This document shows, piece after piece, positions 1 to 64,000 of a stretch of DNA of 64,000 nt. Source of the DNA: Proteles cristata cristata. Lineage: Eukaryota; Chordata; Mammalia; Carnivora; Hyaenidae. Every line of letters begins with the position of its first letter. The first letter of the stretch is position 1. The stretch is from NCBI GenBank assembly GCA_017311185.1, contig JAESUZ010000350.1, positions 124,001 through 188,000 of the forward strand. Direction: 5' to 3'. The notes beneath the pieces were generated by a model. The model saw only the letters and a list, made by a program, of their open reading frames with translations, did not search any database and was not told where the DNA came from. A program made the position numbers and the translations under genes.

Positions 1-918
1 ATGCCATCTTGTTGGTCAGTATAATCTTTATTTTGTGTTTTTCTCGTTGTGTCTGCCAATGTTTGCGCCGCCTCAGGCCTGTCACCTTCCTGCAGAACCA
101 TACTGTGGGCCACTTGACTGACCCTGCTGCTTCCTGGAAAGAAGAGCCCTGGCGTCCCATCTCTGTGAGAATCTTGTTACAATTCGGGTAGGTATACCAA
201 TTAAAAAACATGAACAAAAGTTGATATCTGGTTGCCTGAGGATTAACTTTGGCCTACAGATAAATTTTCAACAAAAAGTTTTAATTAGAATCCTTTTATT
301 GATGCCTCTACAATCCAGTTTTTCACCCTTCCTAACACTCCCTATGATCGTGCCTCACTCATTTACATAACTGGTGAGGCCCCCTCCAGGCAGGAACCCC
401 GGGTTTATAGGAAGCAGAAACCAGAGGGAGACATCCTTTGGACACCAAACTGGCCTACTGTGAATTTAGTGATCAAAATGGATTTAACTAAGCTTTCAGA
501 ACCATTAGGTATTGTTTCTTTAATTTATCTGAGGAGCTTTTCCGACAGCAGTAATGTATGGAAACTTAGAAAAGAAACGCTTGCTATGAGTAATTTCCCA
601 GAGGATCTTACAGATCTGCATCTTTCCAGTCAAGAAGGGCCTGCTGTATGAGCTCTGTGTAGCAGCCTGGGCACACAGGTGAAGGCAGCTCATTGAATTT
701 GCATGGCCGTGGGAGACTCCCAGAAAAAGGACTTGCTCAAGGTTATACAACCATCACTGTGGCTGAGGAAGATTCACTGTTGGCCAGTCCATTCCACAGG
801 TCCCTGAGGCAGCACATGATTCCCTGTCACACTGGACACTGACAAGGATAGGAATTTCATAATCTAGAAATCACCAGCATCAAGAAAAGTCTATGTAAGA
901 TCTTAATAAACTAAAGAC
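1..918. other. Non-coding stretch, nothing recognised
   Basis: I see no exon with paired splice sites, no recognisable repeat and no RNA gene here. The short open frames lack codon structure or similarity that I can recognise. It may be intronic or intergenic DNA. Confidence 0.5.
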
Positions 919-1150
919 AGCTAGCATTTCTTGAACGCCTACTAGTGCTGACATTGTGTAGATGCTTACATGTGTTAAATTAATTCATTTAATTCACACA
1001 TCAACCCTGGAAGGCATTCTTCTCAGTTCACAAATGACGAAGGTGAGGTACAAAGAAGTTAAATAACTTGTTTGCCCAAAAGCACAGTGAGTGACTGAGT
1101 CAAGATTTGAACCCAGGCAGTCAAGCTCTGAAGTTCACATATGCACAATA
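919..1150 (+). repeat. MIR SINE
   Basis: The stretch matches the general plan of a mammalian-wide MIR: a core with 'cctggaaggcattcttctc', a tract about keeping a test fraction of 'gaggtacaaagaagttaaataactt', and the 'gatttgaacccaggcagtc' tail block. It is old and diverged, with no visible target-site duplication. It is shared by all mammals and is not lineage specific. Confidence 0.7.
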
Positions 1151-2854
1151 AATTATGTTGTAGCTATTTGCTTTTTATCTAAGGTGGGGTAAGGGTGCTG
1201 AGACATAGCAAATTAAGCACTAGCCTGCATTCAGAATCTAATGAAATATTCATAGGATAAAGATGAGAATGTGATCTTTATTGATATTTTGATTGACATG
1301 CAATGCTTTATTACTGTGACACCCGTGGTACAAATGTACAATTTCCTTGGAGAGCTCTTGAACAAGAAAATATTTTTGAAGCTAATTAGATGGAGATGTT
1401 AAAACAATATCCTTGTTTTCCTAATTATTGTTTCCTGCATGTTAGGAAAACAAGGAAAAGAAACATGAATTGAGCAGCTCTGGGCTGTCAAAGGGCCACA
1501 GCTCTTCTTCCACGCAGTCACCATCTGTTTCTCCTCTCTCATTGTGGAATCCAGATATCCTTCTAGCACGATCCCTACAGTGACTGTTTTCCAACTGGAA
1601 CTTCTTGTTCAAGAAGATCAAGGCAGAGCAATGTTTTATGTAGGTTGGACTTTGGCTGTTTTGAGGCATTTATTAGAAAACAGTCCTATTGCTTTTGGGT
1701 TGGGTTCTCAGTAACTTGTCCCCCTTATTCATTAGATTAAACTTTACTTATTGCCAAGTCAGGAAAAAGACTTAAATTTCAAGTCTGACATTTTAAAGGA
1801 AAAATTCCTTCCCAAATACAAGAGGTAGCAGAACTTGCTATGGGTTCCTTGATCACAGTTGTAAAAAGTAACATTGTGATAAGGATGTTTGCTTGACCTC
1901 ACTGTAAAGATCAATGGATTCTGAAGATCCATGAGGTGATATTCAAAAATAATCAATAATAATTGTCTGGAAGTTATTTGAGTCAAAAGAGGAAATTTGT
2001 TAATGAGTAATTTTAACTTAATTTCCATATATTTAAAATCTCGTTTAAGACCTAACAGAACTTTTGAAGAAGAAAAAGGCTGTCATAGATCCCTCACACC
2101 ACTTTCAATTTTTCACTGTTCCTTTCCAGCCTATGACATTGGTGAGTAATTAATAGACACACATAATGCAAGAAGTACTGATAGTGCGAGCATAACCTAT
2201 CCAAAGTCCTATTACTTAAAATTAAAATTTACGGCCCATTCAATAAGACTCAGTGGAAGTAAAAGAAGAGGGTCTTTTTTTTTCTTCTTCATTTAAAAAC
2301 AAATTTAAAATACAAAATTTGCTTTTAGGGAATTTGTTTTCTAGAGTTCAAGAGGGTGTGGTGACTATAAAAATCGACAGCTGTTTGTTGTCTCTGTGTA
2401 GAAGTAATACAGATTTGGCAAAGCAAAATGTTGCAAAGCATGAAAGAAGCCAATCTGGTAAGAAATAGCAGCTGCAGGACTGGAGAATGATTGCATTTGA
2501 GATGGGCTAGAAGCCACGCTGAGGCAGAATCTCTGGTGATGGGCCAATGGCAGATGAGAGCGGAAGACCAGAGGGAGGGACTAGATCCAGTTGGAATAAA
2601 CTAGGTCCTGAAATTAACATGTGGAATTACACATCTATGGAGAAGTAGCTGTGAGGCCATATATTATTTATACTTATTACAGGGTTCTAGAATGTTAAAG
2701 AAATAACTTGCCAATGTTTATAACCAGAAATAGGGACCACTGTTTGTATTTCCAAATACTAGAGCTAAATGTGTGTGATTTGGGCATTTTAAGGTTAAGT
2801 CCAAAGAGACTAGTCTGCTTGGCATTTGCTGTGAGGGCACCAGTGCATGTAATC
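1151..2854. other. Non-coding stretch, nothing recognised
   Basis: AT-rich sequence with scattered short ORFs on both strands and no supported exon. I found no felid SINE or clear L1 block. It is probably old intergenic or intronic DNA. Confidence 0.45.
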
Positions 2855-3096
2855 CCAACTAATATTTGTGGAGAGTTTGCTATGTGCGAGGTACTGGTCA
2901 AGGCACTTGACATGTTTTAAATAACTTAATCTTTAGGCCAATTTTGTGAGCTCTGTGTCTCCAGATAAGGACACTGAGACCTGATGAAGTCATAGAGCTT
3001 GTCCAAGGTCACATTAAGAAAACACTGGAGTCAAGATCATACCCCTGGCAATTTCCTCCGCAGTTCACACTCTTAGCCACTGTGTTATACCTGCCT
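2855..3096 (+). repeat. MIR SINE
   Basis: MIR-like order of blocks: a core with 'tttgctatgtgcgaggtact', then 'gataaggacactgagacctg', then 'gtccaaggtcaca', then 'ttcacactcttagccactgt'. These correspond to the core and 3' parts of the tRNA-derived MIR. The copy is diverged and plus oriented. Confidence 0.75.
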
Positions 3097-3430
3097 CCTT
3101 GATGTGTGACTTCTGGAATGGTGTCTAAGGAGTCTTGCCCCAAACGGGCTCACAATATTCCCGTCTAAAAATTTCCCAACTACCACTAGTGTGGTGGATG
3201 ATCTGGTTCCTTCACTGAGATGTCCTCTACTGCCTGACTTTATGCGGGGGGACAGTTTGACTTCCACCTGTTCAGTTTTTAGGCTTCATTTCCTGGGCAC
3301 TGAGATGTTCTAGCCACCAGGATCAGCACAGACATTAACTTTTCCTTTGGATTTGCTTTCTAGTCCTTTCTGTTCCTGTTACTTGTTGCCTTATTTTTAT
3401 CCCAGTGTAGCTTTTAAAAATATGCCTTTT

Positions 3431-3484
3431 GCAGTAGCATCTTTAGATTTTTTTTTTTTTTTTTTTGCAGTAGCATTTTTTAGA
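3431..3484 (-). mobile_element. Tail-only retro-insertion: direct repeat around a T run
   Basis: A 17-18 bp direct repeat beginning gcagtagcat and ending ttaga occurs at 3431-3447 and 3467-3484. Between the copies is only a run of about 19 T. This is the footprint expected when target-primed reverse transcription copies only the poly(A) tail of an element on the minus strand. A slippage duplication is the alternative. Confidence 0.5.
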
Positions 3485-3679
3485 TAGCCTATGTTGGGAA
3501 AAGTGACTCTAAATGTATGCTCTTCTCAGTATTTCCCTTCATTTATCTGAGATGCTCTTTTCCAATATTACTGTGTAACAGTTTGGACTCATCAAGACCT
3601 AACTATATCCAACTTATCCAGCAGCAAAAGGGATTTGGGCTAGTATAGAATGGTGACTGTTACTGCTTTGGGGAAGCAT

Positions 3680-3832
3680 AGAACAATACTTCTCAAATGT
3701 CTGGGAATCATAATTCTCTGGGGAATTAGTTTAAAATGCAAATCCCAATCCCCAGCTTCCTTGAGATTGAGATTCAGTAAGTCTAGGGTAGAACCTGGGA
3801 CTGCACACTTAATAACCCCCAACTGCCTTTGA
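3680..3832 (+). mobile_element. MER5-like hAT DNA transposon remnant
   Basis: The order 'cttctcaaatgtctgggaatc', 'ctctggggaa', 'ttaaaatgcaaatccc', 'attcagtaagtctagggtag' and 'cctgggactgcacac' follows the MER5A/Charlie-type non-autonomous element common in placental mammals. No terminal inverted repeats were verified. Confidence 0.55.
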
Positions 3833-4270
3833 TATAAGGGAACAGCTGGCTGACTTTGAAAAATACTTAACTATCAGAAGATTAGGAAAAGCTTATTAAT
3901 AGGGAGAGAAGGCTTTTTATTTACCTTTTCTCCTTAGTCTCATTTCTTTAGCTGTCCTGGAAATACCTTTTAATGACTCACAGAAATCAAGCCTACACCA
4001 AAAAGATGATAAATTTAAGATTTCAAAAATAGTTCTTGGAAATTTGTTTAATTTTATTCTATTTTTTACATGGAAATTCATTTGGTGGATGTCATGAGCT
4101 CAAATTCTTCCTCCAAAATATATGTCATATATGCCCATGTTTCTCCATCTATAGCTAACTAAGGGCAAGCCCATCTCCCGAGAACTTTACTGGGGAACTT
4201 TGTCTTCTTTGCCCTTTATACTTTCATCTCCTCCATGGAGAACAACAGACCATATTACTTGGCTTCCTAA
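3833..4270. other. Non-coding stretch, nothing recognised
   Basis: AT-rich sequence. No exon, RNA gene or clear repeat family is visible. Confidence 0.4.
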
Positions 4271-4359
4271 GATCATTGGTTGGATGTGCTTAAGATAAAA
4301 TCTAGCACGCTGAAATGCAGCCTACTAAACTCTGCATTATGTAATCCCAGCCATCCTCA

Positions 4360-4520
4360 TCAGCTGCATTTCCTACCACGATTTCCTCCGAACATTATGC
4401 TCCAGCCACATGCTCTTCAGTCAGATCCTCAAGTACATCAAATATTTTCCACCTTGGGCCTTTGCATGTGTCCTTCCTTTTCCCCACCAGGCTCATTTCT
4501 CCACTCTGTTTTCTAGAACT
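4360..4520 (-). repeat. L2-like LINE fragment
   Basis: The blocks 'atgctccagccacatgctct' and 'ccttgggcctttgcatgtgt' are typical of the antisense of the L2 LINE 3' region. The copy is old and short. The open frame covering it on the plus strand is incidental. Confidence 0.5.
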
Positions 4521-4614
4521 ATAGTTACATTTTGCTTGCTTTGTCTATAGGTTAATTCTAAAACTTAAAAGCCAAGCAATAACATTTCAGGGATGCATAC
4601 GTAGATATATATAT

Positions 4615-4999
4615 GATTACAAAAATAAGTGGTAAGATTGGGCCTATTAAGAAAACTCAACTCTTAGGTATTTACCCAAAAGAAACAGAAACATAAGTCC
4701 TCAAAAACACTTATACTTAAATATTCATAAGGCTTTATTTATTAGAGCTCCAAGTTAGAATTCAAAATTCCATCAACTGAAGAATGGATAAACAAATTGT
4801 GCTGTATCTGTGCAAGGGATTACTACTTAACAATAAAAACAAGTGAACCATGACTACATGCAACAACTTGAGCCTCCAAAACATTATAATGAACTAAAGA
4901 AGCCAGATATAGAAAAGTATATATTGTATGATTTCATTCATGCAAAGTTCAAGGGCAGACAAATGAAATCTATTGCAATAGAAACCAGAACACCTACTG

Positions 5000-5043
<44 letters not shown>

Positions 5044-5225
5044 GATAGGAAGAGGGACATTGGCTTGAAAAGACACAAAGGAGTTTCTGGGGTGATAAAA
5101 ATGCTCTACATCTTTAAGTAATGGGGTCACATGGGTATACACATGTGTCAATACTTAGTAAACTATCTACTGAACATCTAAGCATTTTATTGTATATGAA
5201 ATATACCTCAGTGAAAGAATGTTAT
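4615..5225 (+). mobile_element. Old L1 3' end (ORF2 C-terminus plus 3' UTR)
   Basis: The order matches the end of an ancient L1 in sense orientation: 'ggtatttacccaaaagaaac', 'tccatcaactgaagaatgg', then a 3' UTR-like block ending 'aatatacctcagtgaaag'. A TG dinucleotide run (5002-5042) sits inside. The ORF2 frame is broken, so the copy is dead. Confidence 0.65.
5002..5042 (+). repeat. (TG)n microsatellite
   Basis: About 20 uninterrupted TG units within the old L1 3' region. Likely length-polymorphic. Confidence 0.95.
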
Positions 5226-6227
5226 AATCTCATATTTTTGTAGCTTGGCTCCTCAGAGGAGACTTCTTCAATAATTAAGTCCAATGCGTCATTTTACTTT
5301 CTTTCTAGCTTCCTTCACTTCTTCTGAATCATACTCAAAGTTCATGTATATTAATAACATAAGAGTTTATGCCTCCCTCTGGGTCTACAGACTTATTTTA
5401 CATGCAATGTTATGATCCCAGAGATTTCATTCCTAGATCTACATCAGATTAGAAGTAGCTGGAAAATACATAGGCAAGCACATTGGTAACAGTGAGTAGG
5501 CCAACACCTTGACAGTGAAAGAGAAAAAGAAAAACTAAAAGTATAACCTAGAAATTCAAAAGAGTGTGGCCCTGGAATAATAGAAACAAAACCAGACAGT
5601 GCTATACATTTCCCTAGCCATAGGGCATCACATTAAAATAGGGCTCATCCGGAAATATTAACTTATATGCAGTGTACTCTACTTTAAATGCAAGGATGGG
5701 TAAATACCTGAACATTCTATAGAGAATACTTTAACCAATATTTTTGTTTTGGTACTTGAAAGGATAAATCTTTCAGATATGTGGATTAACCCAGTCAGGG
5801 ATTAAAAGCACCCCCTGGTAAAGCCAGGACTGGTGGCAAAGGAGCCACCTTTGAGCAGATGGCTACTATGAAATAGGTGAGTGGAGCTCTAGGCAACTGA
5901 AAAGAGGTCATGTAATCCCAACAAGTACTGACTTATCACCATTACCACCAACATGTACTTTCATTACCGCTCTAACAATGCTGAGTAATTCTGAAAACAT
6001 GTGCTTTCCTTGGGGCATATGGTTGTGAGTACTCCATAGGGAAAGGCCCATGAAAAGTCTTGCTAGTTTTTCTGAAAGTGAATCATTCTAAATAAGCTTC
6101 TAGTGAGTTTTCTGGGTGGTTTCTACTCTCCAGAGATTTGACTGCAATAATTTTCCAGGAAATTTTATAAAACTATCTCAACTTTCTTTAACACTTAGAA
6201 AATGTACCACATGGGGCAGAGTATTAA
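5226..6227. other. Non-coding stretch, nothing recognised
   Basis: No supported exon, RNA gene or repeat family recognised. Confidence 0.4.
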
Positions 6228-6242
6228 AAAAAACACTTGTTG

Positions 6243-6360
6243 GGGGGCACCTGCCTGGCTCAGTCAGTACAGCATGCGACTCTTGATCTTGGGGTTGTAA
6301 ATTCCAGTCTCACCGTAGGTGTAGAGATTACTTAAAATCTTAAAACAAACAACAACACAA
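6243..6360 (+). mobile_element. Old short carnivore CAN SINE
   Basis: Head 'ggcacctgcctggctcagtc', box-B-like 'gatcttggggttgtaaattc' and a short tail 'gtgtagagattacttaaaat' match the older, shorter carnivore tRNA-Lys SINE without the CT-rich block. It is flanked by the imperfect direct repeat acacttgttg / atacttgttg, which fits a target-site duplication. Confidence 0.75.
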
Positions 6361-6370
6361 AATACTTGTT

Positions 6371-7210
6371 GTTGCATTGAAGGAGAAACTTGATGAGTGG
6401 AGATTTGGAATGAGAGCAAAAGGTAGATAAATAAAGAGGATGACAATTTCTGATTGTCAGCAACTAAAGAAAACTTTGCCAAACTTGGAAATCACCATGA
6501 AAAGGTGATCTCTTCTAGTTTGAGGCATTGTATCCTTGAGCTCAGATTAATGCTTGAATTAGAAGCCGTGTATCCGCGGGGATGAAGGGCCCACAGGAGA
6601 ATGAGAACGGGGAGGCGGATACTGTTGGAAAAAGAGCATGGAATGTCCGTAGTGGTCAAGAGAAATGCATCTGTGGGTGTGTGGGAGGGTGTCAAGGGAA
6701 ATGAACTCTGCCAAGCTGACTTATTTTTTAACTGCCAAAGCATTCCTGGGACATTCTCCCTAGATGTTAGGATTAGAGAGGTGGCGAGTTTCAACAATAC
6801 ACTTATCCATTACAAGTATAAGCATTTTTTTTCAGATGTATTTTTAATTCTAAAAAGACAATGATGACATTAAAGAAACAAACAAAATGACTCCTTATGA
6901 TTCCACTATTCTTTAATGACTGAAAAAAAAAACCCTCTGGTTTATGTTTTCTTCTAGACTAAAATTCTCTTAGCAATTCTTTTGGGCCAGTAAATTACCT
7001 CTTGGCTTCTGACTCCTACCAAGCTGGGGACAATTCTCCAGTGCTGTATAATTTTTCCTTAAATTGGAAGTTTGAACTGAAGAGATAGTTGACCTACAAT
7101 GGTCATTTCATGACTGTTTTCAAGATTCTGCCTTTCAACTACTGCTAATCAATGGTCATTTGGTCTGCAGAAGGAAATGAAGGCAGACTGCAACTCTATA
7201 GTTCTATAGA
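6371..7210. other. Non-coding stretch, nothing recognised
   Basis: Small open frames exist on both strands (6492-6797 minus, 6601-6864 plus) but overlap one another and show no domain or splice context. No repeat family recognised. Confidence 0.4.
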
Positions 7211-7334
7211 ATGGGCTTAGGGATCATCCATCCTAAGTTCCTGTTCAGTAAGGAAAATGAAGCCCAGGAAGGTCAGAGAAGTAATACAGGCTTAGAGGAG
7301 ATATTTGAACTAAGCTCTTAAAAATAAAACTTCT

Positions 7335-8340
7335 AATTTTAAATAACTTTAGATTTACGGAAGAGTTTTAAAAGTAGTATCGAGTTCAAGTATATCCTTC
7401 ATCGAGCTTTCTCTAATGGTAATAATTATACAGCCATAATTTGGTTATTGAAACCAGAAAATAACATTGTTAGAATACTATTCATTAAACTCAAACCTTA
7501 TTTGAATTTCATCAGTTTTCCCTCTGATGTCTTCTTGTCTGTCATTCTGGGATTGAATCAGAATCTCCTACTGCATTTAATTGTATGTCTCCTTAGTTTC
7601 TTCCAATCTGGGAGAGTTTCTTGGTCTTTGCCTTCATGACCTTGACACTTTTGGAGAGTTCTGATCAAGTATTTTGTAGAATGCCCCTCATTTGGGGTCT
7701 GTCTGATGTTTTCCCACAATTAGACTGAGGCTATATGTTTTTGATAACACTACCACAGAGTTGAAGTGTCCTCAGTGTATCTTTTCAGAAAGCACATGAT
7801 GTTGTTAATGTCTTCTTACTGGTGATGTTAACTTTGGTCACTTGATTGAGGTGGTGTCTCCACTGTCAATTTATGGTTTTTTTCCTTTGTAATTGATAAA
7901 TAACCTAGAGGAGATACATTGAGACTATGCTCATGTCTTGTTTTTCCTCAGATTTCCACTCACAGATTTTAATAATATCTATCGGTGGATAGATCTCGCC
8001 TGCAACAAGTATTATTGTGATGTTCACCTAGTAGTGATTTTGTAGTGAATTTATATTGATATGTATGGACTTGTGGATATTTATTTTATTCTGTAGGTTA
8101 TAACCCATACTGTCATTATTTTGTTGCCCAAATCGCTCCACCTTTGGCCATTGGAAACTCCTTTAGGTTGGCTCCTGCATTCTTTATCATGCCTTATCAT
8201 TGTGGGGTTGCTGTTTTTGGTCTTTCCTTATTTTCAAGCACAAGGTTTTCCAGGCTCAATTAGATTTCTCTCAGCCCAGCCCTAGAATCAGCCTCTCCTC
8301 CAAGGACACTTAGGAGACAAGACCTTTAGATATAAACCTC
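7335..8340 (-). repeat. Ancient interspersed repeat, probably L1-related
   Basis: Blocks such as 'gaatttcatcagttttccct', 'catttaattgtatgtctcct', 'catgaccttgacacttttgg' and 'aatgcccctcatttggggtc' belong to a repeat that recurs throughout mammalian genomes. I associate it with antisense 3' parts of old L1M elements but cannot fix the subfamily from memory. The 63-codon open frame within it has no support as a gene. Confidence 0.5.
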
Positions 8341-8361
8341 TTATGTTACATCTATTTTAAA

Positions 8362-8571
8362 TTTTTTTAATGTTTTATTTATTTCTAGGAGAGAGAGAGA
8401 CAGTGTGAGCAGGGGAGGGTCAGAGAGAGAGGGAGTCACAGACTGAAACAGGCTCCAGGCTCTGAGCTGGCAGTCAGCACAGAGCCAGACGTGGGGCTCG
8501 AACCCACAAACCACGAGATCATGACCTAAGAGAAAGTCGGACGCTTAACCGACTAGCCACCCAGGTGCCCC
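8362..8571 (-). mobile_element. Felid CAN SINE, perfect 18-bp target-site duplication
   Basis: Minus-strand SINE with its T-rich tail at the left, AG-rich middle, 'gagatcatgacctaag' box B complement and a 'ccacccaggtgcccc' head. The 18-bp direct repeat starting tgttacatct is identical at 8344-8361 and 8572-8589, so insertion is recent. RNA polymerase III boxes are present in degenerate form. Confidence 0.93.
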
Positions 8572-8605
8572 TGTTACATCTATTTTAAAAAGTTGATTTA
8601 TCAAG

Positions 8606-8800
8606 GGGCACCTGGTGGCTCAGTTGGTTAAGTGATTTTGGCTCAGGTCATGATCTCACAGTTCAGGAGTTTGAGTCCTGTATCAGGCTTTGTGCTGACA
8701 GCACAGAGCCTGCTTCGGATCTTCTGTCTCCCTCTCTCTCTCTGCCCCTCCCCAGCTGTGCGCTCTCTCTCTCTCTCAAAAATAAATAAACATTAAAAAA
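8606..8800 (+). mobile_element. Felid CAN SINE
   Basis: Head 'ggggcacctggtggctcag', 'ggctcaggtcatgatctcac' box B, CT-rich middle and an aaataaataaacatt tail. It is more diverged than its neighbours, so older. It lies 35 bp right of an opposite-strand SINE. Confidence 0.9.
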
Positions 8801-8810
8801 AATAGTGTAG

Positions 8811-9030
8811 TGGGGCACCTGGGTGGCTTAGTCGGTTAAGTGTCCGACTTTCGCTTAGGTCATGATCTCGCGGTTCATGGGTTCGATCCCCGCGTCGGGC
8901 TCTGTGCTGACTGCCAGCTCAGAGCCTGGAGCCTGTTTCAGTCTGTGACTCCCTCTCTCTCTGACCCTCCTCTCCTCACGCTGTCTCTCTCTCTCTTTCT
9001 CCTAGAAATAAATAAAAAAAATTAAAAAAA
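8811..9030 (+). mobile_element. Felid CAN SINE inside an L1 3' tail
   Basis: Near-consensus young felid SINE with a clear 'cgcggttcatgggttcgatc' box B and a ctcctagaaataaat tail. The direct repeat aatagtgtag occurs at 8801-8810 and 9031-9040. The right flank continues as a short L1 3' tail in antisense, so the SINE landed in an L1 end. Confidence 0.93.
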
Positions 9031-9118
9031 AATAGTGTAGTATTGGTTTCGGGAGCAGAACCCAGCTATTCATCACTTCCACATAACACCCAATGCTCCT
9101 CCCAACAAGTGCCTTCTT
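9031..9118 (-). mobile_element. Short L1 3' UTR fragment
   Basis: The blocks 'tagtattggtttcgggag' and 'cacataacacccaatgctcc' are the antisense of the carnivore L1 3' end, as also seen at 31.5, 38.3 and 53.6 kb. It is a heavily 5'-truncated copy. Confidence 0.75.
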
Positions 9119-10320
9119 AAACAATGTGACTTGAACTCTTCATAAATGTTCCCAGAATTATACTGTAAAGGTAGGTGGAGTGTGTCCTTGCTGAACTTGT
9201 CCTAGTCAGCCTGAATTGCCTGCAGTGAGTCTCAGTCTTTCTCGGTCTGCTCTGCCCTTACTGCTGGGATGACGCAGCAGGAAGATGAGAAGATACAGAA
9301 ATGGATCTGAGTGTGGATAAGGGTATAGTTATAGGCAGGGATGATGTGGATATAGATAAAGATATGGATAGGGACACTGGGGAAATCTCAGTAGGACTCA
9401 AATATACACATCTAAATTCTTTCTGCTTTACCACTATGAAAACTGGAAATCACAAAAGCTTCATAAGCAAGTCAGAATTTAGAAAGTTTCATTTTTCTCT
9501 GCCCTCGATCGACAGTGTCCATAGGGTAGGCGCCCCTTGTGAGTTCAACTCTCCTCGCTTTCTCTCCCTCTCAAGGTGCTGCAGCAGCTGTCTGAGCTGA
9601 TTTGTGGGGTGATGAACCTGCTTCTCACAATCACATCCTCATTGGACACGTATCAGTCTCCTCTGTGTTAGGGGTGGATACAGTTAAATATATGGATGTT
9701 AACTGCAAACAGCTGAGTTCACAGTGTAAATTAAAAGACAGAAAACAAACATTACAAACTTCCAGATTTCTAGTATTTTGTATAAAATAATAGAACTGAA
9801 AAAACAACTTAGAAAATCATTCCAAATAGGTCAGGATGCATCAAGATTTTAACATGTGCAGGAAAGCTCATGTTCTACTCCAGGATTGAAGAACACCTAA
9901 GGGTAACAATCAGAGTTTCTTGGGGTTATGAGTGCAGGATGGCTTTTCTGCTGTAAGAATAGTCATTTCGTGTCTTTGTTTTTGTAATTTTTTACAAATG
10001 ATACTGTATTTTTTCTATGTACTTGTCCCTGTGTGCTTGAATGCGTATGGTGTGTGTGTGTGCAAGAGAGTGATGTGACATACTAGTTTCTTTTACAGGA
10101 AATTTAATACATGTCAGCACAGCTCTGAGACTGACTCACTTGGCAGAAAGAATAGGTTCACACGCCAGAGCAAACAGAATGGAGTGCGATCTCAAGGAGA
10201 GGGAAAGGGCGGGGAGGCAGCTTACAATTTAAGATAGGAGTAAAGGTGCTCTATTAAAATTATTTTCCATTTCTCACACTCATGTTGAATTTTTATCCTG
10301 ACCCTCCCCAGCACTTGTCT
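9119..10320. other. Non-coding stretch, nothing recognised
   Basis: No splice-flanked exon, RNA gene or repeat family recognised. A short stretch near 9300-9375 has a simple 'gatatggata'-like bias. Confidence 0.4.
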
Positions 10321-10865
10321 TAAACTATCTAAGAAATTCCTTCTCCCCTGCCCAACTCTGATCCTCACAATCATCTAGCCATGAAGTCCAGCCTCTTCTG
10401 CCTCTTCCAGATCTTGTACATTTTCCCCCTCCTTTCTATCCCCACTGGTACCCACTTGATTGAGGCCTTCACCAAGTTTTGTCTGGACTATTGCTTTAGT
10501 CTTCTTTTCATCTTTTTTATGTTTTATTTTATTTTATTTATTTTAGTCGTCTTTTCATCTTTGATTGGCTCTGAGTTATTCATTCCATAGAACACATCCC
10601 AGCATCTCTTCTGAGGCAATAAGAGCCATTTGTTCTTGATGCCACCTCTGAAACTTGAGTTAACCCATTTGGTACTTCCGCCCCCAGTGGATTCTCTTTG
10701 ATCACTTATATACTTCATCCGCCCTACTCGACCAAGCCTGTGAGTTCTGTGAGGACTGGAATGATGCCCTTCTTATTTCTATATTCTCAATGCCTAGCAG
10801 TGTTGGGCACATTAGATGCTTGGTAAGTACTTAACCAATGAATGAAAAAGATGAATAAATGACTG
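10321..10865. repeat. Probable L2/MIR-type old repeat
   Basis: The blocks 'gagttctgtgaggactggaa', 'ctcaatgcctagcagtg' and 'aatgaatgaaaaagatgaat' resemble the degraded 'gcctggcacatag..aatgaatgaatga' block of old mammalian LINE/SINE ends. Assignment between L2 and MIR is uncertain. Confidence 0.4.
10495..10562 (-). mobile_element. Tail-only SINE insertion scar
   Basis: A 21-bp direct repeat, tttagtcttcttttcatctt plus one T, occurs at 10495-10515 and again at 10542-10562 with one mismatch. The 26 bp between are only T and A with one G, like the complement of a felid SINE tail (aaataaaataaaac). It looks like a minus-strand SINE truncated within its tail. Confidence 0.6.
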
Positions 10866-11340
10866 AAGAAACGAAGGAGTCTACTCAGCTCACTGATGAA
10901 CTATTATTAACCAGTAAACTATTCATTGTCAAATCCCAGCAAATGTTTCTCCCTGGGCTGATAATTCATTCTATAGAAGATCATACCCTTTAAGATGACA
11001 TCTTATAGTGATAGTTTCTCCTCTACAAATATTTTCTTGATATGAGGAGTTATTTTTCCTTTCAGAAGCATTTGTAATTATTATGCCTCATATCTCCATC
11101 TAGTGAAGCAAATCGGTAATACAGCAATTAAAGTGTCTGAATATAAGAACCACAGTTGTGACAAACCATTTATGGAAAATTATCCTTCCTTCTCCAGGTT
11201 CAAAAACCTCCTATTATGACTACTTTGTATTTTCTAGAGTTCCAGTTTTTCTTGCCCACATGACCTATTTTTAAATACCTGGACAGTGTTAATGCCACTG
11301 GAAAATAATGTGGATGTATGAAAAACTTACAATTAACCTT
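10866..11340. other. Non-coding stretch, nothing recognised
   Basis: AT-rich sequence without a supported exon or repeat assignment. Confidence 0.4.
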
Positions 11341-11349
11341 TCACCATTT

Positions 11350-11420
11350 TTATTTTTATTTTTAAAAAATGTTTATCTATTTATTTATTTATTTAGAAAG
11401 GGAGAGAGATAGGAGTGGCG
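11350..11420 (-). repeat. Possible decayed SINE tail
   Basis: A T-rich run 'tttatctatttatttattt' followed by 'agaaagggagagagatagg' resembles the tail and AG-rich middle of a minus-strand CAN SINE. No head follows, so this is either a broken copy or low-complexity sequence. Confidence 0.35.
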
Positions 11421-11589
11421 GTTGGGGGACAAACCGTGTACCAAGGCAGAAAATCAGAGGCCACCACCCTCACTCTTCATTTGATGCACTCTGCACTTAC
11501 GGAGGGCCTACCATGCTTCAAGCATGGGATTGGGTAGGATGCAAGGCTGTGTTAGTCTCTCCTGGGGGTGGGTGTAAATGAAGTTTTTA

Positions 11590-12290
11590 AAAAAGCGTTT
11601 ATTGAGATAGAACTCACCACATGATTCACACTTCTAAAGTATGCAGTTCAAAGGATTTTAGTATAGAGTTACACATCATCATCACCCCAGAAACACCATA
11701 CCTATTACTCATCTTCTCTAATCTTCTCCCCTCTCTCCACTCCAGACCTAGGCAACCTCTACCTACTTGCTGTCTCTATAGCCATGCCTATTCTGGGCAT
11801 TTCCTATATATGGAATCTGACAGCTTGGCATCTTTCATGTGTGGTTTCCTTCATGTAGCATGATTTCAAGGTTCACCCAACTTGTAGCACGTCAGTACTT
11901 CATTCCCTCTTATTGCTGGATAATATTACATTGTATGGATACCCCACATTTTAAATAATCATTCGTCAGTTGATCCACATTTGGATTGTTTCTACTTTTG
12001 GGCTAATATGATTTTGCAATGAACATTCACATACAAGTCTTTGTGTGGTTATGGTGTATCCTAAGTATATCCTTTTGGTATATACCTAAGAACTGCTGGG
12101 TCATGTGGTGGCTCTGTTTAACCTTTGGAGAAACTACCAAACTGTTTATCCAAAGTGGCTGCACCATTTTGCATCCCCACCAGCAATGTAGGAGGGTTTC
12201 AGTTTCTCCTGTCCTTATCCACACGTGATTGTCCGTCTATCTTTATGATCGCCATTCAGCTGTGCGAGGTGTTTTCTCATTGTGGAAAAA
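11590..12290 (-). mobile_element. Old L1 3' region
   Basis: 'tttattgagatagaactcac' near the left, then 'cacatcatcatcacccca', 'ggcatttcctatatatggaa', 'ttcattccctcttattgctg' and 'acctaagaactgctgggtca' follow the antisense of an ancient L1 3' UTR and ORF2 end. The overlapping open frames on both strands are remnants and not genes. Confidence 0.7.
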
Positions 12291-12366
12291 CATGTTTCTA
12301 ACAGTTGTTTTCCCATTGTAAAAGTATTCTAGGGAGAATTTTGAATAATTTGAAAAAATTACTTTT

Positions 12367-12576
12367 TTTAAAGTTATTTCTAGGAGAGAGAGAGAGAGAG
12401 AGCGTGAGCAGGGAAGGGTCAGAGAGAGAGAGAGGGAGTCACAGACTGAAACAGTCTCCAGGCTCTGAGCTGGCAGTCAGCACAGAGCCCGACGTGGGGC
12501 TCGAACCCACGAACCGCGAGATCATGACCTAAGCTAAAGTCATATGCTTAACCGACTTAAGCCATGCAGGCGCCCC
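12367..12576 (-). mobile_element. Felid CAN SINE, perfect 15-bp target-site duplication
   Basis: Minus-strand SINE with an AG-rich middle, 'cgagatcatgacctaagc' and a degenerate head 'ccatgcaggcgcccc'. The direct repeat gaaaaaattactttt is identical at 12352-12366 and 12577-12591. Confidence 0.93.
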
Positions 12577-12591
12577 GAAAAAATTACTTTT

Positions 12592-13092
12592 GAAAAATTA
12601 CTTTTAATATATTTGTGTCTTTCCAGACTTTGCTATATACATAGTTATTTACATAATAGTTTTTAAAGTATGATTAAATGTTATGGTTTTTAAAAAAATC
12701 TTTAAACATATTTATGTGAACTCTTCCTACACGTTACTTAAAAGAACTGATATTCTTGGAGGTGGATATACCATATTAACCATTCTATTTTTCTTTGACA
12801 TTTAGGTAGTTTTTAATATTTTGATGTGTGAGGATTGCTTTATATTTTTCGACATAATTGTTTCTGCTTAAATACTGTCTTATTCCAAAAAGAATCCAGC
12901 TTTTCCTAAGTTTCAGGAAAACCCAAGGTACAGCACGTGGCTGCTACTGTCTTTTAAGTCTCCTTAGGTGAGTATTCCACTCAAGTGGTTAGCTGTCAGT
13001 GCTGACTTCTCTGAGCTTCAAGCTTCAATTGCTTGTTAAACATTCCCAGCCTTGATTTCCCATAAGCACCCCAAGCCTAAGACCTTCAGAAG
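12592..13092. other. Non-coding stretch, probably old L1-derived
   Basis: Continues AT-rich sequence that may belong to the old L1 region at left ('ttctttgacatttaggtag', 'tttgatgtgtgaggattgc'). No exon is supported. Confidence 0.35.
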
Positions 13093-13103
13093 TGAACCCA
13101 TTA

Positions 13104-13310
13104 GGGGCACCTGGGTGGCTCAGTCTGTTAAGCGTCCAACTTCGGCTCAGGTCATGATCTCACAGTTCGTGGTTTCGAGCCCCATGTCGGGCTCTGTGCT
13201 GACAGCTCAGAGCCTGGAGCCTGCGTCAGATTCTGTGTCTCCCTCTCTCTCTGACCCTCCCCTGTTCATGCTGTCTCTCTCTCTCAGAAATAAAACATTT
13301 AAAAAAAAAC
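13104..13310 (+). mobile_element. Felid CAN SINE with target-site duplication
   Basis: Head 'ggggcacctgggtggctcag', box B 'cacagttcgtggtttcgag', CT-rich middle and a taaaacatt tail. The direct repeat tgaacccatta lies at 13093-13103 and 13311-13321. Confidence 0.93.
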
Positions 13311-13687
13311 TGAACCCATTATCTTTCTCTACCAACTTGTTCTCCCTTCTTATTTCCAGTATCAGTAAGGAACACCCAGTCATCTAAGGAAGAAACAGGG
13401 GGAGCCATATCCCCCTTAATCTTCCACATAACTAGTCATTCACAGGTTTTACAGAGTTTTGTCTATTTTTGAAGTCTGTGTCTCCTCTCAGTTCTTAGGA
13501 CTACTCTGGTTTGTCAGTTCTCAGCGTCTCTCACCTAAGCTGTGCTGTAGCCTATTACTAGATCTCTAATTCTTCAGTGTTCCTCTTAAATTCTTTTTCT
13601 CACTATTGCTAAACAGCCTACCTAAAACAAAATGTCATGAAATGCCCCTACTTAAATAGCTGACCCTGTTTTGCCACTAAAGTCTGT

Positions 13688-16440
13688 ACTTTTTTGTTTT
13701 TATTTAAATTCCAGTTAGTTAACAGTGTTATATTAGTTACAGATGTATAATATAGCGATTCAACACTTTGATACAACACGTGGTGCTCATCACAAGTGCA
13801 CTCCTTAATCCCCATCACGTACTTGACCCCTCCACCAGTTACCTCCCTTCTGGTAACCATCAGTTTGTTCTCTATAGTTAAGAGTCTGTTTCTTGGTTTG
13901 CCCGTCTCTCATTTTTTCCCTTTTGCTCATTTGCTTTGTTTCTTAAATTCCACATATGAGTGAAATCATATGGTGTTTGTCTTTCTCTGACTATTTCACT
14001 TAGCATAATACTCTCCAGTTCCCTCCATGTCATGGCAAATGGCAAGATTGCATTCTTTTTATGGCTGAGAGCTATTGTGGAGATATATCTATATCTATAG
14101 ATATCTGTAACACATCTTTATTCATTCCTCAATCAGTGGGCACTTGGATTATTTCCATAATTTGGCTATTGTAGATAATGCTGCTATGAACATCAGGGTG
14201 CATGTATGATTTTGAATTGGTATTTTTATATTCTTTGAGTAAATACCTAGTAGTGCAATTGCTGGATCATATGGTGGTTATATTTTTAACCTTTGGAGGA
14301 ACCTCCATACTGTTTCCAGAGTGGCTGCACCAGCTTACATTCCCACTAATAATGCAAGAGGATTCGCCTTTCTCCACAGCCTTGCTAATAATACCTGTTG
14401 TTGCCTGTGTTGTTAATTTTAGACATTGTGACAGGTGTGAGGTGATAACTCATTGTAGTTTTGATTTGCATATTCCTGATAAGTGATGTTGAGCTTCTTT
14501 TCTTGTGTCTGTTGGCTGTCTGTAGGTGGAGTTTAGAAAAATGTCTATTCATGCCTTCTTCCTATTTTTAATTGTATTCATTTTTTTGGGTGTTGAGTTG
14601 TGTCAGTTCTTTACATATTTTGGATACTAATCCCTTATCACAGTGTCATTTGCAATATCTTTTCCCATTCCATAGGTTGCTTTTTAGCATTGTTGATTGT
14701 TTCCTTTGCTGGACAGAAGGTTTCTATTTTGATGTAGCCCAATAGTTTATTTATGCTTTTGTTTCCCTTGCCTCAGGAAATCTATCTAGAAAGAAGTTGC
14801 TATGGCCTGTGTCAAAGATTGTACTTCTTTTTGTAAATTGAAGTGTAGTTGACATACAAGGTTACATTGGTTTCAGGTGTACAACATATGATTGAATAAG
14901 TCTATACCTTCTGCTATTCTCCCAAATGTAGGTACCATCTGTCCTTATACAACATTATTATAGTACCATTGACTATATTCCTTATGCTGTACCTTTTATC
15001 CCCCTGACTTACTCGTTCCATAACTGGCAGCCTGTCCCTCCTACCCCCCTTTAGTCATCTCGTCCATCCCCCCACTCCCCTACCATCTGATAACCAGCAA
15101 TTTGTTCTCTGTATTTATGGGTCTGTTTCTGCTTTTTGTTTACTTGTTTGTTTTGTTTTTAAGATTCTACATATAAATGAAATCATATGGTATTTGTCTA
15201 TTTGTGTCTGACTTATTTCACTTAGCATATACTCTCTGGGTTCATCCATGTTGTTACAAATGACAAAATTTCATCCTTTTTTATGTATATATATTATTAG
15301 CATTATTTACCATAGCCAAAATACGGAAGCAATCTTAATTTCCATCAACAGATGAGTGGATAAAGAAGAGGTGGTATATATGTATAATATATGTATATAT
15401 GTTGCTATGGCTGATGCCAAAGAAATTATTGCCTGTGTTCTCTTCTAGGAATTTTGTGGTTTCAGGTCTCACAGTTCGGTCTTTAGTTGATTTTAAGTTT
15501 ATTTTTGTGTATGGTGTAATAAAGTGGTCTAGTTTCATTCTTTTGCATGTTGCTGTCCAGTTTTCCCAACACCGTTTGTTGAAGAGACTATCTTTTCTCT
15601 ATTGTATATTCTTGCTTGCTTTGTCCCAGATTAATTGACCCTTTAAGTCTTGGCTTATTTCTAGTCTCTCTTTTCTGTTCCACTGATGTGTGTTCTACTT
15701 TTGTGCCAGTGCCGTACTGTTTTGATGACTACGGCTTTGTAGTGTATCTCAAAATCTAGGATTGTGGTAACTCGAGCTTTCTTGTTGTTTCTCAAAAATC
15801 CTTTGCTATTCAAGGTCTTTTGGGTTCTGCATGCATTTTTGGATTCTTCCTTCTAGTTCTGTGAAAAATGCTGTTTGTATTTTAAGAGGGATTACATTGA
15901 ATCTATTGATTGTTTTGGGCTGTATGGACATTTTAACAAGGTTAATTTTTCCAATCAATGAGCATGGAATATCTTTCCATTTATTTGTTATCATCCTCAG
16001 TTTTTAAAATCAATATAATTTTCAGAATACATGTCCTCCATCTCCTTGGTTAAGTTTATTACTAGCTATTATTTTGGTGCAATTGTAAATGGAATTGTTC
16101 ATTTTTCTGGTACTTCATTATTGTTTAGAAGCACAACCAATTTCTGTGTATTTTTGTATCCTAATACTTTACTGAATTCATTTATTCTAACAGTTTATTG
16201 GTGGAGTCTACGTATTTTTATGTATATATGTCATCCGCAAATAGCGACAGTTTAATGTCTTCCTTACCTATTTAGATACCTTGTATTTCTTGTCTGATTG
16301 CTGTGGCTAGGGCTTCCAGTACTATGAATAAAAGTGCTAAGAATGAACACCCTTCTCTTGTGTCTCATCTTAGAAGACAAGCTCTGTTTTTCACCTCTGA
16401 GTAGGATTTCAGCTATGGTTCATAAGGGAGTTCTATTGTT
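13688..16440 (-). mobile_element. Large 5'-truncated L1 (L1-A)
   Basis: The left end is a carnivore L1 3' UTR in antisense ('gttagttaacagtgttatat', 'ggtgctcatcacaagtgc'). Rightwards the sequence runs into ORF2; the minus-strand frame at 15806-15994 reads like reverse transcriptase C-terminal sequence around the motif TNKWKDIPCS. It stops near 16440. A younger L1 (14818-15400) interrupts it. Frames are broken, so it is dead. Confidence 0.85.
14818..15400 (-). mobile_element. Nested twin-primed (inverted) L1
   Basis: About 14827-15290 is antisense L1 3' UTR and ORF2 end; about 15297-15400 is sense ORF2 ('ggataaagaagaggtggtat'). The two halves meet in opposite orientation at the same L1 region, the mark of twin priming. 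The flanking repeat gttgctatgg..caaag occurs at 14796-14817 and 15401-15422 with a few mismatches. Confidence 0.7.
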
Positions 16441-18756
16441 AATTAAAAAAAAAAAACTTTAAAAAAGAGCTCCTATTTGACTAAACTTTAGCTTTGGGAA
16501 TCCTGAGGGACCTAAATTGAGATGATTTGCCTTGGTTCCTGCTGGGTGCTAGGAATCACCACCAATCAAGAACTATTTCAATTTCATTGATTGGATTGAA
16601 GTTTCTTAGACAGTGTGGTATAAATTCAGATCCCAAGAGAGTAGAGATGGTTACAAAACATTAGGAAAGACTATTAAATTAAAATTACTAATATATTTTA
16701 AACCCAATGCCAATAGAGACTGACTGATTTGCTTGTTGATTTTCTGTCAGCAGATAGATTTTTTTCAAGTTTTTCTTTTGAGCTAGATATATATCCAGTT
16801 CGAGTACCTGGATATGTGTGCAGGTCTCAGATTCAGCTCCCACTCAGTCAAATTCAAATCCTGTTACTTAGCTAACAATAAAACTCTAGATTCCCAGAAA
16901 TATGTTAGAGTTTTTCAAAGTCTTTTCTTGACATCACCTTTTACAACTTTCTTTGTTTCTCTCTCCCTCTCTCTTTTCTTTCTCTTTTCTTCTCCTTTTT
17001 TTTTTTTTCTTGAAGCATTTTGGTTGCCTACTGTTTGCCCCACCTCCTAGTTACCACTTCAAGCAGCCACAATGTTAACTAACAAAACTCTAGATTTTTT
17101 GGCTTGGCACCCTTCCAGAGCATTCCAAGCTTCTGTCACTTACCACTTTAGTTTCAGTAGCAGAGTGTGTGTATGCATGTATGTATGTGTGTGTTTGTGT
17201 GCCTGTGATCACTTAGTAATTCCCTTTCTTTCTTTTGAATTTCACAGTGTATTTATAAGTAAGTTCAGAAGTAATGCCAGTGAACATGCCAAAGTAGGGA
17301 TCTCCAAAAATACTTCCCTTCGTAAAATTACCAAGAATACTGGAAAAAATGGTCAGAATCACTTTTTTCAGAACTCTAGAAATTAATCACAGGCTTTCAG
17401 CAATCTGGGGAGCATTTATTTAAGAACATAGGCCAGATTTTGGTAAGAATAGTGAGCTTTGTGGTGGTGTAACTCACACCAGTCCTGAAACACTCTCCTC
17501 AGCTCCCTGGTAGCCTTGAGGACCAACATCCTGCAGTCATGGAATAAACCAGCCACTTGGGGGCCAATGGAGGGGACAGAATGGGGTTAGAACTCCTTCA
17601 AAGGTCTATTTCCAGAAATATGTCATTATTTGATCTATCTAGTGTATCTCTCCAAGACTCCACTCACGAGACTGTCTTAATTTGGCTTGACCTGGAGCTC
17701 CCCCAGCCTATTCCCTGGGGACATTTGTTGAAGACAGTCAAAGACCACTGTTGAACATCATGGCTACCTGAGGCATAGATAGTAGTTGAGGCAAAAGAAA
17801 AAGTTGTGTAATGAGATATCCATAGAGAGCTTTAAAAAGCTGAAACCTATTCCTGAGACTCTAGAAGGCCCTCTGTATATTAGGGCTATCCACGTACCTA
17901 GGATTTTGCAAACTTAGGAGAGACCTGAAGAGACCTAAAGCTCTCATCTCTGACCAAACTTCAGGGTCTGCACAAGAAGAAAATGTATGTCATGGTGGAG
18001 TTGTAACCTGCCTGGCTATGTGGAAGGCATGCTCAAGCATGCACATGAAGCTCTTTTGTATCTAGTAAGAGACTTACTGGTTCCAGGCATCTGAGGGACT
18101 CTCTGTCCAGTTATTAGCTGACCATTTGCTAATCAAGCTGACTGCAGTGGCACATTCTAAAAAGAATAGAGACTTTATAGAATTTTGAATTAGAAATTCT
18201 TAAGTAGAATTCAGAAAAGTCACCAAATAAAAAACAACAAACCCTGGGGAAAGGGAAAAATCTGATTTGCGGTTGTTACATTATTTTATAAGCCCAATTT
18301 TCAATGAAATATTAAGACCTGAAAAGAAATAAGGTCTGTGACCTTCAGAAGAGTTTCTTAGTCTCTTTCTCTTCCTCTTATGTGAGACAGGAAGGCTAGA
18401 AGGGGCTAAGGTTGTCGTCTTGCCCTTTCCTTAGATCAGACAAGGCTCTGGTAGTTTCTCTTTAGGCCGGGTCTTTCTCACAGAGAACAGAATGCTCTAG
18501 GCATATTTCAAAATGGTGTGGCCTTGAGGTCATCAATGTGACATTGAAGTCAGTGACTATGTTTTATTCATTTTTGTATTTTACAAATTGCTTATAGAAA
18601 TATTAAATATGACCTTAATCTCATTTCCATGACTTCTACTGTGACCACTTATTCAGCATCAGAACATGTACAAACATAAACTGTCAAACAGATCTTCCTT
18701 ATTTTTGTAGTAATCTGTATGTTATAATTTTCACACTTAAATTTCTAATGTTTCAT
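16441..18756. other. Non-coding stretch with no recognised exon
   Basis: Mostly unassigned. A short block 'aacaaaactctagatt' near 17078 resembles 'aacaataaaactctagatt' near 16874, suggesting a small old duplication. 17400-18200 has higher complexity than its flanks and could be an ancient repeat or a decayed retrocopy, but I could not match it to a family. The frames at 17072-17386 and 17557-17754 lack splice or domain support. Confidence 0.4.
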
Positions 18757-18770
18757 CTAGATTTTAAATT

Positions 18771-18791
18771 TTATAATTTAAAATGAAATTT

Positions 18792-18831
<40 letters not shown>

Positions 18832-19009
18832 AAGTGGAGAAGGGGCAGAGAGCAAGAGGAAGACACAGAATCTGAAGCAGGCTCCAGACTCTGAGCTGAG
18901 CTGTCAGCACAGAGCCTGATGCGGGGCTCAGACTCACGAACTGTGAGATTATGACCTGAGCCAAAGTCGGACGCTTAACCAACTGAGTGAGCCACCAGGC
19001 TCTCCTCCT
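18771..19009 (-). mobile_element. CAN SINE with expanded (AG)n
   Basis: Minus-strand SINE ('ctgaagcaggctccagactc', 'gtgagattatgacctgagcc', head 'gagccaccaggctctcc') with about 17 AG units at 18797-18830. The flanking repeat ctagattttaaa / ctagatttttaaaa is an imperfect target-site duplication, so the copy is fairly old. Confidence 0.88.
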
Positions 19010-20960
19010 CTAGATTTTTAAAACTTTCTATATTTGTTTTCATTTCTTTGGCATTTGTTTCTACCTTCTCAGGTTTACTCTACCAGGAAAATTGGTGTAT
19101 TTTAAATTCACAAATAATATTTGATTGCTTCTTCTCAATCCCATAAAATGATAGCTTGTGTAAATAATTTTTGTCCCTGAGTCCTATATCAACCTTGCCT
19201 ATTTTAGTCAAATTTGATACTAGTAAAAAAAAAATTTAGCCCTTTGATCATTCTTTTTCTTGCAAAGTGAAAACTATAAGGTGAGACCATCTGCTCTGAG
19301 ATTATTATCCTGGGATCTTTGATCTTGGTACCCTCCCATCCCCATCTTTAAGGAGAACAGCATCTGTTTTTAAGACCCTTATAGCCTGGAGCCAAGTTCA
19401 CTGTATTCTCCACTGTACTACTACAATCTCAGGACCGCTTGGAATCAGTGTGGAACCAAGTTCATTGTATTCCCCACCCTACTACGATATCAGGACTACC
19501 TGGAATCTGTTTGGGGTTGCCATGGACACAGAGTTCTTATTCCAGGACTAGCTTGTTACCAGCACCAGGTAAAGACCTAGGGGTGGGGTGTGGGGTGTCT
19601 CTGGACAAAGGCGTCCCATCCTCTGCCCTCTATGTTGGCTAATGTTGTCCTTCATCCTCACAGAGAGTGAGAAGAATGTCTTAGAGAGCTGGATGGTAGG
19701 GGAAAAGGGGCAGGTGGGGGTCTTTGTGGCCAAAGATAGCAAGCTTTGCCTTGTGCTCGGCAGTGGGGAGTATTAATAAATGTTCGCTTCTTCCCAGGGA
19801 CCTCCCAGAAAGAACCTCCTCATCCCCAGGGAACCAGAGGTGGAGGGGATGTGGAAAGGTGATGTGTGGGCAGGAGATGCGGGTGCACTAGGCCAATATA
19901 GGACCAAAACGCAGTAACCTTGTTGATGGTCAGGAATTGGGGCTTGGGGGAATTGACTTAACAGGCTTAGTTTGGGGAAATTAAAGAAAAAAAAAAAAGA
20001 GTTAAAAGCATTATCCTGAAAGGATACTGGAAACAGGAAAGAACACTTTAGAATTTCAAGTAATGTTTCCTCCCACTTAGGAAAAGTTGTATTCAAGTCC
20101 CAAGATCTGAATCTGTCTGTGCTCTACCTCCCTTCTGCTGTGGCCCCTTGAAAGCAGCCCTGCCTGTAGGTAAACAAATCTGAGGTTTGCAGGGACAGAG
20201 GGTCCTTAGATATGCGGCTCTGTCTTGGTCCACATGGGTTTTCCTGGCCACCTCTGGAACAGAGCTTTGGGATTCTTACTCCCACTGTCCATGAGGTGAT
20301 ATCCCTTGAAGGTATGACATTTACAGGTAGCTTGCTCTCAAGCCCAAAACTCAAAATAAAAACTTATACCCAAAGCGATCTATTTATGAAAAAAATATTT
20401 TTCAGTTTGTTTTCATTTTTCTCTCTTTGCCCAGAATTTAGGGTTTGTGGCACATTTCAGTCTGCCTATTTGGTAACTTGGCAGTGTACTTGGCAATGTC
20501 TTATTCTCCAGTGACTTCCAGTTCCCTTGTATGACACAAATCTGCTCTGTGAAAGGTCAAAGACCTATCTTTGTTTTCCCATTCCTTTGATCTATGCTAT
20601 GGAATGTTTCAAGATGGGAATACCATAAGTCACTATGATATCAGTTTGGTTTGAAATGAATTTTATTTCACTTGCTGGATCCTATGTAGCAAGACAGCAG
20701 TTGTTAATGTGTTCTGTCTTTGAACTAAACTTAAGGTTTTGGATGTTCAATATAATTTATCTTCCATTTCTTGAACTAAAATAAGATACAGAATACATAT
20801 TTCATAGGATTGATAAAATTGTACAGTACTGTAGATCTTACAAGTTAGTAGATTCAAGATTTTAGAAATGCTGATCCATACCTGATAAGGTCTATGAATG
20901 ACCTTCTTTCTAACTGGGCAAGTTTAAACACATAGGATTATGTGTTTAAAAATCCTGAAT
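19010..20960. other. Non-coding stretch, nothing recognised
   Basis: No convincing exon. A possible acceptor at 19662 (catcctcacag) leads into an open stretch ending with TAA near 19777, but I found no donor, partner or similarity. A 64-bp tandem repeat is listed separately. Confidence 0.4.
19391..19515 (+). repeat. 64-bp direct tandem repeat, two copies
   Basis: 'ccaagttcactgtattctcc' near 19392 recurs as 'ccaagttcattgtattcccc' near 19456, with the matching downstream blocks 'ctcaggac..tggaatc' in both copies. The period is 64 bp and the copies are diverged. Confidence 0.75.
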
Positions 20961-20976
20961 ATAAAAGTCATATGTG

Positions 20977-21138
20977 TCACACCATGAGAGACTCTTGAAT
21001 GCTGACAAAAACTGAGGACTGATGGATGTTGGGGGAGAGGGGGTGGGCATGGAGGAGGGCACTTGTGGGGATGAGCACTAGGTGTTATGTGGAAACTAAT
21101 TTGACAATATACTATTTGTAAAACAAAAAATAAAAAAA
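20977..21138 (+). mobile_element. Young felid L1 3' UTR insertion, perfect 16-bp duplication
   Basis: A 162-bp L1 tail with 'gagactcttgaatgctgac', 'ggactgatggatgttggg' and an A-rich end. The direct repeat ataaaagtcatatgtg is identical at 20961-20976 and 21139-21154. It is severely 5' truncated and may be recent enough to vary between cats. Confidence 0.93.
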
Positions 21139-21154
21139 ATAAAAGTCATATGTG

Positions 21155-21855
21155 CTTTTCTTTTCTTTTTTCCCAGATTAATTGTAGGTTGTGGTTGTCC
21201 ACAAGACCATACTATGCAGGGATTAAAGAGGAACCCTTTATATCTCTGGCTCATGCATCAAAAACATAATAAGTAAGTAATAAGATGAAAATTTTACTAA
21301 ATTGTAAGCATAATTCAAGGTTCATTGAATAGGGAATATATGTATATTTTTTTCATAATGAATGTAAACTGTATGTAAATGAAATTCGGCAAACTCACAA
21401 TTTCAAGACCTTGTTTTATGCTTACAATTTCCTTATACTACTACAGCTTAGACAGTATTCCAGTAACAAAAGGCATATGCCAGTTACAGTCCCTTTAAGC
21501 TTCTCTAGGACAGCTGGATGCCCTTATGGGAGATGCTCTGTCATTGACTGGTGGGGAAGGGGGTGACCATTTTGAGATGGTCATTGCAAGGGCTTCAGTT
21601 GTCCCATTGCAATCAATACCTTAAACACTGAAATGCCACAGGAAGGTCACAGATTTTTATTAGCAGTGAGTGGCTTACAAATCAGCATGGTGGAAGCGAG
21701 AAATCTGACTATTCAAGATCTGTGAAATGGTTAAAATAAATAATAATTGTAACTATCTTGAGAGTTGAGGACCAATTGAAATATTTGTGAAGCATCAGGA
21801 CAATACCTGACTTTAGTAAATACCATTTAAATGTGTGTTAGATGAAACATTGCTT
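21155..21855. other. Non-coding stretch, nothing recognised
   Basis: No supported exon or repeat family. Confidence 0.4.
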
Positions 21856-21859
21856 TTGT

Positions 21860-22600
21860 GATCATTTCTTTAATTTTGGGAAATTTATTATTTTTCAAAT
21901 ATTTTCTTTTATTTTGTTAGCTATCTAGAGTCCAGGTGTTAGAGTCCAGGTGTTAGAGATCTGTTTTTATCCTTTATGTCAAGTGGTTTTTCTTTTGTAT
22001 TCTTTTCTACTATTTTCTGGGAGTTTCTCAACCTCCTCTTCCAGCTCTAGATTAACTTGCCTTCCACAGGTATCCAAACTGTTTATCCCATGAAGTGATT
22101 CTTTATTTCAACAATTAGACTTTCACATTGAAAATATTCTCTTGGGTTTTTCTGTATGATTTTTAAAAATTCTTATTTCATTTTACTAACCTCTTCCCTT
22201 GTATCTTTAAGTGTATTTCTCATGCTTCCTTACAAATCTTGTTCAGTATGTTCCAACAGTTCTGTTTCAGATAGTATATGTCATTCAGTTTGTTGTATTT
22301 CTTTTTCAGTGGTTGTACTCCTCAGGTATCTAACTATTTTGATTTGTGAGCTCATATCCTTGTGGCCATTGACCCCTCCAACTGGTAACTTGTGTTAGGG
22401 AAGGGCTGAAGATTTGCTAGGGAAAATCTCAATCTGTGGCTGTTATCTCAGCAAAATTATTAATAGCACGTCCTTTTCACTTTTGACAGTATCCTGGGTT
22501 GGGTGACATTTTATGTAGTGACTCTTGTTGAAAGCTAGGACCTAAGGTATGTTTTTCTCAGTAAACTTAACATGAAGGAAGGTAATAGCCTGAGGTCAGA
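21860..22600 (-). repeat. Ancient L1/HAL1-like 5' region
   Basis: T-rich sequence with 'cttcccttgtatctttaagt', 'tcttgttcagtatgttccaa' and 'ggtatctaactattttgatt' resembles the antisense of the 5' part of old L1/HAL1 elements. A 14-bp perfect tandem duplication (agagtccaggtgtt) occurs at 21927-21954. Subfamily not assigned. Confidence 0.45.
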
Positions 22601-22816
22601 GAGTCTGCCTAATGGTGAAACACTGTGATGCTGGTAATTTCTCTGGTCAGGATATGTCACCTTTAAGGTCCTGGGAAAAAGCGGCATTGGAGAAGGCAGA
22701 CTTCTAGGCTGTTCACCTGGGGTTTTGGAGATAAAGGGGTGGAGAAGTGAAGGCCCAAGGATTGCTCTTCAGCCCTTCCCTGTTTTCATCAGCTAACTTA
22801 ATGCCAATGAAAATTT

Positions 22817-22856
22817 TTTTATTTTAGAGCAAGAGAAAGCATGTGAGTGGGGGAGG

Positions 22857-22892
<36 letters not shown>

Positions 22893-22995
22893 CTTAAGCA
22901 TGTTCCATGCTCAGTGCAGAGTTCACCACTGGGATCATGACCTGAACAAAATCAAGAGTTGGTTGCTCAGCCGACTGAACCACCCAGGTGCCCTG
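22817..22995 (-). mobile_element. Old carnivore CAN SINE with (AG)n
   Basis: Minus-strand SINE: A/T tail, AG run at about 22861-22890, 'gggatcatgacctgaac', 'gactgaaccacccaggtgcc'. It has the shorter middle of an older subfamily. An imperfect flanking repeat starts taatgc at 22799 and 22996. Confidence 0.85.
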
Positions 22996-23009
22996 TAATG
23001 CACCCAAAT

Positions 23010-23675
23010 TTTATCCTAATTATATCTGGGTAGTAGTTGCCGCTGCTTTCCACTGAGAGTGACAGTGATTGTCTCCAAGCAACTCAGGGGAAAAGCAAGA
23101 ACAGAACTTAAAAATTTCCTCCCACTCAGCCCCTCAAGACTGTCCATAGCAGACTTTTCCCTCCGTGTGTGCACCACAAGAGACATCTCTCCCTCTTCAG
23201 GAGGCCCCCAGAGTTTCTGTTGTTAGTTTCTTACTCCATGCTTCAGTATGACTTCTATAGTTCTGGGAGGAAGACTCTCCTATGGATAAGAATCCAAGAT
23301 TTCCTAGGAAATTGTGGGAACGTAGTACTTTGAGAATCTTGAAGTGTTTTTGAAATATATGCTTTTTTTGTCATGTTGTTTGTCGCATTGGTGTTTTTGA
23401 TATAACATTTGGTGAAGAGGGCAGGCTGTCTAAAAACCAGTAATGTTTGTGAAATGATGACCATACAGCATGAATTTATGACTTGGACAAATAGAAAGTG
23501 CCTTTTCGATGTATCTTATTTTACAGATGAGGAATTAAATTATAGAGAGATTAAATTATCCAAGCCAGTGGTTTGGTGGTGAGGAGTCTTGACTTGGGAT
23601 AATTTAACCAGATACCTTTTTGTAAAATGAATTGAGAGAAAAAGAAACCATTCTGAATACCTGTTCTGTTTGTTT
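23010..23675. other. Non-coding stretch, nothing recognised
   Basis: No supported exon. Part may continue the old repeat at left. Confidence 0.4.
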
Positions 23676-23682
23676 GTTTTGA

Positions 23683-23861
23683 CTGAAAGAGAGAGAGTGA
23701 GAAAGAGCATACAGGAGGGGTGGAGAGAGAGAATCCTAAGCAGGCTCTGTGCTGTCAGCACAAAGTCCGATGTGGGGCTCAATCTCCTAGACCATAAGAT
23801 CATGACCTGAGCCAAAATCAAGAGTCAGACACTTAACCAACTGAGCCTCTCAGGTGCCCCA
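23683..23861 (-). mobile_element. CAN SINE
   Basis: Minus-strand SINE: 'aagcaggctctgtgctgtca', 'aagatcatgacctgagcc', 'caactgagcctctcaggtgc'. It is moderately diverged, with no clean target-site duplication. It sits at the left edge of the first recognisable copy of the amplified gene unit. Confidence 0.88.
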
Positions 23862-23869
23862 TTATTTAG

Positions 23870-24480
23870 GCCATTCTTGACTTCCCTATTACTTTCTTCT
23901 CTACCAAATGGTGATCAGGGACTAGCCCCTGAAACTGAAATATTTACTGTTGTGGCATTTTCTTTATTTCTGTATGCTTTTATTAGTTATTATCTGATCT
24001 CCCTCCCCATCCTTATGCTCAGATCATTCATATTTCCCAAATTGATTCCAGAATATGTGAATGGTTGACAAAATGGAGACGAAAAGAGGTTTAGTCACGA
24101 ACACTATACCTCCCTCAGTTCTTTCCTTCTTTTTCCAGTGGGCAGACACACACACACAGCCAAGAGGCTCTCTCAGAGGCCTCATTGCTATACCCTGAAA
24201 ATGTTTGTCATTCTGTCATGTTACCTCATGATTTTAATTTTGATGTCCTAAAATTCTGTCAGGAAGAAGAAACTGCTTTCCAGAATGTCTGAATTTTATT
24301 TTTGTATGTTTTTACCCTTTAGCAGAATTATGGATTCCTCTGACAACAGTGATGACAATGGGTAAGTTGACTTGACTGATCTGAGTGCCAAAAGGTATTA
24401 GAGACCATTGGTGGCAATAAGAGTTTTCCATAAAAGACTGTAAGCTAGACCATCTTTCTGGGCACAATGATGGTAACGAA
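23870..24480 (+). repeat. First copy of the amplified gene unit (intron plus exon)
   Basis: This stretch aligns block by block with about 41590-42190: 'ggactagcccctgaaactga' with 'ggactggccttgccactga', 'ctccctccccatcctta' with 'cacctccccatcccta', the acacacac run, 'tctgtcatgttacctcatga' with 'tctgtcacctcttgtcatga', then the exon and donor, then 'ggtggcaataagag' with 'agcagcaataaggc'. The copies are therefore duplicates about 17.7 kb apart, most of that distance filled by L1. Confidence 0.7.
24323..24361 (+). CDS. Candidate exon 1 of the repeat-exon gene (39 nt)
   Basis: The exon follows 'gtttttacccttt-ag' and ends at a strong donor GG/gtaagt. It begins with one base that completes a codon and ends with two, so it is phase 2 to phase 2 and reads RIMDSSDNSDDNG when spliced. 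It is the duplicate of the 57-nt exon at 42053 and is 18 nt shorter; both share the block tcctctgac.aca. The peptide is Ser/Asp/Asn rich. I do not recognise the family. It may not be the first exon of the gene, only the first I can see. Confidence 0.45.
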
Positions 24481-25236
24481 GACATTGATTTTTTTCCTAA
24501 TTCATCTGAAATTGATGTAAGTCAGATTGAAGTCTCAGGGAGGGAGCTATTGATGGATCTCTTATTTTTGTGGAGATGTGGCTTGTTCTGAGCTAGGGAG
24601 AAAGTGGAGAACTATGGAAGGGTATCAAAATGTGTGGGAGGGAAGGGCATACAATAATTGATTCTCATTTAAACTATAGAAAAGTACCATGTTTAAAATT
24701 TTTTTTTCCATTTATCACACTTAAATGTTCTAGATTGAAAATATGAATATGTCTTTTGAAATTTTATCAGTCTTTTAAAATAGAGGAATGTAGACTGCTG
24801 GTTAATCTTTAGTTATGTTCCTTTCTCACTTTTGCTGGATGTATTATGATTCCCCATTTTGTTTTTTATCTATGAGTAATGAGACTAATAAATGTGAATG
24901 TGTTTGGCAGATTAAATTTTTCTCATTGAAATTAATTTTGGACTTGTTTCTAAGTAATCTGACTGAGAATATTTGCTGTGATCTGAAAGTATTTTTACTG
25001 TATACTCAAGCCAAGGAAAGAATATATTTTTAAAATCACTTATGTCTGAACTGCAGAAATAGTCATGGGATTTTTCTGTTTCTAACCTGGCCAGTTATTC
25101 AACCATTTAATGTTGTGTCAATGTTGAAGAACAAAGAGTGCTGAAGAGGAAATTAACTGTTGGAATTGTTTTGCTGTCTAGACAAAGATTACATGGAAGA
25201 TAAAGGGCCAACTAATGATGACTACTTCTTGAGATT
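24481..25236. other. Intron-like sequence, no further exon supported
   Basis: Between the first candidate exon and L1-B. An 'ag' at 25180 is followed by an open stretch, but there is no donor and the frame does not join with the phase-2 exon upstream. Confidence 0.4.
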
Positions 25237-25581
25237 ATCCATAATTTCCTTTAAAATTTTTTAAATTCCAGTATAAACATAGTGTTGTTAGTTTCAGATA
25301 GAATTATTGAATCACTATATTGTATATCATTACTTAGTGCTCATCTTGATAAGTGTGCTCATCCTTCACCTATTTCACCTGATACCCCTCTTCCCTGCCA
25401 CAGGTAACCATCATTTTATTCTCTATTTCAGGGTATCTTTTTTGGTTTCTCTCTCTCTCTCTCTCTTTTATTTTTTATTTTTTACTTTGTTCATTTGTTT
25501 TGAACAAATCTTAAATTCCCACATGAGTGAAATCCTAGGGTATTTATCTTTTTCTGACTGACTTATTTCACTTAGCATTAT

Positions 25582-25645
25582 ACCTTCTAGATCAATCCAT
25601 ATTGTTGCAAATGACCTTCTAGATCAATCCATATTGTTGCAAATG
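25582..25645 (-). repeat. Perfect 32-bp tandem duplication inside L1-B
   Basis: The block beginning accttctagatcaatcc and ending gcaaatg is present twice in a row (25582-25613 and 25614-25645) without a mismatch by eye, so the duplication is younger than the L1. Confidence 0.95.
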
Positions 25646-26189
25646 ACAAGGTTGCATCCTTTTATATGGCTGAGTAATATTTCAGTGTGCATGCACGTGT
25701 GTGTGTGTATGTGTGTGTGTGTTTGTATGAGTGTGTATCACCTCTTTATCCATCATGTGTCAATGGGCACTTGGACTGCTTCCATACTTTGGTTATTGTA
25801 AATAATACTGCAAAAACCATAGGGGTTGCATATGTTTTTGAGTTAGTGCTTTCATATTCTTTTAGTAAATGCCCAGTAGTGGAATTGTTAGATAATACAG
25901 TAATTCTATTAATTTTTTGAGGACACTCCATACCGTTTTCCACAGTGGCTGTAGTAGTAGTACATAAGGATTCTCTTTTCCTTCCCGTCCTTGCCAACAC
26001 TTGTTATTTCTTGTGTTTTGATTTTTAGCCATTCATTCTGACAGGTGTGAGGTGATATCTCATTATAGTTTTGATTTGCATTTTCCTGATGATAAATGAT
26101 GTTGAGCACCTTTTCATGTGTCTGTTGACCATCTGTAGGTCTTTTTTTGGAAAAATGTCTATTCAGGTTTTCTGCTCTCCCCCCCTCCT

Positions 26190-26290
26190 TTTTTTTGAGA
26201 GAGGGTGCAAGTGAGCAAGTGGCAAAGGGAGAAAAAGGGGTGGGGAGAGAAAAGCAGGGCTCAAGCTCTCAAGCCCTGCGATCATGATAT
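26190..26290 (-). mobile_element. Truncated SINE in L1-B
   Basis: T run, then 'gagagagggtgcaagtgagc', an AG-rich middle and 'gccctgcgatcatgata' resemble the tail-side half of a minus CAN SINE. The tRNA head is missing. Confidence 0.55.
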
Positions 26291-29200
26291 ATCATAGATT
26301 ACCTTTTTGGTTTGTTGATGGTTTATTTTGCTGTGCAAATCTTTTTTTTTTAAATTGTAGTGTAGTTCTAATAGTTTAATTTTTCTTTTGTTTCTCGTGT
26401 CTGAGGACACATAATTTAGAAAAATGTTACTATGGTCAATGTCACAGAAATTAGTGTCTGTGTTCTCTTCTAGAACTTTTCTGATTTCAGACTTCACATT
26501 TAGATCTCTGATCCCTTGTGAATTTATTTTTGTGAGTGGTATAAGAAAGTGGTCTAGTTTCATTCTTTTGCATGTAGCTGTCCAGTTTTCCCAGTGCCAT
26601 TTGTTGAAGACGGTCTTTTCCCTGTTGTATATTCTTTCCCCTTTGTCAAAGATTAATTGACTATATAATTGTGGGTTTAGTTTTGGCCTCTCTGTTCTGT
26701 TGATCTATGTGTCTATTTTTGTCCCAGTACCAACACTGTTTTGAATACCACGGACTTGCAATATAACCTGAAGTCTGGAGCTGTGATCTCTCCAGTTTTT
26801 TTTTTCAGGATTGCTTTGACTATCAGGGATTATTGGTAGTTCCATAAAAATTTTAGAATTGATTATTCTAGTTCTGTGTAAAATGTTGTTTGTATCTTAA
26901 TAAGGATTGCATTAAATCTGTAAATTGCTTTGCATAATAGACATTTTTAAAGCTTATTTATTTCAAAAAAGAATAATAAAGCCATTTTAGCAATATTTTG
27001 TCCTCCAAACCATGAGCATGGAATATATTTCCATTTGTTTGTGTCTTTTTCAATTTGTTTCATCAGTGTTTTATAACTTTCAGAGTACAGATCTTCTCCT
27101 TGGTTAAGTTTATTCCTAGGTATTTTATGGGTTTTGGTGAAATTGTAAATGGGACTATTCATTTCTCTTTCTGCCGCTTCATTATTAGTATATAGATATG
27201 AAATAGATTTCTGTATATTGATTTGTATCCTGTGACTTTACTGAATTTATAAGTTCTAGTATTTTCTTGCTGGAATCTTTAGGGTTTTCTCTCTACATAT
27301 AGTATCATGTCATCTGAAAATAGTGAGAATTTTACTTCTTCCTTACCAATTTGGATGCCTTTTATTTTTGTCATCGAATTGCTGTGAATAGGACTTGGAA
27401 CACTGTGTTGAATAAGAGTGGTGAGACTGGACATTCTTGTCTTCTTCTTGACCTCAGGGGAAAAGCTTTAAGTTTTTTACCATTGAGTATGATGTTTGCT
27501 GTGGGTTTTCATATATGGCCTTTTTGATGTTGATGTATGTTGCCTCTAACCCTACTTCGTTGAGAGTTTTTAACCATGAACAGATGTTGTACTTTGTCAA
27601 ATGCTTTTTCTGCACCTATGGAAATGATCATATGGTTGTTATCCTTTATTTTACTGATGTTATATATCATGTTGATTGATTTGCAAATATTGAATCATGC
27701 TTGCATCCTGGGAATAAATCCCACTTGATTGTGGTGAATGATTTTTAAAATGTATTGTTGGATTCGGTTTGCTGGTATTTTGTTAAGGATTTTTGCATCT
27801 ATGTTCATCAGAGATATTGACCTGTAGTTCTCATTTCTTGTGGAATCTATCTGATTTTGGTATCAGGGTAATACTGGCCTCCTATAATGAATTTGGAAGT
27901 TTTCCTTTGCAATTTTTTGGAATAGTTTGAGAAGAAGATGCATTTACTCTGTTTAGTAGAATTTGCCTGTGATGCTGTCTTGTCATGGACTTTTGGTTGT
28001 TGGGAGTTTTTTGTACCGATTCAATTTCATTGCTGGTAATCAGTCTGTTCAAATTATCTATTCTTGCTTCAGTTTTGGCAGGTTATATATTTCTAGGAAT
28101 TTATCCATTTTGGGGGGTTATCCAGTATGTCAGCATATGATTTTTCATAATAATCACTTAGAATTGTTTATGTTTCTGTGGTGTTGGCTGTTATTTCTCC
28201 TCTTTCACCTGTGATTTTGTTCCCCCTCTGTTTTTTTTTTTCTTTTGATTAGTCTGGCTAGAGGTGAATCAATTTTGTTGATCTTCTCAAAGAATCAGCT
28301 CCTGGTTTCATTGACCTGTCCTATTTTTAGTTTTTATACCGTTTGTTTCCTCTTTCATCTGGCTTGGGGTTTTTCCCCCCTAGCTCTTTTAGGTGTAATA
28401 TTAGGTTGTCTTGAGATTTTTCTTGCTTCTTGAGATAGAACCGTATTGCTATAAATATCCCTCTTAGAACTGCTTTTGTTACTTCAAAAAATTTTGACTC
28501 CTTGTGTTTTCACTTGCATTGGTCTTCATGTATTTTTAAATTTGATTTCCTCTTTGATTTCTTGGTTGACCAGTTCATTATTTAGTGGCATGTTATTTAA
28601 CCTCCATGTATTTGCGCTCTTTCCAAAATTTTTCTTGTGGTTGACTTCTAGTTTCATAGTGTTGTCGTCAGAAAAGATGCATGCCACGACTGCAGTATTT
28701 TCTAATTTGTTGAGACTAGTTTTGTGGTCTACTATGTGGTCTATCCTGGTGCATGTTTCATGTGCACCTGAAAAGAATATGTATTCTGCTGTTTTAGGAT
28801 GGGGTATTCTGAATATATCTGTTAAGTCTATCTGGTCCAGTATGTCATTCAAAGGCACTGTTTCCTCGTTGATTTTCTGTTTGGATGATTTGTCCATTGA
28901 TGTAAGTGGGTGTTAAAGTCCCTTACTATCATTGTGTTAGTATCAATTTTTTCCTTTATACTCATTATTAACTATTTTATATATTTGGATGCTTTCATGT
29001 TGGGTACCTATTTACAATTGTTACATTTTGGATTGTTCCTGTTGTGCTTATATAGTGTCCTTCTTTGTATCTTGTTATAGTCTGTGTTTTAAAGTCTATT
29101 TCTTCCAAGATTGTCTCTTCAACAAATGGTGTTGGGAAAACTGGACAGCATCTTGCAAAAGAATGAAAGTGGGCCACTTTCCTATACCATTCACAAAAAT

Positions 29201-29538
29201 AAATTTAAAATGGATTAAGAACCTCGATGTGAGACCTAAACCCATAAAAATCCTGGACGAGAACACAGGTAGTAACTTCATTAACATTAGCCCCAGCAAC
29301 ATTTTTCTAGAGACATCTCCTGAGGCAAGGGAAACAAAAGCAAAAATTAACTATTGGGACTATAGCAAAATAAAAAGCTTCTGCACTGCAAAGGGAATAA
29401 TCAACAAAACTAAAAGGCAACCTACGGAATAGGAGAATATACCTGTAAATAATATGTGATAAAAGGTTAGTATCCAAAATATATAAAGAACTGACAAAAC
29501 TCAACACCCAAGAAACAATCCAATTAAAAAATGGGCAG

Positions 29539-29757
29539 GGATGCCTGAATGGCTCAGTTGGCTAGGCATCTAACTCTTGATTTCAGTTAAGGTCATGTTC
29601 TCCTGGTTTGAGAGATTGAGCGCTATTTTGGGCTCTGCACTGACAGTGGAGTCTGCTTGGGATTCTCTCTCCCTCTCCTTCTCACTCTCTGCCCCTCCCC
29701 CATTTGCTCTAGCCCTTTCTCTCTCTCTCTCTCAAACATATAAAAAATAAAAATAAG
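29539..29757 (+). mobile_element. Older CAN SINE in the nested L1
   Basis: Head 'gggatgcctgaatggctcag', 'actcttgatttcagttaagg', CT-rich middle, aaaaataaaaataa tail. It is of the older carnivore type, flanked by the imperfect repeat aaaaatgggcag / aaaaataaggcag. Confidence 0.85.
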
Positions 29758-30212
29758 GCAGAAGACATGGATAGTTACTTTTCCAAAAAATACCTATAGA
29801 TGGCCAGCAGACATATGAAAAGATGCTCGGCATTATTCATCATCAGGAAAATGCAAATCAACATCTTGATGAGATACCATCTCCCACCTGTCAGTGGCTA
29901 AAATCAACAACACAAACAATCAGGTCTTGGTGAAGATATGGAGAAAGAGGAACCCTCCTACATTGTGGATGGGAATGCAAACTGGTGTAGCCACTCTCGA
30001 AAACAGTATGGAGGTTCCTCAAAAGATTAAAATTATAGCTACCATATGATACCATAATTGCACTACTAGGTATTTACCCAATGGATATAAAAATACTAAT
30101 TCAGAGAGATACATGCATCCTGATATTTATAGCAGCATTATTTACAATAGCCAAGATATGGAAGCAGCCCAGTGTCCATAGACTGATGAATGGATAAAGA
30201 AGATGTGGTATA

Positions 30213-30240
30213 TATGTGTGTGTGTGTGAGTGTGTGTGAT
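30213..30240 (+). repeat. (TG)n tract in L1 ORF2 end
   Basis: Imperfect tgtgtg run just after 'gatgtggtatatatg' in the sense L1. Confidence 0.85.
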
Positions 30241-30530
30241 GAATATTACTTGGCCATCAAAAATACTGCAATCTTGGCATTTGTAACAACATGGAAGGAG
30301 CTAGAGAGTATTATGCTAAGTGAAAAATGCCACTTAGAGAAAGCTAAATACCATATGATCTCACTCCTCTGTGTAATTAAGAAATGAAAACAAATGACCA
30401 AGGGGGAAAAAAAAGAGAAGCAAACCAAGAAATGGAATCTTAACGTTAGAGAACAAAGTGATTGTTACCAGAAGGAAGGTGGGAGTGGGTGGGTTAAATA
30501 GGTAAGGGGGATTAAGGAGTGCACTTGTTT

Positions 30531-30993
30531 AAAAAAATTTTTTTTTAATTTAAAAAATTTTTTCAGGGGCGCCTGGGTGGCTTAGTCGGTTAAGCGTCCG
30601 ACTTTTGCTTAGGTCATGATCCCGCGGTTCGTGGGTTCGGGCCCCGCGTCGGGCTCTGTGCTGACTGCCAGCTCAGAGCCTGGAGCCTGTTTCAGTCTGT
30701 GACTCCCTCTCTCTCTGACCCTCCCCTGCTCACGCTGTCTCTCTCTCTCTCTCCTAGAAATAAATTTAAAAAAAATATTAAAAAAAATTTTTTTTCAATG
30801 TTTATTTTTTTTTGAGAGAGACAGAGCATAAGTGGGGTAGGGGCAGAGAGAGACAGAGACACAGAATCTGAAGCAGGCTCTAGGCTCTGAGCTGTCAGCA
30901 CAGAGCCCAATGTGTGGCTCGAGCTTGTGAACTTCAAGATCATGACCTGCGCCGCAGTTGGCCACTTTACCAACTGAGCCACCCAGGTGTCCC
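30531..30993 (-). mobile_element. Minus-strand CAN SINE split by a plus-strand SINE
   Basis: The body is at about 30797-30993 ('gaagcaggctctaggctctg', 'caagatcatgacctgcgc', 'ctgagccacccaggtgtccc') and the T-rich tail lies at 30531-30565. The outer duplication aggagtgcacttgttt (30515-30530) matches aggagtacgtttgttt (30994-31009). Confidence 0.88.
30566..30777 (+). mobile_element. Young felid CAN SINE in the tail of another SINE
   Basis: Near-consensus head 'ggggcgcctgggtggcttag', box B 'gcggttcgtgggttcggg', CT-rich middle, ctcctagaaataaat tail. It is inserted into the T-rich tail of an opposite-strand SINE, forming an inverted pair with no spacer beyond the A/T tails. Confidence 0.93.
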
Positions 30994-31469
30994 AGGAGTA
31001 CGTTTGTTTTGGTGAGCAGCAGGTGATGTATGGAAGTGCTGAATCACTATATTGGATTCCTGAATCTAATATTGTACTGCATGTTAACTAACTGGAATTT
31101 AAGTAAAAACTTAAAGGTATTTTTTCCTACATAAGTATTGCTACTCCTTTCTTTTGACCTCTGTTTACATGATAAATGTTTCTCCTCACTCACTTTCTAT
31201 CTGCAGATGTCTTTAGGTCTGAAATGAGTCTGACAAGCAGACAGGTCTTGTTTTTATCTACTATGTCACCCTATGTTTTTTGCAGTGTTTGGCCATTTAC
31301 ATTCAAAGTAATTATCAATGTGTATTTATTACCATTTTCTTACTTGTTTTGTGGTTGTTTTTGCATTTTTTGGTAATATTTCCTTCCCCTGCTCTATTTC
31401 ATGCTTTTCTGTCTTCAGTGATCTACTCAGATTACTTTCTCCTTATTCTTTGCATAGCTATAACTGGTT

Positions 31470-31897
31470 TTAAATTTTTATTTTTAATTTAACTTACTTA
31501 AATTCAAGTTAGTTAACATGTAGTGCAATATTGGTTTCAGGAGTAGAAGTTAGTGATTTATCACTTACATATAACACCCAGTGCTCATCCCAACAAGTGC
31601 CCTCCTTAATGCCCATCACACATTTAGCCCATCCCTCCACCCACCTCCCCTCTAGCAAACCTCCGTTTGTTCTCTGTATTTAAGAGTCCCTTATAGTTTG
31701 CCTCCCTCTGTTTTTATCTTCTTTTTCCTTCCCTTCCCATAGGTTCATCTGTTTTGTTTCTTAAATTCCACATATGAGTGAAATCAAGATATTTGTTTTT
31801 CTCTGACTTATTTCACTTAGCATAATACACTCTATTTCCATCCATGTTGTTGCCCATGGCAAGATTTCATTCTTTTTGATCACTGTGTAGTATTCCA

Positions 31898-31942
<45 letters not shown>

Positions 31943-32060
31943 ACACCTTCTTTATCCATTCGTCTGCTGATGGACATTTGGGGTCTTTCCATAATTTGGC
32001 TATTGTTGATAGTGATGCTATAAACATTGGGGTGCATGTGCCCCTTTAAATCAGCATTTT
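31470..32060 (-). mobile_element. 5'-truncated L1 nested in L1-B
   Basis: A second antisense L1 3' end starts here ('agttagttaacatgtagtgc', 'aacacccagtgctcatccc') and runs to the ORF2 end (frame 31761-32027 minus with LSTIAKLWKDPKCPSADEW). L1-B 5' sequence resumes at about 32065. The target-site duplication is unclear. Confidence 0.78.
31899..31941 (+). repeat. (CA)n microsatellite
   Basis: About 21 CA units at the ORF2-end position of the nested L1. Confidence 0.95.
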
Positions 32061-33778
32061 TATGTGTTTATCATTAGGTTTGTATATCTTTTGCAATATT
32101 GCTATCTGTCTTAAGTTGATGGTCGCTTAAGTTTGAACCCTTTCTTTATTCCTCCCCCCTCCCAGTTTAGGAATATGATATCTCATTTTACATTCTTTTG
32201 TGAATCCTTTGCCTGGTTTTTACAGATAAACACGTTTTTATTGCTTTTGTGTTTCCTCCTTTTTATACTCTCACTTACAGTCTTTTCTTTCCACTCAAAG
32301 TATCTACTTTAATATTTCTTGTAGAGATCCTTTAGTTTTTGTTTGTCTGAGACATTCTTTATCTCTCTTTCTATCCTGAATGATAACCTTACTGGTTACA
32401 GTATTCTTGGGCTGCACATTTTTCCCATTCAGGACTTTGAATTTATCATGCCAGTCCCTTCTGGTCTGCAAAGTTTCTGCTGAAAAATCAGCTGATAGCC
32501 TTATGGGATTTTCCTTGTATGTAACTGTCTTCTTTTGCTGCTTTTGAAATTCTCTTTATCACTACTTTTTGCCATGTAATAACTATGTGTCTTGGTGTGT
32601 ACCTCCTTGGGTTGATTTTCTTGAGGGTTCTTTGTCTTCTTGATCTGGATTTGTATTTCATTCTCCAGGTTAGGAAAGTATTCAGCTGTTTATTCAAAAT
32701 CTCTCCCTCTTCTTTATTTTCCTTCTGGTATCTCTGTAATGTGGATGTTCTTATACTTGATGGTGTCACTGGGTTCCCTTAATATATTCTCATTTCTTAT
32801 TGTTTTTCTCCCTTCTCTCATGTTCAAGTTGATTATTTTCTATTACTTTGTCCTCCAGATTGCTGATCAATTCTTCCCCTTCCTCTAGTCTACTATTTAT
32901 TCCTTCTAGTGTATTTTTAATTTCAGTTATTGAGTTCTTTAACTCTGATTGGTTCTGTTTTAGGTTTTCTATCTCTTTATTTAGGGTCTCCCTGAGATCC
33001 TTCACTCCTTTTTCAAGTCCAGTGAATATCTTCATGACCATTACTTTAAATTCTCTATTAGGCATGTTACTTAGCTTTTCTTTATCTCTCTTGCTGTGAT
33101 TTTGTCTTCTTCTTTGTTTAGGGACCTATTCCTTTGTCCCTCATTTTGTCTCTGTCTGTTTCTATGTGCTTGGAAACTCAGCTATGTCTCCTGCTCTTGA
33201 AAGTAGTGGCCCTATGAAGAACGGGTCCTCTAGTGCCCTGACATGAAATGTCCCATTTTCCCCAGAATCTCTTGTTTCAGGGGTGTCTCCTAGGTGTGTT
33301 GTGTACACTCTGCTATTGTGGCTTTAGTCCAGTCCTCTTCAGTGGCTCTCTTTGCCATTTGTGAGTAGGGTTTGTTCCTTATGTTCTTAGTGGGCCAGTC
33401 TGGGGCCATGTTAGGCTGAGTTCAGTCAGACCAGGCATTTGCCAGAGCTGCAGTAGCACCAAGCTGCAGGATGCCATCCCAGTGTTATTCCCTGAGCTGC
33501 TTTCTTTAGTGGGAAGAGCCCAAAATCAGACCAGATGTCTGTCTGCAGCCTAATGCTGTGGCCACAGTCAGACTGGTGGTTTTCTTCCCCTTTCTCCAAG
33601 GCACTAGTTGCTTTGGGGTGGTGCTAGCCCTTGCTAGGGCTGCTTTCACACTCTCACATTTGTGGTGCCTCTTTGGATGGATGGATGCCTGTCAAAGGCA
33701 TGCTGGATGAGGTAGATCTGCAGGAGAATGCAGGGGTGTGGTATATAGTGCCAGCAAGGTATGTGGTTTTCACCTGTG

Positions 33779-33874
33779 AACTGCAACTGCTTCTGGAAGA
33801 CTCTTGCCAAAGCTGGGGTGGAGGGGAACTGCAACTGCTTCTGGAAGACTCTTGCCAAAGCTGGGGTGGAGGGG
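33779..33874 (-). repeat. Perfect 48-bp tandem duplication in the L1-B 5' UTR
   Basis: The block starting aactgcaactgcttctgg and ending gagggg is present twice (33779-33826, 33827-33874). It creates a repeated 16-residue frame on the plus strand (ELQLLLEDSCQSWGGG), which is incidental. Confidence 0.93.
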
Positions 33875-34639
33875 GTGGGTCCACAAAAGTGTGGGCGTAG
33901 AGTGCACAGCTGGGTTGGAGTGATTGCACTGTGTTGGTTTCTGCTGGTGTCCTTCTATCTAGGTTGGGGAGTAAGGGATGATATGGTGCCTGCCAATTCT
34001 TTTGTTCTCCTAAAGATCCCCACCCCTCCAGGACAAGCTCTGATATTAGCAAACAAATGTCCTTGCTATATACCTTAGGAGTTTTTCAAACTGCTGCTCC
34101 TATGCTGTACCTCAGTCAGGCTGTTTTGTTACACTGTCTCTTCAAGGGAAGAGGACTCAGGTTCCTAGAGCCTTCCACATCTCAGAGCTAAGTCTGCTGA
34201 TTTTTAATGTTCCAGGTGTTAAGCCCCACTTATTATAAAAATTCAAAAAGTTAGTCTTGTTTTCAAAGCCAAATGTTATGAGGATTTGTCTTACCAGTGC
34301 AGGTCCCCCATGACTTGGGTGCCTGATATGAGGTCTGTCCCTCTCCCTTCTTTGTGACTATGATGTCCCTCCCTCCTATAAGGACAGTTCTGTAGGTCAC
34401 TTTGACTCCCAGCCATGTCTCTGACCTTTTCAATGTGGCCTCTTCTCTACATTTAGCTGTGAAGAGTTTGTTCTTCAAGTCTTCACGTTGTTTTCTGTTA
34501 TGTATACTGGTGTGGGTATTATTTAGGTGTCTGTGGGACATGGTGAGACTAGGATCCTCCTCCTCCACCATCTTCCCTTGGCAATCCATGATTTTTCATT
34601 TTCATGACTTCTTTCATCATCAAACTCAATGAAGAGTTT

Positions 34640-34860
34640 ACTCTGACACTTAATAAGGGTTCTGGGGTGTGCCACATGAATTCTCTGGATTATGGTAGTG
34701 ACATCAATGAGTATTTATTGACTATCTACTCTATGTCAGGGAGTTTGTCTAGCCAGCTCTATTTAGATATTCGATATGTCTCTGGAACAAAGACTCTTGA
34801 TAGGTAGTATCTATAGCTCTATTCTCCTTATGCCGAAACTGGAGTTTTAAGAAAATATTA
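34640..34860 (+). repeat. Possible MIR
   Basis: 'gagtatttattgactatcta' followed by 'ctatgtcagggagtttgtct' and 'tatgccgaaactggagttt' resembles a diverged MIR core. Low certainty. Confidence 0.4.
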
Positions 34861-35650
34861 ATATATCCAAATTAGTTTTTAATACAGCCAAAATTGTACT
34901 TAATGAAAATATTCAGGAAAATGATGCCAAGAATAAAAATAGAGCTCCTCACATAGTGATATACTGGTGCATCCTTTAAGGAAATCAAGGGAGGAGCGAA
35001 GCCAGCAACCACAGCACACAGTGGGATTACTTTACAAGCAAACAAGAAGTATTTAAGAGGTATAGAGCTAAACTGATGTCAACTGTGGAGGACTGGAATC
35101 TGTAGGGATGTGGAATTCAGTTTGAATTTTCCTTCATCTAGTTTTCCATGGGCAGAATCTCGGTCTTGGGTCTAGTTGCTCCCTCCCTTAGGGACATCTC
35201 AATAGTTTGGCCAACGAAAAGCCTGTAGTTGACCTGGTCTCAGCTCTGATTCCTCATTCTAGGACGCTGGGTGGTACATAGGTCTCTGGATAACAGTCTC
35301 CATCTATTTTCTTAATCACCAAATTATCCATTTTCTCCAAAACATATTTCCAGAAAATAACTTGGCATTCCTTTTTTTCCCCCACGATGCAAGAGAATAG
35401 GCAGTGGATGTTACATGTCCGCGTATTAGCTACACTTATTCTGCAGTGGGGCTGGCAAAATTTGCATAGATTGAGCAAGACAAGCATTTTCGTTTTCCCA
35501 CCTAACTCTGAACAAAATACATTCAGCACTGGTTTTCTTTTTCTTTTCTTTTCTTTTTTTTTTTATATTACAAAAGTTAATTATATAGGTAAAAGAGGCA
35601 TTTGCAGTACTCCCCATGAGAAACACTGTTGATTCTAACCTAAAGGATGG
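34861..35650. other. Non-coding stretch, nothing recognised
   Basis: No splice-flanked exon of the amplified family is visible. The small frames on both strands lack support. Confidence 0.4.
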
Positions 35651-35654
35651 TTCT

Positions 35655-35850
35655 TGGATTTGTAATAAGAGCTGGAATGCATGCTTGACAAGTCCCTAAA
35701 CCTCTTCAAACTTGTTTCTTCATCTGTAAACTGGTGGTAATACTATTGGAGGTTTCTATCTAACTCAGATTTGTATAATAAAAAATTAAAAGTGGAAAAA
35801 ATGTTTGTGAAAGTGCTTTGAAAACTCTGAAGCACCATAAATAAGTTTTA
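35655..35850 (-). repeat. MIR SINE
   Basis: Antisense MIR blocks in order: 'gacaagtccctaaacctctt', 'gtttcttcatctgtaaactg', 'gtaatactattggaggtt', 'gtgaaagtgctttgaaaact'. Confidence 0.7.
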
Positions 35851-35989
35851 CACTAATATTCAAAATGAGAGAGGGGAGTAAGAAAAAATAGAAGGACAGG
35901 ATTATGCGGGCAGTGAAAATACTCTGCATGATATTACAATGATGGATCCATGTCACTATATACTTGTCCAAACCTATAGGATGTGCAAC

Positions 35990-36205
35990 ATCAAAAACAA
36001 ACCATAAATTATGGACTTTGGGTGATTATAGAGTGTCAGTGTAGATCTATCAGTTGTAACAAGTGTACTATTCTGGTGGGGGATGTTGGTAACAGACAAG
36101 GCAAGGCATATGGGGGGATGGGGCTTATGGGAAATCTATGCACCATCTTCTTTTGCTGTTAACATAAAAATGTTTTAAAATGTAAAGTCTTTAAAAACTA
36201 ACAAA
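35990..36205 (+). mobile_element. Old L1 3' UTR end
   Basis: 'tatggactttgggtgattat', 'tcagttgtaacaagtgtac', 'tctggtgggggatgttggta' and 'cttatgggaaatctatgcac' follow the 3' UTR of an ancient L1 in sense orientation. Confidence 0.6.
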
Positions 36206-36639
36206 ACACAACTATCTCCTAATGTGGGTGCCACCTGCATCCTGAACTGGGATCACAAGGGTTGTTTCTTCTTCACTCTGGCATATCTGGAGCCGTGAAG
36301 CACTTAGAAACTACTGACAAATGAATGTGCTGCTATGAAGTGCTACAACTTTGTATTTTAAAATTTCCAGGCAACATTACCTTCTCATGTTTCTGAAAGG
36401 AGAACCAGGCAATACATACCTATCAGCAAGCTACTTTTTGCCTGTTTTAGATAAGTATATTGGTGCTCTCAAAAATAAAACAGCCAAAACAACACAAGTT
36501 GGTTACAGCAAAATCAGAAAATACAAGCAATAAATCCATCCACAAATAGTCATTATTAATCGGATACATACCCTTCTAGATTTTTAGGCATATATATTTT
36601 TTGTTTACAGGTAATAAATCACACGTTCTTTTTAAAAAG

Positions 36640-36826
36640 TTTTTAACGTTTTATTTATTTTTGAGGGGGAGACAAGGGGAGGGGCAGAGGGAGACACAGA
36701 ATCTGAAGCAGGCTCCAGGCTCTGAGCTGTCAGCACAGAGATGATATGGGGCTCAAACCCATAAACTGTGAGATCATAACATGGGCTGAAGTCGGACACT
36801 TAACCAACTGAGCCACCCTGGCGCCC
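36640..36826 (-). mobile_element. CAN SINE at the 3' end of L1-C
   Basis: Minus-strand SINE: 'gaatctgaagcaggctccag', 'gtgagatcataacatggg', 'caactgagccaccctggcgc'. It abuts the antisense 3' end of the next L1. Confidence 0.88.
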
Positions 36827-36827
36827 C

Positions 36828-39800
36828 TTTATTTATTTTTTTCCAGTGTAATTTAACATATAGTCTTAGTGTCTGGTGTATAATATAATGATTCAATATT
36901 TCTATACATTTCTCAGTGCTCATCAAGATAAGTATACTCTTAATCCCCTTTATCTGTTTCAAATTCCCACCAGCTTCCCCTCTGGCAGCCACAAGTTCTC
37001 TGTATTTAAGTGTCCAGGTTTTTCATTTGCTTGTTTTTAATTTGCATTGTTCCTTAAATTCCACAGAGGCAAATCATATGGCATTTGTTTTTCTCTGACT
37101 ACTTAGCATTATGCCCTTCAAGTCCTTCGTGTAGTTGCAAATGACAAGATGGCATTCTTTTTTGTATGGCTGAGTAATATTCTATTGTATATATATGCCA
37201 CATCTTCTTTATATATGCATCTAACAGTGGATGCTTGGGTTGCTTCCATAATTTGGCTGTTGTAAATAATGTTGTAGTAAATGTAGGAACACATATATCT
37301 TTTCAAATGAGCCTTTTCATTTTCTTTGGGTAAATACTGATAGTGGCGTTACTGGGTCACATGGTAATTCTATTTTCAATTCTGGAGGGAACACCATACT
37401 GCTTTCCACAGTGGCTGCACCAATTTGCATTACTACCACCAGTGCGCATGGGTTCCTTTTTCTCCACATCCTCAGCAACACATGTTATCTCTTGCCGTTT
37501 AGATTTTCGGCATTCTGACAGGTATCAAATGATAGCTCATTGTGGTTTTATTTTGCACTTCCCTGACAGTGACCTTGAGCATCTTTTCAGGGTTTTTTTT
37601 GGCCATCTGTATGTCTTCTTTGAAAAATATCTATTCGTGTCTTCTGCCCATTTATAAATTAGATTATTCATTACTTTGGGTGTTGTATCAGTTCTTTATA
37701 TATTTTGGAAATTAACTCCTTATCAGTCATCACATTTGCTTCTCCCATGCAGCACATTGCCTTTTTGACTTATTGATAGTTTCCTTTGCTGTGCGAAAGG
37801 CTTTTATATTAGTGTAGTTCCAATAGTTTATTTTTGCTTTTGTTTCTCTTGCCTGAGCACATAAAAAGATGTTGCTATGGCCAGTATCACAGAAATTACT
37901 GTCTATGTTCTCTTCTAGGATATTTGTAGTTTCATGTCTTCTGTTTAGGTTTTTAATCCCTTGTGAGTTTATTGTTCTGAATGGTGTAAGAAAGTGGTCC
38001 AGTTTCATTCTTTTATTTGTAGTTGTCCAGTTTTCACAGCACTATTTGTTGAAGAGATTGTTTTTTTCCTTATTGTATGTTCTTGCTTCCTTTCTTATAG
38101 ATTAATTGACCCTTTAAGTGTGGGTTTATTTCTGGGCTCTATTCTGCTACATTGGTTTATGTGTCTATTCTTGTGCCAGTAGAATACTGTCTTGATTACT
38201 AAGCTTTGTAGCATATTTTGGCTTTTTTCTTATTTTTTTTTACTTATTTACTTTAGTTATTTAATTATCATACAGTGCAATATTGGTTTCAGAAGTAGAA
38301 TTCAGTGATTCATCACTTACAACACCCAGTGCTCATCACAAGTGTCTTCCTTAATACCCATCATTCATCTAGCCTAATTCCCACCCACCTCCCTTCATTG
38401 ACCCTCAGTTTGTTCTCTGTCATTGAGTTTCTTGTGGTTTAGTTTCTTTTTCTTTTTTTATCACGCTTCCCATATGTTCATCTGTTTTGTTTCTTAAATT
38501 CCACATATGAGTGAAATCATATGGGATTTGTCTTTTTCTGACTGACTTAATTTTCTTAGCACAATACACTTTGGCTCCATCCATGTCATTGCAAATAGCA
38601 AGATCTCATTTTTTGATGGCTGAGTACATTCCATGGTATATATACATATACCACATCTTTATCCATTCATCAGCTGATGGACATTTGGACTCTTGCCATA
38701 CTTTGGCTATTGTTAATAATGCTGCTATAAACACTGGGGTATACATACTCCTTCAAATCTATTTTTGTATCCTTTGGGTAAATACCTAGTAGTGCAATTG
38801 CTGGATCATAGGGTAGTGGGTTTTGTTTTTTGTTTTTTTTTTGAGGAACCTGCATACTGTTTTCCAGAGTGGCTGCTCCCTTTTGCATTCCTATCAGCAG
38901 GGCAAGAGGGTTCCCCTTTCTCTGCATCCTTGCTAACATCTGGTGTTTCCTGACTTACTAATTTTAGCCATTCTGACAGGGGTGAGGTGTTACCTCATTG
39001 TGGTTTTGATTTGTATTTCCCTGATGACGAGTGATGTTGAGCATCTTTTCATATGTCTGTTAGCCATCTGGATGTCTTTTTTGGAAAAGCGTCTATTCAT
39101 GTCTTCTGCCCTTTTCTTTACTGAGTTGTTTGTTTTTTGGGTGTTGAGTTTGATACATTCTTTATAGATTTTCATACTAACCCTTTATCAGATATGTCCT
39201 TTGCAAGTATCTTCACTTGTTCCGTAGGCTGCCTTTTAGTTTTGTTGAATGTTTCCTTCTGAAGTATATTTTGAAATCTCAGATTGTGATACCTCCAGCT
39301 TTGTTGTTCTTTCTCAGGATTCTTTTGGCTCTTCAGGATCTTTTGTGGTTCCATACAAATTTTAGGATTGTTTGCTCTAGTTCTGTGAAAAATGTTGTTG
39401 GTATTTTCATAGGAATTGCATTGAATCTATTGATTACTTTGGGTAGTATGGACATTTTAACAAGATTAATTCTTCCAATCCATGAGCACAGAATATCTTT
39501 CCATTTGTTTGTATTATCAGTTTCTCTTATCAGTGTTTTATAGTTTCAGAGTATAGGTCTTCCATCTCTTTGGTTAAGTTTATTCCTAGATATTTTATTT
39601 TGGGTGCAATTGTAAATGGGACTGTTTTCTAAATTTCTTTCCCTGCTACCTTTTTAGTATATAATATAGTAATTATCAGGTGTTAATTTGTATCCTGCAT
39701 CTTTATTGACTTCATTTATTACTTGCAATAGTGTTTGACTTTTTTTTTGATGGAGTCTCTATGGATTCTATGAATAGTATTATGTCATTTGTTAATAGTG

Positions 39801-41110
39801 ACAGTTTAAATTCTTCCTTACCTAATATGGACATCTCTTACTTGTTTTATTTCCTTGCTTTCTTTTCTTTCTTTTATCTGATTTTTGTGGCTCAGACTTC
39901 CACTATTATGTTGAGTAGAAGTGGTGAGGGGACATGCTGACTTGTTCCTGATCTCATAGGAAATGTCGTCAGTTTTTCACCTATTAAGTATAATGTCAGC
40001 CGTGGGTTTTTCATATATGGTCTTTATTATTTATGTTAAGGTATATTCCCTCTAACCTGACTTTGTTGAGAGTTATTAATATGAACAATGTTGAATTTTG
40101 TTAAATGCTTTTTCTAGATCTATTGAGATAATCAAATGGTTTTTATCCTTCATTTTGGTGAGTCGGTGTATCATACTGATTGATTTGTGAATATTGCACC
40201 ATCCTTGCATCTCTGAAGTACAGACCACTTGATCATGGTGAATGATCCTTTTAATGTATTATTGAATGTGATTTTGTTAATATTTTGTTTAGGACTTTTG
40301 CATCTGTGTTGATCAGTGATATTGGCCTATAGTTTTCTGTATTTATGGTGTCTTTGTCTGATTTTGGTGTCATACTAATGCTGGCCTCATTGAATGAATT
40401 TGGAAGCTTTCCTTCCTCTTCTATTTTTGGAATAATTTGAGAAGAATTGGTATTTACTCTTCTTTAAATGTTTGATAGAATACACCTGTGAATTCATGTT
40501 GGAATGGACTTTTATTTGGGGGAAATTTTTCATTACCTATTCAATTTTATTACTAGTAACAGCCTGTTCAGATTTCTATTTCTTCCCAATTCAGTTTGGG
40601 AAAATTTTATGTTTCTAGGAATTTATTTATTTCTTCTGGGTTGTCCAATTTGTTGGCATGTGATTTTTCATGGTATTTTTTTAAATAATTCTTTGTTTTC
40701 CAGTGGCGTCAGTTTTCCTCTTTTGTTTGATTTTAATTGAGTCCTTTTTTTTTTTAATCTTAATGAGGGTGGCTGAAGTTTTGTTAATTTAGTTGATCTT
40801 TTCAAAGAACCAACTCTTGGTTTTATTGATATATAAACACACACAGGCACAATGTATATACATGTATACGCATATGTATATATACACATACATATATATA
40901 TATTTTAGTCTCTATGTCATTTATTCTCTGATATTTTTTATTTCCTACTTTCTACTCACGTTGGGCTTTTTAAATTCTTTTTCTAGTTTCTTTTAGGTGT
41001 AATGATATATTTTTTATTTGAGCTTCTCTTCTTTCTCAAAGTAGATTTATATCGCTATTCATTTCCCTCTTAGTACTGCTTTTGCTGTGCCCCTAAGATT
41101 TTTTATTTTT
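36828..41110 (-). mobile_element. Large L1 (L1-C), 5' truncated
   Basis: The antisense 3' UTR starts at about 36838 ('gtgtaatttaacatatagtc'), with ORF2 remnants rightwards (37730-38008 minus around 'MKLDHFLTPF', the RT-end region). It is interrupted by another L1 (38221-39262) and resumes at 39263. The L1 match fades near 41110-41200. All frames are broken. Confidence 0.8.
38221..39262 (-). mobile_element. 5'-truncated L1 nested in L1-C
   Basis: A fresh antisense 3' UTR ('catacagtgcaatattggtt', 'acaacacccagtgctcatca') starts after a T-rich tail and ends in ORF2 near 39262. The flanks agcatattttg (38210-38220) and agtatattttg (39263-39273) match with one change, and L1-C sequence is continuous across them. 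Confidence 0.82.
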
Positions 41111-41214
41111 CTTTTATCTTCACTCTTTTTCATTCTTTTTTTTCTTTTTGCTCTCTGATTAGATGGACTGTACTGCTCTGTATTTGAATTCACTGATAGT
41201 TTCTTCCATTTGGG

Positions 41215-41495
41215 TGATGGGGGTCCAAAGGTACACATTTCTAGCTATAAAATAGGTTATGGAGATATACTATACAGCATGGTGACTACAGTTAATTATA
41301 CTGTATTGCATATTTGAAAGTTATTAGGAGAGTAAATCTTAAAAGTCCTCATCACAAGAAAAAAGTCTCTAAGGTGACAGATGTTAACTAGACTTACTGT
41401 GGTGATCATTTTGTAATATATACAATAACAAATTATTAGCTGTAAACTTGAAACTAATACAATGTATGTCAATTATACCTTAATAAAAAAAAGTG
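41215..41495 (+). mobile_element. Old L1-type 3' end
   Basis: 'tacagcatggtgactacagt', 'tatactgtattgcatatttg', 'taaatcttaaaagtcctcat', 'actaatacaatgtatgtcaa' and a final ttaataaaaaaaa form a common mammalian L1-type 3' terminal region with a poly(A)-like end. Subfamily not assigned. Confidence 0.65.
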
Positions 41496-41579
41496 TTTAA
41501 AGAATTAACAGCAAGAAAAGTCATTCTGATGATGGTGCTTCTCTTTCAAGGAACTTTTGTAAACCTAATTTAGGCAGAT

Positions 41580-42290
41580 TCTTGTTTCTCCCAAATAGCA
41601 CCTAGGGACTGGCCTTGCCACTGAAATTCTCATTGTTCTGGCCTTTCTTTTCATTAAATCTGTATCCTTTTATCAACCATTACCTCGATCCACCTCCCCA
41701 TCCCTACACTCTCATGTCTGTCTGTCTGTCTCTTCCTACATTTATTCAACAGCTACCAGAATTGCAGAGAAATTGGGAAAGAAGCAAGGATATTAATCAT
41801 CATTGCTGCTTCTCTCTTGCTTTCTTCTTACTATTTCTAGTAAATATGTGCATGTATACACACACACACTGGAGGCTGGCTTAGAGGTCTCACTGGGGTA
41901 ACTCAAATCTGTTGCTTCAGTTTCTGTCACCTCTTGTCATGATTTGTGATGTGTGATTTACTTTTCTTGTCTGAAATTCCTTTCAGGAAAGAGCATGATT
42001 TCCTTCCATGTTGTCTGATTTTATTTTTTGTGTATTTTTCCCCCTTTGACAGACATAACAATGCTCCAGTGCCCACTTTGGTGTCCTCTGACCACAATAT
42101 CAACAATAGGTGAGTTGATTTTTGGTCATCTGGTGGGAAAACCACTTGGAAGTATTAGCAGCAATAAGGCTTGTTCATGATAGCTTGTCAGCTTCTGTAT
42201 GTAACTTTTTCTGCTTTGGATCTAGATAGAAAAAGAAGGAACAGATCAAAGAGGGAGAACATTTACTATGAGTCTGTTTGTGAGCCTTAG
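41580..42290 (+). repeat. Second copy of the amplified gene unit
   Basis: Homologous to 23870-24480. It carries the 57-nt exon and then an intron tract 'cttctgtatgtaactttttc' + 'tttggatctagatagaaa' that recurs near 43075, 50930, 51910, 52690, 59590, 60790, 61975 and 62970. That shared tract shows the later units are relatives of this one. Confidence 0.7.
42053..42109 (+). CDS. Candidate exon 2 (57 nt)
   Basis: The acceptor is 'ttcccccctttgac-ag' (pyrimidine rich) and the donor AATAG/gtgagt. The exon is phase 2 at both ends, so it can be included or skipped without changing frame. Reading: HNNAPVPTLVSSDHNINN plus a split codon. It is paralogous to the 39-nt exon at 24323, mainly through the SSD.N core. 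The other two frames are less useful, since only this one matches the phase of the later exons. Function unknown. Confidence 0.5.
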
Positions 42291-42469
42291 GGATTACCCA
42301 GTCAAAACACTTGGGAAACTATTACAGTGTCTGTATATGACATTCTACTTGTGAGGGCCAAGGGATGAGAGAATACTACTTGGAAGCAAAAAGAAAAAAG
42401 CAGTAGACAGAGAGCAGAGGAGACCTCGGCAGAAAATAAAGGAGCTAATAGACTTAAGGTCTTTCCATC

Positions 42470-42620
42470 ACCCTTCAGAGTTCTGCCACCTGTGAGGTTA
42501 GTTGTCCTAAACCCAAACTCACCATCATATTGGATGGAGCCCTTGCCCTAGGCCTGAAGTTACTTGACCATATTTGAGGAGCAGGAAAAACTCCATGAAG
42601 CATGAAAATATAGTTGAATT
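42470..42620 (+). repeat. Conserved intron block of the unit
   Basis: A block with 'gttctgccacctgtgaggtt', 'accatcatattggatggagc' and 'ctaggcctgaagttacttga' recurs near 43770, 51180, 52950, 61015, 62185 and 63200. It marks the unit even where no exon is seen. Part of it is also copied into L1-D (44756-44807). Confidence 0.75.
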
Positions 42621-42912
42621 TGAAATAAATGCAAGCACAAAAGGCACATAAACACTGGGGTTAGGTTCATTAAAGAAATGTTTTAAAATCCTGATCTATG
42701 AATGATTCTTGTACAAGCCTAAGAATTTCATTTCTACCATATAAAGCTGCATTTCCGGGGGAACATGAAATACTTCTTTCCAGATAACCCAGTTACACAA
42801 GAATGTTTCATGGTTCAACCCCATTATCAGTTGTAGATAAATTGTAGCTAACCTGAGTGGAAAAAAAGTAAGGTGTCACATGATATTTGATCAGATACAT
42901 TTTATCCTTTAG

Positions 42913-42966
42913 TTCTGACTGGAATGAATTGACATCAGTAACTGATATGGAGGTCATCAGTAAAAG
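42913..42966 (+). pseudogene. Unit exon with lost donor (54 nt)
   Basis: After 'cattttatccttt-ag' comes a 54-nt block homologous to the good exons, reading SDWNELTSVTDMEVISK in the shared phase-2 frame, the only stop-free one. At the position where the others have gtgag this copy has AAAAG/atgac, so there is no GT donor. Reading on gives Lys-Arg then an immediate TGA. It is therefore a dead exon, or at most a terminal exon of a truncated isoform. The tyrosine of its relatives is also missing. Confidence 0.5.
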
Positions 42967-43194
42967 ATGACATATGTAGATATAGATATATAGATATATA
43001 TGTGTAAAAATACAAGATATTCAATGCAGAGTTTCTTGGACACTCTGTCTAAAGTGTTGACAATATCAACTTCTGTATGTGACATTTCTTATCTAGTTGG
43101 ATAGAAGAGGAACAGGTCCTCCTGTCTTGAGTTACCAGCAGCCAAAACTCTTAGAAAGCTGTCCGATTGCTGTGTATGAGATTCTACTAGATTG

Positions 43195-43640
43195 GGCTGT
43201 ATTCATTTGCTAAGGATGCTGTAATAAAATACCATAAAACTGAATAGTTTAAACAACAGAAATTTATTGTCTCAGTCTTAAAGGCTACAAGTTGATATCA
43301 GGATGTCAGTAGGGGTGTTTCCTTCTGAGAGCTGTGAGAAAGAATCTATTCCATACCTCTCTCCTAGCTTCTGGTGACTGCTGTCAATCTTTGCTGTTCT
43401 GTGGTATGTAGAACCATTGCTCCATTTTCTACCTTAATCTCTACATGGGTGAAGTATGTGTGTCTGTGTCTAAATTTCTCCTTTGTATAAGGACACCAGT
43501 CAGACTGGATTAGGAGCCCCTTTAAACCAGTATGACTATATTGTAATGACCTCTGCAGCCACCCTATTTCCAACAAAGTCACAGCCTGAGTTACAGGAGA
43601 TAGAATTTCAACATTTCAATTTAGATGGGACGATATATAA
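43195..43640 (-). repeat. Ancient interspersed repeat, family not assigned
   Basis: 'catttgctaaggatgctgta', 'taaacaacagaaatttattg', 'tagcttctggtgactgctgt' and 'taaggacaccagtcagactg' belong to a very common old mammalian repeat that I recognise but cannot name with certainty. It lies in the intron of a unit copy and carries the incidental frames 43364-43582 and 43483-43755. Confidence 0.6.
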
Positions 43641-44086
43641 CTTATACTATGTGATAAGTGAGGAGAGACTCCTATTTGGAGCAAAGAAAATGATGGAAGT
43701 GGACTGGAAACAGAAGAGGTTATCAGCAGGAAAGAATGGAGCTAATAGACACTAGATTTGCCTCATACTCTCCACAGCTATGACATTCTATGCAGTGACC
43801 TTCAAACTCAAATTCACTATTATAGTGGATATAGCCACTGCCTCAGACCTGCAGTGCTTGACTCAGTCTGAGAAGCAGGAGAGATGACCATGATGGGTGA
43901 AAGTAAGGAGGTGAAGGAAGGAGGAATTTAGATGGAGTAAGAAGGATGTTAATATACTGAAGTTAAAGTGAAATAAATGCCACCACAAAAGGCTGTTAGG
44001 TATTGGGATTAGGGAAAAGTAAAGAACATTACCTGAACCTTGATGCTTACTATTTTCAGTATTAAGATATTAATTACCACCATATA
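43641..44086 (+). repeat. Unit intron copy, no exon before L1-D
   Basis: Contains the conserved intron block near 43770-43880 and the pre-exon block 'taccaccatataaagtctca' at its end. In other copies that block stands about 120-150 bp upstream of an exon. Here L1-D separates it from the exon at 50645. Confidence 0.65.
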
Positions 44087-44462
44087 AAGTCTCATGTCTT
44101 CTTTTAAAAATTCATTTCCAGTATGATTAACATACAGTGATATATTAGTTTCAGGTGTACAATATAGTGAGTCAACAACTCTATACATTATTCAGTGCTC
44201 ATCATGATGAGTGTACTCTTAATCCCCTTCACCCCCCACCCACCTCCCCTCTGGCCTAGTTAGAAGTCTGGTTTAGGGGTCTGGTTTTTTATCTCATTTT
44301 TCTTTGCTGGTTTGGTTTTTTTTTCTTAAAATTTTAATATTATTTTTGAAATGATATGATATTTGTCTTTCTTTGACTTACTTTGCTTATGATTATACCA
44401 TCTAGATCTGTCCATGTTGCAAATGGCAAGATTTCGTTATTTTCTATAGCTGAGTAATATTC

Positions 44463-44465
<3 letters not shown>

Positions 44466-44508
<43 letters not shown>
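44466..44508 (+). repeat. (TG)n microsatellite
   Basis: About 21 TG units in the ORF2-end region of L1-D. Confidence 0.95.
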
Positions 44509-44512
<4 letters not shown>

Positions 44513-44755
44513 ATACCACATCTTTATCCATTCAGCTACCAATGGACATCTGGTTTCAGCCATTCTGAGAAGTGTGAGGTGGCATCTCATTGTGGTTTTG
44601 ATTTGCATTTCCCTAATGACAAGTGATGTTGAGCATCTTTTCACATGTCTGTTGGTCATTTGAATATCTTCTTTGGAGAAATCTTTGTTCATGTCTCCTG
44701 CCCATATTTTAATTGGATTATTTGGTTTTCCATGTTGAGATGTATAAATTCCTTA

Positions 44756-44807
44756 CATATTGGATGGAGCCCCTACCCTAGGCCTGAAGTTGCTTGACCA
44801 TATTTGA
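44756..44807 (+). repeat. 52-bp piece of unit intron inside L1-D
   Basis: These 52 bp match 42526-42577 with three mismatches by eye (both begin catattggatggagccc). The flanks are ordinary antisense L1 sequence, which other L1 copies here continue as 'tattttggatattaaccc'. The short shared word 'atattggat' sits at the left junction. It looks like templated patch DNA copied from the unit intron 2.2 kb away. Confidence 0.8.
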
Positions 44808-45693
44808 TTCTAACCTTTTATTGGATATGTCACTTGCAAATATCTTCTCCCATTCAATAGGTTGTCTTTTAATTTTGTTGACTGTTTTCTTTGCTGTGTA
44901 GAAGCTTTTTATTTTGGTGTGATCCCAATAGTTTATTTTTCTTTTGTTTTCCTTGCCTCAGGGAAATACCGACAAAGATGTTGCTACAGCTGATAGCAAA
45001 AATTACTTCCTGTGCTCTTTTCTATGATTCTTATGGTTTCAGGTCTAAAGTTAGGTCTTGAATCCATTTTATTTTTGTGTATGGAATAAGAAAGTTATTT
45101 GGTTTCACTCTTTTGCAGGTAACTGTTAAGTTTTCCAAACACTATTTCCTTAAGAGACCATCTTTCTTCTCATTGAATATTCTTGCCTCCTTGTTGAAAA
45201 TTAATTTGACTATATTATCGTGGGCTTATTTCTGCCCTCTCGATTCTGTTCTACTGACCTATGTATCTGTTTTCATGCCAGTGCCATACTGTTTTGATTA
45301 CTACAGCTTTGTAGTATATCTGGAAATCTGGAATTGTGATACCTTTAGTTTTTTTTTTTTTTTCAAGATTGCTTTGGCTATTCAGATATTTTGTTATTCT
45401 ATATAAATTTTGGGATTCTTTGTTCTAATTCTGTGAAAAATATCAGTAATTTCATGGGGAGTGCATTAATCTATGAGTTGCTTTGGGTAGAAATTTTAAT
45501 AATATTCTCCCAATCCATGAACATGGAATATTTTTCAGTTTGTTTTTGTCTTCTTCAATTTCTTTCACCAGTGTTTCATAGTTTTCAGAGTAGTATAGGT
45601 CTTCTGTCTCCTTGGTTAAGTTTATTCCCAGGTGTTTTATTTTACTATTTTTGGTGTAGTTGTAAATGGCACTGATTTCTTAATTTCCTTTTT

Positions 45694-45899
45694 TAAATGT
45701 TTTATTTATTTTTGAGAAAGGGAGAGACTGAGTGTGAGCAGGGAAGGGACAGAGAAAGAGGAAAACACAGAATGCAAAGCAGGCTCCAGGCTCTGAGCTG
45801 TCAGCACAGAGCCCGACATGGGGCTCAAACTCACAGACCATGAGGTCATGACCTGAGCCAAAGTTGGTCACTTAACCAACTGAGCTACCCAAGTGCCCC
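45694..45899 (-). mobile_element. CAN SINE in L1-D
   Basis: Minus-strand SINE with 'caggctccaggctctgagct', 'gaggtcatgacctgagcc' and a 'ctgagctacccaagtgcccc' head. The direct repeat tcttaatttccttttt lies at 45678-45693 and 45900-45915. Confidence 0.93.
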
Positions 45900-46189
45900 T
45901 CTTAATTTCCTTTTTGATTATTTTTTTTTTTTGGTTAATCTATTTATTGTTTAGCAGCATGTGATTTAACCTCCATGTATTTGTGTTCTTTCCAGATTTC
46001 TTCTTGTGGTTGATTTGTTAGTTTCATAGTGTTGTGGTCAAAAAGATGCATGGTATGCATTCAGTTTTTTAAAATTTGTTGACACTTGTTTTGTGGCCTA
46101 ATCTGTGTTTGATTCTGGAGAATGTTCTATGTGTTACTGGGAAGAATGTGTATTCTGCCATTTTAGAATGAAATGTTCTGAAAGATCTT

Positions 46190-46349
46190 TATTTATTATT
46201 TTTTTAATAGTTTATTGTCAAGTTGGTTTCCATATGACACCCAGTGCTCATCCCCACAAGCGGTGCTTCTTGAAGAAGAAGAAGGGGGGAAACAGTGGGG
46301 GAGAGGGAGGGAGGCAAACCATGAGAGACTCTTGAAAGCTGAGAATAAA
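46190..46349 (-). mobile_element. Twin-primed young L1 tail in L1-D
   Basis: 46190-46262 is antisense L1 3' end ('gtcaagttggtttccatatg', 'cccagtgctcatccccac'). About 46270-46349 is the same 3' UTR in sense ('aaaccatgagagactcttga'). The direct repeat ctgaaagatctt is identical at 46178-46189 and 46350-46361. About 60 bp between the halves was lost. Confidence 0.85.
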
Positions 46350-46555
46350 CTGAAAGATCTTTTAGATCCATCTGGTCTAAAGTCAATGTTTCCTTGTTAA
46401 TTTTCCGTTTGGATGATCTGTCCTTTGATGTAAATGGGGTGGTGAAGCCCCCTGCTATTATTGTATTATTATCAATTAGTTTGTTATGAACTACTTTATG
46501 TATTTGGGTACTGCCGTGTTGAATGCATACATGTTTACAATTGTTATATCTTCTT

Positions 46556-47068
46556 TTTTTCTTTTTTTTTTTTTTTTACAAATAGTTTATTGTCAAATTA
46601 GTTTCCACATAACACCCAGTGCTCATCCCCACGAGTGCCCTCCTCTATGCCCATCCCCCCTCCCCCCCTACATCCATCAGTTCTCAGTTTTTGTCAGCAT
46701 TCAAGAGTCTCTCATGGTTTGCCTCTCTCCCTTTCCCCCACCATTTCCCACCTTCTTCTCCCCCACAGTCCTCCGTTAAGTTCCTCCTAATCCTCCTATA
46801 CATGCAAACATATGATATTTGTCCTTCTCTGCCTAACTTATTTCACTCAGCATAACACCCTCAAGGTCCATCCATGTCGCTACACACGGCCAGAGGCATA
46901 GGAGCACATGTACCCCAATGTTCAGAGCAGCACTCTCCACAATAGCCAAAACATGGAAAGAGCCTAAATGTCCATCAATGGATCAATGGATCAAGAAGAT
47001 GTGCTTTATCTATACCATGGAATACTACATGGCAATGAGAAACAATGAAATCTGGCTGTGTGTAGCAA
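46556..47068 (-). mobile_element. Second twin-primed young L1 in L1-D
   Basis: After a long T tail, 46574-46892 is antisense L1 3' UTR and ORF2 end. 46893-47068 is sense ORF2 (frame with IAKTWKEPKCPSMDQWIKK). The halves meet at the same L1 point and share about a dozen bases (ctg.gtgtgtagc). The 17-bp repeat aattgttatatcttctt is identical at 46539-46555 and 47069-47085. Confidence 0.9.
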
Positions 47069-48426
47069 AATTGTTATATCTTCTTGTTGAATTTTCCCTT
47101 CATGATTATGGTAATGTCTTTGTCTCTTTTCCAGTCTTTGTTTTATCATCTACTATGTCTGATATAAGTATTGTCATCCCGGCTTTCTTTGTATGATATA
47201 TGATTCCATTTGTATGATAAATGCTTTCCCATCCCTTTGCTTTGAATCTACGTGTGTCTTTAGTTCTGTTATGTGTCTCCTGTAGGCAACAAATAGATGA
47301 GTCTTACTTTTTTATCCATTCCATCACCCTATGTCTTTTGACTGGAGCATTTAGTTTGTTTACATTCAAAGTAATTATTGATAGGCATGTACTTAACTCC
47401 CATTTTGTTATTTATTTTATAGTTGTTTTATTGTTCTATTCCTTTATTCTCTTTCTCTCAAGGTTCATTGGGTTTCTTCAGTAATAAACCTGGACTCCTT
47501 TCCTTTATTTTTTGCATATCTATTACCAGTTTTGGTTTGTGGCTCCATTAGTTTTATCTTATACATATAGCAGTCTATATTAAGTTAATGGTTGCTTAAA
47601 TTTGAACCCACTCTAAAACCACTAAACATTTACTCTTACCCCCACATCTTAGGTGTCTGGCGTCATACTTTAGATCTTTGATTTTGTGAATCCCTTGACT
47701 GAGTTTTATAGATATACTAAATTTTACTGCTTTTGTGCTTCCCACCTGTCTTACTCTTGCTTATGATCTTATTTTTTCATTCTGAGTTTGCTTTAAATTT
47801 CTCATAGGATTGGTTTAGTGATGTTGAATTTGTTTAACTTTTTGTTTGGGAAACTCTTGATTTCTTCTATTCTGAATGATAGCTTTAATGGATAGAGTAT
47901 TCCTGCTTACAAGTTTTTTTCTTTCAACACTAATATATCAGCTACTCCCTTCTAACCTACAAAATTTATGCTGAAAAATCAGTAAAAAGCCTTATGGGTT
48001 TTCTTTGTATGTAACTGTTTGCCTTTCTCTTGCTTTTTTATAAATCCTCTCTTTATCACTACTGTTTGGCATTTTAATTACTATGTGTCTTGATGTGGAC
48101 TTCCTTGGGTTGATATTGTTGGGGGTTCTCTATGCCTCCTGGATCTGGAGTTTAGTTTCCTTCTCCAGGTTAGGAAAGCTTCCCATTATTATTTCTTCAA
48201 ATAAATGCTCTGCCTCTTTTTGTCTCTCTTCTCCTTTTGAGATTCCTGTAATGCAAATGTTATTATGCCTGATTATGGCATCGAATTCCCTTAATACATT
48301 CTCTTTTTTTTATTGTTTGTTATTCTTCTCTCATGTTCAGCTTGATTGCTTTGTATTACTCTCTCCTCCAGGTTGCTGATCCATTCTTCTTCCTCTCACA
48401 CTTATTTCGCCTAGTGTATTTTTTTA

Positions 48427-48594
48427 GGGGAGTGTGTGAGTTGGGAAAAGAGGGAGAGAGAAAGAGAATCCCAGGCAGGTTCCGTGCTCATTGTGGAGCC
48501 CAATGCAGGGCCCAATTCCTGCATGACCCTGGGATCATGACCTTAGCTGAAAAAAGAGTCAGATGCTCAAATAACTGAGCTACTCAGGTGCCCC
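48427..48594 (-). mobile_element. Old CAN SINE in L1-D
   Basis: 'gaatcccaggcaggttccgt', 'gggatcatgaccttagctg', 'ctgagctactcaggtgccc'. Older subfamily, with the imperfect flank ctagtgtatttt / ctagtgtactttt. Confidence 0.82.
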
Positions 48595-48652
48595 TTCCTC
48601 TAGTGTACTTTTAACTTCAGCTATTGGATTTTTCATTCTGATTGGTTCTTTT

Positions 48653-48845
48653 ATAAAATTTATTTATTTATTTAGAGAGAAAGAGAATGAGCAAAGAAGG
48701 GACAGAGAGAAAGAGAGGACAGAGGATCCCAGCTGCGCTCTGTGCTGACAGCAGTGAGCCCAATGTGGAGCTCAAACTCAAAAACCATGAGATCCTGACC
48801 TGAGCCAAAGTCAGACACTTAACCAACTGAGCCACCTAGGTGCCT
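48653..48845 (-). mobile_element. CAN SINE in L1-D
   Basis: 'gatcccagctgcgctctgtg', 'gagatcctgacctgagcc', 'ctgagccacctaggtgcct'. The flanks ctgattggttctttt (48638-48652) and ctgatggattctttt (48846-48860) form a target-site duplication with few changes. Confidence 0.88.
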
Positions 48846-50644
48846 CTGATGGATTCTTTTTTATGGTTTCTTTCTCTTTCTTGAAGGTCTCTCTAAAGTC
48901 CTACCTTCTTTTCTCATGTTCAATGAGTATCTTTATTACCATTACTTTAAATTCTCTATTAGACATGTTATTTATCTCTGTATTTAGCTCTTTTGCAGTA
49001 ATTTTTGTCCTTTTGTTTTTCATTTGGGACATATTCTTCTGTCTCCTCATTTGTCTTCTCTGAGTCTGTTTCTATGTGTTGGGAAAGGAGCTACATCTCT
49101 TGCTCTTGAAAGAAGAGGTCCCGTAGTATGCTGCAGAGGTATCCCCTGGTCACCAGAACTTGGCACCTGAAGGGTGTCTTCTATGTGTTGCATGTGCCCT
49201 ACTGTTGAGGCTGAGCTGTGTTTGCCTTCAGCCTAGTCATGTGCAATAGCTCTATTTGCCTATTGTGGGCATGGTTTATTACTTGCGTTGTTAGTAGGCC
49301 AGTCTGTGGCCATCATGGGCTTCAGGAAAGTCAGACCGGGCATTTGCCAGAGTTGCTAGAGCAACAAACTGCACAGCTCTACCTTGGACAACAAACTGGA
49401 CAACTCTACCTTGTTGTTCCCTGAGAAGCTTTTGTTGGTGGGCAGGGCCTACAGTCAGACCAGATGGGTGCACTTGAACTAGTGTGTGTGTGGTTATCTT
49501 TCCCTCTCCCCAGGGCAGGAGTCACTTTGGAGTGGTGCTGGTCCCTGTCAGGACTGCTTGCATCCTGCTTGTGACACAGTCTTAGAGGGACTCCTGCTGA
49601 GGGTAGGTAGGTCTGCAGGAGAATACGGGAGCGGGGTGCTTGGTCCACAACGGTCCAGTATGGGAAGGGACCTGCAGGCACTCTGAGAAAACTCTTGTCT
49701 AGCCTGAGATGGTGGGGGAGCATCAGCGGGAGAATGTGGGTGCAGGGCACACTGTTAGCAAGCTAGGCGGCGAGGGTTTGTGCTGCACTGGTTCCTGCAG
49801 GTATCCATGTAACTTGGCTGAGGGATGGGGAAGGGAAATGGAACCTGCCAGCACTTCTGTTCCTGGAGAAGTCTCCCAAAGGTCCCTGTCCCTCCAGCAC
49901 ATGCTCTCAGATGAGTAAGTAAATCTTCTTCCTGTATGTCCCAGGTGTTTTACAAACTGCTGTGTTTATGCTCTATCTTGGGAAGGTGTTGGTTGTGCTG
50001 TCTTTTTAAGGGCAGGTACTTCATATTGCCTTCCAGCTCTCCCAGAGCCAAGCCCACTGATTTTCAAAGTTCTAGGTGTTCAGTCCCACTGATTGTAAGA
50101 ACTAGTAAGGTTGATAACCACCCCCCACCCCCCACCAGGATTTTAAAGCCTAATATTCTGGTTATTTGTCTTTCCTGTGCATGTTTCCCATGCCTGGGTG
50201 CCTGGTGTGAGGTTTTCTCCTCTACCCTCTGTGCCCACCACATCCCTCCCTCCCATGAGGAGTCCTGTGGGTCCATTTAGCTTCTGACTGTGACTCTGCC
50301 CTTCTTACCCTCTTTGATGTGGCCTCTTCCTATATTTATGAGTGAAGAGTCTCCTCAGCCAGTGTTGGGTTATTTTGGGGGCTATTTATACTGATGTGGG
50401 TGTTATCTAAGTTTATCTATGGAATGAAGTGAGCTCAGGATCCTTGTTTTCCACCATCTTGCCCAGAAGTCTAACACCTTATTTCTAATAAAGAAATGAT
50501 ATACCAGGATCAATTTACTGATATCTACATGAGTGTTTAAAGATCAACCAGTTCATAAGTATAGAGTAATTATAGTTATTTGGACAAAAAAAATGGTCTA
50601 GAATTATATGTGGTATCTGATCATGTACCTTTTCAATCCTTTAG

Positions 50645-50698
50645 CCCAAACCCTAATGAACTGACATCAGAAACCTACGAGGAACACGACAATGAAAT
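50645..50698 (+). CDS. Candidate repeat exon, 54 nt
   Basis: The acceptor is 'ccttttcaatccttt-ag' and the donor GAAAT/gtgaga. Phase 2 at both ends. The only stop-free frame reads PNPNELTSETYEEHDNE, ending in a split codon AT. The motif Y-E-E follows the pattern of its relatives at 51685, 52406, 53437 and 60293. The upstream intron was split by L1-D, but the local splice signals (including a possible branch site 'tctgatcatg' about 30 nt upstream) are intact. Role unknown. Confidence 0.6.
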
Positions 50699-51684
50699 GT
50701 GAGATTAAAAAGCATAAAGATAAATATAAGTATATAATGATAAATAAATATATGTATATGCACACACACACATCATGCTCCTGTCAACACAAGTACACAA
50801 CACTCATACACCTGCACACACACAGAAATAGATAGAATTTGTGAAATTTACCCTGAGGAGCATCCAAAGCAATATGGAGTGTCTGACACTGTTTTTAAGT
50901 CTTCTGACATTAACATTATAGGTAACTATTATTTTCAGATCCACTTAAATAAAAGAGCAGGTCATGAAAGTGATGCTTCTTCCTTTAACCATATTTGTTA
51001 CCCTTAGTGGGGGTATTAAGATATTATCAGATGGCCTGTATATGAGATTTTACTTTCATGGGCCAAGAGAAGAGAGATTGGTATTTGCAGGAAGGAGGAG
51101 TCTACAGTGGATGGAACATTGAGGCCAGGAGAAAACAATGGAGATAATAGACTGGATGTGTCCATGACCCTCAAGAGTTCTGCCACTATATTGGGCTAAT
51201 ACTCCATCCCAAATCGATTATACTGGAGGGAGCCTCTACCTCAAGTCTTTAGCTACTTAACCCTGTTTGGGGGTCTGGAAACATAGCCATGAAGCATAAG
51301 AATAAGCAGATGATGAAGGAAGTTGCCAGTCATGCGATTAGTTGGAGTCAAAAGGATATATATCTCTAAACCAATAAACTGAAGTCAACTAGAAATAAAT
51401 TCTACTACCAAAGATAGTTACATATTGGGTTAGGGTAATGATAAAGAACCCTTGACCTAAATCTTGATGTGTTCACTTTTCATGGGCCTAAGGTAATCAT
51501 GACCACCATATAAACCCTCATTTCTAATATGAAATGACACACCGAGTTCCAGATTATTGACCTGTACTTGGATTGTTAAAAGTCAGCTAACTCATATTAT
51601 ACATTGATTGTAGTTATTAGAATGGAAAAAAGGCAATCTAGAATTATACATTGTGTCAGACTGTATACCTTTTTGTTTCTGTAG
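50699..51684 (+). repeat. Unit intron
   Basis: Contains, in order, an AT- and CA-rich simple stretch, 'gaggagcatccaaagcaat', the 'taggtaactattattttc' tract, the conserved block near 51180, and the pre-exon block 'accatataaaccctcatttc' (51509). The same order recurs in every later unit. Confidence 0.7.
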
Positions 51685-51738
51685 CCATGTCCAGAATGAA
51701 TTGACATTAGAAAACTATGAGGAACCCACCAATGAAAT
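51685..51738 (+). CDS. Candidate repeat exon, 54 nt
   Basis: The acceptor is 'cctttttgtttctgt-ag' and the donor GAAAT/gtgaga. Phase 2/2; the other two frames stop within the exon. Reading: HVQNELTLENYEEPTNE. It is nearly identical to the exon at 53437, differing by two bases (one Val/Ala change, one silent Leu change). Both are flanked by near-identical introns, so they are recent sister exons about 1.75 kb apart. Confidence 0.62.
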
Positions 51739-52405
51739 GTGAGATATGAATGCATAAATTTAAAATCGTATGTATAATCTCAACAAATACACACATAAAA
51801 CAGTAGAGATTAGTATTTGTAAGAAACATTCTCGGGAGTATCCATGGCAATAGAGTGTCTTCAGTACTGCTCCTAAGTTCTCTCACTGTGGTTTATGTGG
51901 GGAACTTTCTATCTTGTTTTAGATTTAGTTAAACCTAAAAGGAGGAAGTCCGAAGAGGAATGTTTCTTCCTCTGAGTGGATTTCTCTGAGCAGCAGCCAA
52001 ACCCTTAGATGAAAGTCAGGAGAAGGAAGGACCTCAGAATCAGAAATTTAAATGGGAAAGGAGGATGGCTGCCTCCAAACTGAAGTTGAATTTGAAATAA
52101 ACTCTACCATGAAAAGCTGTTACACACTGGGTTTAGAGTGATTTCTAAACCCGTATCTACTTAATATAGTAAAGAACTTCTTATAAATCAGTGCATGAAT
52201 TCTTATAGGCCTAAGGTAGTTATTATCATCTCATATAAAGTCTCATTTCTAATAAAAAAATGACCTACCAGGTTAAATTAGTGATATATACATGAATTTT
52301 TAATGATTGACAAGTTCATAAATATGGAGCAATTGTAGCTATTTAAATGGGAAAAAAGTCAGTATTACACATGGAGTCTGACTATGTACCTCTTTAACCT
52401 TTTAG

Positions 52406-52459
52406 CACAGCCCTGACTGAATGGAAATCAGACAACTATGAGGAAGTCTCTAGTAAAAT
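52406..52459 (+). CDS. Candidate repeat exon, 54 nt
   Basis: The acceptor is 'cctctttaacctttt-ag' and the donor AAAAT/gtgaga. Phase 2/2, and the only stop-free frame reads TALTEWKSDNYEEVSSK. Y-E-E-V resembles the Y-E-E-I class of SH2 ligand known from Src-family kinases, but whether the peptide is cytoplasmic is unknown. Its sister at 60293 differs by four bases; a more distant sister is at 62695. Confidence 0.62.
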
Positions 52460-53436
52460 GTGAGATATAGATGAACAAAGATAAATATATATTTATATTT
52501 ATATATATATGTATAGGTACATAAATATGTATATGCTTAAATCCACACAGATGCACAAAGACATGTACACAAACATAAATACAATGAATGAAAGGGATGA
52601 GGTCACCAAATGCATTCTTGGGAGCATCCATGACAGTAAAATACAGTGTCTTTGACTCTTTCTGAATCTTCTTACTCGTAGGTAATTTCCTGCCTTTTTT
52701 TTTTTTTTTTTATCTATTTGGGTCAAAGAGGAGCAGATCATAATAGGAATCCTTCCTCCTCCTAGTGACAAGGAGCCAAAACCTTTTGGAGATTTCCAGA
52801 GTGCCTGTGTTTGAGTCTTACTAGATTGGGTGAAGAAGGAACAGAATCCTACTTAAGACAAAGGAAGCAGTAGTCAGGGAACAGAAGAGCCCTCCGCAGA
52901 AAGAAAGGAGCCAATTGAAACTAGGTCTGTACTCCATACTCCAGAGCTCTGCTACCATGTGAGACTGGTGCCCCAGACCCACCACCATATCGAAGGGAGC
53001 CTCTGCCTCAGATCTTTAGTTACTTAACCCTCTCTGAGGGTCTGGAAAGACAGCCTTGAAGCATGAAGAGTAAGAAGGTGATGGAGGAGGTTGCCAATTA
53101 GTTGGAGTCAAAGGGATATGCACCTATAAACTGAAGTCAAATCGAAATAAATTCTACTACCAAAGGTAGTTACATATTGGGTTAGGGTAATGATAAAGAA
53201 CCCTTGACCTAAATCTTGATGTGTTCACTTTTCATGGGCCTAAGATAATCATGACCACCATATAAACCCTCATTTCTAATATGAGCTGACATACCAAGTT
53301 CCAGATTATTGACCTGTACTTGGATTGTTAAAAATCAACCAACTCATATTATACATTGATTGTAGCTATTAGAATGGAAAAAAGGAGATCTAGAATTACA
53401 CATTGTGTCAGACTATGTACCTTTTTGATTCTTTAG

Positions 53437-53490
53437 CCATGCCCAGAATGAATTGACACTAGAAAACTATGAGGAACCCACCAATGAAAT
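53437..53490 (+). CDS. Candidate repeat exon, 54 nt
   Basis: The acceptor is 'cctttttgattcttt-ag' and the donor GAAAT/gtgaga. Phase 2/2, reading HAQNELTLENYEEPTNE. It is the near-twin of the exon at 51685. L1-E begins 123 bp after its donor and expands the following intron from roughly 0.7 kb to 6.8 kb. Confidence 0.62.
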
Positions 53491-55519
53491 GTGAGATATG
53501 AATGCATAAATATAAAATTGTATGCATAATCTCAACAAATAAACACATAAAACAACAAATAGAGATACGGAGATTTTTTACATGACACTCAGGAGCATCC
53601 ATGGAATGTCTTTTTTAATTTATTTAAATTCGAGTTAGTTAATATATAGTGTAGTGTTTGTTTTAGGAGTAGAATATTGTGCTTCATCCCTTACATGTAA
53701 CACCTTGTGCTAATCCCAACAAATGCCCTCCTTAATTCCCATCACCCATTTACTCCATCTGCTACCACCGCCTCCACTCCAGCAATCCTGTTTGTTTCTC
53801 TATATTTGTCTCTTAAGGTTTGTCTCCGTTTTTACCTTATTTTATTTTGCCTCTCCTTTCCCTATGTTCATCTGTTTTGTTTTTTAAATTCCACATATGA
53901 GTGAAATCATATGTTTTTTGTCATTCACTGACTTACTTCTTTGCTTAGCATAATATACTCCAGTTCCATATACGTCATAGCAAATGGCAAGCTTTCATTC
54001 TTTTTGCTGGTTAAGTAATATTCCATTGTATATGTATGCCACATCTTCTTTAGCCATTCATCCGTTGATGGACATTTGGGCTCTTTCCATACTTTGGCCA
54101 TTGTTGATAGTGCTGCTTTAAACATTAAGGTGCGTGTGCCCCTTTGAATCAACATTTTTGTATCTGTGGATAAATATTTAGCAGTACACTTGCTGGGCTG
54201 TAGGGAAGTTCTACTTTTAATTTTGAGGAGCTTCCATACTGTTTTCCACAGTAGCTGCGTCAGTTTACATTTCCACCAGGAGCGCAAAAGCATTCCCCTT
54301 TCTCCTCATCCTTGTCCATATTTGCTGTTTCCTAACTTGTTAATTTTAGCCATTCTGACAGGTGCGAGGTGGTACCTTATTGTGGTTTTGATTAGTATTT
54401 CCCTGATGATGAGTGATATTGAGCATCATGTGTCTGTTAGTCATCTGGATGTCTTCTTTGGAAAACTGTTCATGTCTTAGTGTATGTCTGAAATGGGCTG
54501 TTTTTTGTGTGTTGAGTTTGATACCTTCTTTAGAGATGGTGGATACTGACACTTTATCAGAAGATTTACAAAAATCTCCTATTCCATTAATTGCCTTATA
54601 ATTTTGTTGATTGTTTCTTTCACTGTGCAGAAGCTTTTTATCTTGATTAAGTTCCAGTAGTTCATTTTGCTTTTGTTTCCTTGCCTTGGGAGACACGTCT
54701 AAGAAATTGCTGTGGCTCAGGTCAAAGAGGTTGCTGCCTCTTATCTCTTCTAGGATTTGATGGTTTCCTGTCTTACATTCAGGTATTTCATCCATTTTGT
54801 TTATTTTTATGTAGGGTGTAAGAAAATGGTCCATTTTCTTCTTCTGCATGTTGCTGTCCTGTTTTCCCACACCATTTGTGGAAGAGACCATCTTTTTTCC
54901 ATTGGATATCCTTTTCTGCTTTAAGATTAGTTGCCCATATATTTGAGGGTTCATTTCTAGGTTCTCCATTCTGTTCCACTGATTGTTTTTGTGCCAGTAT
55001 CTTGTTAGTATCTTGTGGAGAATTTTTGCATATTGGTCTGTAATTCTCCTTTTTAGTGGGATCTTTGTCTAGTTTTGGAATCAAGGTAATGCTGGCCTCA
55101 TAGAATGAGTTTGGAAGTTTTCCTTCTATTTATATTTTTTGGAATAGTTTTGAGAAGCATAGGTATTAATTCTTCTTTAAATGTTTGGTAAAATTCTCCT
55201 GGGAAGCCATCTGATCCTGGGCTCCTATTTGTTGGGAGTTTCTTTTATTACTGATTCAATTTCTTTACTACTTATGGATTGTTAAAATTTTCTATTTCTC
55301 CCTGTTTGAATTTTGGTAGTTAATATGTTTCTAGGAATTTATCCATTTCTTCCTGATTGCCCAATTTGCTGGCATATAATTGTTCACAATATTGTCTTAT
55401 AATTGGTTATATTTCTGTGGTGTTGGTTGTAATTTCTCCTCTTTAATTCTTTCTTTTAATCTATATTGGTTCTTTTCTTTATCTTCTTGAGAAATCTGGC
55501 TAGGAGTTGATAAATTTTA

Positions 55520-55608
55520 TTAATTCTTTAAAAGAACCAGCTCCTAGTTTTGCTGTTCTGTTTGTTAATTCTTTAAAAGAACCAGCTCCTAGTTTTGCTG
55601 TTCTGTTC
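55520..55608 (-). repeat. Perfect 45-bp tandem duplication in L1-E
   Basis: The block starting ttaattctttaaaagaacc is repeated at 55520 and 55565 without a mismatch until near the end of the second copy. Confidence 0.95.
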
Positions 55609-57619
55609 TACTGTTTTTTTTTTTATTTCAATATCATTGATTTCTTCTCTAATCTTCATTATTTCCTTTCTTCTGCTGATTTAAGGCTTTATTTGCTTTT
55701 GTTTTTCCAGCTCGTTTAGGTGTAATGTTAGGTTGTGTATTTGAGACATTACTGTCTTCTTTAGGAAGGCCTGGATTGCTATATACTTCCCTCTTCTGAC
55801 TGCCTTTGCTGCACCCCAAAGATTTGGGACTATTGTATTTTCATTTTCACTGGCTTCCATGTACTTTTTAATTTCCTCTTTCTTAGTTAACTCATTAATT
55901 TTTTAGTAGGATATTCTTTAATCTCCAAGTATTCATGGTTTTTCCATATTTTTTTCTTGTGGTTGATTTCAAATTTTGTATGAGCTTGATCTTTTTGTAC
56001 TTTTCCTGGGCTGATTTATGACCCAATGCATGATCTATTCTGGAAATGATCCATGTTTTATTGAAAAGAATGTGTATTCCCCTTGCTTAAGGATGAAATG
56101 TTATCAATATATCTGTTATGTCCATCTGGTCCAGTGTGTCATTCAAGTCGTGGTTTCCTTGTTGATTTTCTGCTTAGGTGATCTGTCCATTGCTGTAAGT
56201 GGGGTGTTAAAGTCCCTTAATATTATTGTTATTATCAATGAGTTTCTTTATGTTTGTTATTAATTGATTTATATATTTGGGTGTCTTCAAGTTAGGGGCA
56301 CAAATATTTACAATTGTTTGATCTTGATGGATAAACCCCTTAATTATGATTAGGTTAGACCCCTTCTTCATTTCTTGTTAGCTTTTGGATTCAAATATAG
56401 TTTGTCTGATATAGTAGGGGTACTCCAGCTTTCTTTTGACCTCCATTAGCTTGATAGATGGTTCTCCATCCCCTCACTTTCACTTTTAAAAGGCACTTTT
56501 AGACATACAGGTGACTTTAGATCTAAAACGGGTTTCTTGTAGGCAGCAAATAGATGTATCTTGTTGTTGTTTTTTTAATCCATTTTGATACTGTCTTTTG
56601 ATTGGCTCATTTAGTCCATTTACATTCAGAGTGATTATTGAAAGATATGAATTTAGTTCCATTGTGTTGCCTGTAGAGTTGGTGTTTCTGGTGATGCTCT
56701 CTGGTCATTTTTAAACTTTGTTCCATTTGGTGTTTTGTTTTTCTCCACTCAAAGAGTTCCCATTCAAATTTCTTATAGGGCTGATTTATGGTCATGAACT
56801 CCTTTAGATTTTGTTTGTCTGGAAAATTCTTTATCTCTCCTTCTATTCTGAATGACAGCCTTGCTGGATAAAATATTCTTCACTGTGTATTTTTCCCATT
56901 TAGCACATTTAATATATCCTGCCACTCTATTCTGACCTGCCAAGTTTCTGTTGGAAGATCTGCAAACTTGATTTGTTTCCCTTGTAGGTTAAGGACTTTT
57001 CTTCCTTTGCTGCTTTCATAATTCTTTACTTGTTTGTGTATTTTGTGAATTTGACTATGATATGTCTTGGTGATGACTGGCTTTTGCTGAATTTAATAGA
57101 GGTTCTCTGTGCTTCTTGGATTTAGATGTATGTCCTTCTCCATATTAGGGAAGTTTTCAGCTATAATTTGCTCACATAAATGTTCTGTCACTTTTTCTCT
57201 TTCTTCATCTTCTGGGACTCCTATGATACAAATGTTATTCCTCTTTAGTAGGTCACTGAGTTCACTAAGTCTTGTATTGTGATCTTTGCCTTTGTTTCTC
57301 TCTTCTTTTCAGCTTCATTATTTTCCACAATTTTATCTCCTAAATCACTGATTCACTGCTCTGCTTTATCCAGCCTTGCTATCATGGCATCCATTTGAAA
57401 TTGCACTTCGGTTATAGCATTTTTAATTTAGGGCTCACAAGATTTTAGTTTAGAGATTCTCTACGGTCTTCTATGCTTTCTACAACCCCAGATGGTATCC
57501 TTATAATTGTAGTTTTAAATTCTAATTGAGACATTTTACTGATATCTGCTTTGATTAAATCCCTGGCCATGACTTCTACTGCCTGTTCCTTCTTTTTGGG
57601 TGAGTTTCTCTATCTTGTC

Positions 57620-57950
57620 ATTTTATCCATAAAAGAAAAGAAAAAATAAAGAAAAGAAACAAACAAAAACAAAGAAAAAAACCCAAAAAATAAAATTAAA
57701 AAAAAACACAAAAACCCTGTATCCTGGGTGTGTTTTGGGCTGCTTGTTTAGAGTCCAGGCCCCAAAATAAAACATAATATAATGAAATGAAATGAAAACA
57801 AATGATAAAATAAAAAATAAGAGAATATGCATATATAAAAATGTATACATAAAAATGTAAATAAAAACAATAAAAATTTAAAAAGGAATTGAAAATAAGA
57901 AAATAAATGAAAAAAGTTAATAATAAAAAATAAAGAATAAAAGTAAAATG
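57620..57950 (+). repeat. A-rich low-complexity tract in L1-E
   Basis: Long A-rich runs with scattered G, C and T (aaagaaaaaataaagaaaag; aaaataaaaaataagag), interrupted at 57716-57765. The minus-strand frames over it are poly-Phe/Tyr artefacts. Confidence 0.85.
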
Positions 57951-58204
57951 GAATTTAGATCCTATGTTTCTTAGAGCTGAAGCCTGCCCAGTAGACTTTG
58001 TGCAAGTGAGTTGTTTGTGCTGGTCTTCTAGAGGAGGAGCCTGCTGTATGAATTCTATGGCTGATTTGTTTGAGTGGAAATGCACCTCTAGGGTGCAAAG
58101 GAGCAGAGCTTGGCATAAGTGGCTCTGGCCTCCACTGGGTGGTGGTGTTTTGCTCCCTGAAGTCTTTTGGCTCTGAAGAATGGAATAAAAATTGCAGCAC
58201 CCTG

Positions 58205-58880
58205 GCGAGGATGTGGAGAAACGGGCACCCTCCTACACTGTTGGTGGGAATGTAAACTGGTACAGCCCCTCTGGAAAACAGTGTGGAGGTTCCTCAGGAA
58301 ACTAACAATAGAACTCCCCTAGGACCCAGCAATAGCACTGCTAGGAATTTACCCAAGGGATACAGAAATGCTGAGGCATAGGAGCACATGACCCCAATGT
58401 TCATAGCACTCTCCACAATAGCTAAAACATGGAAAGAGCCTAAGTGTCCATCAACAGATGAATGGATCAAGAAGATGTGGTTTATCTATACCATGGAATA
58501 CTACATGGCAATGAGAAACAATGAAATCTGGCCATGTGTAGCAACATGGATGGACCTTGAGGGTGTTATGCTGAGCGAAATAAGTCAGGCAGAGAAGGAC
58601 AAATATCATATGTGTGCACGTATAGGAGGATTAGGAGGAACTTAACTGAGGAACAAGGGGGAGAAGAAGGGCGGAAATGGTGGGGGAAAGGGAGAGAGGC
58701 AAACCATGAGAGACTCTTGAATGCTGACAAAAACTGAGGACTGATGGATGTGGGGGGGAGGGGGGGATGGGCATAGAGGAGGACACTTGTGGGGATGAGC
58801 ACTGAGTGTTATGTGGAAACTAATTTGACAACAAACTATTCGTAAAAAAAAAAAAAAAAGAAAGAAAGAAAAAGAAAATA
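58205..58880 (+). mobile_element. Young felid L1 3' fragment, sense, nested in L1-E
   Basis: The ORF2 C-terminal frame (58388-58645, with [19 protein letters not shown]) is followed by the 3' UTR 'gagactcttgaatgctgac' and an A tail ending in (aaag)n. The repeat gcagcaccctg is identical at 58194-58204 and 58881-58891. It is the longest copy of the young L1 family in this window. Confidence 0.92.
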
Positions 58881-59544
58881 GCAGCACCCTGCTCTATAGC
58901 CCTGGAGCTAAATGTTTGCACCATGTATTCTTCAGGCAAACCTCACAGAAGAGCAATTAATCATTCTTCTTGTGTCTCCCGGTTTCCATCCTGTGCCAGC
59001 CTGTGGGAAAAAAGCAGTGGCATGAATGTACCGCTATTCAGAGTTTATGTCAGAGCAGACAGCTAGCACCCGTGTTTGCTCTCCTCAGCCAGAGTGAGTC
59101 CCCTCTCTTATGCCTGGAAAGAGTACAGCGTGTTGGCATGACCTGTCTTTCTTGTGACCCAAGGGATCCTCAGACCACACTGTCACTTCTTGAATTCTGT
59201 CCCACTTCACCACTTGAGCACCTTTATGCCAGGCACTTCCTCCATGGTAGCAGACTGCTAAAAGTTCAGATTTTGTGCTCCCTACTTATAACTTCCCACT
59301 AGCCTCCCTCAGCTCCCTCCCCAAGCTGTATCCAGAACAACATCTCTCCCATTAAATTCTCCATGAGTCCTACCTCCCAAAGGGCGGTCACTTTTCTACT
59401 TGTAGTCTTTCAATTTTTGTTCTCTCAAACCTGTTTGATTTCTTTGGTTTCAGAATGATTTGATAAATATCTATATGTGTTCAGGGACAAGACAAGCTTA
59501 GGGTCTCCCTAATCATCATCTTAACTGCTCCCTGGATTGTCTTC

Positions 59545-60292
59545 AATATGGCTTCTAAGTTCTCTCACTGTAGTATATGTAGGTAATTTTCTTTCTTTCT
59601 TTTAGATTTAGTTGAATAAAAGGGGAAGACATAAGGGGAATGCTTCCTACCTTGAGTGGATTTGTTTCCCTTACTAGTAGCCAAACCCTTAGATGAGAGG
59701 AAGGCAAAGAAAGAAGGGCCTCAGAACCAGGAATTTAAATGAATAAGGGCAATGGCCGCCTCCAAACTGAAGTTGAATTTGAAATCAACTCTACCACAAA
59801 AGGCTGTTACACAATTAGAGTGATAATAAAGAACTTATAGATTGATACATTATTATTTATAGGCCTAAGATAGTCATTAGCATCTCATATAGAGCCTTAC
59901 TTCTTTCTTAAAAAAATTTTTTTAATGTTTGCTTAGTTTTGAGAGACATATAGACAGAGCATGAACAGTAGAGGGGCAGAGAGGGAGAACAGAAAATGAA
60001 GCAAGCTCCAGCCTTTGAACTGTCAGCACAGAGCCCACTGTGGGGCTTAAACTCCTGAACCATGACATCATGACCTAAGCCAAAGTCAGATGCTCAACCA
60101 GCTGAGCCACACAAGCACCCCAAGCCTCATTTCTAATAAAAAAAATGACCTACCAGGTTCAATTAGGCGGTAAATAGGAATTTTTAAAGATTGACCAGTT
60201 CATAACTTAAAGCAATTGTAGTTATTTAAATGCAGAAAAGTCAGTCTAGTATTACACATGGTGTCTGACTATGTACCTCTTTAATCCTTTAG
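59545..60292 (+). repeat. Unit intron after L1-E
   Basis: Resumes as unit intron ('ttctaagttctctcactgta', 'gtaggtaattttctttcttt'), closely like 51870-52405. Contains a SINE. Confidence 0.7.
59904..60122 (-). mobile_element. CAN SINE in one unit copy only
   Basis: Minus-strand SINE ('gcaagctccagcctttgaac', 'catcatgacctaagcc', 'ctgagccacacaagcacccc') in the block that elsewhere reads 'cctcatttctaataaa'. The flanks agccttacttct / agcctcatttct match. The copies at 52235 and 62515 lack it. Confidence 0.88.
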
Positions 60293-60346
60293 CACGGCCC
60301 TGACTGAATGGAAATCAGACAACTATGAGGAAGTCCCCAGGAAAAT
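60293..60346 (+). CDS. Candidate repeat exon, 54 nt
   Basis: The acceptor is 'cctctttaatccttt-ag' and the donor AAAAT/gtgaga. Phase 2/2, only stop-free frame TALTEWKSDNYEEVPRK. It differs from the exon at 52406 by four bases and from its tandem-duplicate counterpart at 62695 by nine, even though its near flanks are almost identical to those of 62695. It keeps Y-E-E-V. Confidence 0.62.
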
Positions 60347-60389
60347 GTGAGATATAAATGAATAAAGATATATATATATGCACATATGT

Positions 60390-60609
60390 GGGGCGCCTGG
60401 GTGGCTTAGTCGGTTAAGCGTCCGACTTTCGCTTAGGTCATGATCTCGCTGTTCGTGGGTTCGAGCCCCGCGTCAGGTTCTGTGCTGACTGCCAGCTCGG
60501 AGCCTGGAGCCTGTTTCAGTCTGTGACTCCCTCTCTTTCTGACCCTCCCCTGCTCACGCTGTCTCTCTCTCTCTCCTAGAAATAAATTAAAAAAAAAAAA
60601 AGTAAATAA
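60390..60609 (+). mobile_element. Young felid CAN SINE, perfect 16-bp duplication
   Basis: Near-consensus head, box B 'cgctgttcgtgggttcgag', CT-rich middle and A-rich tail. The repeat atatatgcacatatgt is identical at 60374-60389 and 60610-60625. It is absent from the homologous site in the copy near 62790, so it inserted after the duplication or was never copied. Confidence 0.95.
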
Positions 60610-61337
60610 ATATATGCACATATGTACGTATATACTTATATCCACACAGATACACAAAGACACGTACACAAACATAAATACTGTGAGTAAAAGGGATGAG
60701 GTTTCCAAATGCATTCATAGAAGCATCCATGACAATTCAGTGTCTTTGACTGTTTCTGAACCTTCTCGCTGTAGCACCTGTAGATAACTTCCTGTCTGTC
60801 TGGATCTAGTTGGATCAAAGAGGAGCAGGTTGTAAGAGGAACGCTTCCTCCTCCTGGGGACTGGCAGCCAAAACCTTTTGGAGATTTCCAGAGTGCCTGT
60901 GTATGAGTCCTACTAGACTGGGTGAAGAGGGCACAGACTCCTACTAAGACAAAGAGGAGGTGGCAGTAGGCGGGGGACAGAGGAGCGGTGCTAACTGAGC
61001 CTGGATCGCTCACCCTGCAAGTGCTCTGCCACCACGTGGGGCTGCTGCCCCAAGTCCAAACCCACAGTCACGTGGAGGGGCCTCTGCCTCTGGCCTGCAG
61101 TTATTTGATGCTGTCTGAGGGCAGAGAAGGCCAGCATAAGAGGGTAAAAGGATGAAGGAAGGACCTGACAGCAGAACATTTGGTGGGAAAGAAGGATGTA
61201 TACCTGCAAAATGAGGTTGGATTGAAATAATTTCCCCCATGAAAGGCTGGTGCACACTGACCCGGCGTCAGTAGCAAAGATCTGTACCTAACTCTTGAAT
61301 TATTCACATTTTTGCTAGGTCTAAAATACAGAAGACA

Positions 61338-61575
61338 GGCACACCTGGGTAGCCCAGTGGGTTAATAGTCCAACTTTGGCTCAGGTCGTGATCTCCCTGT
61401 TCACGAGTTTGAGGCCCACCTTGGGTTGTGCGCTGATGGCTCCGAGCCTGGAGCCTGCTTCAGATTCTGTGTCTTCCTCTCTCTCTGACCCTTCCCTGCT
61501 CACACTCTGCTTGTCTCTCTCTCTCTTTCTCTCTCTTTCTGTCTCTCTCTCTCTCAAAATAAATAAACATTAAAA
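61338..61575 (+). mobile_element. CAN SINE shared by both duplicates (left copy)
   Basis: 'aggcacacctgggtagccca', 'ggctcaggtcgtgatctccc', CT-rich middle, aaaataaataaacatt tail. Its counterpart at 63524-63761 shows it was present before the 2186-bp duplication. Confidence 0.9.
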
Positions 61576-61759
61576 AATTTTAAATACATATTACGAACCT
61601 AGGGAAAATGAGATACTAGGTTTCAGTAACTGATTTGCATGTGAGTTTCCTAAATATCAACCAGTTTATAAGTTTAAGAATAATTGTGACCAATTTGCAC
61701 TGAATCAGTAAGTCTGCAAGTCGTGTGGTGTCTTACTAGGTCTATTTTTAATCTTTTAG

Positions 61760-61813
61760 CAGTGCCATGAATGAATGGACAGCAGTATCCTCTGAAGGGC
61801 TCTCCAATGCAAA
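61760..61813 (+). CDS. Candidate repeat exon, 54 nt, tyrosine-less type
   Basis: The acceptor is 'ctatttttaatcttt-tag' and the donor GCAAA/gtgagc. Phase 2/2, only stop-free frame SAMNEWTAVSSEGLSNA plus a split codon. It is homologous to the others (shared N/T-E-W or N-E-L core near residue 5) but has Ser-Ser in place of the Tyr motif. Its duplicate at 63946 is identical over all 54 bases. Confidence 0.6.
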
Positions 61814-62694
61814 GTGAGCTATGGTGAATCCATCCATACATAGATATGTATCTGTATACACACACACACAGGATTTGGGATGGTCTCTCTCAGGATCACT
61901 CATGGGATAACAAAATTCTGTTAATAAGAGAAAACAAAATGCCGTATCTGAAGTCTTCTCATCGTAAGCTTCTATATGTAATACTCTTTATCTTTTGACT
62001 ATAGGTGGAAAACAGATAAAGAGGTCCTAGAGGGAGTCTTTTTAATCCTAGTATTTGTCACTCTTGATTATTGTGTGTGAGATTCTACTAGAATGGCCAA
62101 GGAGGAGGACATCTTATTCAGAGCAAAGAGGTGTCAGCAGAAAGAATGGAGCTAATAGACCCTGGATCTGTCCCTCACCCTCCAGAGCTCTGCCCCCATG
62201 TGAAGCTGGTGCCCCAAACCCACCACCATACTGGAAGGAGTCTCTGCCTCAGGTCTTTAGTCACTTGGCTCTGTCTGCGAGGCAGAAAAGACCTCTAGGA
62301 AGCATGAAAGTAAGCAAGTGATGGAGGGACTTGCCAATCATGCAATTAGTTGGGGTTGAAGAGATATGTATCTATAAACCAAAGTTGAATTTGAAATAAA
62401 TTCCACCGCAAAAAGGCTGTTACACACTGAGTTTAGAGACATAGTAAAGAACTCTTACAGATTGATGCATTGCATTATTCATTTTTAGGCCTAAGATAGT
62501 CATTACCATCTCATATAAAGCCTCATTTCTGTTTAAAAAAAAAATCACCTACTAGGTTCAATTAGGTGGTAAATGCCTGAATTTTTAAAGGTTGACCAGT
62601 TCATAACTATGGAGCAATTGCAGTTATTTAAATGGAGAAAAGTCAGCCTAGTATTACACATGGTGTCTGACTGTGTACCTCTTTAATCTTTTAG
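61814..62694 (+). repeat. Unit intron between the two right-end exons
   Basis: Contains a short CA run (61859-61870), the 'gtaatactctttatcttttg' tract, the conserved intron block near 62185, and the pre-exon block 'catctcatataaagcctcat'. It is the cleanest copy because no element interrupts it. Confidence 0.7.
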
Positions 62695-62748
62695 CACGGC
62701 CTTGAGTGATTGGAAATCAGACAGCTATGTGGAAGTCATCAGTAAAAC
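62695..62748 (+). CDS. Candidate repeat exon, 54 nt, diverged
   Basis: The acceptor is 'cctctttaatctttt-ag' and the donor AAAAC/gtgaga. Phase 2/2, only stop-free frame TALSDWKSDSYVEVISK. Compared with the exon at 60293 it has nine base changes, only one silent, while the adjoining 34 bp of donor side are the same. The tyrosine is kept but the following E-E is now V-E. Confidence 0.62.
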
Positions 62749-62768
62749 GTGAGATATAAATGAATAAA

Positions 62769-62815
62769 GATATATATATATATGGATATATATATATATA
62801 TGCATATATGTATGT
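62769..62815 (+). repeat. (TA)n-rich tract
   Basis: Alternating TA with occasional G, just after the exon donor, longer here than in the sister copy near 60370. Such tracts follow several exons of the array. Confidence 0.85.
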
Positions 62816-63945
62816 ATATACTTACATCCACACAGATGCACAAAGACATATACAAAAACATAAATACTGTGAGTGAAAGGGATGAGGTTTCCAAATGCAT
62901 TCATAGGAGCATCCATGACAATTCAGTGTCTTTGACTGTTTCTGAACCTTCTCACTGTTGCACATGTAGATAACTTCCTGTCTGTCTGGATCTAGTTGGA
63001 TCAAAGAGGAGCAGGTTGTAAGAGGAACGCTTCCTCCTCCTGGGGACTGGCAGCCAAAACCTTTTGGAGATTTCCAGAGTGCCTGAGTATGAGTCCTACT
63101 AGACTGGGTGAAGAGGGCACAGACTCCTACTAAGACAAAGAGGAGGTGGCAGTAGGCGGGGGACAGAGGAGCGGTGCTAACTGAGCCTGGATCGCTCACC
63201 CTGCAAGTGCTCTGCCACCATGTGGGGCTGCTGCCCCAAGTCCAAACCCACAGTCACGTGGAGGGGCCTCTGCCTCTGGCCTGCAGTTATTTGATGCTAT
63301 CTGAGGCCAGAGAAGGCCAGCATAAGAGGGTAAAAGGGTGAAGGGAGGACCTGACAGCAGAACATTTGGCGGGAAAGAAGGATGTATACCTGCAAAATGA
63401 GGTTGGATTGAAATAATTTCCCCCATGAAAGGCTGGTGCACACTGACCCGGCGTCAGTAGCAAAGATCTGTACCTAACTCTTGAATTATTCACATTTTTG
63501 CTAGGTCTAAAATACAGAAGACAGGCACACCTGGGTAGCCCAGTGGGTTAATAGTCCAACTTTGGCTCAGGTCGTGATCTCCCTGTTCATGAGTTTGAGG
63601 CCCACCTTGGGTTGTGCGCTGATGGCTCCGAGCCTGGAGCCTGCTTCAGATTCTGTGTCTTCCTCTCTCTCTGACCCTTCCCTGCTCACACTCTGCTTGT
63701 CTCTCTCTCTCTTTCTCTCTTTTTCTGTCTCTCTCTCTCTCAAAATAAATAAACATTAAAAAATTTTAAATACATATTACGAACCTAGGAAAAATGAGCT
63801 ACTAGGTTTCAGTAACTGATTTGCATGTGAGTTTCCTAAATATCAACCAGTTTATAAGTTTAAGAATAATTGTGACCAATTTGCACTGAATCAGTAAGTC
63901 TGCAAGTCGTGTGGTGTCTTACTAGGTCTATTTTTAATCTTTTAG
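62816..63945 (+). repeat. Right copy of the 2186-bp duplication
   Basis: Matches 60630-61759 without the SINE at 60390. Contains the shared SINE at 63524-63761 and the conserved intron block. Confidence 0.92.
63524..63761 (+). mobile_element. CAN SINE shared by both duplicates (right copy)
   Basis: Same insertion as 61338-61575, copied with the duplicated segment; it differs by only a few bases. Confidence 0.9.
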
Positions 63946-63999
63946 CAGTGCCATGAATGAATGGACAGCAGTATCCTCTGAAGGGCTCTCCAATGCAAA
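63946..63999 (+). CDS. Candidate repeat exon, 54 nt, at the window edge
   Basis: Identical to the exon at 61760 over 54 of 54 bases, with the same acceptor. The window ends one base into its expected donor. The gene and the exon array therefore probably continue to the right. Confidence 0.58.
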
Positions 64000-64000
64000 G

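Follow-up and report, generated by a model that had tools for sequence, protein, structure and literature searches.

The analysed window, a stretch of 64,000 nucleotides, contained nine copies of a 54-nt exon, all located on the + strand (nhmmer, E 6.6e-41 to 6.7e-24; Table 1). The search profile comprised eight copies, seven intact ones and a decayed copy at 42913. Beyond the nine copies, the best match had an E value of 0.67, and three matches on the minus strand ranged from E 6.1 to 12. Eight copies, lying on the + strand within 50645-63999, were intact. The original prediction had described eight exons of 54 nt or near it in a range beginning at 24323; all eight were exactly 54 nt long, while the start of that range turned out to be a different exon of 39 nt. 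The proposed common splice sites were recovered, with an AG acceptor in 8/8 intact copies and a gtgag donor in 7/7 readable array exons; of the donor of array exon 8, only the first g lies within the window. Likewise, the phase-2 frame was open in all eight intact copies and both other frames contained stops in each of them. Four related unit types were present (e, f, h and g), with f, h and g occurring two or three times each. The eight joined units held 31 acidic and 7 basic residues among 144, together with six tyrosines and no cysteine, and showed no Pfam match above cut-off. A ninth copy, d, had lost its donor and is probably a dead exon. Units were labelled automatically, a procedure that overlooked units of differing length (whale e, bear f) and called part of exon 2 c in the window and in the wolf protein; unit counts are therefore approximate.

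Table 1. Positions of exons, exon copies and the tandem duplication in the window.
Feature	Positions	Strand	Encoded residues	Frame and splice sites	Remarks
First coding exon (coding part)	21214-21272	+	MQGLKRNPLYLWLMHQKHN	ends phase 2; donor gtaagt	
39-nt exon	24323-24361	+	RIMDSSDNSDDN(G)	phase 2/2; AG acceptor, gtaagt donor	
57-nt exon c	42053-42109	+	HNNAPVPTLVSSDHNINN	phase 2/2; AG acceptor, gtgagt donor	
54-nt copy d	42913-42966	+	SDWNELTSVTDMEVISK	open frame; donor lost (atgaca)	nhmmer E 6.7e-24
First exon of public hyena gene model	49709-49914	+	P0029 residues 1-68 and two bases of codon 69	followed by gtaagtaa	
Array exon 1, type e	50645-50698	+	PNPNELTSETYEEHDNE		profile match; in P0029
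Array exon 2, type f	51685-51738	+	HVQNELTLENYEEPTNE		profile match; type f in felid proteins; absent from P0029
Array exon 3, type h	52406-52459	+	TALTEWKSDNYEEVSSK		profile match; in P0029
Array exon 4, type f	53437-53490	+	HAQNELTLENYEEPTNE		profile match; absent from P0029
Array exon 5, type h	60293-60346	+	TALTEWKSDNYEEVPRK		profile match; in P0029
Array exon 6, type g	61760-61813	+	SAMNEWTAVSSEGLSNA		profile match; type g in felid, wolf and bear proteins; absent from P0029
Array exon 7, type h	62695-62748	+	TALSDWKSDSYVEVISK		profile match; in P0029
Array exon 8, type g	63946-63999	+	identical to exon 6	donor cut by window end	absent from P0029
Tandem duplication, period 2186 bp	60603-64000	+			60603-62788, repeated from 62789; second copy cut by window end

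Further exons were identified upstream of the array. The exon at 21214 showed 80% identity to exon 1 of the cat over 20 residues (tblastn, E 2.8e-9), and the start it encodes resembles that of a whale TPTE2-like protein. The product of the 24323 exon resembles RIMDSSDNSDDHG of felid proteins; tblastn taken alone was weak here (E 1.6). Exon c matched bear and felid proteins with 65-72% (tblastn, E 7e-5 to 3e-4). Exon b was searched for in the window and not found. The residues MDSSDNSDDN of the 24323 exon had suggested a receptor tail of the CD163/WC1 type. This reading was dropped because tblastn with a human CD163 tail produced nothing above chance level (best E 0.22) and no SRCR match was obtained in the 166 + strand ORFs scanned with Pfam. 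That scan took in 166 of the 167 + strand ORFs of at least 57 residues, leaving out 28901-29077, and yielded nothing convincing, the best match being TRAM_LAG1_CLN8 in one ORF (E 0.001). Outside its range lay 56 + strand ORFs of 50-56 residues and 233 minus-strand ORFs of at least 50 residues.

The gene was identified through P0029, a public protein of Hyaena hyaena annotated as TPTE2-like. Its residues 1-140 were encoded exactly (140/140) by 49709-49914 and array exons 1, 3, 5 and 7, with GT donors. The animal, previously taken for a cat, is thus a hyena, and the gene, previously left unrecognised, can be named as a member of the TPTE/TPTE2 family from the domains of P0029 and its related proteins. 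Judged by this exact match, the exons of the window belong to the same gene as the phosphatase body of P0029. The exons after residue 140 fall past the window end, and the body is known from the protein only. Pfam reported PTEN_C2 (E 2.4e-35), the phosphatase families Tc-R-P, PTP-SAK and Y_phosphatase above their cut-offs, and Ion_trans at residues 155-280 (E 1.2e-6, above cut-off), in keeping with a four-helix voltage sensor ahead of the phosphatase. Ion_trans was not reported for the cat (P0005) or tiger (P0012) protein in the same scan, and DSPc remained below cut-off in all three proteins. The CX5R loop was intact, reading HCKGGKGR at residue 399. Residues 143-606 aligned with PDB entry 9c49, TPTE2 (E 3.9e-185), and also with Ciona VSP entries. 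Among the latter, 3awf was matched by residues 275-606 (E 5.6e-120) and the structures 4g7v (E 1.6e-20) and 4g80 by the voltage sensor. Ciona VSP (Ci-VSP) has the same domain body as P0029, whereas the unit array had no match among the solved structures searched. A presumed start of human TPTE2 with 18-residue repeats was also compared with PDB sequences and gave no match; a likeness of human units to those of the array is therefore no more than presumed.

TPTE and TPTE2 (TPIP) are mammalian voltage-sensor phosphatases, with which the hyena protein shares its voltage sensor, its PTEN-like phosphatase and its C2 domain. It differs in that the window alone holds eight intact 54-nt units before the first transmembrane helix, whereas the labelled whale and ruminant proteins (n=12) carried two to five units of any type by approximate labels. 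One paper contains the statement that TPTE2 is restricted to primates (PMC13039310). Following that statement, the annotation TPTE2-like is taken as the label of the database, and the carnivore gene may be the single TPTE orthologue. The human and mouse genes of the family are described there as expressed in testis (PMC13039310), and several isoforms of human TPTE/TPTE2 arising through alternative splicing are mentioned elsewhere (PMC3229583).

Growth of the array by duplication of an exon with its intron, as originally proposed, was evident at two places, although it was not one exon that multiplied but types f, h and g each. Within the 2186-bp tandem duplication, 60603-61814 and 62789-64000 were 97.9% identical over 1212 bp with no gaps, which indicates recent growth of the array. 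As the second copy is cut at the window end, another h exon would be expected near 64881. In addition, the block around exon 4 was 89.4% identical to that around exon 2. The array and its tandem duplication agree with the earlier description of an expandable modular segment made of symmetric, frame-neutral exons.

The earlier proposal to compare the 18-residue units with mammalian proteins was carried out and revealed related units in other carnivores. Three protein searches gave 4, 23 (all felid) and 38 matches, respectively. In the third, 28 of the 38 matches had E < 1e-3 (felids, hyena, sea lion, wolf, bear and pygmy sperm whale); the other ten were all from ruminants or whales, with E 3.9e-3 to 2.1. 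The related units occurred in variable number in predicted proteins of felids, wolf, bears, sea lion and whales, these comparison proteins being computer gene models, judging from their names. Among 14 within-species comparisons of predicted felid isoforms, which excluded the jaguar protein P0015, ten gene-model pairs differed by exactly one 18-residue unit, namely f2 four times, b four times and f1 twice. One further comparison was without exon 2 plus b, and three differed further C-terminally. The predicted isoforms are consistent with cassette skipping or inclusion of units. Within types f and g, the copies had species-specific changes in common, which was not the case for type h. Both f copies of tiger, jaguar and lion read L-I-L, those of Felis and Neofelis L-T-L. 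The wolf protein held two identical g units, and the sea lion protein three f units, of which two were identical and the third differed by one change. The h units of one felid differed from each other more than the same h unit did between felids; by this comparison, the type h copies are not homogenised. Overall, the length of this protein tail appears to go up and down among carnivores as an exon of 18 residues is copied or skipped.

The claim that neutral decay would not keep the exon pattern held in part. In neutral simulations, all eight frames stayed open in about 6% of runs, and in 18% with the tree halved. The frame pattern alone is partly inherited because the copies arose by duplication. 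Frame, length and splice sites were jointly retained in 0/20,000 neutral runs at each of two indel rates, and at a frequency of 0.0013 with the halved tree at the lower indel rate. Only this joint retention is rare under neutrality. Divergence in the exons was modestly below that of the flanks (pooled, 25/270 versus 118/831; Fisher p 0.037, with pairs that are not independent). Between exons 3 and 7, the exon differed more (10/54) than the flank (29/176). A dN/dS above 1 was found in 24 of 35 defined copy pairs of 51 nt each, the dead copy d included; these values are too noisy to interpret, yet they do not give a picture of simple constraint.

Other readings of the locus were considered. Possibly only some cassettes are live: the hyena would use types e and h, and copies of f and g would be carried along with their sites intact, either skipped as a rule or dead by now. 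The hyena model P0029 agrees with this, having e, h, h, h without exons 2, 4, 6 and 8, as does the lack of single f units in isoforms predicted for tiger, lion, jaguar and clouded leopard. However, felid models include both types, f being found also in sea lion and brown bear models and g in those of wolf and bear. In the window, frame and acceptor are intact in 4/4 copies of types f and g, with gtgag at the three readable donors. This reading is a tentative one and considered less probable than the main one. Much less credit is given to a duplicated, decaying TPTE2 copy with the real gene elsewhere in the hyena genome. Copies and pseudogenes of TPTE families are numerous in humans, and the lost donor of copy d and the missing exon b would fit decay. 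Yet the start exon, the exons at 24323 and 42053 and the eight array exons keep their frame and every readable splice site, and the public model at the locus runs on into intact catalytic and C2 domains. Moreover, unit d was labelled in both bear proteins but in 0/23 felid proteins.

The 2186-bp duplication that gives exons 7 and 8 could itself be an assembly artefact of two haplotypes placed in a row, which is considered improbable. A misjoin of haplotypes could also produce 97.9% gapless identity over 1212 bp, and exons 6 and 8 are identical; the g-h-g order, however, is seen in proteins of wolf and bear as well. The two stretches differ at about 25 of 1212 bp (2.1%), a value that would be high for the haplotypes of one hyena.

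On sequence-level evidence for the gene identity, the array, its recent tandem growth, the related carnivore units and the isoforms differing by one unit, the window very probably represents the 5' part of a TPTE/TPTE2-family gene, from the striped hyena or a hyaenid very close to it, with an array of duplicating cassette exons before the first transmembrane helix. The 54-nt exons would encode the stretch preceding that helix. As they are symmetric in phase 2, copies could be added or skipped without disturbing the voltage sensor, phosphatase and C2 domain. Through unequal crossing-over and conversion between similar introns, copies would be gained or lost and some unit types homogenised, and a variable subset of cassettes would enter the transcript. 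A partial parallel is titin PEVK, described as a segment of short repetitive, alternatively spliced exons with a length that varies across mammals (PMC6469411). The hyena array resembles it in its short repetitive exons, predicted alternative splicing and length variation; gene and sequence are different, and the titin segment lies in a molecular spring whereas the hyena units lie at the end of a membrane phosphatase.

The outcome would be an acidic cytosolic tail of tunable length, probably disordered, in which tyrosine-acidic sites recur. This tail would adjust where the phosphatase is located or which partners it binds, most likely in male germ cells, in which the family is expressed. A more speculative and rather unlikely extension is that the carnivore cytosolic end is a fast-evolving cassette system. 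Unit types would duplicate repeatedly, some would homogenise within species and splicing would be combinatorial, so that the number of tyrosine-acidic docking sites on a phosphoinositide phosphatase of germ cells would differ between species and perhaps between individuals, with sexual selection as a possible driver. With the assignment to this family, an orphan-looking exon array can be named, and its purpose plausibly proposed. Of the eight array exons, four (2, 4, 6 and 8) are missing from the public hyena gene model, as is the conserved start exon at 21214; in the hyena these are candidate exons. The native role of the voltage-sensor phosphatases in mammals is still under study, and the locus adds to this family an example in which exon duplication recurred at one end of the protein.

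The window was searched with a profile made from eight copies of the 54-nt exon, the decayed copy at 42913 among them. Nine copies were recovered, all on the forward strand, with E-values from 6.6e-41 to 6.7e-24. The next-best match in the window had E 0.67, and three minus-strand matches reached E 6.1 to 12. By exact coordinates, all eight intact copies were 54 nt long, carried an AG acceptor and had the phase-2 frame as their sole open frame. The donor gtgag was present in seven of the seven intact copies with a readable donor. On these counts, the original prediction of an array of frame-neutral small exons was an accurate description. The 18-residue units followed the type order e f h f h g h g; with the same labels, the order in cat was e f h f h g j, then k. 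The ninth copy, d, is probably dead at this locus. Both bear proteins, but none of the 23 felid proteins, bore a label for unit d, so that its loss may be older than the cat-hyena split.

Coding exons and SINE-like copies located in the window
Feature	Position	Strand	Details
Start exon	21214-21272	+	Protein comparison; phase 2 end
39-nt exon	24323-24361	+	Likeness and splice sites, tblastn score alone weak; phase 2 end
57-nt exon	42053-42109	+	Protein comparison; phase 2 end
Copy d	42913-42966	+	54 nt, frame open, acceptor kept, donor broken
Array exon 1	50645-50698	+	
Array exon 2	51685-51738	+	
Array exon 3	52406-52459	+	
Array exon 4	53437-53490	+	
Array exon 5	60293-60346	+	
Array exon 6	61760-61813	+	
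Array exon 7	62695-62748	+	
Array exon 8	63946-63999	+	
tRNA-derived SINE-like copies	60396-60574, 30566-30751, 63530-63712, 61344-61526		Self-comparison among the bases

Joined, the units matched an Iriomote leopard cat protein (E 2.7e-36), a brown bear protein (8.3e-14) and two whale TPTE2-like proteins (2.1e-3 and 1.4e-2). A second protein search gave 23 matches, felid without exception. A third gave 38, with E < 1e-3 in 28 from felids, hyena, a sea lion, a wolf, a bear and a pygmy sperm whale; the other ten were ruminant or whale proteins (E 3.9e-3 to 2.1). The search against mammalian proteins proposed in the original prediction found related units in felid, hyena, wolf, bear, sea lion and whale proteins. 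The locus was settled by the Hyaena hyaena protein P0029, which is labelled TPTE2-like and for which 140 of 140 residues were given by 49709-49914 joined to array exons 1, 3, 5 and 7. On genomic DNA, 49709-49914 is followed by GTAAGTAA. The source, at first taken for a felid, is thus striped hyena or another, very closely related hyaenid; the cat protein P0005 differed from the window at numerous residues of the units. Downstream, P0029 comprised a voltage sensor, a phosphatase and a C2 domain (Pfam), with an intact HCKGGKGR loop. Its residues 143-606 aligned to a solved TPTE2 structure and parts aligned to Ciona VSP. The same Pfam scan gave no Ion_trans for either the cat or the tiger protein, and its DSPc matches fell short of the cut-off in hyena, cat and tiger alike. 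As TPTE2-like is a database label and TPTE2 is described in PMC13039310 as confined to primates, the gene was assigned to the TPTE/TPTE2 family. The array very probably represents expandable cassette exons of such a gene.

Felid, bear and whale proteins served to locate three further coding exons (Table). No match to felid exon b (DDLDEFISGISNEATNER) turned up in 24362-42052, the interval expected to hold it; unit b was also absent from several predicted felid isoforms. The public hyena model begins at 49709-49914, not at the conserved start exon, and this segment had no counterpart in the felid proteins compared. The model start could stem from an annotation artefact or from an alternative promoter. 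Array exons 2, 4, 6 and 8 were absent from the model. Isoforms were compared in 14 within-species pairs from 19 predicted proteins of five felids, leaving out jaguar P0015. Ten pairs differed by exactly one 18-residue unit, one lacked exon 2 and unit b, and three differed further C-terminally. The proteins compared are gene models rather than reads, and would suggest cassette use of the units.

Neutral decay had been dismissed at the outset on the strength of the open frames. Under simulated neutral evolution, every one of the eight frames was still open in about 6% of runs and in 18% with the tree halved, and frames alone had been overrated as proof because the stop pattern is inherited between copies. 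The dismissal holds better for frame, length and splice sites jointly: 0 of 20,000 runs kept all of them at either of the two indel rates tried, and a fraction of 0.0013 did so with the halved tree and the lower indel rate. The simulation takes the flanks as neutral, and type g flanks are very remote from the rest, at distances of up to about 1. This makes the tree length uncertain, and the halved tree was the safeguard. Two comparisons of the copies weigh against the expandable-cassette reading. Pooled over five non-independent pairs, 25 of 270 exon sites and 118 of 831 flank sites differed (Fisher p 0.037). Only exons 3 and 7 ran in the opposite direction, and exons 6 and 8 showed no difference whatever. 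With copy d included, dN/dS exceeded 1 in 24 of 35 defined pairs, mainly across unit types; within types it was 0.21, 0.23, 0.41 and 1.81 (51 nt each). This could reflect diversification between types with constraint within them, or noise at such lengths.

Self-comparison showed the blocks of exons 2 and 4 to be 89.4% identical over 577 bp and those of exons 3 and 5 86.9% over 260 bp. Positions 60603-61814 and 62789-64000 were 97.9% identical over 1212 bp without gaps, indicating a tandem duplication of 2186 bp that includes a single g and a single h exon. The second copy extends past the window end, and a further h exon is predicted near 64881. Identity was 88.6% between 60122-60379 and 62518-62781, and the step to 97.9% coincided with a SINE-like insertion that follows exon 5, in keeping with an unequal crossover nearby. 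This insertion (60396-60574), within the intron, was apparently lacking at the equivalent site downstream of exon 7. Of the SINE-like copies, ARAGORN called two as tRNA genes, tRNA-Lys (30571) and tRNA-Glu (60395). Array exons 4 and 5 are about 7 kb apart, and 54000-59000 between them held some long minus-strand ORFs, e.g. 54349-55068, that looked LINE-1-like by eye. In predicted proteins of other lineages the expansions differed, with three f units in a sea lion and the order g-h-g in wolf and bears. A T to I change occurred in both f copies of tiger, jaguar and lion and in neither of Felis or Neofelis, the pattern of within-species homogenisation, though at the protein level only. Type h lacked this pattern, as h units differed more from each other within one felid than one unit did across felids. 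Both the expandable-cassette reading and the idea of a fast-evolving system are therefore held slightly less firmly.

No account of this array in carnivore TPTE2 was found in a literature search that covered only a minority of subscription papers, so that the array may already be in print. Tapparel 2003 and Sutton 2012 reportedly treat TPTE splicing and evolution. Tandem short-exon arrays as such are already known, as in titin PEVK (PMC6469411), and the present array is a variant in a carnivore TPTE/TPTE2-family gene. The eight joined units, 144 residues with 31 acidic, 7 basic, six tyrosines and zero cysteine, fall outside all solved structures matched. In this family, a segment preceding the first helix would be expected to lie in the cytosol. 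A tyrosine that precedes two acidic residues is similar to Src-type SH2 sites. According to PMC13095418, mammalian TPTE and TPTE2 localise to the Golgi in spermatogenic cells, and S4 ends in histidine in mammals; in the mouse, TPTE is specific to the testis and male fertility suffers when it is lost (PMC13039310). Tentatively, the array might form a length-variable docking or targeting tail. It is rather unlikely, yet conceivable, that the cytosolic end of the carnivore voltage-sensor phosphatase would be a fast-evolving cassette system.
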